A DNA stretch of 60,135 nucleotides, taken from positions 1 to 60,135 of the forward strand of contig JAJNNY010000109.1 of NCBI GenBank assembly GCA_022453515.1, given 5' to 3'. Within the stretch, counting starts at the first letter, position 1, and each line of letters begins with the position of its first letter. The DNA comes from Astrocystis sublimbata (lineage: Eukaryota; Ascomycota; Sordariomycetes; Xylariales; Xylariaceae). Of this stretch, positions 1 through 60,135 are shown piece after piece. A program made the translations under genes and the position numbers. The notes under the pieces are model-generated. The model worked only from the letters and a program-made list of their open reading frames with translations. It did not search any database and was not told the DNA's origin.

Positions 1-331
1 TCGTACCCTCGGCCAGCGACGGACCCGAGCCCCCTTATTTCGGGCGATTTAGACCCCTTCGATTTGCCCAAGCCTAGTTGACAATATCTTTACACTTCAA
101 GAGATTCTACAGAATAGAGCGCGGTGACAGACCCTAGTATGTAGTACCGACTTTTATGACAGACTTACATTGTCGTGCCTGATTCACGAAAAAAATGTGT
201 ATGTAACACAATTCAATAAACAGGCAACGGCCTCGTTGTCATGTGGACGAGGAAAGGTGACGGCTACCTTGGCGATAGACTCCGTGGGATATAACCAGCA
301 GTGTTCTATGATAAATGTTTGTTTGATACAG

Positions 332-2071
332 TCAACTTCTCTCTGGCAAATATATCCAATCTTGGACCCTTCTGAGTTCGTTTTGGTCATCAGAGCATAC
401 AAAGAAGAAGATTTTCCTCCGGTTCACCCTTGATCCATCTAGATCTACATACGTCTCCGTCCCCTCCTCCACAAAAGAGTCCCTTATCCTTTGATCGTCG
501 CTTGGCAGGGTATAATCGATTCGTGTATCTTCCAAGATCCTTGTCACAAACGATGGGGAAAGTTCAACTCCATGCTCTCGCTCTATAATACGTTTACCAA
601 TTCCGTACATCTCGTTTGAATCCCACAGGGACTCTCGAGCGCAACCGACAGTTCTGAGCAAGCACCAGGCCTCCAACCGGATTTTCAAGAATCGACACTT
701 GAGGACAACGAAGTGTAGTAAAGGCGACAGTCCCATCTCAAAACTGAAGACCTTAGCTCTCTCCGTTTTAACAAGCATCTTAGAAGTGGCCTCTTCTCGC
801 GCAAGATCGACTATTCTCTCGAACTGATCTCGAAATCTGTCGCAAAACATCTCGTCTTGATGTGACGACATTTGGAGCCAGGCTTTGCAGACGTGCCATC
901 GCACCTTTAGGATACGTAGGTGTGCCTGGGATTGATCATTTGAGTCGAGATTTCTTTCAAATTCCGAGAGTCCCGCGCGCCATGTGTCCAATTCTCGGTC
1001 TAGTTCGTGCTGGGTCAAGAATAGCGAGGGGGGTATCTCTGCTGTATCGGCTATACCCAGTCGGAAGGGATCAAACGTGCGAAGTAACTTCACAACCCTT
1101 GCCATAAGACAGTCTAGTGCCTCTGTTGCTTGGAGGAGATCAATAATATGGTAACCAACACTCATGGGAGCCTGGATGAGAGGAAAACCGGGTAACGCAG
1201 CTGCAAAGAAGAAAGGGAATATGTATAAGTGACGCATGATAGCCGATATATTAGGTGAAATCTGTTTCATGGACCCCAGTATGCGTAGACCACTAGAATC
1301 CCCAGAGTCAGCTCCAGTTAGGTTGACTGTAAACTTCAAGTCTCAGTCCCTTGGGGGTCTATGAAAGCATGGACGTGACCTTAGAACGAGCCTTCATAGC
1401 CGTAATACCACGCAGGAAAGTAGGAAATGATCACATGGATAGCTTACTGACGACAATGCTCAATGGCTGCGATGGTATTACCACGTAGGAACTCGATGCA
1501 GACGAACAAGATCGACACGATGAGCGTCGTGTCTACGCTGAGGTGTGTTGAACTCGCGACATGTCGCATGGCCTTATTGTAATAGCAGATAGCTACCCTA
1601 TGTTTGTCCGAAAACGAGCAGTCGTAAGAGAAAGGATCGAATCGTTCGTACAGTGAGCTGATAGCGAGAACTGCATATCTGGTGGCGGGTTCTTGAATTG
1701 TCAACTGGCAAACATGATGCGCCCAGAAAAGGTTGCCAAGCGGGCCACTTAGAGCGGGAGCTATTATACAACGAAAGAAATCCAAATCACGCAATTGATT
1801 GCTGCTAGATGTTGATGAAGGAATAGTCGAGGGCCGGACTTGGAGCAAGTCGTTCCATGAGAACGATACAACTGGAGGGGTGCGATACCCCCCGCAGACC
1901 CGGTGGCTAGCAATGCATCGTGAACACCTAGGCTTTTCCTCGTCACATTTCACCTTCCGGGCTCTTGTTCATTAAGATGAGTGTTAGCTTAGGCGTCGAA
2001 TGAATACGTCGATTGACTGACTTGCATGTAATACAACCGGTACGGACCTTCTCAAACCCTTTGCGCGTCAT
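332..2071 (-). CDS. Zn(II)2Cys6 transcription factor, 3 exons
   Basis: Fungal binuclear zinc-cluster regulator, expected to act in the nucleus as a sequence-specific DNA-binding protein; target genes unknown. I rebuilt three exons on the minus strand: 2071-2022, 1963-1448 and 1292-332 (508 aa). Intron 1 (2021-1964) starts GTCAGT, has a GCTAAC branch site and ends CAAG; intron 2 (1447-1293) starts GTAAGC and ends CTAG. Splicing restores the full cluster: Cys13, Cys16, Cys23, Cys30, Cys33 and Cys40, with the basic stretch KARKVKCDEEKPRC. The remainder resembles the fungal-specific regulatory region of such factors, including IEHCRHGLRIL across the second junction and a hydrophobic IFPFFF block. 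Without the first intron the open frame would lack the first two zinc ligands. No metabolic cluster partner adjoins it; the next gene, a small secreted protein, is about 2.2 kb away. Start ATG at 2071 is the only one giving a complete zinc cluster. Confidence 0.85.
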
Positions 2072-4261
2072 TAGGTGTGGATTCGATATTAAACGTCCCT
2101 TTTATTCGACCGAGCCGAGAAAAAAATGATCAAAGACAATAAGAATGCGATGAATAAAGTGGCGATGAAGTCTAATGGGGATCTGATTCGGACTTAACCC
2201 AGGACTAAGACCAATGAGTAACCCCTGAAAGCTGTACGGGATGCTGTGGGGCATTTGCGAATCGCCCAGCATGACACTATCCCCAGACGGGGAAGGTCAC
2301 AAGATGTACTAAAAATATCTTGCAAAATATGGAGAATAGAACCCAACGCAGTTGTGAAACTATTTGGCGTGTCTAAGCAGTAGCTTACGTCCGTTGGGGG
2401 TGACAGATGAAACGTGTGAACGAATGGGTTTCTGCTGCCTGTTTTATGAAATGGAAAAAAGGGATACTTGGGGACTGGATCAAAGCTCTAGCAAGCGCCG
2501 GCAACGATCCCAACTGCTGTCACTGCCATGTCACTGACATCGACTATGGCTCGATGCAGCATACTAGTACAGGGGTTTGTATGCCTACCTATATCCTCGC
2601 ATAAACTAAGATATGCCTCGAACCGCGCCCTCCTTCCAATCACCAGGTCTCCGTTTTTTATCAGCGTGGGGGTATGAATTATTGGGGTGGGAGATAATTA
2701 TCTAGCCCCTCGTACTTGACAGCAAAGAGGCGGAAGCGGCATTTCCTATAGCATCCAGTTGCAGCGATGGTCCGCACATACCTGAATTGACAAATAAGGA
2801 CTATATGTCTTGCGTTCACAATAACTTGGCGCTGCTTTACTATATCGATAAGTAATTATATCGTTGTTGGCACACGAGCGCCGTGAACGTTCCAATCCTA
2901 CCAATCTCTTAGTCACTGGCACGCAAAGGGATGACATCAAAATGGCTCATGATTTCTTCGACCATATCCCCAAGCTGGACGCTATAATAGATAGGACTGC
3001 AAGTCCAAGTGTACCGGAATAATATGTGATAACCTGCACTCATATAGCTTTTAAGGGAATACTATGAAATTGTAATTGAGAAATATAGCAATATAAGTCA
3101 TGTAAGCAGTATTAAGCCCTCTATTTCAGCAGATGTTACTGGATGCGTGTATAAAGACTTTCAAAACTCAACAGGGGAACATGAAAGTATAGATGCTTAT
3201 CTAGCTAGATCTTAAGACTTAATCAAGATCGACTCATAAAGCCAATATATGATTGCATGTCATATGCTAGACCTTCTAGTCAGCATCTCATGCGTATCAT
3301 TGTTGCACCTGTTGATAGAACTCTTTTAAGCACACGATACCTGCCTGGTAGAAACGTCAGCGACTTTATGAGTAGGCGGTATTGTCTGCAGCCCGACGGA
3401 AAAAGGGCGCACTGGCGGGCTGGCTGGCTTTACAAACAACAACCTCGCCATGACCTGGGCGGTACTCGACCCCATCGTTGATCGCGTCCATGGAACAATG
3501 GAACGTAGTAACCGCCATCCGTAAGACCTAGCTGAGCACATGGGTTCAAAAGGTGACAGTGGCAAACTTGGACATTGGCTGAATTACAACCGTAATAACA
3601 GTTTGAGAATACTCTAAAAAGATAAGGCCTCTCTTAGCAAAGACCGTAAGCAATGGAGATTACTCAATTTATCAATTCAAGCGGCTGCTGTGCTAATCTA
3701 AGGGTATATCTATACAGCTCCATCTCTACACGATATCAAGCATTTCAAGAAAAGTAAATATACTCGCAGAACACTTACATATCATCTTAAGAAAGGCGAC
3801 TTGATGTTCTGAGACTCGCTCTACAAGGATGATCTGTTCAAAAGCTTAAGTCGCACTCTTCTTACATATGATTGGACACATAGCCTCTTACTACGTCCTG
3901 CTGTTAACTTCCGTGTTCTCACGTGCCGAAGGGCTCATAGAGTTCAGCATTCAACCATGTGGCATACATTAGCTCACCCGCCAGCATCAGCTATCCTTGT
4001 TCATCTGAGCCTAGACAACTAATTAAATCGTGTGTTATTCACTATCTAGTTCACTTCAACTGGCTATTACGCGATGGCAGCGCTTGCCTGCTGATAATCA
4101 GCTATAAGAGGTCTCCTTTGAAGAGCAAAACATTCGAATCCGAGACTATCAATATCTTGGGCCTTGAGGTAAGGTGGCTGGCTGGCCTCCAACCACCAGA
4201 ACCCAACGTTAGAAATTTTTGAAAACTATATACATGCCATGACAAGCTAGGCGACGGACAC
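2072..4261. other. gene-poor intergenic stretch
   Basis: I see no supportable gene here. Short open frames on both strands lack recognisable domains, introns or codon bias. The stretch from about 2,950 to 4,130 is visibly AT-richer than the flanking genes, as expected for intergenic DNA or decayed repeats, but I could not identify an element. Confidence 0.5.
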
Positions 4262-5028
4262 TCAAAACGGATCCGGATAGCACGGCGTCTCCTCGGTGCA
4301 GTTAGGCTCGCCGGGCCACCCCTCCAACGGGACGTTGCCGATGATGTACTTGCCGTACAGGTTGCCACGGTAGTTTGTAACGAGGAGGTCTGTGCAAAGA
4401 AAGGCTCGAATGTTAGTCATGGCATGCTAGGAAACCCCCAACGATCGATCCGAGTGTGAATCAGGTAGGTAGGTACTCACTCAGGTTGTTCTCGAATTCG
4501 TCCTTGACGCCCTCGGAGTTCAGGCACTGGCAATGCAGAAACGCATCCGTCTGCGGGCAGATGCCATTGGGGCAGAACGGCTCCGGGTACGTGCGGTTGC
4601 GGTTCTCGATGTAGCAGTCGCTGCAGTATTGCTTCAGGTCGCCGTCGATGTCCTTGTAGGGACGCCACTACAATCAAGCAAGTAAGCAATGGGTCAGTCA
4701 GAAACTAGGGAAACGAAAGTCTGCCGTTGGCATATTATGTCTGGTGACTCTGGTCTGGACGGCAGAGCAGATGAAGCTGCATCAACATGGCTGCGAGAAA
4801 ACGTACGTTGTAAGTCCCATAGGCAGGTGCGAACTCGAAGATAGGGTTGATGTCCGTCGTAGCGGCCACGACATTGCCCTCGTGGTTCTTGCAGTTGGCC
4901 GAGATGATGTTGGTCTTCGCATCTATTTTGATGTCGGTGCAAGACTCGGAGAATCTGCCGGCTTGCGGAATCCACGCACGGACGAGGGCGCCGTTGAGGG
5001 CGAGTGAAGCAATAAGAGTAACCTTCAT
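4262..5028 (-). CDS. small secreted cysteine-rich protein with CVNH-like pattern
   Basis: A 178-aa protein in three exons on the minus strand: 5028-4807, 4667-4481 and 4389-4262. Introns are 4806-4668 (GTACGT...TGTAG) and 4480-4390 (GTGAGT...CACAG); phases match at both joins. The first 18 or so residues (MKVTLIASLALNGALVRA) look like a signal peptide, so the product is probably secreted. The mature part holds ten cysteines. The FSESC...ISANCKNHEGN segment and the later CQC...NLLVTNYRGNLYG segment resemble the two halves of a cyanovirin-N homology (CVNH) lectin, separated by a Cys-rich insert around residues 75-125. CVNH proteins bind mannose-rich glycans; that function here is inference. Small size, secretion signal and Cys content also fit a candidate effector or cell-wall protein. 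The CVNH link is moderate; the exon structure is strong. Confidence 0.7.
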
Positions 5029-7886
5029 TGTGAGAGCTTTGCGGTGGTGAGGGGTTCTGTGATGCTTGAGATTATGATGGGAATCAACTTGGTTTTATAT
5101 CTAGAGCCTATTGTGGGACAGGCTGGTGGTGGGCATAGACGTGATTGGAGGGGCTATTGTGTTCACATGCGGGCAAGTTCACGACACTGAACAAGGTTCG
5201 TACGATCGGGTTTACCCCAGACCCAGTTCATTCGGAATGACAAAGACGATGATATTGTAAGCGACATTGTAGTGTCTATCGACCTATACAGATGAGAGCT
5301 CTAATCAACCAGGTAGCTTAGTAATCACTCATGTTGTGGCATGTTGTTGGCGCTTTTTCAGTTGCTTTATGATTGCAATTCATGGAAGGAATATCTATTT
5401 ACTTAACAAGTTCCACTGTCTCTTAAAACCATGATTATTAATCGTACAGTAACTATGTTGATTTACCGCAATAGGGAAGTGCAGTCCTGGGCGGCACTCC
5501 ATACAGGTTTCGGGCGCTTAAAGCTTGGATGGCAAAGACTTTGGAGCCGGAATTGAGAAACGAATGGATTTAGTGATCCAACCCCGATTATTCGTCTGTT
5601 TACGAGCATAAAAGCCAGATAGGGTTGCCCTGGTCTCCTTTGGGCAGTAAACGCCAAGGTATCCCCCTGCAACGTCGAAAGTGCTATGTTGCGGCCTTCC
5701 TGTTCAGGCTGTTGTCTTTGATGCCAAGTCACATTGAGTTGGTTGCGCCACAGGCGGTGTGCCGCGGTCAAAGCGAGTTGCCTCGCGAACATAATAAACA
5801 ACTGATACTCACTTCTGAAGTCCGGGAATACTTTGCGACTGCACCGAATCCCAATAGAAAGTGGTACATTTAACCGGCATTTTCCTATCTTGTCTGTTCG
5901 TACTTATGGTTGTAGTCAAGTTTGGCGTCACCGCGAGCGCGGGGCTTACGTCCGGGGCAAAGATTGAACGGGGTGAGCTACTACCCAGTAAGAAGTTGCT
6001 CCTCCGTTTGGCAGGTGCTGACGGAGGAAATTGTCGGCTGTTGCAGTTCAAGCCGCAGTCAGGTACTTCTTGGAACTAATAACAGGGTTTAGAGAAAGAT
6101 AAACAATGAACTAAAGGTATGGATGCAATGTGAGTCACAGATGCTTCGAAATTGCCAACAGTTGAACGACATGTCGGATGGTTGCACTCAGTATTACGAT
6201 TAAGAAATCCAGTAGCAGCTAATAAACTGCATCAAGTTTGCTTGAATGATAGTCCAAACTCCTCTCGCTTCACATATCTAAGCATTTCAATATCTACTTC
6301 TGCTTCTCCTTGCCGCCAATCTCCAGGCTTAGTCCAGCAACCGCTCGGAATACTCGTGATACGTTGGGTATTCTGCAGATGCCTCAGCTATTCAACGACC
6401 TATCGTTTCAGCAATTGGGTCAAGGAGAACTTGGCGCTTAAGTTCCTCGGGTTGCTTTCTTGACAAAAGTCACGCGAATGTGGAAAGCCCAAAACCCAGT
6501 CCCGAGGAGTTAATCATGAATGAATATAGCGATTAATGCTTTTATAGAATGGTGCATAGAGCCAAGCAGCCTTATATCGCATCCGACTGTTTCAATCAAA
6601 CGGAATGATCTTATTAAGCTATTTTGAATAACAAGATTCACTAACTCTTTTGATTTTCTGATTTCAAATGTTAATACAAAGTTCAACAACGTTGCTATTA
6701 ATAGAACTCTGTTATTGAGCTAATTGCTCTATAATAGGTAAGGCTATCAGTTCTTAAGGATACAGCTTTGTACAAAATCTCTGGGGTAATTACGTGCGAT
6801 GGTCCAACGAGCAGGAGGGTGGGAATCAGGAGAGAACCTGACGAGGAACAGGTCATTCAAGACTCTTTTCACCAGAGCAGGCATCTTTACTGCGCATGGC
6901 CAATATTGGGGTCCATGGTGTCTGGTTTAATTGATTACATTATAGTAAGTAGGTATGTATAAGGCAGTGAAAGGTCATCCTATTGTTACAAACAACTTTT
7001 TCCCGCTCAGCTGCAACGGGTTTGAATCTCCAGCTACGCTCGTGTTGCCTACTAGGGCCTCTCAAATCCTCCGGTATAGGCGGCTGTATTAGATTTCAAA
7101 CATCCTGTGATGACGAATATGGCAACACTTGGGTGAAGTGAGTGCTCGGGTGACCGCGCTAGAAGTGGTCGCTGTACTTGACGCTCCTGTTCCATCTCAG
7201 GGGATACCCAATTCGCGCTCTTTGTTCTCCTCGAGCCCACATACAGAGCCGTGATATAACCCTTTCGTGGCTCAATAGCACCGCTCCAGCTTCTGCTACG
7301 AGGTTGCCCTATCTAGAAGCGTCTGTGTGTTGACCTTACTCAAACGGGTTCGGCCGCGATCTCTTAGATAGGTCGCCTGTCCGACCAATGACGGTCTCCA
7401 TCTGCGTGCCTCTCGAGCTTGGTGTTGTGCTGGGGCCATTATTCTTACTAAATGGCATGCCTGTCCCGGACGTAGTTATCTTGCTCATGTTAGGCGAGAT
7501 GGCATCCAGATTGTGTTGGATTCAATACATAGATGCAATGAATATTTTGTTCTGACATCAAGATCTTTTGGCGCAGTGGTAAATCCAACTGATTGGGCCT
7601 CTCAGCCGCCATGTTCTCGATGCTATACATCTTGTAATAATGTTGGAAAGCTTTGCGATCAATCGTCGTACGCACTGGACGCTAACCGGTGCAAGCATGC
7701 TGGCCACTTTGGTGTTGTCGGCATCATCCGACCCACCCTTCATCGGCGATATGAGATCCAGATGCGGATGGGTCAATTTGGGGGGTGGGGTTGAGAGCGA
7801 GCTCTTATTTTTCGTCAAAGTAGCATAATCGTGAGCCTTGGATCGAAGGGTCGGGGCTTGTGTTCATTCCGACAGAGCACGACACC
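5029..7886. other. long intergenic region, no gene supported
   Basis: Nearly 2.9 kb with only short, domain-free open frames. The part after about 5,050 is the presumed promoter of the secreted-protein gene on the minus strand. I found no intron-linked coding segments, no tRNA and no intact transposon. The 5,460-6,080 part has open frames in several frames on both strands, which may be a decayed repeat, but nothing is recognisable. Confidence 0.45.
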
Positions 7887-9299
7887 TTACCCCCAACGCG
7901 AACGATTCAACCTCTCATACTCATCCTCGCTGTAGCTGTCCCACAGGCGCCTCATCTCCGAGACATCGACCTGGCTCCGAGTGCCCTGGCCGTCGGCCCT
8001 CGTGGCGGCGAACTTAATGCCCATCCAATCCAGACTTGCATCAATCTCGCCGCCCCCGTAAAACCTCATCCAGCCCTCATTCTGGTTGCCGTACAGAATC
8101 TGACCATCTGTCTCCTGGCCGCGCCAGATGAAGCGCACCGTCTCGTCAGCGGAAGAGTCCCAAGGTCTCTCCTCGAAGTACATTATCCCCTCAACGATGC
8201 CGAGGTCGAACTTTCCCCACAGCGACCTGCCGCTGAGGGTCAGGGTGAGGGAGAAAGAGTGCGAGGGATAGTTCCACTGCGAGGTTATGTACTGGGAGGC
8301 GACGTTGTAGCGGCCGTTGAGCAGGCCCAAGGGTTGGGTGGGTGGTGGAGAGGGCGAAGAGGAGTAGCGTTCTTGTTTTGGCGGAGGTGATTCGTCGTAG
8401 CTGTCGTAGTCGTTGTTGTAGCCTCTTGGTGACGGCGGGGAAACCCGTCCTCCCAGTGCTGCGAAAGCGCCGCTTCGGCGGGCGGTTTGAATCCTGCGAG
8501 GTGCTTGTTGCGCTGCGGACGCGGACGAGGTGGTGGTGGTGGCGGGGCGACCAGGAGCCTGGGAGAGGCCGCCACGACGAGCTCGAGCTGTCTGCTTTCT
8601 GGCGGGAGTGGTTGTCGAGGAAGGGGTTGAGGAGGAGGCGGCGGATGCCTTGGCGGCCGTTGCTTTCGTTCTCTTTGCAGTTGCAGATGAAGCCTTTGGC
8701 TTGGGGGCGGCCTTCTCCTTGACTGCTTTCGTGGTTGGCGCAGCTTTGGGTTTAGCGACAGGCTTGCTGGATGCGGTCGAGGCGGAAGATGTCTTGGGCT
8801 TCTTGGCGGTCGCAGCCGATGACTTCGTGGCGTTGTTGGCGGACAGGGTGATGTTGACGCCACCGACATTCAGGGTCAGATCGACATTGGAAGCATCGGC
8901 CTTTCGTTTCTTCGCTGGGGCGGAGGTGGTGGCGGCAGGCTGGGGGGTGTTCTGGGTCTTCAAAGCCTTCTTAGCCTCCCTCTCGCTCTTGGCCCACTCC
9001 TTTTTTAGTTCCCGCTCGAGCTTCTGGATAGGGGCGGGCACGACTAGGTTCCCGGCATTCATGGCGTCGAACAAGCGCATGCGGGCGACGGACTTGGTCT
9101 TTGAGGGGGCCAGGCCGTAGTGCAGCAGCTGGGCCTCGAACCAATGGGCGGGATGGTCCTTGTCGGAGCCATTCTTGAAGTGGTCTTGCAGCTCGGAGAC
9201 GGTGGCGCGACGGTGGGAGTTGTGGTTGCTGGCGTGGGCGAAGAGGTCGCCGGATGCGTAGGCGAAACCGTCGCGGGTGACGGGTGCTGCGAGAGACAT
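7887..9299 (-). CDS. basic, low-complexity conserved fungal protein
   Basis: Single open frame of 470 aa from ATG 9299 (the frame extends to 9317 but only through a GTG). I do not recognise a named family. The N-terminal about 125 residues look like a compact helical module (DHFKNGSDKDHPAHWFEAQL; LERELKKEWAKSEREAKKAL). Residues about 130-300 are an Ala/Lys/Ser/Thr/Pro-rich tract typical of disordered nuclear or chromatin proteins. The C-terminal about 140 residues are folded-looking and rich in aromatics (GRYNVASQYITSQW; SGRSLWGKFDLGIVEG) with a run of acidic and aromatic residues near the end. A nuclear role is inference from the basic composition only. The upstream region toward 10,222 is shared with the divergent CVNH ORF. 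Confidence 0.7.
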   Translation of the reverse strand: MSLAAPVTRDGFAYASGDLFAHASNHNSHRRATVSELQDHFKNGSDKDHPAHWFEAQLLHYGLAPSKTKSVARMRLFDAMNAGNLVVPAPIQKLERELKKEWAKSEREAKKALKTQNTPQPAATTSAPAKKRKADASNVDLTLNVGGVNITLSANNATKSSAATAKKPKTSSASTASSKPVAKPKAAPTTKAVKEKAAPKPKASSATAKRTKATAAKASAASSSTPSSTTTPARKQTARARRGGLSQAPGRPATTTTSSASAAQQAPRRIQTARRSGAFAALGGRVSPPSPRGYNNDYDSYDESPPPKQERYSSSPSPPPTQPLGLLNGRYNVASQYITSQWNYPSHSFSLTLTLSGRSLWGKFDLGIVEGIMYFEERPWDSSADETVRFIWRGQETDGQILYGNQNEGWMRFYGGGEIDASLDWMGIKFAATRADGQGTRSQVDVSEMRRLWDSYSEDEYERLNRSRWG

Positions 9300-10221
9300 G
9301 CTGGCGGCCTTGCCCACTCGGACGGTTGGGTGCTTGGATTGATGATGCTAGGGATGAGAGGATGGAAAAGATGTCGAGGTTGGATCAGGGACTTGGGGGT
9401 GGGAGAAATGGCCGGGCATCTCTGTCACATGCCCCTGAATATGTGCATAATGCCAAGCTGTGAGTCTAGCATGGGTCTACCGGTCGGTCGGGAAGACTAG
9501 CTGCATAATAGTGGGAATAAGCGCGAACTTTCGGCCCATAGGGTCCATGATCTTTGTGATATTGGGTGCACAATAACCGAGTCGTCGGATTGGTTCAGCA
9601 TGTAATTAATCTGGTTCCCCCAGATTTTCTTTTCACACCTGCCTATAGCATCTAAGCGGAATCCCCCTGTTCAGGACGCCCTCGTCTTATCAACATTAAG
9701 TAGCTTCAATCTATCATACTCTTTTTCGACCATCTATGCGCTGTTGGGCTTCCAAACTCTTGTTTTTTACCTACCTAGGTATGCTACAGTAATCTTCTCT
9801 GGTCATGGAATAGTGACTGCGTCCAAAGCACTAAATCCCGATGGACTTTTGCGCGTTTATCTCGATTCTGCATGCAGATGTTGGAGAACTAACATCCAAG
9901 TTCATGCGGCGAATCCTATTGTTACGCTTCTCCACTTGCAGTCCCCGACGATGCAACATAAACGGTCACTCACTGTACATACATGCCCGAGAGGTGAGGA
10001 GGATCAATTGGAGGTAACCCAACATCAGGCTGTAATAATCAAAACTTAAAGACTCAAGCACTGCACCTTCAATCTAGCCCCCTCTGACGAATATGTGCAT
10101 AACTTCCTGGTACTCGGATTGTCCTGTCCGGTTTCCTCATGCTTGTTGTTTGTATAAGACATCTGTTCGCTCGAGATACCGTATCTCCCAGTAAATTAAG
10201 TAAATACTAAACCATATCGCT
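9300..10221. promoter_or_regulatory. divergent intergenic promoter region
   Basis: About 0.9 kb between two divergent starts (minus-strand ATG 9299 and plus-strand ATG 10222), so it must hold promoters for both genes. A TACCTACCTAGGTA motif lies at about 9,768-9,782; related CCTAGGTA motifs recur elsewhere in the window. No convincing ORF or defined binding site was found. Confidence 0.5.
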
Positions 10222-11328
10222 ATGGAAACTCCCTCGCCACACCACACGTGCACGTTGTCGCTATTAGAGGGTAATGCAGCTTCTCTTGGTATACGAATTG
10301 ACGCCGACAGTGGCATCTATGAGCACCGGTTATTTTTAGATCTCCATCTTGGCAACAAAGAAGGCAAATTTGATACCCAGGGGCGCGGATTCTCGCGCAG
10401 CGCCAAGAACGTCAGGCTAGTGAACAATGTTCTACACGCTAGTTTGAAGACCAGCTTTGGAACTTGGTGGGATGATCAGATTATCATTGAGACCGAAGTT
10501 TCGGACGCAGCAGAGACGCCGACCATCAATTTCCAATCATACCACTTCATGCGCCTCAAAGGATGTCGCTGCCTCCGGCTTATCGAAGACCAGTTCCTGG
10601 CATGTCAAATCCTGCAGCCCGACAACACGTACAAGGAGGCCTGGGCGGACCTCGACGGCTTTCTTGGAAACGATAACGGTGCTTTCTCACGTCATAAAAC
10701 TGGCTTCATTCGTTCATCACGGAATCTCAGGCCAGTAGGCTCGACACTACAGTCGTACTTGAGTAACGACGGCGGTAGAGTGGTCTCTTACTCCTCCATG
10801 AGGTTGACAGATTTTCTCGAAGCCAGAGGACACCATCTCAAACCCCTCAGGAACGATATTCCGAAAGAATTTTACGATTATGAGGTGGTGCCAGATATTC
10901 CATCCCACCATCACTGGCTGCCCTATGGTGGCAATTGCTGGTTGTTGGTCCACGCGGCGAAGCGGAGATGGATCTTACTTGCCAACTGCTTGATGCCGAA
11001 TGGCATCATTCGCGAGTCTGCGATCAAATTATCTGAGTTGTCCAGTCCGTACTGGGCTATCATGCATGGTGACTTCGATGTACCGAATACCCCAAGCCAT
11101 GTTGGGAGAGTAAAGCTGGAGGATGGAATACTGACGGCGTACTATGTCACCAATCTCAAGACTTTTAAACGATGGCAGGAGGTTCAAACTTTTCGGTATG
11201 AATGGGCTGAAAAGGAAATTGACCTAAAACTCATTTTAGGTAATGAAGGGGGTAGGCTGGTTCTGTATGTATCGGACTCTCCATCCCCCGAATCATACGC
11301 TCGCAAGATACACAGGCTGACTAGTTGA
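10222..11328 (+). CDS. CVNH-repeat (cyanovirin-N homology) protein, possibly N-terminus of a CVNH-HET gene
   Basis: Open frame of 368 aa from a clear ATG (TATCGCTATGG). It contains at least two and probably three diverged CVNH-type repeats, roughly residues 6-95, 105-205 and 225-345. Telling segments are FSRSAKNVRL followed by VLHASLK, then FIRSSRNLRP followed by TLQSYLS, and the GN-GG/GKF turns (LGNKEGKF, LGNDNGAF, LGNEGGRL). CVNH modules are small lectin folds, often mannose-binding. There is no signal peptide, so a cytosolic product is expected. The stop at 11,326-11,328 lies only 37 nt before the next ORF. A GTATGT donor at 11,265 and a CTGAC branch with CAG acceptor at 11,355 would remove the last 21 codons and join the two frames in phase, so this may be the first exon of one larger protein. 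Confidence 0.7.
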   Translation: METPSPHHTCTLSLLEGNAASLGIRIDADSGIYEHRLFLDLHLGNKEGKFDTQGRGFSRSAKNVRLVNNVLHASLKTSFGTWWDDQIIIETEVSDAAETPTINFQSYHFMRLKGCRCLRLIEDQFLACQILQPDNTYKEAWADLDGFLGNDNGAFSRHKTGFIRSSRNLRPVGSTLQSYLSNDGGRVVSYSSMRLTDFLEARGHHLKPLRNDIPKEFYDYEVVPDIPSHHHWLPYGGNCWLLVHAAKRRWILLANCLMPNGIIRESAIKLSELSSPYWAIMHGDFDVPNTPSHVGRVKLEDGILTAYYVTNLKTFKRWQEVQTFRYEWAEKEIDLKLILGNEGGRLVLYVSDSPSPESYARKIHRLTS

Positions 11329-11355
11329 AAGCAAACCTGGATCTGACTGCTCCAG
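11265..11355 (+). other. putative intron joining CVNH and HET ORFs
   Basis: The segment begins GTATGT (11,265) and ends CCAG (11,355), with a CTGAC branch site about 10 nt before the acceptor. Exon 1 would end in phase 2 and exon 2 begin with the single base needed, giving Leu at the join. A second AG at 11,361 is exactly 6 nt further on and also keeps the frame, so tandem acceptors are possible. Length 91 or 97 nt is typical for this genome. Not proven without transcript data. Confidence 0.5.
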
Positions 11356-11365
11356 ATGCAGCAAC

Positions 11366-13468
11366 ATGTTTACTGCTGGGGTGTTCCACAACCCGTTCGT
11401 CATGGGGGCTACTCGTCGCACCCTTATCAATACCACCGCCGTTGGCAAGAAATTGGGCCGAAAGTCATGTGCGCTCTGTGAGCTCCTTCAAGCCACCTTG
11501 AAAAAGTGTGCAAGAGGGGGATATGTTATACAACAGGCATGGACGGAAAATCGAAGTTTACATACAAAATCCTTTCAGGAGCAACCCGTCCTAGAACTGG
11601 TGGTCGAGAAGACTGAGAAGCTTGGGAGGTTCACCTTCAAGACCCGAGTCGAAGAAGAGCCGAAAGTGACGCAAAGGTTCACCATCTTGCTCGAGCCAGG
11701 GGGCAACGCCTATCCTTGCGGTGGTGTGCCACAACACTTGCGGACCATCAGGCAAAACTCAATGCTGAGCTATCTAAACCCACAGAGGCGATGGAACGTG
11801 GTGCAATCATGGATTACCCGATACGTTATCGAGCATGAAGATTACTACGGAAAAGGAGACATGGAGTTACCGAGCCGATTTCTTGAAATTGCTGATCCCC
11901 ACATTGTTAAAGTATCGACGTCCATAGAGGGTCAAAAGGGGAGATATGCATGCCTAAGCCATTGCTGGGGGGGTAAGACCCCTTGCACACTCACCGCAAG
12001 CACGAAAGAGCAATTTTCGGAGTCGATCCCTCAATCAGTGATGCCACGAATATTCCTCGAGACGATTGGAATCTGTCGGCGCCTGGGAATTGAGAAATTA
12101 TGGATCGACTCGCTCTGCATCCAGCAAGACAGCAAAGAAGACTGGGAGTATGAGGCGGGCAGGATGTGCCAGTACTACTCTAATTGCTTTGTGTGTATCG
12201 CGGCAACGAGTTCGTCGAGCTCTACGGGAACGTTAGCGCCCGTCGAACATCCCGCCGATATCGTGGTACGGTCAAATGGCCATGACCCGCGTACAGGCCC
12301 TTTTGGTCTGGTAGCGATACCGTCCGAAGTCCTCGACATCCACCACTTCGGACGCGCCCATCAGAAGTCAGACCCGTCTAGGTTTCCGTTAATGACCCGA
12401 GCTTGGGTTGTGCAGGAACGGTGGCTTTCGCCGCGGACGCTTCATTTCTGTGGTGCGGAAATTGTCTTTGAGTGCGCCCAGAGCACTCTATGTGAATGCG
12501 GAGGAGAGCCTCAGGATGTCTCGCGTGTGCAGCAGGGGTTCGTGCGTGCTGTGGCAACGACGAGATTCGCCCCCGTTCGAGAGAACGTCGATTTTCACAC
12601 TTGGCCTGACATCGTAACCGAGTACAGCGCTTGCGACTTGTCCCAACCCACTGATCGTCTTGTAGCCCTATCTGGCCTGGCATCCGTCAAAGAGCGTCGA
12701 TACCTAAAACACGTCCCAGTCGAAAGTCCCATCCCGCGTTATCTAGCAGGACTATGGAGGGATCACCTCACGTACCAGCTGTCATGGTTTGTGGGCGAAG
12801 AACTCCTAATAGCGGGAGAAACGAACCGGCGCAAGTATGCATCCCGAGCGGAGCCGACCCGACGTCGTCCCAAGCCCCAGGAATACTTGGCGCCTTCGTG
12901 GTCATGGGCGTCCGTGATGGATCCGGTGCACTACCTCTGGTTTGGCGATGCTATTGGCGAGCCATTGTTTGAGCTTCTGAGCGCGCACTTACCCTTGGCT
13001 TCTGCGAATCCATATGGAAGTGTGCAAGAAGGTTGCTATCTTCGAATCAATGGAACGCTGCTAGAAATATCATGGAAGATTGGACGTCACGCAGATGGCA
13101 CCGAGTCGTTTATCCTTGCTGATGTCATTGGGTCACAGCAGCTCCTTGGTGAAGACAGGAGGGGGATTTCATTCTCCCCTGATTATCTGCTTACAGACCT
13201 GGCGAGCAGCGAGCAGCTGGTCCTGCTCCCACTGGCTAAACTGGATGTTACGTTCTTAACTGCGGGAATAGATGATGGGGACGCTGCAAAGGCATCTAAG
13301 ACCACAATGTGCTTGATCTTGAGGAAGGTTAAGGGCAGGAGTCTCGGGGGCCTCGGCGATGAGAGTATGTTTGAAAGGATTGGGTTTACCGAGTTTATTA
13401 ACTTCAAGAACGGAGTCAGGAACATAGACACAAACACATATGTGAAACGAGAGGTCGTAATCATATAG
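11366..13468 (+). CDS. HET-domain protein (heterokaryon incompatibility type)
   Basis: Open frame of 700 aa from ATG 11366; if spliced to the preceding ORF the product would be 1,051 aa. The HET domain shows all three signature blocks: YACLSHCWGG (about residue 194), LWIDSLCIQQD (about 245) and RAWVVQER (about 344). It is followed by a Cys-rich FCGAEIVFECAQS stretch and the common C-terminal APSWSWAS block (about 510). HET domains are TIR-like death-execution modules in fungal allorecognition; that is family knowledge and the activity of this copy is not shown. The N-terminus has the CALCELL motif often seen just before the HET core. Stop TAG at 13,466. Confidence 0.88.
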   Translation: MFTAGVFHNPFVMGATRRTLINTTAVGKKLGRKSCALCELLQATLKKCARGGYVIQQAWTENRSLHTKSFQEQPVLELVVEKTEKLGRFTFKTRVEEEPKVTQRFTILLEPGGNAYPCGGVPQHLRTIRQNSMLSYLNPQRRWNVVQSWITRYVIEHEDYYGKGDMELPSRFLEIADPHIVKVSTSIEGQKGRYACLSHCWGGKTPCTLTASTKEQFSESIPQSVMPRIFLETIGICRRLGIEKLWIDSLCIQQDSKEDWEYEAGRMCQYYSNCFVCIAATSSSSSTGTLAPVEHPADIVVRSNGHDPRTGPFGLVAIPSEVLDIHHFGRAHQKSDPSRFPLMTRAWVVQERWLSPRTLHFCGAEIVFECAQSTLCECGGEPQDVSRVQQGFVRAVATTRFAPVRENVDFHTWPDIVTEYSACDLSQPTDRLVALSGLASVKERRYLKHVPVESPIPRYLAGLWRDHLTYQLSWFVGEELLIAGETNRRKYASRAEPTRRRPKPQEYLAPSWSWASVMDPVHYLWFGDAIGEPLFELLSAHLPLASANPYGSVQEGCYLRINGTLLEISWKIGRHADGTESFILADVIGSQQLLGEDRRGISFSPDYLLTDLASSEQLVLLPLAKLDVTFLTAGIDDGDAAKASKTTMCLILRKVKGRSLGGLGDESMFERIGFTEFINFKNGVRNIDTNTYVKREVVII

Positions 13469-14652
13469 ACAGACTCATGGGCGTGGACTCATACCTAGCT
13501 GTCTAGGGGGGGTCGGGTCAAAATGGTGGTGAGCGAACTATTTTACTAACGATGTTGCGCTGATAGTCTTGACAAACTAATTATTCGCACATGCTTCTTA
13601 ACTAGTCCTATAAACAACGAAGTCAAGCGCGCTCAGACATGGACGTTGAGCCTGTCAAACCCCTCGCCAATGACTATCAAAAAGTCGGGTGATTGGGAGT
13701 AGGTGCAAGATGCCTTGCTTCATGCGCAGCGGGACAACTTGATATCCGAGTCAGCAAAGAGGGTGCAAGCACGAAGTACACTTAAAACCCTTTGAGTTTT
13801 CCTTCATCACACCGGCATGCGCGAGAATGAAGACGCGACGGCATCTCATAACACATGTCTAGTCAATAGTTCAATAGGATCCAAGCGTAGCCTGTTCGAC
13901 GTTCTTCAACGTGCATTTAATTAAGACAGCATGTAATTATGCGACAACATGGTTCTCAAAACTGGGTGGGCGGTTAGAGTCCAGAATCGAAGATCAACCC
14001 TATTGTCTTAGTTGCGCCAAGTATTGAGCTGTTCATCCAATACAGTGACAGTGACTGGATTGCGGCTTGGTATGGGTGCAGCATAATATGTGGCGTTCGA
14101 AGAGGATAGTCAGAATCATTGTGATCTGAGCTCCTGCGGGGGCATCTCCGATGGGATTTTAGAGCTCTCTAGATGGGGTTGCAATTGGCATCATACTTGG
14201 TGTGAACGAGATTACGTGGTGGTGATTGAATGGGCGATAATTGTGTTGCGTGCACGCTGTTTTCCTTGGACTTTATCACGACATTGGTGGCTGAGGTCAT
14301 GCATATCCCCCAATGGTGCATTGGCGATGTGACTTGGTGATTAGGGAGCCTATGAGGAGCTGAAGCATATGCAGGTCTTGCACGGCCTTCGCCAGGCGGA
14401 TTTTCAGGCTCTATCGAGTCCACTGAGGCTTATATCATGGGACCTGGGCATGCCTGGATCATGTGAGTGGCATACCTACCTTTCGGCAGCGAAACTTTCG
14501 AAGGCGGCGGTTGTTGGAACCTGTCTTGACGCTCGTCGTCAATTGCCCAAGCGTCAGTAATTTGCGAACCTTACCCTTACCTTAGCCCATAAGACAGTCG
14601 CCGGTTCAACAATAGCTCAACGATTTTCGGCTACAATTGGCTCTATATCGTA
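13469..14652. other. intergenic region between two HET genes
   Basis: About 1.2 kb separating two co-directional HET genes. Contains a plus-strand promoter for the 14,653 gene by position. Short open frames on both strands have no recognisable content. Confidence 0.45.
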
Positions 14653-16530
14653 ATGGATTCTGATGATGAGTCTCGGCCTTTTCAATACGAAGCTTTGGCG
14701 ACGGAGGAATCTTTGCGGTTGCTGAGGGTTGACCAGGGGGACATCAAAACAGGCGTTTTATCCTGTACCCTCTTTCATATTGACCGCTACCACCCCCCTA
14801 AAGGTGTTTCATGGACAGCACTGTCCTACAGATGGGGCGACGAGCATGATCTCATTCCTATGAGACTACGATCGAAAGTAAAGAAATCGTCCAACATGGC
14901 GTCAACGACGGGAGCTGAGTTTCTGGCACCACACTCTACTGTGGACATGATCCTGCAGCTTTACCATTCAGACCGCATCGCTGGAAAATGGATCTGGGTT
15001 GATTACCTATGTCTAAACCAGCGAGACCTGATAGAGAAGGGCGCTCAGGTGGGCAGGATCGGCACTGTATTTGAATTGTCGGAGGAGACAGTTGCATACA
15101 TGGGACCCGAAACATCATCGACATCTATGGGGGTGGAGATTATGAAGGCTCTGAGTGTCTTGTTCAAACAGCTCGACGAGCAGCATGGGGATGCCAACAC
15201 ATTCACGACCACGCAAGAATTTGTGCTGGAGGCTACCGGAACTAGCCTCGACAGCCCGAAATGGGCAGCTTTAAGTGAGCTCTTGTCGAGCCCGTGGTTC
15301 GGTCGGGTTTGGGTGATCCAAGAAGCTGTGCTTCCCCGCAGCTTGGTCTTTGTATGGGGCACCTACGCTCTTACTTGGCATCAGCTCGCCTCCCTCATGA
15401 GGTCAGACAGCTCATATGTCTTCAACTGGCTTGCCCCGAGTGTACGAAATGTGACAGCCTTGGCAACTTTGGACAACATTCATCAACTCCGAGGCAATCG
15501 CGCTAAAAGAGCCAAGGATTCGGAGTGTGGGCTACAGACCGCGGTCATACTATCAAACAAAGCGACCTCGTCTGATCCACGAGATCGGATATATGGGTTG
15601 CTTGGGCTTTTATATGGACCCAACTCCGACATCAGCATAGACCCAAACTATGAGCCGAGCAATACAGTTGCAAATGTATTCACAGATGCGACACGGAAGT
15701 GGACATTGCAGACGGGTTCCCTCGATTTGCTATATTATGCTGGAATAGGACTGCTTCGTGAGATCAAAGAATTGCCATCTTGGGTTCCGGATTACACGCA
15801 AAGGGTGAGATACACCCCTGAGCAGCATCTACGCGCTGGTATGGGTAGCTACATCCAAGTTGACCCCGAGCCACTTGGATTTCTTGGTACAGATTTAGTG
15901 GTGTTGGCATTTGAGGCGGATACTGTCACACGAGTCATGTCATACATCGAGCCAGAAAGCTCCCGCTCATACCGTACTACCAATGAATTTATATTAAATT
16001 ATGGACCTACATATCTGGAGAACGCTATCAGATTCGTCCTGCAGAGCAACTCAGCACCATGGTCAGAAAGATTGCTCAATTGCTTTGTGCGAACACTGAC
16101 GATGAACACTGGTCGTGACGGCGCGTCAGGACTCGAGGAAGTCCCCTTACCAGATATATACGATGATGTCTTTGCCGAGATGTCCGTCGTTCAGGATCTT
16201 GGCATCATTAAGGGCTCTCCAATGCCCAAACCTGAGATCACGGCGCTTCACTGCCAAAGCTTCGTTACGAGTACCTTATGGTACGTGGAGAATACCATCT
16301 GTACCCTCGCACGGAACGAAATGGCTCTAGTTCCGCAAGGCACCTCTCCAGGCGATGTTATTGCCGTGTTCCCGGGAGCTCGTCTGCCGTTCGTCCTGCG
16401 GCCTTCCCCGGAGCCCAGATTGGGGAAAAAAGCATTCCAGCTTGTGGGTTGGTGTTATGTGCACAAGCTGGACGAAGGGTTGCACGTAGCGGCATCATAC
16501 GGCGATCTTCAAAGCATAGTGATCTATTAG
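14653..16530 (+). CDS. HET-domain protein
   Basis: Single-exon 625-aa protein. HET signatures are at the N-terminus: WTALSYRWGD (residues 54-63), WIWVDYLCLNQRD (113-125) and WFGRVWVIQEA (about 215-225). A DPRDRIYGLLGLL block (about residue 310) follows, as in the classic short-N-terminus HET family, then a C-terminal region ending in a conserved-looking GWCYVHKLDEG segment. This architecture, with HET at the extreme N-terminus, differs from the neighbouring HET gene at 11,366, so the two are not recent tandem copies. Expected role is cytosolic, in vegetative incompatibility or other self/non-self surveillance; partner unknown. ATG 14653 follows TATATCGTA and precedes an acidic MDSDDES start. 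Confidence 0.9.
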   Translation: MDSDDESRPFQYEALATEESLRLLRVDQGDIKTGVLSCTLFHIDRYHPPKGVSWTALSYRWGDEHDLIPMRLRSKVKKSSNMASTTGAEFLAPHSTVDMILQLYHSDRIAGKWIWVDYLCLNQRDLIEKGAQVGRIGTVFELSEETVAYMGPETSSTSMGVEIMKALSVLFKQLDEQHGDANTFTTTQEFVLEATGTSLDSPKWAALSELLSSPWFGRVWVIQEAVLPRSLVFVWGTYALTWHQLASLMRSDSSYVFNWLAPSVRNVTALATLDNIHQLRGNRAKRAKDSECGLQTAVILSNKATSSDPRDRIYGLLGLLYGPNSDISIDPNYEPSNTVANVFTDATRKWTLQTGSLDLLYYAGIGLLREIKELPSWVPDYTQRVRYTPEQHLRAGMGSYIQVDPEPLGFLGTDLVVLAFEADTVTRVMSYIEPESSRSYRTTNEFILNYGPTYLENAIRFVLQSNSAPWSERLLNCFVRTLTMNTGRDGASGLEEVPLPDIYDDVFAEMSVVQDLGIIKGSPMPKPEITALHCQSFVTSTLWYVENTICTLARNEMALVPQGTSPGDVIAVFPGARLPFVLRPSPEPRLGKKAFQLVGWCYVHKLDEGLHVAASYGDLQSIVIY

Positions 16531-17252
16531 AGCACGCTCAACGAAGTGGCAGTTCTGTAGCAATGTCAAGTGCTAAAGTCGGCAGGCGAGGGGGGGGTTA
16601 AGGTAGCAGCTCCCAGATAACGAAATTGATGTTCGTGAAAAGAGGCAGGATATAATTGGTATATTCCCAAGGCGTTAGACGAATGATGAGAAGCAATACG
16701 CGAGACTGCGAGCCACGATTGCTTGCATTCGCTGAGGCTGTGATACGGAATCGTCGCAGCTCACCTCGGGATGCCTAAACTAGAAGATGAGATACACGAG
16801 CCTAACCACTATGAAACTGAGTTGCTATGTTTTTACTGCGTGAAAAAGGTGAGAAGGCCTGCTCATATGCATGGAGTGCCCCTCTTATGTGTAGTCAGCC
16901 CTTAACCTGGGACACTTACAGGCAACTCGGCAATCCCGACTATCAGTCTACTAACCAGACAGGTGTAAATGGACCGCGTACATGATAGCATTCGCCTATC
17001 TCAAGCGGCCACTCATTTCCTAGAAGTAGGGAATCTTCTGCCCAAGTAGCTTTCTCTTTGATTAGAAAGACGGTAATCCATAAATGAGGCCAGAGTACAA
17101 TTTATAGCGTTTGCGCATGAATCACAAGTAGAACGAATAGCGACATCACAAGATGAGTTATTGGATAGATATCCCCCCCCAAAAAGTCAGATGCAATGCT
17201 TGTTTGATCCCAAACCATTGACTATTGTACACGGTGACGACCGGCACCTTAC
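16531..17252. other. convergent intergenic region
   Basis: Lies between the 3' ends of the plus-strand HET gene and the minus-strand aldo/keto reductase, so it should hold both transcription ends. There are G and C homopolymers (about 16,589 and 17,172). No gene seen. Confidence 0.5.
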
Positions 17253-18245
17253 TCAGTTGTCGAGCTCCGACTTCACAGGATCCCAACACACCGGCGCATA
17301 CTCAGTCGTCTCCAACTCAACCATGTCGTCCTTAGACAGTTCAAAATCATACAGCTCGGCATTCTCCTTGATGCGCGAAGGCGTCACGCTCTTGGGCAGC
17401 GGAATCAAACCCTTCTGCAAGCTCCACCGGACCAGGATCTGGGCCTCCGTCTTGCCGTGCTTCTCAGCGAGCTTGACCAGAGTCTTGTCGCCCCATCGCG
17501 CGCCCTGCACGACGGGCGAGTAGGCCTCGAGAGCAATGTCGCGCTTCGCGAACCAGTCGACGATATCGTTGCGCGCGCACCAGGGATGGATCTCGTACTG
17601 GCCGACAGAGATAACACCGCCATTGCCACGCTCGCTCTTCAGCTCGGCAATGTGCTTCTCCAGCTCGTCGAGATGGTTGATGCCGTAGTTGCTGACGCCG
17701 ATAGAGCGAAGCTTCCCCTCCTCGACGGCCTCGACGAGGGCCTTCCAGGCGCCCTTGCGACTGGCCGAGCCGCCGTAGGGTGCATGGAGAAGTATCAAGT
17801 CAAAGTAGTCAACGCCGGCGGTCTCTAGACTCTTCTTGATCTGCTCCTTGGTGGTCTCGTAGCCGCCCTTAATGGCGGAGGTGGGAATCTTAGAGGTGAA
17901 AAAGACGTCGGAACGAGACAGGCCGCTGGCTCGTATAGCTTCGCCCACACCGGCTTCATTTCGGTAGGCGGCTGCGGAGTCGATATGGCGGTAGCCGACC
18001 TTGAAGGCTTCGAGGACAGCCTTTTGAGTTTCCTCTGGAGGCCTGGCACGCAATCAGCAGTTGAACACATGCATGGATTGGAAGTGGGTGGTTCACGTTT
18101 GGTATACCTAAGGAGTGGTGTTAGCGCATGAATGAAGTACTCAAGTGGTCTGGGACAGAAGTGTACGAACACCAAAACCTAGGCGGGGGAGCTCATATCC
18201 GCTCTTCAACTTGTAGGTCGAGTTGAGGTTGTATGTGGAAGCCAT
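17253..18245 (-). CDS. aldo/keto reductase, 3 exons including an 11-nt exon
   Basis: NAD(P)H-dependent aldo/keto reductase of 291 aa, expected cytosolic, reducing carbonyl substrates; the actual substrate is unknown. Exons on the minus strand are 18245-18171, 18107-18097 and 18042-17253. Intron 1 (18170-18108) starts GTTCGT, has GCTAACAC and ends TTAG; intron 2 (18096-18043) starts GTGAAC and ends CCAG. Splicing rebuilds the family hallmark LPRLGFGVYQT, which is broken in any unspliced frame. The catalytic tetrad is present: Asp50 and Tyr55 in RHIDSAAAY, Lys80 in FFTSKIP and His115 in LLHAPYG. The C-terminal LPKSVTPSRIKENAELYDF segment is the usual NADP 2'-phosphate binding region. Divergent from DOM34 across about 0.9 kb; no functional link is implied. 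Confidence 0.93.
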
Positions 18246-19139
18246 CTTGTCGTGAACAAAGCGACTACTTCACAAATCAGGCCGGTTGTCCTTGCAAGAT
18301 GACGATGGGGGTACATACGCTGTGTGCTTGATGGCAGGATGAGACGAGCAGAGAGGTGGTAGGAGGGGACGGTGAAGAAGAATTGAAGTTGCACGACAGA
18401 GGAAATGCATAGGGTTGGGCAGGACCCAGACGACGGGATGGATGTACTGATATCATCTGTTCTTATATGGCACCTTCCCTCTATAGTGGATTAGTCAAGG
18501 ATGTTTATTCGGCGACAACATGGGAAGCTGCCGTCGGCGATAAGATGCCCGCAACTGCCACAGCGCTATGACATGACGATGTAAGGACCCAGTTCTCTAA
18601 TTACATGTTCCAATTACCTAGTAGACTAGAGATCTGACAAGGAGTGACCGTAATGGTTACCTACAACTGACAAAGCAAGAGTGCGAGATACCTACCCACA
18701 GCATACCTTGAAAGACAACATGGGGACTATTATTTCCCATTGCAGTTTATAATCACGCTTTCAATGCGCTGCACCCGAGTTCTGCCCGAGCCCAACGCCT
18801 TGGAGATAGCGCGGGGTAGGTGCTTCTAGTGCGGGGCAGCTACGCCTCACGTCACCACCTGCACCTCCCAGCACCTACAGCACATCCGCTAATTTTCTAT
18901 TAGGTAATCATCCCGTGCCTGTAGCCTGTAGCCCCTCCAACATCCAGCAGACCGGAGGTACTTTCGTACCTGATCATTTCGATTTTTGAGCGTTGCCGGC
19001 TTTTGCTTTCTTACCTTGCAAGCACCACGATTCTCAGCACTGATTATCACCGAACCCTACATACGAACACTTGAATTCGCCCATATAGATTCGCACACTC
19101 ACAAAAAGCCAAAGTCAAACATTTAGTCCCGCTGTCGTC
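18246..19139. promoter_or_regulatory. shared divergent promoter, aldo/keto reductase and DOM34
   Basis: Intergenic region between two outward-facing starts. Toward DOM34 it becomes pyrimidine-rich (about 18,990-19,030), as is common upstream of highly expressed fungal genes. I cannot name specific binding sites. Confidence 0.5.
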
Positions 19140-20429
19140 ATGCAGCTCGTCGGCTCCAAGTCATCGCAGCGCCTGGACGAGGTGGGCGAGGGTAGCCTCA
19201 CGCTGCTCCCCACCGACCCAGAAGACATGGTAACCGGCCTCGTCCACATGTGAGACCCTCTCTCGGGCCTCTCTGGCTTTATACTTACTTACTTGTTCCG
19301 TCATGAACAGTGGCACGCCAACAACCTGATTGGCCCCCAAGATGTCATCAAGGCCCACGCCATCCGCAAGGTCACCACCGAGTCCAAGACCGGCAGCACC
19401 GTCTCCGAGCGCGTACATACTGACCTGACCATCCGTGTCACCTCGACCTTCTTCGACCCGGCTGCCTCAGCCCTGCACGTCTCCGGCACCGTCATCGTCG
19501 AGAACGCCTTCGTCAACATCGGCCAGTACCACACTCTCGACCTCGAGCTCAACAGACCTTTCACGATATGGAAGAAGTATGGCTGGGACTCGGTCGCCCG
19601 CGAAACCCTGTCCGACGCCCTCAAACAAGACAAAGACGGCGCTGTTGCCGCCGTCGTCATGCAGGAGGGCATCTCCAACATCTGCCTCATTACCGAGTTC
19701 CGCACCGTCCTCAAGCAGCGCGTTGAGAGCACTATCCCCAAGAAGCGATCGGCCAGCTCAGACCAAGACTCAGGCATGCGCCGCTTCTTCGAAAAGACGC
19801 TATCGACACTGATGCGCAGCATCGACTTCTCCAACCCGCGCCCGCTGTTGCTCGCCAGTCCCGGCTTCGTAGCGGGCGATTTCAAGAAGTACATCTCGAC
19901 CGAGGCCACGCGCCGAGCCGACAAGACGATGCTGGCGATGGCCAAGCAGGCCACGGTGGTGCACTCGAGCTCGGGCCACCTGCACAGCCTCAACGAGATT
20001 CTCAAGAGTAGCGAGGTCACGGCCACGATGAAGGACATGAAGTTCTCCAAGGAGACGCGGTTCATGGATGACTTCTTCGCCAAGCTGCGCCAGGACGACG
20101 GAAGAGCATGGTACGGCACGGCGCCGGTGGAGAAGGCCGTGCAGGAGGGCGCCGTGGGCCGGGGCGGCGGAGTCTTGCTCATCAACAACTCGCTCTTCCG
20201 CAGCCTCGATATCGCGACGAGGAAGCGGTATGTGGCGATGGTGGACAGGGTTAAGGAAGATGGCGGCGACGCCAGGATCTTAAGTAGTGATCACGAAAGT
20301 GGACAGCGGCTGGACGCGCTGGGTGGCATTGCCGCTGTCCTCACATATCCAATCCTCGACCTAGACGAGGACGAGGATGAGCATGCCAACGCTGGCGAAG
20401 ATGCCGGCGACCAAGAAATGATAATATGA
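19140..20429 (+). CDS. dom34: DOM34/pelota, mRNA surveillance ribosome-rescue factor
   Basis: Protein of 402 aa in two exons, 19140-19229 and 19311-20429, with an 81-nt intron (GTAACC...AACAG) in phase 0. The join gives LPTDPEDMWHANNLI, the classic N-terminal pelota motif; the intron position right after EDM fits. Three eRF1-like domains follow. The central domain carries ASPGFVAGDF where eRF1 has the GGQ loop region, and pelota proteins lack GGQ, so this is as expected. The C-terminal part includes LLINNSLFRS, and the protein ends in an acidic tail (DLDEDEDEHAN). DOM34 with HBS1 splits ribosomes stalled on defective mRNAs (no-go and non-stop decay) in the cytosol. Housekeeping gene with no sign of damage. 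Confidence 0.95.
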
Positions 20430-21387
20430 GACTTGCGAACGTGCGGCGCAATTCAAGACCCGAATCCGACGCTGGAACTTGTCCCACTTATGCGATGCGA
20501 TTGATACTTTGTGCCCCTGGATGCCATGCCGACGCAGTGCGAAGCCACAAATGCCATTCCAATTCTACATGGGTGTTCCTCGGGGCTTGCAAGTTGCAAA
20601 TAGGGAAATATTCGTACAGGCACAATTCTAGTGGTACTTGCGATATTATGGAATTTTCTGCGATACTCGGCCGCCTCCTCAAAACGCCATGCTTAAGAAT
20701 CTCGATAATGTCTGGGTATGCTCATGCGAAACATTGTGAGTATTGATTCGTCTATCACGATTGCTATTGTTAGCACCAGTAGCGTGGAATCTCCAAGATT
20801 TACGTCATCTCGCAGCGATCTTAGTGCCAAGTTCTCGAGAACTATGGGCCAGTGCCAGTCCGTCTTAACCAATCATGGCCCAAGTTTGGGAATTATAGTG
20901 GAGTCTCTGATCCCTAAAACAGAAGGCCATGAGGCCATGTCACCTATCTAGGTAAGTACCATTCGCATTCGCTTTTTCCCAATTGCCTGGGATGCCGCCC
21001 TTTAATTGCCAAACCATCCAGGCTCACATCAGCACATCTCTCGCATTGTCGCATACGCCTTCTGTAGCAGTCTTCCAACAGTGTCCTGCTAACGTTGCAT
21101 CCATGACATAGACTTCCTGATAGGGTCAAGTAACACGATTAGCGACCACAGCACTGCCTTGAAGACCCAGGACAGCTGGTCTGCCGTAGCAAACATCTAC
21201 TCACCACCAAAAGAGAGCCTGGCTGCTGCCGAGACAACTTCAATTCGAGAAGGCAACATCTACACACTGTACTCATCCATTTTTGGCCCGGCGATGCAAT
21301 ACAAGCTTGAAGAAACGGATTCATGCAAACCGGAAAACTAGCCACGCTCACCGCATAGACATAGATAGGCCGGGGGGAGAATGGACC
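20430..21387. other. intergenic region upstream of the WD40 gene
   Basis: Nearly 1 kb between DOM34 and the WD40 gene, both on the plus strand. It should contain the DOM34 terminator and the WD40 promoter. Only short open frames with no domain content are seen. Confidence 0.5.
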
Positions 21388-24300
21388 ATGTCGTCGATCC
21401 CCTCGCGGACGGCTCCAGGCCACGACCTTGCCTGTACGAACGACCCAATCGCGCCTCCGCCGCCGGCGCCGCCCTCGTCCCACGATAGTCGCAGTCGCGC
21501 CAAGGCCGCCTCCGCCGCAGCGACAGACCCCAGCATCAGCAGCAGAGATGGCCCCGTCCACCAACCCCGGTCGACGGCCTCTCAAGACGGAGGTGGGTGC
21601 CCCTCACTGGCGAGACTGCTTGACCAAGGCCTGGCTGGCTGTCTACGGGAGTCCTAGACAAAGTAACATGAAAAGGAGAGAAGAGGGAACATACGACTGA
21701 ACGGCGAGCTGACAAGGGGGCACCTCACCCACGTCTAGGCACCGACATTTCCATCCCACATCGCCAAGACCCGCATGCGCCAACCTCAGTCAAGAAAGAG
21801 AGAGCGAAACTCGCCCGCAAGGATACAGCCTCGGCCGGCCCCAAGAAAGAAAACACCAAAGAATCCACGGAGCCGAGAGAGGCTATTAAAGAAGACGCCA
21901 GAGAACCCAGAACAGCCGCGAATGGAGGTGCCAACGCACCCACCCCAACTCCCCTCATCCACCGTTCCAGCTCCGTCGACCCTTTATCGCATGTAAGCCG
22001 AGACTCATTATATCCGATTTTCGCACCACCCCAGCCTGGACCCTTCGAGTTTATAAACTAGCGGTGCTTGTCCTACTGCGACAGTGTGGTGTCACACAAG
22101 TTTAATTGTTGTGTATTCTTGACATAAGACTGACATCACTCCAGCACATCTTCACGAGGACCAACACCGAACACACAATCACCTCGCGACTTCTGAACCC
22201 CTCACGCCCCGAGAGCCCTCCCAATGAATCAGCCTCGCGCCCGGTCTCCGACGTTCCCAATCGGCTCTCCACGGTCCAGCCTGAGTCGGGTAGTTACAAG
22301 AAGTATGCGCCCCATTCCTCCACATCCCGAGGTTTCGTCAACTAATGCGGTTTTGTTTCCTTGTTTTAGAAAGTCACTCCTCAGCCGCTTGAGCATGATA
22401 GGCGGCAAGAAGAAGGACGACTCCAGTGTTGATAACGAATCCGAGATCAGCGAGCACCGGACCGAAGGCGCCAACGCCGTCGCCTTCTCATCCGCCCTCT
22501 ACATCCCACACCACAAGCAGCCACCGCGCTATATCCGAGTGCGGAACCAGAACAGGAAATGTAAGGAATTCGACCGCATATTCCTTGCACAGGAGCTAGG
22601 CGGACCGCGTCCAAAGTCGTCTGCCGAACAGTACACGTCCGAACACGGGGTTCCGCCCTCTGGGGAGCCGGCCAAGGCCGATTCCATTCTGGAAGGGCCC
22701 ATTTGGGCTGTTGAGTTCAGCCAGGATGGCAAATATCTCGCAACTGGCGGCCGCGATCGTGTTTTGCGCGTCTGGGCTGTAATTGCGACCGAAGAGGATC
22801 GTAAAGCCTACGATGATCAGGCGAACGCTGACTCGGAGAAAGAGGAGCGCCTCAGCGCACCCGTCTTCCAGACACAACCAGCTCGCGAATTCAAGGGACA
22901 TGAGGGCGATATTCTGGACTTGAGCTGGAGCAAGAACAACTTTCTGCTGTCCTCGTCTATGGATAAAACTGTCAGACTATGGCACTTGAGCAGGCGAGAA
23001 TGTTTATGCACCTTCAAGCACAAGGACTTTGTCGCATCAATTGCTTTTCACCCCCGGGACGACCGCTTCTTCCTGGCGGGGTCGCTGGACTCTAGTCTAC
23101 GGCTGTGGAGCATACCGGACAAGGCCGTGGCCTTTACAACTCAATTGGCCGACATTATCACCGCCGTGGGATTCTCCCCAGATGGCAAGACTGCGATTGC
23201 CGGCACTCTTCATGGGTTGTGCATGTTGTATGAGACTGAAGGATTGAAATCCCTCAGTCAGCTTCACGTTCGGTCCTCACGGGGCAAGAACGCGAAGGGC
23301 AGCAAGATTACAGGCATCCAAACAATTGACTACTCCCCTGACAACACAGGCAGCGACGTTAAGCTGTTAGTATCGTCAAACGACTCGCGTATCCGCATAT
23401 ACAACCTAGCTACAAAGCAACTTGAAGCCAAGTTGAAAGGCCATGAGAATGCGTGCAATCAAATACGCGCAAGCTTCAGCGACGATGGGGCGTTCGTGAT
23501 CTGCGGCAGCGAGGATCGGAAAGCCTTCATCTGGTCCCGGGCAACCTTGGAGGCGGACAGCAAAGACAAGCGAGCTGGGGAGTATTTTGAGGCCCACTCC
23601 GACGTCGTGACGACAGCCGTCTTCGCACCGACAACGACGCGCCAGCTTCTGCAGGCATCGCAGGACCCGATCTTCGCGCTCTGCAACCCTCCCCCTATCA
23701 CCCTGCGCAGCAAAGAAGAGTCGACAGCTACCAGCCAAGTTGCTTACGATGCACAATCCGAGTACTCGGAGCTGAGCAAGAAGCCAGAGGAGCTGTCGCC
23801 CGCGTACATATCACGCTCCGAACACCGCGACGGCCAGATCATTGTGACGACAGACAACACCGGTCTGATCAAGGTGTTCCGGCAAGACTGCGCGTTCCAT
23901 AAGCGACGCTACGACAGCTGGGATACGCAGTCGACGTTTTCGCGGAAGCTCGGGCGCGACAGGCTCCTGCTGGCCCGGACCGGCAGTATCGTGACGGGCG
24001 GGACCAGCGTGAGCAGTCGCGACCCCCATTCCCGACGCGGCTCGCTATCGCAGACTGTGCCTGTGCAGATTAATTCTGAAAGGATCGATAATTGGCGCCA
24101 TGGGGTCGAGGGGAATCCTGGCCGCCCCTCGTCTATGATTCTCGCTAGCACTAATGCCACTACTACGCCCGCTGGTAGCGTGCGGTCGCCGTCGCCGACC
24201 AAGGCAGCGGCCCGCACCCCCGTGTCCCCAATGCTTGGGAACAATAGTCATCTTCATTTCCAAGACGCGCAAAATCAACTTCACCACGGTAATACTAACG

Positions 24301-25187
24301 TCACGTCACCAATGCTGCACCCCATCAGTCCGGCTGTGAGTAATCGGTCGAATAAGACGGGCGAGGCAGCACTACAAGAAAAGGAGTCAGTTCCTCCTAC
24401 GCCTAGCTTCTCCCTACGCACTGCAGACAACAATCACGATTCCGACTCTGATGACGATAACGGCGACGAGGATGACTTGCGCCTCGACTCCGCCGGCGCG
24501 AGTTACTCGTTCTGGAACCTGGCTAAATGGCGCAATATGAGCCAGGGTCGGAGCAACGGCAGCGCCAATGGCGTGAACCCCTCATCCTCACCTCCGAAGC
24601 ATGAAAGAATACCAAGCGGCAACAGCAACGGCCTTGTGAGTATAAACAGCCATCATCGGAGAAGCAACCGCATCAGCGTCAGTAAGCTGTGGCCTAGTCC
24701 TGTCGAGGAGCGCGATGACGACGAGGATGATGAAGAGTGCAATAACGGCGACGGCGTGAACAACAACAACAATAACAACATAAACATCGACAATTCTGAA
24801 AATGAAAATCTCAATCACAACCCCGGAACTAGTAAACCCAACACGACCAAAACTAAAAGCAGCATCAAAAACAGCAAAAACCAAAACAACTCCAACTCCA
24901 CAAACAACAGCAAGAAAACCTGCAGAAAAGTCGACTTTCTTGCCCCCCCGCCCTCGACGTCGCCGGCTTTGTCGCGCAACACGACGAATGCGAGCCAGCT
25001 TAGCTCGGAGTTAACGGATAGTGAGAGGAGTGAGAGTTTTAAGAGTGTGCGGAGCGGGACAGATGAAGATGAGGGGGAAGGGGAGCTGAGGTGTGTGAAG
25101 TGCGGAAATGGCGATTTTCGCGCCAAGAAGGTCGGTGAACGGCAGAGGTTGCTGTGTGGGAGTTGTGGGCGGATGGTTGATGTTTAG
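21388..25187 (+). CDS. WD40-repeat protein, WDR44/Dgr2-like, 4 exons
   Basis: Rebuilt as exons 21388-21592, 21739-21992, 22145-22302 and 22370-25187, giving 1,144 aa. Introns are GTGGGT...CTAG, GTAAGC...CCAG and GTATGC...TTAG; all phases agree and joins read ASQDGGTDISIP, DPLSHHIFTRTN and SYKKKSLLSRL. The N-terminal third is disordered and Ser/Pro/Lys-rich. A WD40 propeller follows (WAVEFSQDGKYLATGG, GHEGDILDLSWSKNNFLL, HKDFVASIAFHPRDDRF and later blades). After this comes a long low-complexity tail with Asp/Glu and Asn runs (about 24,430-24,910) and a C-terminal zinc-ribbon-like CVKC...CGSC. The architecture matches fungal homologs of WDR44, a Rab11-binding trafficking protein; the function is therefore inference. 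The ATG at 21388 is chosen because it is in frame with a Kozak-like ACC; an upstream in-frame ATG at 21283 is possible. Confidence 0.88.
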
Positions 25188-25946
25188 GGTGGTGTGGTGA
25201 GTGAGGGGTGATTGAGAGAGGGGGGTTGTTGGGGTTGGTGTTGAGCTTGGAGTTGTGTGTGAGAGTTGGATTTGATCTTGTGTATTGGTGTTGTTGGCAT
25301 ATTGCAATGTATACTAAATCACATTGTTGGAAAACCAGAGGGGGAAGTCGAGAGCAGCGAGGATGCTTGGTCTGTTGCGGGCATGTGAAGTTGAGGACTT
25401 ACATGCCTGTTTTACACATGTATATATATGCATACCCGAGTACATACCTACTATATCTACTTGAACACTATTGTATATAAAAGGCGGTAGTAACTGCAAT
25501 CTTCTATCGGAAATTGAGCTGTATGCTCAAGATACTGCAGTAGAGACGCAGACATCATCGCGACGTTGCATTAAATCTAACATTGCCACGTCTGTAACAT
25601 TACCAGACTTGGTAATGTTAGCTGTACGACAAACTCGGGACCTAAGTTTTAGTATGACGAAGTATGCACCTCCGGCACACGGCAGCTAACATGCATTGAC
25701 TCTGAGACTGGGAGCTGGTCTTTGTTCTATCCCTTCGTTAATTGCAGCTGGCTGCCCCACTGTAGGTAAGGGGGTGGGTGAGTCTCCGTTGGGAAATCCC
25801 GTCGTTGCATGTTGGTTCGATGTACGTGTGGCCTTTGTCGCAATCAACACGGCGCAGCAGTTTGCGACAAGTTATCTATTTATTGCTTCTTTCATGCAAT
25901 TGGTCTCTCCATCGAGGTGGTGTCAATTGACACCGCCTCAATCATC
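25188..25946. promoter_or_regulatory. P450 upstream region
   Basis: Intergenic region before the P450 start. It carries a perfect 10-bp inverted repeat at 25,595-25,620 and short GT-rich tracts just after the WD40 stop. No gene supported. Confidence 0.45.
25595..25620. repeat. perfect 10-bp inverted repeat with 6-nt loop
   Basis: TAACATTACC is followed by AGACTT and then GGTAATGTTA, an exact reverse complement. It sits about 330 bp upstream of the P450 ATG. It could be a dimeric regulator site or an RNA hairpin; neither is shown. Confidence 0.6.
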
Positions 25947-27775
25947 ATGGCGCTGCTTCGCAGCCTCCTATGGGCGACCGCCCTGCTAGCGATTGGCACA
26001 GCGCTATGGTCGATCTCGCAACTCGCCCGAAACTACCTCATAGCACGCAGGATCGGCCTTCCCATCCGCGTGATTCCGATCAGTCATGGAAACCCATTCT
26101 GGATGCTCGTCGATAGACGCGTTCTCGCTCTTGTCAAACGGATACCCTTGATCGGCAACAGCAGCTTTACGCGATATAACTCTCGGGGCTGGGAGGTCGC
26201 TGACCGGTACTACTCTCATGCCGAGATGGGAGATGCCTTCGTCGTGGTGACGCCGGGGCGGAACTGGCTGTATGTTGCCGATCCGGAGGCACTGGTGGAT
26301 ATCTTTCGGAGGAGGACGGACTTTCCGCGCTGCTTGGAGCTCACGGGTATGCTCACTCGTCTCATTTATCCCCCTAAACCCCCCCCCCTTTTCGGTCTGA
26401 GATCTTCAAAACATGACCTAGATGAATATATAAATCCAAATTTGAGTTGAGATTGACTGACAACTTCACAGAGATCCTCAACGTCTTCGGCCCCAACATC
26501 GCAACAGTCGACGGACCGCAATGGAAAGCGCAGCGCAAGCTGACAGCCAGCTGCTTCAACGAGCCCAACAACGAGATCGTGTGGTCCGAGACGCTTCTCC
26601 TGGCGCAGGACATGCTCCAATACTGGACGTCCAAGAACCAACCAGTCAATTCCATTGCCCACGACACGCGCACGCTGTCACTCCACGTCCTGTCTCGCGC
26701 CGGGTTCGGCAAGTCTTTCAAATTCGTAGGCCACGACGAGCAGAAGTCAGGAAGCAATAGCGCATCAATCAGCTACAAAGACTCGCTGCAGCTGATACTG
26801 GAAAACTGCGTCCTGATAATGGCGCTCGGCCCCAAGTTCCTCAAAACAGCGTCTGCGTATTGGCTCCCTCGACACTTGCGCAGGCTGAGCAGCGCATGCT
26901 CCTCTTTTCAAACCTACATGACGAGGCAATACGAGGAGGAGAAGCGTGCAATCTCACATGGACGAGGTCTCATAGATCGTAATCTGATGACATCCCTCGT
27001 GCGCGCATCACAGGACTCGCAATCAGCAGCAGAGAAGACCGGCGACAGCAGCTCCGGCGGCCTGACGGAGAGCGAAGTCTACGGCAACATGTTCGTCATC
27101 AACTTCGCGGGCCACGACACGACAGCGCATACCTTCACGTTCGCCATCTTCTTCCTCGCTGCACACCCCGAGGTTCAGGATTGGGTGCACGAGGAGGTGC
27201 GCCAGGTCCTTGGCGATCGAGCGGCCAGCGAGTGGCATTACGGTACGGATTTCCCGCGCCTCAAGCGCTGCCTATCCGTCATGCTCGAGACGATCCGTCT
27301 GTACACGCCTGTGCCCGTGGCGAAGTGGACGGACCGCGCAGCGCAACAGCTCGATGTGAGAGGCAAGACTCCCGCCATCCCGCCGAACACCATGGTGATA
27401 CCGAGCTATGCTTCCGTACAAACCGACCCAAAGCACTGGGGCTCGGACTCCCTCACCTGGCGTCCCTCGCGATGGATCGACACTACAGCCACAACTACGG
27501 GAAATGGTTCGGAGGAGCATCTCGTAAGTCCCCAAAAGGGGACCTTCCTGGGGTGGTCGGAGGGTTCCCGCGACTGTCCTGGCCGCAAGTTCTCTCAGGT
27601 CGAGTTTGTGGCGATGATAGCGACGCTGCTGCGAGACTGGCGCTTCGATCCCGTCACTGCACCTGGTGAGACGATTGGTGATGCGAGACGAAGGGTTCTG
27701 TGTCAGATAGAGACGGACTCGGCGCCGGTTCTGCTGTTGCAGATGTTGCATCCGGAGCGGGCGCCACTTGTGTAG
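25947..27775 (+). CDS. cytochrome P450 monooxygenase, 2 exons
   Basis: Protein of 567 aa from exons 25947-26346 and 26472-27775, with a 125-nt intron (GTATGC, branch CTGAC, CACAG). The join reads CLELTEILNVFGPN. The N-terminus (ALLRSLLWATALLAIGTALWS) is a membrane anchor, so an ER-bound enzyme is expected. P450 signatures are all present: the I-helix AGHDTT (about residues 346-351), ExxR as ETIR (about 406-409), a PERF-region equivalent WRPSRW, and the heme-binding GWSEGSRDCPGRKF with the proximal Cys at about residue 502. Substrate unknown. There are no secondary-metabolite core enzymes next to it, so a stand-alone oxidative or detoxifying role is as likely as a pathway role. Confidence 0.93.
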
Positions 27776-29357
27776 AGTAGGAGATGATGCTGCTCTCACG
27801 GATGCGAGACTTCTAGCATAGCATAGATCAACAAAACAAGAAGAGAAGTTGAATTCCTAGTGTCTATACCCCGTTTGGTCACAAGACCTTTAAAGAACTG
27901 TAAATGCATGTCTTGAGCGTAAATAACCAAGACGAATAATCAGAGGGATGCTTATTTGTTATCTGCAAGGATGAAATGCTCATTTGTTGATGAACCAGAA
28001 TGATGCCATTTCGAACCTCATTACTGTGAATGTATGAGGTCAGACAGAATCTCTTTTCGGATCTTATTGGCTTAATGGCTACAACCTGGTCTTGGGATTC
28101 ATCATGTCGTTGATATCAACAATCACAGTAGAGTGAGATAGGTAGCATAATGCTGGAAAATAACGAGAATGGATACCATTGTAATTGCCCCGTAATTGGA
28201 ATTCGCCATCTGAGAATCTATACTGCGTAAACGACAACGTAATAAAATTTGCTTGGATGGTGTATCTGTCTAAACCGGAACAAGCTATTGGCTATAGGAG
28301 TACTGATCGATGTTATACGCTTAGTAGGGTCAGGTGCTATCGCTCACGTCAGGAAGTCTAATATCGGCGAGTTTTGTGAAGAGTTAATTACTTGAAGAGT
28401 TATTTTATTACGGACATCGGTGGCGGGTTTGTTCGGCTCCCATCCATAACACAACTATTGCTGATCCATAGTCTCGCACCGACGATACTATATCGTATGG
28501 TGCATTCGTGATGGTAGGGGCGAGGGTTGAGTTTGCAGCGTGTCATGTGATATCAGCACCTGCAGTCATGGGTTCTGTTCCCATGACACTTTTTCAGTGG
28601 GATGGTATAAGCTTAATGGTATAGGCTTAGGCAGTACACTAGGTCATATGAACCGCCAATAATCGAACATCTGCTCACTCTCGGCGTTTGCAGCCCGGTC
28701 AGTAGATCTGGCTGGTGATTGGCAGATATCAAACCGAAGATCGGAATACGCTCCAATACTGATCTAGCCATGTGTGCGTCCTACTTGCTATGTACCTGAT
28801 ACTTGTCTTGCTGGCAGAGTACGTTCTTTTCAACCGTGGTGTTTCTATTTCATGCAGCCCCATCCTCTCATGATCACCCTACAGTTCCTGCCAAGGCTTC
28901 CCAAATGCACCCCTCAGTTGGATGTATCTTCGGTTTGCTACTAAAGACACTCCCACCCACCATTTTGAATAACTGGGATTGTTCGAGCCTCGATCGTTCC
29001 AATCCTGTTTCCAATCCTGTCGGGTAAGATGCTTCCACCGCCACCCTGACATACGAAGTGCAATGCACTAACCCCTGCTCATTCACATACATCTACCAAT
29101 CTAACAGAGGTCACTTCTATTACACCCAAGGCTAGGCATTCAGACAATTAGGTACTCCTGCTTCACCGAAGTTGTGTCGCTTCCAAAGCTATCCAATACC
29201 ACCCTCACTCGGATATACCGATCTCTGCATTTGACGCCAGGCAGTCTCGGCTCTTTGGGGTCATCGAGGCCTTCGGCCACTGTCCATATGTCTAGGGTGC
29301 CAGCGCAGCATGCTACGGATAGCTGCTATCCGCGAACCATCACTTCTCCCAAATTGC
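27776..29357. other. intergenic region up to the palindrome's visible outer limit
   Basis: About 1.6 kb of AT-rich sequence with no supported gene. It is the last single-copy sequence seen before the left palindrome arm. The true outer edge of the arm is not defined, because the right arm is still homologous where the window stops. Confidence 0.5.
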
Positions 29358-29689
29358 GTTACGTCCAAGCTCCTTACGGTATACACATCGTACATGCATA
29401 CACATAGTAGTGATGCATTATAAACACGATCTCTACATCTATAAAGAACAACTTGAATGGTCAGCCATGCCTTCATAATGATAGGGAGTTCTTGTCGATC
29501 CAACCATTGCAGTGGAGTCATTTGATCTGGATTTACATTGCCAAGACTGTCCGACCTTCTCTGTTCGCGTTGTAATGCAGGCCAATAATGGCTACCTGCA
29601 GCCAATTGACGATAATGGCCAATCAGTGAAGATCATTGTGTCGTAATTGTTACATGGTAAGCAAGAGGGGTTGACATGAGTACCTACCT

Positions 29690-29765
29690 CCTCGTAAGCT
29701 ACCTAGGTACATAGGTATGTACCTACCTAGGTACTTCCTATATACCTAGATACCTCCTAGCCTGA
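29690..29765. repeat. CCTAGGTA-rich short-repeat tract, left arm
   Basis: Dense copies of TACCTAGGTA-like and ACCTACCT motifs, several self-complementary, with cores such as CTACCTAGGTAC. Similar motifs recur at about 9,770, 33,000, 33,115 and 43,100-43,190. This looks like a dispersed low-complexity fungal repeat with no coding content. Confidence 0.7.
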
Positions 29766-31310
29766 CACAGCCTTGGAGTCAGAAAGATAACATACATACA
29801 AACAAAATTAGAATTATGTGGTCTTGTAATGTTGCCTTATCCAACATGTTGAAACTGTGTGCTATAATATGGCGTCATTGTAACTAAGGAAGGACACATA
29901 GATAGCACTGTGGTATGGTTGTGAAGGTTCGGTTCCGGACATGATGGCGAGGAAGCAATAAGCTGACATATTGCCGCAAGATACCTCCTTACAAAGCACG
30001 TGATTAGAAGCAGATATGCGCTGAAAATGCAGGCTGAACCTGCTTGTTGCAACCACTATGCTACCTAATTGGGTAGGTAGGTTATATCAAGCACAAGCTA
30101 CGGAAAGATCCACGATTGGACAGATCGGATGATCATAGACTTGGAACATACAAGGGCTTCATGGAAATCTGGCCTAGATCTCACACGCAAACCTAGACCA
30201 ACATTAGCTACGAATGATATCGCTACATTCTACAATATACCTTGCCTTCAAAACTGGGCGGCTTACTCTCAGCCTGCCACGTTTTAATCATACCACATTC
30301 TTCATGCTCTGCTACCAGACATGCCAGAGCCTAAAGTAGATACTCCAACGCGACGTCTCATTTTTTAGGATACACACGCATCAAAGTTAGTGAAGTGCGT
30401 TAACATTGGACCAGCAGACTTCCCCCATAGCACTTACTCACTATAAGATGCACACGCACTGCACCCTTTTCAAAGCAGCAATTGACATGATTGGGTGCTA
30501 TATATCTCGCGTCCTAATGCTTCGTTCGGCATTTATCAGGTAGCTCTAGCGAAACCTCCGGTTACATCCGACAGCAGCCACCCCACATCATCATGATGTA
30601 CATTTTATTTATCAAACTCGGCGTCCACCCTTGATACATGATTAGTCTCAACAAATGACATTCAGGGCCCAATCATCTTCATTCTTGCCAAAATGCTCGC
30701 GTTAGATTGCCCCGCTTACGAACCCCAGACACGCATACTTGCATTAGAAGAGAATTTTGAGAAGAAGGGAGAGTCACAAAGCCTGTCGATAATGCCATGT
30801 ATCCAAGTTCATTGACTTCAATTGGCTGCTACGTGAGCTAAGGACTCCAATTTGAGCAAACATTTGAAAATTGTAGTATATGAGCTTGAGGTTGATTGGA
30901 AATAAGTAATGTTATGATATCTTGAGCGTTCAATCCCCATGTTGGGAGCTGAGCGCTGCAAGAGTGCGTCAGGCGGTGAGACTTATCACACTCACTATTG
31001 ACGGAAATACGAAGATTTGGCTGATTTCAGATTGCCGCATGTAGAAAGGTATTTTCAGCGACAGGAGCTGGGCGTCTTTGGGCTTGTTGATGACTCGAAA
31101 TGACACCCGGTGGCGTTATAATTCTTTTTCGCCTCCACACTCATAGTTGCACTGTATTCGGTCTGAGCAGACCCTGCCATTACCTTGGGGGTTATCTATG
31201 TCCCCAGTATCCAAGTACATAGGCCGACCTACAGGATAAGGAAACGTCTCAGTTGCTTTCCAGATATCGCCGCTCGAGTAGCTGTCTTAAATCCAATTCC
31301 AACAATTACA

Positions 31311-32690
31311 ATGCGGGACTTCGCCAAGACAAGCCTACAGCTCGCCTCGCAATGGTCCAATCCCAAGGATGTTACTACTATACTTATGATCATAGGAGGA
31401 GACATAGTTCAAAAGGCACTCGCGCAAACCACAGGATGCTTATATACTCCAGTTTGTTTCTCATTCGGTTGGGTAGCCTATGCTTTTATCGCGCTCATCG
31501 GCGTCATAGGCGACGGTAGACTTCTCCCACCTCCAGATTGTGCCGTCAAAGTATTCAATCTCAAGTCAGGCTACTATCGAGACAACAAACATTGGATCAT
31601 AGGGCGCATAGTTCGTGACATGGAGTCCTACATGTCAAGAACAGAACCAATGCCCCGTAGTGGACTACGCATTTCTGTCTGGAGGGCCGAGCAGAACCTA
31701 AACCACCATACGAATCATTCATATAGCAAGATTCATATCTTGGGGGTTGTGGTCACAGTCCTACAATTCACCATTGCGGCAATCCCTTTGATAGTGTATG
31801 GCAACTGGGGAGTCTTGTTGCTTACCGTGGCTGGCACATTTTTAGCACTTGTGATGGGTGCTCTACCCCAATGGCGAGCAGAGAAGCTGCCCAACAGACA
31901 ACATTCTTCTGCAAATTTTGCTTTAACGTTTGGCAATGGATCCAAAGATATCATGGTCATTCTCGGTGGCAAGAACAAGTGCCTGGATTTAGAGGAGCTT
32001 GCTTTTCAAGAGACGCCTCGCAACTTGAGACCTTGGGAAAAGTTTCGTAGGGCAAAGCCGGACTATTTCGAAAAGCCCCAGACAAGCTTAAAGGATTCAG
32101 TATATCAACATCGAAACAGAGTCCAGAAGATATACGATAGAATCCTATGGGGTCTTCCCATAGGTTTTTGGGTCACAATCGGCGTTTGCGTTGCACAGTC
32201 ACTTGCCTGGCTTCTCCTGCTACTCACTTCTGCAGGGTTCACTGAGAATGCTTGGTATATCATTCTAGTAGGCGTCATTGGTATGTTCCAAAATGCCTAC
32301 CTTGCCGCAGCAGAGAGAAGCCCAGACTCTCGCAACCTACCTCTTACGCACGTTGAGACGATTATAAGACAAAAGGTCATGGACGGTCTAATGGATCTAG
32401 AAATCGGCTATGATGGGTGTGGGCGTCCACTTTTGCGCGAGTTCTTCCCTGGCGTGTTACTACAAGACGAGGAAGCATGGTGGAATGGAGAGCGGAAGGA
32501 TTATGATCACAAGCGATCTCGGGAGAAGCAGTCGCGCGGTGCACCTCGGAGTCTGATGCCCTTTCTGAACTACCAGGAGCATGCTGCCCCACCGCCGCCG
32601 CGAAAATCGAATGAGGATATTAGGCAATCGAAATCATGGTTTCTGTCAAGAATGGTATATGGTTATCCCGTTGATTATCTTGAGGTCTAA
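31311..32690 (+). CDS. multi-span integral membrane protein, conserved fungal type (left-arm copy)
   Basis: Protein of 459 aa from ATG 31311; the frame opens upstream only through a non-ATG codon. I do not know a named function. There are at least four to six hydrophobic spans: around residues 30-60 (CFSFGWVAYAFIALIGVIG), about 140-185 (a pair including GVVVTVLQFTIAAIPLIVYG) and about 280-340 (WVTIGVCVAQSLAWLLLLL and WYIILVGVIGMFQNAYLAA). Conserved-looking polar segments are GGDIVQKALAQTTG near the start and DGRLLPPPDCAVKVFNLKSG between spans. The C-terminal third is cytosolic-looking, basic and Pro-rich. Such proteins are common in Pezizomycotina, but I can give no reaction or partner. The mirrored copy at 56,823-58,202 is frameshifted. 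Confidence 0.75.
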   Translation: MRDFAKTSLQLASQWSNPKDVTTILMIIGGDIVQKALAQTTGCLYTPVCFSFGWVAYAFIALIGVIGDGRLLPPPDCAVKVFNLKSGYYRDNKHWIIGRIVRDMESYMSRTEPMPRSGLRISVWRAEQNLNHHTNHSYSKIHILGVVVTVLQFTIAAIPLIVYGNWGVLLLTVAGTFLALVMGALPQWRAEKLPNRQHSSANFALTFGNGSKDIMVILGGKNKCLDLEELAFQETPRNLRPWEKFRRAKPDYFEKPQTSLKDSVYQHRNRVQKIYDRILWGLPIGFWVTIGVCVAQSLAWLLLLLTSAGFTENAWYIILVGVIGMFQNAYLAAAERSPDSRNLPLTHVETIIRQKVMDGLMDLEIGYDGCGRPLLREFFPGVLLQDEEAWWNGERKDYDHKRSREKQSRGAPRSLMPFLNYQEHAAPPPPRKSNEDIRQSKSWFLSRMVYGYPVDYLEV

Positions 32691-33982
32691 GTTCCCCGAA
32701 CTACTCGTCGGGGATGAAGCCTTCTTATATACACTCGGGTGGTCACGTGTGGGGCGTTCTCCATTGTATCTAGCCTTTATGGCTTTGACAGTTTCAACTA
32801 CCTCCGTCGCCAACACTCAAAACCGTCGATGAAGCTCCATACCAGCAATTGAGGGATGATTGACCAAGAAATATTCCCAACCGTGATCACTTTTATCATG
32901 TCTCCATCATCGCAGCCTTCTGTCTCACCAAACTCAACAGCAACCACACGATTGGAGGGAGATACAAAGAAACTATCTCAATTCCTTCCCTACCTAGGTA
33001 CTCATGCAATTGGGAGAACCAGTTCTTCACTCACGGTCTTTCCGGAGTTTTTGTACCTGCTAGTTTGGCAGTGACTGCCATGTAATGGTCAGGTTCTACG
33101 ACCCAGCAGACTACCTAGTAGGTAGCCTCCGTGCTGACCTAGACACTTTATGTAAGGGGCTTCGCGCCTAGGCTCTGCGCAATGGATTTTTCATCGTCAC
33201 CTCTCTTTTCTACCTCTTACGAATAGGGTTGCTTCCAAGTTTGATCAAATCTTTTTTTATCCCACCTACCGTCCCTTGTGTTTAAATTTAAGTTCGGGGG
33301 GCTCCGGGTTGGTCGATGTGCGGTACAGGGTCGGTGGTGCCATTAGGACCAGGGCTACTACAACAGTACGTTTAAAGGGCTGGAAAGGAAAAGGCGGAGG
33401 ATTGTGCGGGATTTGTACGTTTGCCGTTTTTATGGCATGGGCAGGTGTTCGAGCCCTCGTCGAGGTGGCCGGCGATGTCGCTCACGGCTGCGAAAGTGCA
33501 CCCCTAGGTCTCGTATGCGATTCATGCCCTCCCCCAATACATGATGATACGTTCAAACCAATCCTGTATTCTGCTGTGACTGTTAAAAACGTAGATGAAT
33601 GGTTTCTTCCATGTTTTGAATTTTCACTTTTTGGTGTAATACTTCACAGTTTGCTAATTACAGCGAGAGTTGCGATGCATAATTGATTGCCGCACTTATG
33701 TCATAATGCCATCCAAGATTATGTATACTATGATTACCATTTAAAAATGCTCATGCCATCTTGCACCGTAATCTTACTCGACGACACTATTACAACGACA
33801 CCGGCAAAAGGGTCAAACGTGGCTTCTGAATTTTGTACATTCAAGATCACAACCCCCTGCAACCATACCATTTTCAATATGTGTGCCCCATATGGTCTGA
33901 ACTAGCTTCCCCGACTGTGTGAAAGCCTGACTGAGCGGCGGTTGTCCGTTGGTTTTGCAAGGGTCTGCGATCACGGTTCACA
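32691..33982. other. intergenic region, left arm
   Basis: Between the membrane-protein gene and the 3' end of the HET gene. A 136-codon frame at 33,276-33,686 shows no domain and changes length in the mirrored copy, so I do not call it a gene. CCTAGGTA-type motifs lie at about 32,990-33,003 and 33,110-33,128. Confidence 0.4.
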
Positions 33983-36900
33983 TTAGTGCCGCTTCACTGA
34001 CTTCTTACCCATTTTCCTGAACCCCCACTTTCTACTAGCTATTAACCTCCAGGGGAAAGGACCCCGGGGAGGTTCGTCATGGGACGCCGAGGACAGCGTT
34101 GTCTCTTCCCTGTCCGGGAAATAGCCGTCCACGTACCAAACTTGGCCGTTGTCAAGCTCCTCTGCCACGCAAATAACGTTGTCCAGGTCGGTATTGACCA
34201 TACCCTCGGGAACCCGATCGTCATCACCGAGAACTGTGTAATCTTGGAAGAACCTTCCTCGATTGACTGCAATGAATTTGGGGTGGGTTTCACGGGAAAT
34301 TTTGACTCGGCGTATGATCTCGCAGTGAAATTCACGTTCGTTTCCCTCGTTTGAGATATCTGACCCAGTGTGCCTAGTCTCATTTTCGGATAGATGTGTC
34401 GACTGCACTTGATTCGGGTCAACTATCTCCCTGATCCGCACAAGGAGCGCTATATCAGGGTGCGCATGGCCGGGTCTCGAACGGGATAAAATAATGGCCC
34501 AGGGTTGTGAGTCGCCAATAAGTCGTTGGAGATCACGCGGACTGGCTGAGTCATCTGCAGGTTCGACGACATACCAATCCACAAGATTAGGACCTGTTGG
34601 AAACCAAAATCGCTTCTGCTGCTTGTCTGTTGCCAGCAAAAGCTTTTTGTTCTTTGACTCCAAAAGAAATCCCGGATAGGATACTCTCAACCCAGTTAAA
34701 TTCGCTGTATCAAGCTCCCCTGTGGAGTTTATGATGCCCAAGGGATCAGGGGCATCGATTGGAGTAGCAGACATCCATGTCCTAGGAGCCCAGCCGAATC
34801 CACGTTGTTTGATCTTGTCCCCAGGCAAAAAGATAATACCGGGTGGGATGGAGCTGGGCCAACGTGAGTTGAACTTGGTCCAGAATCGCACCATCCGCCC
34901 ATCCTTCTCTTCATCGTCATTAATTAAAGACTTCGCTTGGTCTAGACCAGCCGTTTCTATAGCGGTGCTTTGATAGTCCAAGTTCAAAAGTGTTGCAAGA
35001 GCAAGCGTCTCATGGTGTGAATTGCTTGTGGTCTATTACCATTGATCAGTAATTTGAGCTACCGGGTAGGAGGAAAATTCCGGAGTATGACGTACTCTCC
35101 ACTTCGCTGCCCGCCATACATTTGCTACGAGTACTGCAGCCGGTGTTCCGGCAAGACTTATGTCCTCTGTTCCAGGGTTCCGCTTCCGCTTTGCTCTTTC
35201 ATGGTCTAAGATGTGGTGCCGTAGGTGTTCGTCGACCTTGCTGAAAAGCGCTATTGCGATGCCATCTTGACCAGGATTTCTTAAATCTAATGAAATTTCG
35301 GTGAACTCTCTCATATTGCCGGACAGTTGGGCCTCCTTAAACGAGAAGTGGATCTTTTCGCTTAGGAATGCTTCCTGTAGCGTCCAGAGACGTCTCATCC
35401 AGCTACTAGCCAATATCTTCATTGCATCATGTGCGGGTTCGTTTCGTCTCCCCGGCGACATGCTAGCCAAGCCTTTGTCCAGGACGATTGTGAATGATGA
35501 TTTTCGAAAAACCTCGTAGATCTGCCCTATCGCTTGGTTTCTTACATCCTGATGATGCGATGCCACAGGAATAACCAACGTGTCCATCCAAAAAGGTCGC
35601 CATTGAGCCCCAAGTTTAGAAAGTTGTCGCCAAATGAATTGAAATTGGCAGGGATATAGCTTGTTATCAACTTCATTCCCAAAGCCGTCAGACCACACGT
35701 GAGAGATGGTTGCATATCCGCCATGCCCATGGCCTTGAGGAACAACCCTCAATCGGACACCCTCTTTCGGGTCTGTGTCAAATTGTACTAGCGGAATCTG
35801 GGCTCCCTCCTCCCGTCTCAAAAGCTCAAGGACTTTGTCCATATTTGGTCCCTGCATTGTCCCGCAATCTTTCTTACAGCCGTCCGCGTGCGCCGGCTGA
35901 TAGTTGTTGGTGTCATCAACAGCCGTGACGAGGCAACGATTCTTATCGCATTGTCGGTGGCTTGGACCGCTAAACCTCTCAGTGTTTGTGTAGGCTTCAT
36001 ACGATGCCAGAAGAAGCGTAGCATTTGATCGAAGATGACTTTGCCACAAAAAACAGGTTCTAGGGCACCAATGCTCCTCGTGCATTCTGACCCATACATA
36101 TCGTGGCCGCCCCCAGCCCTCTCCATCGTCGCGATGCCAACCCCTGAGTTCCGAAGGGGTATTCCGTAAAATCTGTGCCTTAGCGGCGGAAAGGGTTTCT
36201 CCTAGCACCATGAGTGAGAGCGCAATAGAATCGTGAACGTACAACGGGTTGCCTCGTGAGAGTTGCGAATGCTTGTTAAAGCTGCAATTTTTGCGTGTTA
36301 CCCTCCGCGCTAGATCCAGGATGCCCTCCACACGAATCAGTCTAAGCTTGATTCCATCGATATGTTGCGATTCCCACTGTTGCCACTTCTCAATTGCTCC
36401 ATTTAGCTCGCTGGTGCTAATATATTGTCTGTCATCGCCCAGGAGCTTATCGTATGTGAGAATTGGCCGCCCATCTTCTTGTACAATGGTGAATATGAGA
36501 CCAAAGAACAGCCAGGATTGTAGAAAGACAGCTAGATTCTCCTCGGTATTTAATAACAAATTCGATTGTGAGTCATTGCATAGACTGAGCTTGTAATCCT
36601 GGTCGAAGGCCCATCCCCTTTCTCTCAAAAAGGCATGAAATGTTACTGAATCTGTTGGAAAGCTGTATTGGCCCAATGTAGTGATGTTTTCAACCAAGAC
36701 ATCTTGGACTTTGAAGTATTTGCGAACATGATCCATAGGGTGAAATGACAACGGAATGTCTTTGTCCGTGGCCCGAAGTCTGCTAGCTAGTAACTGATAA
36801 CTCAAAGCCCAATGAGTGTGTATGTGTGTGTTTTGCAATGAATAGAGCAGAGACCTGGCCATATACTCGTCGGTGCTTTTGCAATGCCAGAGCCTCAGAT

Positions 36901-36994
36901 TTTCATGCAACCCCCTCTCAATGGCACATTTTCCACTACGACTCGAAATGCCTGGTTTAACCCATGAAGCTAGCTGGGCCGCCACAATTGACAC
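33983..36994 (-). CDS. large HET-domain protein, 2 exons (left-arm copy)
   Basis: Two open frames on the minus strand belong to one gene. Exon 1 is 36,994 (open-frame limit) to 35,096 and exon 2 is 35,032 to 33,983, with a 63-nt intron (GTACGT...AATAG). The phase-0 join reads AAKWRTTSNSHHETLALATLLNLD, a block that often follows the HET core, and is continued by GIIFLPGDKIKQRGFGWAP. This shows that the downstream frame, which has no ATG of its own, is the C-terminal part. The HET core has YATISHVWSDG (about 426), FWMDTLVIPV (about 466) and RRLWTLQEAF (about 533). The recovered part is 982 codons. The N-terminus is unresolved: the frame opens with GTG, the first in-frame ATG is 36,862, and an upstream exon is likely. 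Role by family: cytosolic incompatibility or immunity-like signalling. Confidence 0.85.
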
Positions 36995-39178
36995 CGGACT
37001 TGGACATATGATGCGGAATCTCCGGGCTGCATTGAGCTACATACTCGCTAGAATACGCCACGCTGAATATCAAAGACCCAGTAGTTTGAGGATCAAACCC
37101 TCCCTGTGACTTACGATCCAATCATCGCTCCATCGACATCGCCTTTACTCTTCTCGAGTATGTATGTAACCTCGTAATCACTTTCCTATGAAGGCAAGAA
37201 GGTAACTTTGGGGATAAATTCCATAGCAATGCAGGCTGCAATTTCATAGTACACATGTCAGGGGGTTGGGAACCCGGAGTCATTTCTAAAGTTGATGCAG
37301 GCTGCACGGAACACTTGCTTACTCCAAGCGCCATGTGAGATTCGCGCCGACATCGCTAGTCATATCGAATGACCGAAGCTTATCCCAAGCCTCCATGCAC
37401 ATATCACGCTATACCGAAGAACCAAAATGCAAGCGAATGGAGAGGCGGGCGTGAGGGGCGAGGTTTGATTTTCAAACACTACGTACTGCCAGACAGCCAG
37501 AATTCTTCCATTTGATATATTTCACTTCGGAATAACCCCAAGCGGTTAAATAATCTCAAAATAAGACAAGGACTTTACCCTAAGACAGATTAGATCGGAG
37601 CTTAGATTGCTCCAAAAAAGCCTCTCGAGTGTGCCTATCAAATTCTAACGGACAGGTCGGCTGCATTCCAACTGGCCTCTGTTTTATAAATCTAGGACTG
37701 ATCGGTTCGGTAAGCATCCCGGTTTGATCACCATGCTCCGGCGGTATATCCACTTGACCACCCACAGAAAGATGTACCGATACTTAGATACATGTATTTA
37801 CCAGGGCACTGCTATTGACACCCCCGTTACAACCTCTTGATCATTGCAGGATTATTGGTTGGAGTGTGCATCAAAGTCGACTCAAGTGGCTTGGCAAACC
37901 CGCATCTGCATGTACAGTCCACATATCGTTGCGGCTCTGATATGGTATTCCCGCATGGGCCATGTGAGTTGTTTGTCTACTTGGAGATATGATGTCTTTT
38001 GGGGCTGAACTATCTCGACCTGAGGGGAGTTGGCTTCTTGTAGTACACTGAAGACCAACACAGTGGTTTTTTCTATTTTTGAATGCCGGTTTCATGAATA
38101 GAATGCATTGAGGCGTGTCTTTTAATACACGAGCTACAACTTCCAATCAGTCCTGATTAACTGCCGCAGGGTCGGATGAAGTGGTGGTGTTTTCATCAAA
38201 TGATCAGCTGTCATACCCTCCAAACGGGGCCGTCCTTGCCCCGCACTCTCGAGCCAACGTCGTGAGATAACAGCGATACACACACGTCATTGCGCACACG
38301 TAATAACTTGCTCAACTACTCACATCAACGAAGGAAATAGTTGGGATTCCCCCTCTTCTATTTAAGTAGCTGACACAGGCACAAATTTGAACAAAAGCGC
38401 AGCTTACAATCATCCACCCATATCCTTTCACCAAGCCCAAGTACCGCGCTAGTGCAGCCACATATAGGGGGTTTTTCCGGGCATGTATCTGCTGCAAAAT
38501 GACCTTCCGTGTGGTGCCTGAGCTCTGGCTTTATCCCATTGCGGTATAGACTACTAGCGCAGGTACTTCCCCACTGGCGATTTTACTAGGGTAGGAACTG
38601 TAGTTGCTGAGAGGAATGCCAAGATCGCAGATCCTCGAATCCCATGCTAGTAGAATTATTGCGTAGGTGACGAAGCAGCCGTCTTCTGATTCAAGGCCCA
38701 TGAGGGCTATGGGAGCATCGTTTAAACTGACCCCCTATTAGTGTTGCCACCTCACATAAGACATGTCTAAAAACAGGGCTCTGTTTGTGTCTGGGCCAGT
38801 CCTTCTCAAATAACAGCCCCGTGGATTAGCTCTGTGTGGCTCTGCAGTGTTGCCTGCTTCAGGCACCCTCTGACACCAGGAGTTAAGCCATGGGATGGGG
38901 GCCTGAGCACATGCAGCCACTTGATCCCCCAATTTAAAATGAACCACGGGCCACTTGACACCTCGACTTGGATCTACACTCCATGGCCCACGTATCCTCA
39001 CCTTCATCATAATAACTACCACAATCGGACCATCCCATCATGAAGGTAAATCTAGCTGCAGCCCTATCCGTGGTGTGGTCGAAAACTCATATTACGTGTA
39101 GACCTCGAGGTTCAAAGTGTTGCAGAAAGCTCGCAATCAACCACCCGAGTATGAGTAGGTACAGCGCTTCAAACTATC
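36995..39178. other. intergenic region, left arm
   Basis: About 2.2 kb with only short frames. The first part may contain the missing 5' exon of the HET gene. At 37,447-37,449 a GGG run is GG in the mirrored copy, the first arm difference met on moving out from the axis. Confidence 0.45.
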
Positions 39179-39425
39179 ATGTACTGGGACCTGACGACAA
39201 ATAGCTTGATTCTAGTTCATCCATTCGCATTCAGTCCTGAACACAGGAACCATCGCTTCTTCCTGGAAACATTGCTTACCGGCACGTGTGTGAATGAAGA
39301 GAGAGCTATGCAAAATGCATACTGCTGCTCTTTCGATGGCAGTGCACTTCTAGCTGGGAAAACTACACTTCCTGCTCTCTCGAACCATTTGCAGACATAT
39401 CTGAGGTCGAAACGCTCCCCTCCAG

Positions 39426-40025
39426 ATGACAGGAAGTCTTTACTCTCCACCTACGAGCGAGGAAGCCTTAGTGAAACAGAGAGAGACTGTGTCCGTATCA
39501 ACACCAACGACCAGTAATCCTCAGAGAGCACCGCCTCTTGTCTTCATTACACACAGCCTTGGCTCATATGTTACAAGACATATGCTCACACATTACAACG
39601 ATCCGAGTGCATCAATCTTCGACACTGTAGGTATAATGAACCTGGATGACATGAACAATGAGTCGAACCCAAATGTTGACGATTACCTTCGTGCACTATG
39701 CCAATTGTTGTCTGAACCGTTGCAGGCGGAATACAGTCCTAAGATAATAAATATTCTGGAACCGTTCTCCTTGGAGGAAAAATCTATTCTGGAGGAAAGA
39801 CAGAAAGATAACCGTCTCGGGGAGCTCATTCAAAAGAAGTTCACTGTTTGGATCCATGGTGACCAGGTAGATGAAGATAATGGCCAGGTACGATCGTCAC
39901 ATACTTCTAGCATATTTCCCACCTCTAACAGATCCACAGAAATTAGGATGGCGACGAGGACAAAAGCTTATTCAAACCATATATTCCAAATCCAGATGGC
40001 CGCAAGCCAAACTGATTGGCAATGA
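39426..40025 (+). CDS. alpha/beta-hydrolase domain fragment, N-terminal part of a TPR locus (left-arm copy)
   Basis: Open frame of 199 aa whose core APPLVFITHSLGSYVTRHML carries the G/T-H-S-L-G nucleophile elbow of serine alpha/beta-hydrolases; these sit at the N-terminus of many fungal NLR-like and TPR proteins. The useful coding part probably ends around 39,860-39,890, where a donor (GTGACC or GTACGA) could splice to the TPR frame starting near 39,931. The exact junction is unclear because phases fit only for some donor/acceptor pairs. An overlapping frame at 39,179-39,517 may belong to the 5' part. Immediately upstream, in the hydrolase frame, a TGA replaces what could have been CGA, hinting at decay. 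A catalytic Asp/His pair could not be assigned. Confidence 0.55.
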   Translation: MTGSLYSPPTSEEALVKQRETVSVSTPTTSNPQRAPPLVFITHSLGSYVTRHMLTHYNDPSASIFDTVGIMNLDDMNNESNPNVDDYLRALCQLLSEPLQAEYSPKIINILEPFSLEEKSILEERQKDNRLGELIQKKFTVWIHGDQVDEDNGQVRSSHTSSIFPTSNRSTEIRMATRTKAYSNHIFQIQMAASQTDWQ

Positions 40026-42927
40026 AACCAGTCTATCAATAAGCCAGCGCATCCAAGACGCCATTCAAGAAGTTATTAACTATCCCAAAACCACTGAGAA
40101 CTTGAATCCGGCAAAACCAGATATTTCGAGAGGGGCTGAACACCGAGTTAACCCTCGGAGTTCATCCGCTGCCAATATTGTCACATCATTTCATCGATAC
40201 AACTTCGAGCCTCAACAAACACACCAGGCTCTCGCAGTTGATTCCAACAAACAATGGGATGGCTCTCACTACTCGCTCATAATTGAGTCTGTCGTATCTG
40301 ATGATGAACTATTTTCTGACGTTTGGCACCCTGCTGCCATCGTGAGAAACGCCCCACACGACAAGCTGAACCGAACTATCGAACTTGGGAGGTCGTTCTT
40401 TCACGATGGGGATCTCAAAGGTGCCGAAAGAGCCTTCATTCGCTGTAAAGAGATGGTAGAACCTCTGCAACTTCGGCGTGATCATCGTCATCGACATTTA
40501 GAGCGGTATGAGATCCGAATTCGGGCACTGCTTGCTAGCATCAAATTATATAGTGGTGACTACAAAGGTGCCATGGTTGAGTTCGACGCAGTTCTCAGAG
40601 CCACGATTATTGGGTTTAGTTCTTACGAGCGAGATGTTGTAAAAAGATGGATCGCGATTTCTTTACTCTACAACGGTCAATACGAACTTGCCGCAAAGAA
40701 TTTCAGTGTACTTTTGCACAAGATTCAACATCGAGTCCCGCGCACTATAACAGCCAAGATTTCGATTCGGACACACCTTGCACTAGCGCTTGCCTCTCAA
40801 GGAGACTATCCAGGAGCTCTCGAACAAGTCGCGGCCGCGCGGGATGATCTCCGATGCTCCCAAATCACGGTGCGCTTACCAGATCAATCAGGGGAGAGCA
40901 CCAGAGCATCAGCAACGCCAAGTCTCAACGGGAACAGTGGAAAGCACGAAATAGATGCTAGCAAAACTCTCGAACTCGCGAAGCGGAACGAGTTGCTCTC
41001 AGTGGGTGATTATATCGATTTCACGGAATCGAGAATACTTTTTATGTATGGAAATTTCGAAGGATCCATCAAATTGTCAGGGAAATCATTCGATGCGATG
41101 AAGAAAAGATGGGGAGCAACGCACTTTAGAACTTTGGAATGCGCAAGCCATCATTCTATTGTTCTCACATACAACTCTCGTATCACCGACGCCGAGGGTG
41201 CGTGTATTACGGCTCTCGCTAGGACCGAAAGTGGACTTGGATCTCACCACCCCCAGACAATGGAAACAATGAGTCATCTTGTCAAAATTTACCTCTTTCA
41301 AGCGCGACTAGATGAGGCGGGTGACACGGCAAAGTCTCTTGCCAAAGACACCGAACTCTCGATGACAGCTGAACACCCACAGACACACAACTCTAGGTAC
41401 CTAGTAACGGAGACTCTACTGGCAAGGGGGTATTACACATCTGCCGAATTTGAACTTGAAAGTGTTATAGAGAGTTCCAGCGCATTCCACAGGATACATA
41501 TTCCGGATATCCTGCACTATCAGTCTACGCTTGCCCTAATCAAATACCTCTCGGGGAAATTGCAAGAAGCGGAAAATATGGCCATTCGCGTACTCTATTA
41601 ACAACTAGAGATATATGGAATCTTCGAGCCAAATGAGGAGACTGCCAAAGTTGTGGGCCTCGAACCAGGCTTTCAAGAAGTCCAGTCACCAATTTCAGTG
41701 AATCTAAACCTTTTAGACGATGTTCTAGAAAGGATTCAAAACGGGTCGGAAATTGCGAGATTCCAGCTATGGCTTTTTCAGACATTACGCACGATAGCAT
41801 TGATAGCACAACAGACTGAAGAGCATGAGGAACTTGCAATTCGAATCTTCAAGGTAATATGGAAGCGAGGCGTAGATTACTTTAGAGACGTTTCTATGTT
41901 CACGCTAGACTCCGAATTCGACCTTGCAATGGCTTACCAAGCAATCTGCAGAGACGGAGTTCTTGATACTGAAAACTCCTTGAAAGAAGCCGCGAAGCAC
42001 TTGAAATCTGTGTACTGGAAACGCTTGTCGATCTTGGGCCCAAAACATCTTGACACGGTCTCCGCAAGACGGGAACTTATCGCTACGAATTGCACTCTGG
42101 GGCGATGGGAACCAACTTCAGATCTCAGGGGACAAGATTCCATCGACTCATCTTCAGATGGGATAAAACCTCATAAAGAAGCGGTCAACAATCTAGGTAG
42201 CAAGGAGTGGGGGCGTATTGAAGCAGAATCACACGCTATCATTACTTCACACGAAGGAGTTGCTGGGAAATGTCACCCGGAAACTCTGAAGTCCCTTCTA
42301 TGGCTTTTGCAAGTAAAGGTGCACCTCCAAAATGTGGAATATGCAGACAAAACGCTAAAGGAAGGGCTTCAACGAATTCGCCATGCGTCAGTGCGAGTTG
42401 AGCGATTCCTCGAGTCGATAGACCTGGAGTTGAAATTTGCCTTAGCTGTGTCAAAGCTTGGGAAGCAGCACGAAGTGGAGGCGCTTATCATCATGAAGGA
42501 GGCAAAATACGCAATTGAAGGGCTCTCTCAGGCGGAGCGCAAAACAATTGGAGAGGGTATAGATATACTCGAATCGAGAACATCAGATGACATAACTGAA
42601 CTGTCCCGGAGTGTGGTCCAGACTAGATTGGACCGGCAACATAAGCTGCAAGAGAAGGTAAAAGTTTTGGAACATGACGGACGTTACAGAGAAGCCGCAA
42701 CGTGTCAAACTGAGCACTGGAAATTGCTTGCTGCTACACGAGGACCCTATGATGCTCGGGCTATCGATGCTCACATCAGAGTGGCACAGCTGCAGCTTAG
42801 CGACACTGAGAAACATGATAAGGAAAACGGTGTTCTCCTGTTGAAGGAAATCAAAACGAGATATAGTAGGGCACTGCTGGAAACTCACATACTCCTAATA
42901 GCGGAAATCGAAGGTAAGGATATGTAG
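39871..42927 (+). pseudogene. TPR-repeat protein with in-frame stop (left-arm copy)
   Basis: One reading frame from 39,871 to 42,927, interrupted once by TAA at 41,599-41,601 and otherwise open (576 codons, stop, then 441 codons to the final TAG). It encodes tetratricopeptide repeats of the fungal NLR type: GRSFFHDGDLKGAERAF, IKLYSGDYKGAMVEFDAVL, SLLYNGQYELAAKNF, ALALASQGDYPGALEQV, then GSHHPQTMETMSHLVKIYL, and more after the stop (GKCHPETLKSLLWLLQVKV). The frame across the stop continues VLY-stop-QLEIYG. A C-to-T or G-to-T change of a CAA or GAA codon is the simplest cause. No NB-ARC or NACHT ATPase lies between the hydrolase and the TPRs, unlike the usual three-part architecture. It is either a degenerating gene or two shorter products. 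Confidence 0.72.
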
Positions 42928-43829
42928 GATAGCAGTGAGTTCCGGAGAGTGAGATTTTTCTTTTAATCTTCAAAGGTTTTCGTACAGTCAGTTAATGATG
43001 ATCTATATCTCTTTTGTTCCCTTTATGTTTGCAGTCTATATTTTTATGCAGAGATATTGATAGCCTGATGACATCATGCGGTATGTTGACATGGGTATTA
43101 CTAGGTAAGGTAGGTGATTGACTGCAACATGTGACTAAGTACTTAAATACCTAAGTAACTACTAGGTACCTAAGGTAAGCAGGTGAGTATTGACCTTGCA
43201 CATTTGTCTGGGTGTGGATTATTTCTCAAAAGGCATGATGAGAGTGGATGACATTGATTTATGCAAGTGGTAGAACTTACGAAAAATCAAGGTTAGACTT
43301 AAGGAACAGGGAAAACTAGGTACATGTGTGGGTCAGGTTCAAGTTTGATGCGAGCGACCTCACCCAGGTAAATTCGAGTGATGGTGCTATGGATACAGTT
43401 TTTGATATTGTATGCACAGTTCTTGAACTCACAGTCAGATGGTCTCATAGATACATCCATCCCTTGTTAGTAAGAACTCTTTGTCGTATACCAAGTCACG
43501 AGTCATGACAATCAGTGTACCTAGGTATGTAGTAATTACCATAGTGGGAAACCTAGGGGCTAGGGAAGTCTTCTGCACGCCAAAAATACTTCTGAAATCC
43601 ACCAACACTTCTCTCGAAGTACACCACCAAACATGACTCACAAAGCTGATCAATAATTATATACTTCCCTAGCTAGTCGGCTCGTGTGCTTGTAATTATA
43701 ATCGTAATCGTAGGTAATTCATAGTATAGTAGTAAAACTATATGCTCCGTGATTAACTGCTTCATGCCTACTTCTATTATATTCTTATGCTTTCTTTCAT
43801 TGTGTTCGTGCCTTCCAAATATTGCCTAC
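42928..43829. other. intergenic, with CCTAGGTA-like repeats at 43,100-43,190
   Basis: No gene seen. A cluster of TACTAGGTA, ACCTAAGTA and TAGGTACCTA motifs at about 43,100-43,190 is of the same type as the tract at 29,690. It forms the flank into which the LINE fragment is set. Confidence 0.5.
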
Positions 43830-44735
43830 TATAAAAGGTTCGAATACGGCTCGATCCATTTTTAAGGCCCTCTTTAGGGGGCTTATAGCGTGCGAACCAC
43901 GGCCCGCCAGCGGATATGATACGGAAGGCGGTCATCACGTGCGTAATCCCTACAGCCCTATATGGGAGCGAGGCGTGGTATGCCGGGCGCACAAAGCCGC
44001 GGGCACGGGCAGCAACGAACGATTTCTCGGAGGTCAGGGCTGGAGTTGGCCGCTTTATCGAGAAAGTGGACAAGGCACTCACGGTAGGGGGCAGGGCAAC
44101 GCTACCAGTCTGGCGCACAACCCCCAACAGGGTTGTGATAAAAGACGCGGGACTGCCAACAGCCGAGGTTACACTCGAACAGGCCCTTTACAGGCAGGCC
44201 TGGCGTCTGCGTACGGTAGACAGCAAGCATCCCCTCGCCACGCGGCAGCAGGCGGCTTATACGAAAAGGGGGCCGAACACAGGGGACAAAAAGCGTCCTA
44301 TATCCAAGGTACAGATAGCAGCGGCACTCCTCCCTAAGATACCCAGACCTCGGCTAGTCGCCCCCCGTTATCAAGCGGGGTCTCGTAAAGATCCCACTAG
44401 CGGCCTTACGAAAGAAGCGGCGGCGAAACGCTTCTAGGAATGGCTTAAAACTTTGCCCGATACCGATGTAGTAATCTAAACGGACGGCTCGGAAAAGGAA
44501 CGGCGCGTGGGCTACGGCTATACTATCTACCAACGGGATAGGGAGATCGCTAGCGGCGTTAGAGGGCTACCGTCTCCCTCTATTAACTTTAATAGCGAAG
44601 CCGTTAGAGCACTCAAGGGCTTCCGGCGCGCTTTCCGGATATAGCACAAGGTTTCTAAAAATAGGATCTAGGTATGCCTTAATAATACAAAAGTAATCTA
44701 ATACCTATATAAAAATACCCCTATCTTAGTATAAA
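43830..44735 (+). mobile_element. 5'-truncated, nonsense-mutated Tad1-like LINE relic (left copy)
   Basis: Remnant of a non-LTR retrotransposon ORF2. The best segment (frame starting 43,916) reads IRKAVITCVIPTALYGSEAW, the conserved end of Tad1/I-clade reverse transcriptases, preceded in frame by HGPPAD and a TAG. Downstream the same frame crosses a TAG at 44,435 into EWLKTLPDTDVVI, a TAA, then TDGSEKE, which is the RNase H active-site TDGS region, and later NFNSEAVRALKGF. The three stops (TAG, TAG, TAA) sit where Gln or other C-containing codons are expected, consistent with RIP. The fragment starts abruptly near 43,830 and becomes almost pure AT toward the palindrome axis. Confidence 0.8.
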
Positions 44736-44785
44736 TATATATTTTTAGTATATTTTTATAATCTTTTAAAAATAGAGATATATAT
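44736..44785. other. palindrome spacer (50 nt, AT-rich)
   Basis: The only non-mirrored sequence at the axis. Arms match up to 44,735 and from 44,786. The spacer is almost entirely A and T and only weakly self-complementary (ATATATAT ends, T-run against A-run). Its length is near that of a long-read hairpin adapter but its composition does not look like one. Confidence 0.85.
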
Positions 44786-45691
44786 TTTATACTAAGATAG
44801 GGGTATTTTTATATAGGTATTAGATTACTTTTGTATTATTAAGGCATACCTAGATCCTATTTTTAGAAACCTTGTGCTATATCCGGAAAGCGCGCCGGAA
44901 GCCCTTGAGTGCTCTAACGGCTTCGCTATTAAAGTTAATAGAGGGAGACGGTAGCCCTCTAACGCCGCTAGCGATCTCCCTATCCCGTTGGTAGATAGTA
45001 TAGCCGTAGCCCACGCGCCGTTCCTTTTCCGAGCCGTCCGTTTAGATTACTACATCGGTATCGGGCAAAGTTTTAAGCCATTCCTAGAAGCGTTTCGCCG
45101 CCGCTTCTTTCGTAAGGCCGCTAGTGGGATCTTTACGAGACCCCGCTTGATAACGGGGGGCGACTAGCCGAGGTCTGGGTATCTTAGGGAGGAGTGCCGC
45201 TGCTATCTGTACCTTGGATATAGGACGCTTTTTGTCCCCTGTGTTCGGCCCCCTTTTCGTATAAGCCGCCTGCTGCCGCGTGGCGAGGGGATGCTTGCTG
45301 TCTACCGTACGCAGACGCCAGGCCTGCCTGTAAAGGGCCTGTTCGAGTGTAACCTCGGCTGTTGGCAGTCCCGCGTCTTTTATCACAACCCTGTTGGGGG
45401 TTGTGCGCCAGACTGGTAGCGTTGCCCTGCCCCCTACCGTGAGTGCCTTGTCCACTTTCTCGATAAAGCGGCCAACTCCAGCCCTGACCTCCGAGAAATC
45501 GTTCGTTGCTGCCCGTGCCCGCGGCTTTGTGCGCCCGGCATACCACGCCTCGCTCCCATATAGGGCTGTAGGGATTACGCACGTGATGACCGCCTTCCGT
45601 ATCATATCCGCTGGCGGGCCGTGGTTCGCACGCTATAAGCCCCCTAAAGAGGGCCTTAAAAATGGATCGAGCCGTATTCGAACCTTTTATA
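44786..45691 (-). mobile_element. Tad1-like LINE relic (right-arm mirror copy)
   Basis: Exact reverse complement of 43,830-44,735: the same reverse-transcriptase tail (frame 45,605-45,084), the same three stops and the same AT-rich end toward the axis. Identity including every RIP-like lesion means the duplication, real or technical, happened after the element decayed. Confidence 0.85.
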
Positions 45692-46593
45692 GTAGGCAAT
45701 ATTTGGAAGGCACGAACACAATGAAAGAAAGCATAAGAATATAATAGAAGTAGGCATGAAGCAGTTAATCACGGAGCATATAGTTTTACTACTATACTAT
45801 GAATTACCTACGATTACGATTATAATTACAAGCACACGAGCCGACTAGCTAGGGAAGTATATAATTATTGATCAGCTTTGTGAGTCATGTTTGGTGGTGT
45901 ACTTCGAGAGAAGTGTTGGTGGATTTCAGAAGTATTTTTGGCGTGCAGAAGACTTCCCTAGCCCCTAGGTTTCCCACTATGGTAATTACTACATACCTAG
46001 GTACACTGATTGTCATGACTCGTGACTTGGTATACGACAAAGAGTTCTTACTAACAAGGGATGGATGTATCTATGAGACCATCTGACTGTGAGTTCAAGA
46101 ACTGTGCATACAATATCAAAAACTGTATCCATAGCACCATCACTCGAATTTACCTGGGTGAGGTCGCTCGCATCAAACTTGAACCTGACCCACACATGTA
46201 CCTAGTTTTCCCTGTTCCTTAAGTCTAACCTTGATTTTTCGTAAGTTCTACCACTTGCATAAATCAATGTCATCCACTCTCATCATGCCTTTTGAGAAAT
46301 AATCCACACCCAGACAAATGTGCAAGGTCAATACTCACCTGCTTACCTTAGGTACCTAGTAGTTACTTAGGTATTTAAGTACTTAGTCACATGTTGCAGT
46401 CAATCACCTACCTTACCTAGTAATACCCATGTCAACATACCGCATGATGTCATCAGGCTATCAATATCTCTGCATAAAAATATAGACTGCAAACATAAAG
46501 GGAACAAAAGAGATATAGATCATCATTAACTGACTGTACGAAAACCTTTGAAGATTAAAAGAAAAATCTCACTCTCCGGAACTCACTGCTATC

Positions 46594-49500
46594 CTACATA
46601 TCCTTACCTTCGATTTCCGCTATTAGGAGTATGTGAGTTTCCAGCAGTGCCCTACTATATCTCGTTTTGATTTCCTTCAACAGGAGAACACCGTTTTCCT
46701 TATCATGTTTCTCAGTGTCGCTAAGCTGCAGCTGTGCCACTCTGATGTGAGCATCGATAGCCCGAGCATCATAGGGTCCTCGTGTAGCAGCAAGCAATTT
46801 CCAGTGCTCAGTTTGACACGTTGCGGCTTCTCTGTAACGTCCGTCATGTTCCAAAACTTTTACCTTCTCTTGCAGCTTATGTTGCCGGTCCAATCTAGTC
46901 TGGACCACACTCCGGGACAGTTCAGTTATGTCATCTGATGTTCTCGATTCGAGTATATCTATACCCTCTCCAATTGTTTTGCGCTCCGCCTGAGAGAGCC
47001 CTTCAATTGCGTATTTTGCCTCCTTCATGATGATAAGCGCCTCCACTTCGTGCTGCTTCCCAAGCTTTGACACAGCTAAGGCAAATTTCAACTCCAGGTC
47101 TATCGACTCGAGGAATCGCTCAACTCGCACTGACGCATGGCGAATTCGTTGAAGCCCTTCCTTTAGCGTTTTGTCTGCATATTCCACATTTTGGAGGTGC
47201 ACCTTTACTTGCAAAAGCCATAGAAGGGACTTCAGAGTTTCCGGGTGACATTTCCCAGCAACTCCTTCGTGTGAAGTAATGATAGCGTGTGATTCTGCTT
47301 CAATACGCCCCCACTCCTTGCTACCTAGATTGTTGACCGCTTCTTTATGAGGTTTTATCCCATCTGAAGATGAGTCGATGGAATCTTGTCCCCTGAGATC
47401 TGAAGTTGGTTCCCATCGCCCCAGAGTGCAATTCGTAGCGATAAGTTCCCGTCTTGCGGAGACCGTGTCAAGATGTTTTGGGCCCAAGATCGACAAGCGT
47501 TTCCAGTACACAGATTTCAAGTGCTTCGCGGCTTCTTTCAAGGAGTTTTCAGTATCAAGAACTCCGTCTCTGCAGATTGCTTGGTAAGCCATTGCAAGGT
47601 CGAATTCGGAGTCTAGCGTGAACATAGAAACGTCTCTAAAGTAATCTACGCCTCGCTTCCATATTACCTTGAAGATTCGAATTGCAAGTTCCTCATGCTC
47701 TTCAGTCTGTTGTGCTATCAATGCTATCGTGCGTAATGTCTGAAAAAGCCATAGCTGGAATCTCGCAATTTCCGACCCGTTTTGAATCCTTTCTAGAACA
47801 TCGTCTAAAAGGTTTAGATTCACTGAAATTGGTGACTGGACTTCTTGAAAGCCTGGTTCGAGGCCCACAACTTTGGCAGTCTCCTCATTTGGCTCGAAGA
47901 TTCCATATATCTCTAGTTGTTAATAGAGTACGCGAATGGCCATATTTTCCGCTTCTTGCAATTTCCCCGAGAGGTATTTGATTAGGGCAAGCGTAGACTG
48001 ATAGTGCAGGATATCCGGAATATGTATCCTGTGGAATGCGCTGGAACTCTCTATAACACTTTCAAGTTCAAATTCGGCAGATGTGTAATACCCCCTTGCC
48101 AGTAGAGTCTCCGTTACTAGGTACCTAGAGTTGTGTGTCTGTGGGTGTTCAGCTGTCATCGAGAGTTCGGTGTCTTTGGCAAGAGACTTTGCCGTGTCAC
48201 CCGCCTCATCTAGTCGCGCTTGAAAGAGGTAAATTTTGACAAGATGACTCATTGTTTCCATTGTCTGGGGGTGGTGAGATCCAAGTCCACTTTCGGTCCT
48301 AGCGAGAGCCGTAATACACGCACCCTCGGCGTCGGTGATACGAGAGTTGTATGTGAGAACAATAGAATGATGGCTTGCGCATTCCAAAGTTCTAAAGTGC
48401 GTTGCTCCCCATCTTTTCTTCATCGCATCGAATGATTTCCCTGACAATTTGATGGATCCTTCGAAATTTCCATACATAAAAAGTATTCTCGATTCCGTGA
48501 AATCGATATAATCACCCACTGAGAGCAACTCGTTCCGCTTCGCGAGTTCGAGAGTTTTGCTAGCATCTATTTCGTGCTTTCCACTGTTCCCGTTGAGACT
48601 TGGCGTTGCTGATGCTCTGGTGCTCTCCCCTGATTGATCTGGTAAGCGCACCGTGATTTGGGAGCATCGGAGATCATCCCGCGCGGCCGCGACTTGTTCG
48701 AGAGCTCCTGGATAGTCTCCTTGAGAGGCAAGCGCTAGTGCAAGGTGTGTCCGAATCGAAATCTTGGCTGTTATAGTGCGCGGGACTCGATGTTGAATCT
48801 TGTGCAAAAGTACACTGAAATTCTTTGCGGCAAGTTCGTATTGACCGTTGTAGAGTAAAGAAATCGCGATCCATCTTTTTACAACATCTCGCTCGTAAGA
48901 ACTAAACCCAATAATCGTGGCTCTGAGAACTGCGTCGAACTCAACCATGGCACCTTTGTAGTCACCACTATATAATTTGATGCTAGCAAGCAGTGCCCGA
49001 ATTCGGATCTCATACCGCTCTAAATGTCGATGACGATGATCACGCCGAAGTTGCAGAGGTTCTACCATCTCTTTACAGCGAATGAAGGCTCTTTCGGCAC
49101 CTTTGAGATCCCCATCGTGAAAGAACGACCTCCCAAGTTCGATAGTTCGGTTCAGCTTGTCGTGTGGGGCGTTTCTCACGATGGCAGCAGGGTGCCAAAC
49201 GTCAGAAAATAGTTCATCATCAGATACGACAGACTCAATTATGAGCGAGTAGTGAGAGCCATCCCATTGTTTGTTGGAATCAACTGCGAGAGCCTGGTGT
49301 GTTTGTTGAGGCTCGAAGTTGTATCGATGAAATGATGTGACAATATTGGCAGCGGATGAACTCCGAGGGTTAACTCGGTGTTCAGCCCCTCTCGAAATAT
49401 CTGGTTTTGCCGGATTCAAGTTCTCAGTGGTTTTGGGATAGTTAATAACTTCTTGAATGGCGTCTTGGATGCGCTGGCTTATTGATAGACTGGTTTCATT

Positions 49501-49650
49501 GCCAATCAGTTTGGCTTGCGGCCATCTGGATTTGGAATATATGGTTTGAATAAGCTTTTGTCCTCGTCGCCATCCTAATTTCTGTGGATCTGTTAGAGGT
49601 GGGAAATATGCTAGAAGTATGTGACGATCGTACCTGGCCATTATCTTCAT
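46594..49650 (-). pseudogene. TPR-repeat protein with in-frame stop (right-arm mirror copy)
   Basis: Mirror of 39,871-42,927 with both sub-frames unchanged in length and sequence (49,650-47,920, stop, then to 46,594). The premature stop at 47,920-47,922 is shared with the left arm. This part of the right arm shows no length difference from the left. Confidence 0.8.
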
Positions 49651-50095
49651 CTACCTGGTCACCATGGATCCAAACAGTGAACTTCTTTTGAATGAGCTCC
49701 CCGAGACGGTTATCTTTCTGTCTTTCCTCCAGAATAGATTTTTCCTCCAAGGAGAACGGTTCCAGAATATTTATTATCTTAGGACTGTATTCCGCCTGCA
49801 ACGGTTCAGACAACAATTGGCATAGTGCACGAAGGTAATCGTCAACATTTGGGTTCGACTCATTGTTCATGTCATCCAGGTTCATTATACCTACAGTGTC
49901 GAAGATTGATGCACTCGGATCGTTGTAATGTGTGAGCATATGTCTTGTAACATATGAGCCAAGGCTGTGTGTAATGAAGACAAGAGGCGGTGCTCTCTGA
50001 GGATTACTGGTCGTTGGTGTTGATACGGACACAGTCTCTCTCTGTTTCACTAAGGCTTCCTCGCTCGTAGGTGGAGAGTAAAGACTTCCTGTCAT
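49496..50095 (-). CDS. alpha/beta-hydrolase domain fragment (right-arm mirror copy)
   Basis: Mirror of 39,426-40,025 with the same 199-codon frame and the same THSLGS elbow. Overlaps the start of the TPR frame, as in the left arm. It gives no independent evidence for the gene model because it is an exact copy. Confidence 0.5.
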   Translation of the reverse strand: MTGSLYSPPTSEEALVKQRETVSVSTPTTSNPQRAPPLVFITHSLGSYVTRHMLTHYNDPSASIFDTVGIMNLDDMNNESNPNVDDYLRALCQLLSEPLQAEYSPKIINILEPFSLEEKSILEERQKDNRLGELIQKKFTVWIHGDQVDEDNGQVRSSHTSSIFPTSNRSTEIRMATRTKAYSNHIFQIQMAASQTDWQ

Positions 50096-52525
50096 CTGGA
50101 GGGGAGCGTTTCGACCTCAGATATGTCTGCAAATGGTTCGAGAGAGCAGGAAGTGTAGTTTTCCCAGCTAGAAGTGCACTGCCATCGAAAGAGCAGCAGT
50201 ATGCATTTTGCATAGCTCTCTCTTCATTCACACACGTGCCGGTAAGCAATGTTTCCAGGAAGAAGCGATGGTTCCTGTGTTCAGGACTGAATGCGAATGG
50301 ATGAACTAGAATCAAGCTATTTGTCGTCAGGTCCCAGTACATGATAGTTTGAAGCGCTGTACCTACTCATACTCGGGTGGTTGATTGCGAGCTTTCTGCA
50401 ACACTTTGAACCTCGAGGTCTACACGTAATATGAGTTTTCGACCACACCACGGATAGGGCTGCAGCTAGATTTACCTTCATGATGGGATGGTCCGATTGT
50501 GGTAGTTATTATGATGAAGGTGAGGATACGTGGGCCATGGAGTGTAGATCCAAGTCGAGGTGTCAAGTGGCCCGTGGTTCATTTTAAATTGGGGGATCAA
50601 GTGGCTGCATGTGCTCAGGCCCCCATCCCATGGCTTAACTCCTGGTGTCAGAGGGTGCCTGAAGCAGGCAACACTGCAGAGCCACACAGAGCTAATCCAC
50701 GGGGCTGTTATTTGAGAAGGACTGGCCCAGACACAAACAGAGCCCTGTTTTTAGACATGTCTTATGTGAGGTGGCAACACTAATAGGGGGTCAGTTTAAA
50801 CGATGCTCCCATAGCCCTCATGGGCCTTGAATCAGAAGACGGCTGCTTCGTCACCTACGCAATAATTCTACTAGCATGGGATTCGAGGATCTGCGATCTT
50901 GGCATTCCTCTCAGCAACTACAGTTCCTACCCTAGTAAAATCGCCAGTGGGGAAGTACCTGCGCTAGTAGTCTATACCGCAATGGGATAAAGCCAGAGCT
51001 CAGGCACCACACGGAAGGTCATTTTGCAGCAGATACATGCCCGGAAAAACCCCCTATATGTGGCTGCACTAGCGCGGTACTTGGGCTTGGTGAAAGGATA
51101 TGGGTGGATGATTGTAAGCTGCGCTTTTGTTCAAATTTGTGCCTGTGTCAGCTACTTAAATAGAAGAGGGGGAATCCCAACTATTTCCTTCGTTGATGTG
51201 AGTAGTTGAGCAAGTTATTACGTGTGCGCAATGACGTGTGTGTATCGCTGTTATCTCACGACGTTGGCTCGAGAGTGCGGGGCAAGGACGGCCCCGTTTG
51301 GAGGGTATGACAGCTGATCATTTGATGAAAACACCACCACTTCATCCGACCCTGCGGCAGTTAATCAGGACTGATTGGAAGTTGTAGCTCGTGTATTAAA
51401 AGACACGCCTCAATGCATTCTATTCATGAAACCGGCATTCAAAAATAGAAAAAACCACTGTGTTGGTCTTCAGTGTACTACAAGAAGCCAACTCCCCTCA
51501 GGTCGAGATAGTTCAGCCCCAAAAGACATCATATCTCCAAGTAGACAAACAACTCACATGGCCCATGCGGGAATACCATATCAGAGCCGCAACGATATGT
51601 GGACTGTACATGCAGATGCGGGTTTGCCAAGCCACTTGAGTCGACTTTGATGCACACTCCAACCAATAATCCTGCAATGATCAAGAGGTTGTAACGGGGG
51701 TGTCAATAGCAGTGCCCTGGTAAATACATGTATCTAAGTATCGGTACATCTTTCTGTGGGTGGTCAAGTGGATATACCGCCGGAGCATGGTGATCAAACC
51801 GGGATGCTTACCGAACCGATCAGTCCTAGATTTATAAAACAGAGGCCAGTTGGAATGCAGCCGACCTGTCCGTTAGAATTTGATAGGCACACTCGAGAGG
51901 CTTTTTTGGAGCAATCTAAGCTCCGATCTAATCTGTCTTAGGGTAAAGTCCTTGTCTTATTTTGAGATTATTTAACCGCTTGGGGTTATTCCGAAGTGAA
52001 ATATATCAAATGGAAGAATTCTGGCTGTCTGGCAGTACGTAGTGTTTGAAAATCAAACCTCGCCCCTCACGCCGCCTCTCCATTCGCTTGCATTTTGGTT
52101 CTTCGGTATAGCGTGATATGTGCATGGAGGCTTGGGATAAGCTTCGGTCATTCGATATGACTAGCGATGTCGGCGCGAATCTCACATGGCGCTTGGAGTA
52201 AGCAAGTGTTCCGTGCAGCCTGCATCAACTTTAGAAATGACTCCGGGTTCCCAACCCCCTGACATGTGTACTATGAAATTGCAGCCTGCATTGCTATGGA
52301 ATTTATCCCCAAAGTTACCTTCTTGCCTTCATAGGAAAGTGATTACGAGGTTACATACATACTCGAGAAGAGTAAAGGCGATGTCGATGGAGCGATGATT
52401 GGATCGTAAGTCACAGGGAGGGTTTGATCCTCAAACTACTGGGTCTTTGATATTCAGCGTGGCGTATTCTAGCGAGTATGTAGCTCAATGCAGCCCGGAG
52501 ATTCCGCATCATATGTCCAAGTCCG

Positions 52526-55500
52526 GTGTCAATTGTGGCGGCCCAGCTAGCTTCATGGGTTAAACCAGGCATTTCGAGTCGTAGTGGAAAATGTGCCATT
52601 GAGAGGGGGTTGCATGAAAATCTGAGGCTCTGGCATTGCAAAAGCACCGACGAGTATATGGCCAGGTCTCTGCTCTATTCATTGCAAAACACACACATAC
52701 ACACTCATTGGGCTTTGAGTTATCAGTTACTAGCTAGCAGACTTCGGGCCACGGACAAAGACATTCCGTTGTCATTTCACCCTATGGATCATGTTCGCAA
52801 ATACTTCAAAGTCCAAGATGTCTTGGTTGAAAACATCACTACATTGGGCCAATACAGCTTTCCAACAGATTCAGTAACATTTCATGCCTTTTTGAGAGAA
52901 AGGGGATGGGCCTTCGACCAGGATTACAAGCTCAGTCTATGCAATGACTCACAATCGAATTTGTTATTAAATACCGAGGAGAATCTAGCTGTCTTTCTAC
53001 AATCCTGGCTGTTCTTTGGTCTCATATTCACCATTGTACAAGAAGATGGGCGGCCAATTCTCACATACGATAAGCTCCTGGGCGATGACAGACAATATAT
53101 TAGCACCAGCGAGCTAAATGGAGCAATTGAGAAGTGGCAACAGTGGGAATCGCAACATATCGATGGAATCAAGCTTAGACTGATTCGTGTGGAGGGCATC
53201 CTGGATCTAGCGCGGAGGGTAACACGCAAAAATTGCAGCTTTAACAAGCATTCGCAACTCTCACGAGGCAACCCGTTGTACGTTCACGATTCTATTGCGC
53301 TCTCACTCATGGTGCTAGGAGAAACCCTTTCCGCCGCTAAGGCACAGATTTTACGGAATACCCCTTCGGAACTCAGGGGTTGGCATCGCGACGATGGAGA
53401 GGGCTGGGGGCGGCCACGATATGTATGGGTCAGAATGCACGAGGAGCATTGGTGCCCTAGAACCTGTTTTTTGTGGCAAAGTCATCTTCGATCAAATGCT
53501 ACGCTTCTTCTGCATCGTATGAAGCCTACACAAACACTGAGAGGTTTAGCGGTCCAAGCCACCGACAATGCGATAAGAATCGTTGCCTCGTCACGGCTGT
53601 TGATGACACCAACAACTATCAGCCGGCGCACGCGGACGGCTGTAAGAAAGATTGCGGGACAATGCAGGGACCAAATATGGACAAAGTCCTTGAGCTTTTG
53701 AGACGGGAGGAGGGAGCCCAGATTCCGCTAGTACAATTTGACACAGACCCGAAAGAGGGTGTCCGATTGAGGGTTGTTCCTCAAGGCCATGGGCATGGCG
53801 GATATGCAACCATCTCTCACGTGTGGCTGACGGCTTTGGGAATGAAGTTGATAACAAGCTATATCCCTGCCAATTTCAATTCATTTGGCGACAACTTTCT
53901 AAACTTGGGGCTCAATGGCGACCTTTTTGGATGGACACGTTGGTTATTCCTGTGGCATCGCATCATCAGGATGTAAGAAACCAAGCGATAGGGCAGATCT
54001 ACGAGGTTTTTCGAAAATCATCATTCACAATCGTCCTGGACAAAGGCTTGGCTAGCATGTCGCCGGGGAGACGAAACGAACCCGCACATGATGCAATGAA
54101 GATATTGGCTAGTAGCTGGATGAGACGTCTCTGGACGCTACAGGAAGCATTCCTAAGCGAAAAGATCCACTTCTCGTTTAAGGAGGCCCAACTGTCCGGC
54201 AATATGAGAGAGTTCACCGAAATTTCATTAGATTTAAGAAATCCTGGTCAAGATGGCATCGCAATAGCGCTTTTCAGCAAGGTCGACGAACACCTACGGC
54301 ACCACATCTTAGACCATGAAAGAGCAAAGCGGAAGCGGAACCCTGGAACAGAGGACATAAGTCTTGCCGGAACACCGGCTGCAGTACTCGTAGCAAATGT
54401 ATGGCGGGCAGCGAAGTGGAGAGTACGTCATACTCCGGAATTTTCCTCCTACCCGGTAGCTCAAATTACTGATCAATGGTAATAGACCACAAGCAATTCA
54501 CACCATGAGACGCTTGCTCTTGCAACACTTTTGAACTTGGACTATCAAAGCACCGCTATAGAAACGGCTGGTCTAGACCAAGCGAAGTCTTTAATTAATG
54601 ACGATGAAGAGAAGGATGGCGGATGGTGCGATTCTGGACCAAGTTCAACTCACGTTGGCCCAGCTCCATCCCACCCGGTATTATCTTTTGCCTGGGGACA
54701 AGATCAAACAACGTGGATTCGGCTGGGCTCCTAGGACATGGATGTCTGCTACTCCAATCGATGCCCCTGATCCCTTGGGCATCATAAACTCCACAGGGGA
54801 GCTTGATACAGCGAATTTAACTGGGTTGAGAGTATCCTATCCGGGATTTCTTTTGGAGTCAAAGAACAAAAAGCTTTTGCTGGCAACAGACAAGCAGCAG
54901 AAGCGATTTTGGTTTCCAACAGGTCCTAATCTTGTGGATTGGTATGTCGTCGAACCTGCAGATGACTCAGCCAGTCCGCGTGATCTCCAACGACTTATTG
55001 GCGACTCACAACCCTGGGCCATTATTTTATCCCGTTCGAGACCCGGCCATGCGCACCCTGATATAGCGCTCCTTGTGCGGATCAGGGAGATAGTTGACCC
55101 GAATCAAGTGCAGTCGACACATCTATCCGAAAATGAGACTAGGCACACTGGGTCAGATATCTCAAACGAGGGAAACGAACGTGAATTTCACTGCGAGATC
55201 ATACGCCGAGTCAAAATTTCCCGTGAAACCCACCCCAAATTCATTGCAGTCAATCGAGGAAGGTTCTTCCAAGATTACACAGTTCTCGGTGATGACGATC
55301 GGGTTCCCGAGGGTATGGTCAATACCGACCTGGACAACGTTATTTGCGTGGCAGAGGAGCTTGACAACGGCCAAGTTTGGTACGTGGACGGCTATTTCCC
55401 GGACAGGGAAGAGACAACGCTGTCCTCGGCGTCCCATGACGAACCTCCCCGGGGTCCTTTCCCTGGAGGTTAATAGCTAGTAGAAAGTGGGGGTTCAGGA

Positions 55501-55532
55501 AAATGGGTAAGAAGTCAGTGAAGCGGCACTAA
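52526..55532 (+). pseudogene. HET-domain gene, frameshifted right-arm mirror copy
   Basis: Mirror of the HET gene at 33,983-36,994, broken into several frames (52,526-53,701; 53,473-53,976; 53,823-54,482; 54,598-55,473). I located single-base losses relative to the left arm at about 53,512 (GG to G), 53,826 (a T), 54,619 (GGG to GG), 54,690 (TTTTT to TTTT) and 55,462 (CCCC to CCC). The left copy is open throughout, so these are lesions in the right copy or sequencing errors. All lie in short homopolymers or dinucleotide contexts. The intron corresponding to 35,033-35,095 is preserved. Confidence 0.85.
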
Positions 55533-56822
55533 TGTGAACCGTGATCGCAGACCCTTGCAAAACCAACGGACAACCGCCGCTCAGTCAGCTTTCACACAGT
55601 CGGGGAAGCTAGTTCAGACCATATGGGGCACACATATTGAAAATGGTATGGTTGCAGGGGGTTGTGATCTTGAATGTACAAAATTCAGAAGCCACGTTTG
55701 ACCCTTTTGCCGGTGTCGTTGTAATAGTGTCGTCGAGTAAGATTACGGTGCAAGATGGCATGAGCATTTTTAAATGGTAATCATAGTATACATAATCTTG
55801 GATGGCATTATGACATAAGTGCGGCAATCAATTATGCATCGCAACTCTCGCTGTAATTAGCAAACTGTGAAGTATTACACCAAAAGTGAAAATTCAAAAC
55901 ATGGAAGAAACCATTCATCTACGTTTTTAACAGTCACAGCAGAATACAGGATTGGTTTGAACGTATCATCATGTATTGGGGGAGGGCATGAATCGCATAC
56001 GAGACCTAGGGGTGCACTTTCGCAGCCGTGAGCGACATCGCCGGCCACCTCGACGAGGGCTCGAACACCTGCCCATGCCATAAAAACGGCAAACGTACAA
56101 ATCCCGCACAATCCTCCGCCTTTTCCTTTCCAGCCCTTTAAACGTACTGTTGTAGTAGCCCTGGTCCTAATGGCACCACCGACCCTGTACCGCACATCGA
56201 CCAACCCGGAGCCCCCCGAACTTAAATTTAACACAAGGGACGGTAGGTGGGATAAAAAAAAGATTTGATCAAACTTGGAAGCAACCCTATTCGTAAGAGG
56301 TAGAAAAGAGAGGTGACGATGAAAAATCCATTGCGCAGAGCCTAGGCGCGAAGCCCCTTACATAAAGTGTCTAGGTCAGCACGGAGGCTACCTACTAGGT
56401 AGTCTGCTGGGTCGTAGAACCTGACCATTACATGGCAGTCACTGCCAAACTAGCAGGTACAAAAACTCCGGAAAGACCGTGAGTGAAGAACTGGTTCTCC
56501 CAATTGCATGAGTACCTAGGTAGGGAAGGAATTGAGATAGTTTCTTTGTATCTCCCTCCAATCGTGTGGTTGCTGTTGAGTTTGGTGAGACAGAAGGCTG
56601 CGATGATGGAGACATGATAAAAGTGATCACGGTTGGGAATATTTCTTGGTCAATCATCCCTCAATTGCTGGTATGGAGCTTCATCGACGGTTTTGAGTGT
56701 TGGCGACGGAGGTAGTTGAAACTGTCAAAGCCATAAAGGCTAGATACAATGGAGAACGCCCCACACGTGACCACCCGAGTGTATATAAGAAGGCTTCATC
56801 CCCGACGAGTAGTTCGGGGAAC

Positions 56823-58202
56823 TTAGACCTCAAGATAATCAACGGGATAACCATATACCATTCTTGACAGAAACCATGATTTCGATTGCCTAATATCCTC
56901 ATTCGATTTTCGCGGCGGCGGTGGGGCAGCATGCTCCTGGTAGTTCAGAAAGGGCATCAGACTCCGAGGTGCACCGCGCGACTGCTTCTCCCGAGATCGC
57001 TTGTGATCATAATCCTTCCGCTCTCCATTCCACCATGCTTCCTCGTCTTGTAGTAACACGCCAGGGAAGAACTCGCGCAAAAGTGGACGCCCACACCCAT
57101 CATAGCCGATTTCTAGATCCATTAGACCGTCCATGACCTTTTGTCTTATAATCGTCTCAACGTGCGTAAGAGGTAGGTTGCGAGAGTCTGGGCTTCTCTC
57201 TGCTGCGGCAAGGTAGGCATTTTGGAACATACCAATGACGCCTACTAGAATGATATACCAAGCATTCTCAGTGAACCCTGCAGAAGTGAGTAGCAGGAGA
57301 AGCCAGGCAAGTGACTGTGCAACGCAAACGCCGATTGTGACCCAAAAACCTATGGGAAGACCCCATAGGATTCTATCGTATATCTTCTGGACTCTGTTTC
57401 GATGTTGATATACTGAATCCTTTAAGCTTGTCTGGGGCTTTTCGAAATAGTCCGGCTTTGCCCTACGAAACTTTTCCCAAGGTCTCAAGTTGCGAGGCGT
57501 CTCTTGAAAAGCAAGCTCCTCTAAATCCAGGCACTTGTTCTTGCCACCGAGAATGACCATGATATCTTTGGATCCATTGCCAAACGTTAAAGCAAAATTT
57601 GCAGAAGAATGTTGTCTGTTGGGCAGCTTCTCTGCTCGCCATTGGGGTAGAGCACCCATCACAAGTGCTAAAAATGTGCCAGCCACGGTAAGCAACAAGA
57701 CTCCCCAGTTGCCATACACTATCAAAGGGATTGCCCGCAATGGTGAATTGTAGGACTGTGACCACAACCCCCAAGATATGAATCTTGCTATATGAATGAT
57801 TCGTATGGTGGTTTAGGTTCTGCTCGGCCCTCCAGACAGAAATGCGTAGTCCACTACGGGGCATTGGTTCTGTTCTTGACATGTAGGACTCCATGTCACG
57901 AACTATGCGCCCTATGATCCAATGTTTGTTGTCTCGATAGTAGCCTGACTTGAGATTGAATACTTTGACGGCACAATCTGGAGGTGGGAGAAGTCTACCG
58001 TCGCCTATGACGCCGATGAGCGCGATAAAAGCATAGGCTACCAACCGAATGAGAAACAAACTGGAGTATATAAGCATCCTGTGGTTTGCGCGAGTGCCTT
58101 TTGAACTATGTCTCCTCCTATGATCATAAGTATAGTAGTAACATCCTTGGGATTGGACCATTGCGAGGCGAGCTGTAGGCTTGTCTTGGCGAAGTCCCGC
58201 AT
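56823..58202 (-). pseudogene. integral membrane protein gene, frameshifted right-arm mirror copy
   Basis: Mirror of 31,311-32,690. Two one-base changes break it: GG to GGG at about 57,735 and GGG to GG at about 58,042. Between them the frame is shifted, so the membrane spans around left-arm residues 45-155 are misread. The two changes cancel in length but not in meaning over that interval. The remaining sequence equals the left copy. Confidence 0.82.
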
Positions 58203-59739
58203 TGTAATTGTTGGAATTGGATTTAAGACAGCTACTCGAGCGGCGATATCTGGAAAGCAACTGAGACGTTCCTTATCCTGTAGGTCGGCCTATGTACTTG
58301 GATACTGGGGACATAGATAACCCCCAAGGTAATGGCAGGGTCTGCTCAGACCGAATACAGTGCAACTATGAGTGTGGAGGCGAAAAAGAATTATAACGCC
58401 ACGGGTGTCATTTCGAGTCATCAACAAGCCCAAAGACGCCAGTCTGTCGCTGAAAATACCTTTCTACATGCGGCAATCTGAAATCAGCCAAATCTTCGTA
58501 TTTCCGTCAATAGTGAGTGTGATAAGTCTCACCGCCTGACGCACTCTTGCAGCGCTCAGCTCCCAACATGGGGATTGAACGCTCAAGATATCATAACATT
58601 ACTTATTTCCAATCAACCTCAAGCTCATATACTACAATTTTCAAATGTTTGCTCAAATTGGAGTCCTTAGCTCACGTAGCAGCCAATTGAAGTCAATGAA
58701 CTTGGATACATGGCATTATCGACAGGCTTTGTGACTCTCCCTTCTTCTCAAAATTCTCTTCTAATGCAAGTATGCGTGTCTGGGGTTCGTAAGCGGGGCA
58801 ATCTAACGCGAGCATTTTGGCAAGAATGAAGATGATTGGGCCCTGAATGTCATTTGTTGAGACTAATCATGTATCAAGGGTGGACGCCGAGTTTGATAAA
58901 TAAAATGTACATCATGATGATGTGGGTGGCTGCTGTCGGATGTAACCGGAGGTTTCGCTAGAGCTACCTGATAAATGCCGAACGAAGCATTAGGACGCGA
59001 GATATATAGCACCCAATCATGTCAATTGCTGCTTTGAAAAGGGTGCAGTGCGTGTGCATCTTATAGTGAGTAAGTGCTATGGGGGAAGTTGCTGGTCCAA
59101 TGTTAACGCACTTCACTAACTTTGATGCGTGTGTATCTAAAAAATGAGACGTCGCGTTGGAGTATCACTTTAGGCTCTGGCATGTCTGGTAGCAGAGCAT
59201 GAAGAATGTGGTATGATTAAAACGGCAGGCTGAGAGTAAGCGCCCAGTTTTGAAGGCAAGGTATATTGTAGAATGTAGCGATATCATTCGTAGCTAATGT
59301 TGGTCTAGTTTGCGTGTGAGATCTAGGCCAGATTTCCATGAAGCCCTTGTATGTTCCAAGTCTATGATCATCCGATCTGTCCAATCGTGGATCTTTCCGT
59401 AGCTTGTGCTTGATATAAACCTACCTACCAATTAGGTAGCATAGTGGTTGCAACAAGCAGGTTCAGCCTGATTTTCAGCGCATATCTGCTTCTAATCACG
59501 TGCTTTGTAAGGAGGTATCTTGCGGCAATATGTCAGCTTATTGCTCCTCGCCATCATGTCCGGAACCGAACCTTCACAACCATACCACAGTGCTATCTAT
59601 GTGTCCTTCCTTAGTTACAATGACGCCATATTATAGCACACAGTTCAACATGTTGGATAAGGCAACATTACAAGACCAATAATTCTAATTTTGTTTGTAT
59701 GTATGTTATCTTTCTGACTCCAAGGCTGTGTCAGGCTAG

Positions 59740-59815
59740 GAGGTATCTAGGTATATAGGAAGTACCTAGGTAGGCATACCTATGTACCTAGGTAGCTTAC
59801 GAGGAGGTAGGTACT
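59740..59815. repeat. CCTAGGTA-rich short-repeat tract, right arm
   Basis: Mirror of the tract at 29,690-29,765. It differs by a two-base loss within the central GTATGTACCT stretch, among several small losses in the last 1.9 kb. Confidence 0.65.
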
Positions 59816-60135
59816 CATGTCAACCCCTCTTGCTTACCATGTAACAATTACGACACAATGATCTTCACTGATTGGCCATTATCGTCAATGGCTGCAGGTA
59901 GCCATTATTGGCCTGCATTACAACGCGAACAGAGAAGGTCGGACAGTCTTGGCAATGTAAATCCAGATCAAATGACTCCACTGCAATGGTTGGATCGACA
60001 AGAACTCCCTATCATTATGAAGGCATGGCTGACCATTCAAGTTGTTCTTTATAGATGTAGAGATCGTGTTTATAATGCATCACTACTATGTGTATGCATG
60101 TACGATGTGTATACCGTAAGGAGCTTGGACGTAAC

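Follow-up and report, generated by a model that had tools for sequence, protein, structure and literature searches.

Heinz, Meyerson and Li (PMC12870357) describe fold-back artifact reads in long-read data and warn that they tangle assembly graphs. The reads in that report are near-perfect palindromes whose halves may or may not be separated by other sequence, and in this they resemble the structure examined here, whereas our fold-back persisted into a contig. Inverted copies that likewise spoil long-read assembly are addressed by Pacasus (Warris et al., PMC6218980); those palindromes come from amplification, of which our locus bears no evidence, and the turn points in our assembly are AT-rich. 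In nanopore ligation libraries, inverted repeats are reported as the main class of false chimeras (0.18-7.33%; PMC13141652), with a structure similar to ours. The PacBio samples described in PMC12870357 were without systematic fold-backs. A palindrome of tens of kilobases is also known within an ascomycete chromosome, on chromosome 14 of Zymoseptoria tritici (Croll et al., PMC3681731), where a sister-chromatid fusion chromosome was studied by gels, hybridization, and read depth. That palindrome lies inside the chromosome (500-550 kb) and is flanked by Copia remnants, whereas the one described here lies at a contig end.

The window, meaning the whole stretch of DNA analyzed, is an entire contig of 60,135 nt (referred to as C12) from Astrocystis sublimbata (Xylariaceae). 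Our search of the literature on A. sublimbata and xylarialean endophytes found no paper describing this assembly. Comparison of the window with itself yielded a single inverted match, at 29358-60135 with 99.72% identity, which is far beyond chance; no further inverted or direct self-match was found within the 60,135 nt. The near-perfect palindrome of more than 30 kb with a 50-nt spacer that had been proposed is therefore present, and the arm coordinates bear out its axis at 44760.5. The claim that the whole right half of the window is a mirror was wrong. The palindrome in its entirety takes up 30.8 of 60.1 kb, roughly half of the window, and only the last quarter mirrors the 15.4 kb before it. 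The right arm runs to the final base of the contig (60135), without sequence beyond it. The features are as follows.

1..29357, no strand: left flank, not mirrored anywhere in the window
29358..44735, plus strand: left arm, 15,378 nt, taken as the true copy; its open frames are longer than those of the mirror
31167..32690, plus strand: left-arm open frame of 507 codons
43899..44735, plus strand: dispersed repeat, one copy of which forms the axis-proximal end of the left arm, with relatives on contigs C179, C46, C18, C114, and C103
44734..44742, no strand: inverted micro-match of about 9 nt, the strand turning point, from the alignment of repeat relatives
44736..44785, minus strand: spacer, an unpaired loop of 50 nt with 8% GC
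44786..60135, minus strand: right arm, 15,350 nt, mirror of the left arm and very probably spurious
52071..59888, right arm: zone holding all 32 indel places, with density rising toward the contig end
56823..58272, minus strand: mirror of the 507-codon frame in the right arm, split into two (269 and 329 codons)

Our main reading, to which we assign a probability of about 0.92, is that the right arm arose as a technical fold-back copy and is absent from the genome. The same structure could be a recent, real fold-back inverted duplication in the chromosome, produced by breakage-fusion-bridge or by repair of a hairpin-capped break and as yet without substitutions, which we consider very improbable.

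Outside the spacer, the arms share 15,347 matched bases with no substitution, RIP-type or other, and differ by 32 indel events of 1-2 nt. In 29 of these it is the right arm that lacks the bases (binomial P = 2.6e-6); 22 fall in the final 2.5 kb of the contig (KS P = 1.7e-9), and 24 are in runs of at least two equal bases, compared with 44% of arm bases. The differences look like consensus error, which argues against a real duplication, as does the lack of transitions between the arms when copies of the dispersed repeat differ from one another mostly by transitions (RIP-like). A very young duplication would likewise be without substitutions. Differences of the consensus type only, and worse in the presumed spurious arm, were found in C12 but are not general among the other terminal palindromes described below (C103, C179, and C132). 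Seven bases are absent from the terminal arm of C103 and 10 from its inner arm, the corresponding numbers for C179 are three and six, and the two contigs have three and four mismatches, respectively, with most differences close to the axis. Neither contig shows the end-weighted, one-sided indel pattern of C12, an observation that counts against the artifact reading.

Alignment of the repeat relatives locates the point at which the strand turns. The relatives align with the left arm as far as 44742, and with the spacer and right arm from about 44730-44734. Aligned with five genomic relatives, the minus-strand spacer proved to be the native continuation of the repeat. The repeat family at 43.75-44.44 kb is real, as copies are present on other contigs. 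The original prediction of a decayed LINE in the arms was not confirmed, since two open reading frames of the repeat in this interval gave no Pfam hit at E ≤ 0.01.

We propose that a DNA end in the AT-rich repeat tail at 44.7 kb became single-stranded, during library making or sequencing, and folded on itself through the micro-match, leaving the 50-nt loop. Extension of the folded end with its own strand as template, or a reading that turned back over it, would then have given a molecule or read consisting of arm, loop, and reverse arm. The assembler would have extended the contig with one or more such reads, so that the contig ends in a mirror of its own last 15 kb. On this reading, the fold-back arose in vitro or on the sequencer rather than in the fungus, and the true sequence past 44,785 is probably missing from C12. 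The loop and micro-match geometry is also compatible with a real duplication; common to both origins, these features are not diagnostic. PacBio HiFi genomic DNA is reported to contain virtually no fold-backs (PMC12870357); if the assembly represents unamplified PacBio data, this counts against the artifact reading, as it leaves the step behind the fold-backs hard to identify.

The spacer also bears on a second technical origin, an undetected PacBio hairpin adapter, in which both strands of a molecule are read as one and the adapter is left midway. A missed adapter is a known artifact that would leave a palindrome at the contig end, its halves separated by roughly the length of an adapter. Because the spacer is genomic, namely the repeat's own continuation in the five aligned relatives, we rejected this explanation for C12. 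The centers of other palindromic contig ends likewise disagree with it: in C11, C168, C172, C179, and C57 they leave too little room for an adapter, and in C114 and C103 they are irregular AT-rich stretches. Overall, a missed adapter is barely credible.

Palindromes formed by whole-genome amplification (MDA) before sequencing would be a sub-case of the artifact reading, included in its 0.92, and we regard this origin as unlikely. Fungal cultures seldom need MDA, and no sign of amplification of this DNA was found. In its favor, MDA is reported to produce palindromic molecules (PMC6218980, PMC13265396).

Fold-backs recur at other contig ends. Among the candidates scored (40 of 81 in part of the terminus survey and 40 of 47 in the interior survey), 7 of 34 probed termini on 18 other contigs had an inverted copy of 99-100% identity on the same contig, compared with 0 of 16 interior probes (Fisher one-sided P = 0.054). 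When restricted to the 23 terminal pieces with GC of at least 0.42, a subset picked post hoc, the comparison gave P = 0.016. The contigs surveyed were those met in earlier searches and are a non-random sample. The end of C132, found separately, is also palindromic up to the contig's last base. With C12 and C132 included, 37 termini from 19 contigs were examined, and nine of them fold back. The mirror copies at these nine termini measure between roughly 3 and 37 kb. Every one of the nine axes is AT-rich, with GC of 0.28 or less in 200 bp. Control windows reached this level in 0 of 2,228 cases in C12 1-44760 and in 22 of 136 cases in the contig termini sampled. Mirrors that run to the very contig end (C12 and C132) and that recur at unrelated places of the assembly are the pattern of a fold-back artifact. 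Real duplications at 9 of 37 termini would instead mean that one genome carries many giant palindromes and that each is truncated within its second arm. Short AT-rich hairpins in the repeats of this fungus could also be real weak points, at which breaks in living cells become hairpin-capped or are copied back; we give this only a slim chance. If it were true, the contig-end palindromes would be real DNA of the culture that the assembler picked up, not library products.

Two of the other palindromes show particular features. In C132, a patch at 275223-276843 contains 154 inter-arm differences, of which 153 are transitions. This patch is not explicable by one bad read and does not fit the artifact reading smoothly; it would suit a real duplication at C132. 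Searches for another source of the patch listed, besides the two arms of C132 themselves, nothing but part of the C15 end. We considered C132 as a contrast case, a real RIP-aged palindrome, and dropped it, as the palindrome reaches the last base and the differences are confined to the patch. C11 and C179 share one short fold hairpin, which six of six aligned relatives retain while running on unfolded, an observation in favor of the artifact reading. As an alternative for this pair we considered a native deletion element whose center is palindromic. No copy with that center was listed besides the two fold-back axes, which makes folding at the hairpin they share the simpler explanation.

For the C12 palindrome itself, a chromosomal origin has precedents, since inverted repeats are reported to cause inverted rearrangements in living cells (PMC10766183, PMC10164571) and a large palindrome is known on the Z. 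tritici chromosome (PMC3681731). Other sequence beyond the far arm, expected of a real duplication, is absent from the contig. None of the matches listed was a contig continuing the right arm, which weighs only weakly because one of the listings lacked even the window's own place. The proposed link to breakage-fusion-bridge events and accessory chromosomes is unsupported, given the terminal position, the lack of substitutions, and the giant palindromes that nine termini would need; nothing in the analysis marked A. sublimbata as a plant pathogen or C12 as an accessory chromosome. The opposite possibility raised in the original prediction, an artifact that doubles the gene count, is supported by the terminal position, the mostly one-sided and indel-only differences in C12, the recurrence at contig ends, and a broken gene copy in GenBank.

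This copy concerns the 507-codon frame, which matches the GenBank protein F4808DRAFT_454040 (426 aa) with 100% identity over 81% of the frame. Its broken mirror is probably the source of a second GenBank protein, F4808DRAFT_454042 (357 aa). Two versions of one protein, one longer and one broken, are therefore in GenBank from a contig of 60,135 bp. Frames in the right arm are split or shortened, compared with whole frames in the left arm, because of the indels there. A false "paralogue" with 82% identity has apparently entered GenBank by way of one mirror copy.

These results are a warning for a public assembly in which nine examined termini bear mirror copies. As all nine axes are AT-rich, there is a simple way of spotting such ends. 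The genes of the mirrored region are very probably present once in the fungus, not twice, and mirrored ends should be trimmed before gene counts, paralogue studies, or claims of giant palindromes are made in Astrocystis sublimbata.

The window, 60,135 bases long, is one contig (C12; JAJNNY010000109.1) among the 189 that make up a 42.6-Mb assembly of the xylariaceous ascomycete Astrocystis sublimbata. Self-comparison returned a single inverted match, at 29358-60135 with 99.72% identity, and no other match, so the near-perfect palindrome with a 50-nt spacer reported in the original prediction is correct as an observation. The parts of the palindrome, and the left-arm reading frames that are split or shortened in the right arm, are as follows.

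29358-44735, left arm
44736-44785, 50-nt spacer
44786-60135, right arm, the mirror of the left
31167-32690, frame of 507 codons
33983-35032, frame of 349 codons
35036-37036, frame of 666 codons

With the spacer excluded, the arms share 15,347 matched bases with no substitutions, and they differ in 32 events, each a gap of one or two bases. The base is absent from the right arm in 29 of these events, and runs of at least two identical bases hold 24 of the 32, compared with 44% of the arm's bases. Counted in 2.5-kb steps from the contig end (the last step being 2.85 kb), the tallies are 22, 5, 4, 1, 0, and 0, and the frames closer to the axis (206, 576, 441, 194, and 182 codons) are equal in both arms. 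This is the pattern of residual consensus error as support drops towards the contig end. Ageing of duplicated genes does not look like this. The absence of substitutions also supports an artefact, as supporting evidence only, because a duplication of age zero would have none either.

The broken frames appear to have reached the protein database. Two A. sublimbata entries in GenBank, of 426 and 357 amino acids and both from a contig of 60,135 bases, correspond to the gene at 31.2-32.7 kb. The longer is 100% identical to the gene over the matched part. The shorter agrees with it in 349 of 426 columns, with 69 gaps, differing by missing stretches and short altered bits adjoining them. Because of these gaps and the broken frames of the right arm, we infer that the 357-aa protein derives from that arm. 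Frame 31167-32690 had no Pfam match at E ≤ 0.01; it encodes a conserved protein, one listed relative of which carries the source name "SMODS and SLOG-associating 2TM...".

Next to the spacer, 0.84 kb of both arms belongs to a dispersed repeat that has relatives on contigs C179, C46, C18, C114, and C103. On the minus strand, the right arm and spacer give an unbroken alignment with each of the five relatives, which run on past the spacer-aligned part into further repeat sequence, and the left arm departs from them at 44734-44742. Therefore, the spacer is simply where the repeat continues, which rules it out as an adapter, and the strand reversed through a ~9-nt match (AATATATAT). The order of arm, 50-nt loop, and reverse arm is, as judged from these alignments, the geometry of a self-primed snap-back or an inverted template switch. 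Substitutions between the repeat and its copies are mostly transitions (C179, 106/108; C46, 119/120; C103, 42/43; C18, 43/45; the most distant copy, C114, 126/187), an excess that suggests RIP-like divergence. The arms of C12, which the original prediction expected to be unstable or subject to RIP if the palindrome were real, carry no substitutions.

Contig C132 also ends in a palindrome. TTAGGG positions on it are symmetric about 277,747, the 10.5 kb around this axis is an inverted repeat, and the final 2,000 bases are 99.95% identical to their mirror counterpart, with a single indel. The palindrome would span about 37 kb, provided that the intervening unread sequence matches too. Leaving C12 aside, we then used 140-base pieces to probe 34 termini on 18 contigs (18 starts and 16 ends). 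Seven probes had an inverted copy at 99-100% on their own contig (starts of C179, C168, and C57; ends of C11, C114, C103, and C172), in a nonrandom sample of contigs met in earlier repeat and telomere searches. The last eight contig ends probed, mostly AT-rich repeat, gave no inverted copy among the 40 candidates scored out of 81. Interior probes (16 of 23 chosen, on eight contigs) gave 0/16, with 40 of 47 candidates scored (Fisher's one-sided P = 0.054 for 7/34 versus 0/16). For the 23 terminal pieces with GC ≥ 0.42, a subset picked afterwards to resemble the interior probes, P = 0.016.

The terminal palindromes thus number nine with C12 and C132, at about 3 to 37 kb. Full reading covered C12, C103, C179, and C57, and for C11, C114, C172, and C168 the coverage was the terminal probe plus 0.8 kb of axis sequence. 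Missing bases in the terminal and inner arms number 7 and 10 in C103 (plus three mismatches) and 3 and 6 in C179 (plus four mismatches). These two contigs do not fit smoothly, as their differences concentrate around the axis and the terminal arm is not the poorer of the two.

Every one of the nine axes is rich in AT, with a GC of 0.02-0.28 in the central 200 bases. Windows of 200 bases with GC this low occur in 0 of 2,228 cases in C12 1-44760 and in 22 of 136 from fetched contig termini. Palindrome centres are short in C11, C168, C172, C179, and C57; those of C114 and C103 form irregular stretches of some 70-90 bases. The axes of C11 and C179 are homologous. Six relatives of their repeat, including one pair on C141, have the same short inverted repeat at this axis, followed by a common different sequence; unlike these, C11 and C179 carry the mirror of their own arm beyond the hairpin. 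The simplest reading would be that two separate copies each folded at a short hairpin native to the repeat. This AT-rich dispersed repeat lies at C179 ~2093-2378, C11 ~46520-46810, and C132:3240 and on C57, C141 (an inverted pair ~1.7 kb apart), C113, and C155. The hairpin at one end of its matched part is the fold site in two contigs, and the axes of C114 and C57 have weaker relatives nearby.

A biological palindrome, the real fold-back duplication that the original prediction had entertained, is very unlikely, since nine contig termini stop partway through a mirror copy of themselves. The most likely mechanism would be snap-back at AT-rich, hairpin-prone sites during preparation or reading of long DNA. 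A search with C12 34000-44000 returned no other contig with the arm among the matches listed; as the window's own place was also absent, this argues weakly that no other contig carries it. Fold-back reads are a known artefact class (Heinz et al., PMC12870357; Warris et al., PMC6218980; PMC13141652; PMC13265396). Heinz et al. describe PacBio HiFi genomic DNA as virtually free of fold-backs, and therefore the platform matters for the reading of C12. The palindrome of Z. tritici chromosome 14 lies inside a chromosome (PMC3681731), whereas that of C12 lies at a contig end.

One stretch does not fit a terminal artefact smoothly. At C132 275223-276843, a 1.6-kb patch holds 154 arm differences, 153 of them transitions; the rest of the compared 10.5 kb has no substitution between arms. 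At a guess, the patch is a mixed consensus from unassembled subtelomeric copies, though it may also be a real aged duplication; searches with either version found, among the matches listed, only C132 and part of the telomeric end of C15. Five-unit TTAGGG arrays lie within and just before the patch, and C132 has two such arrays spaced by 493 bases. The locus C15 57306-58025 is a telomere end at which the contig closes with 38 TTAGGG units, and 492 bases ahead of these a five-unit array begins.

Further frames on C12 are as follows.

10204-11328, CVNH domain
11321-13468 and 14593-16530, HET domain; weakly also 35036-37036
19254-20429, plus strand, single frame of 391 codons with all three eRF1 domains, release factor/Pelota-like
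22197-25187, WD40 repeats
26.4-27.8 kb, P450, 97% identical to an Astrocystis sublimbata protein in a protein search

The HET, CVNH, and WD40 frames are a possible fungal non-self-recognition cluster.
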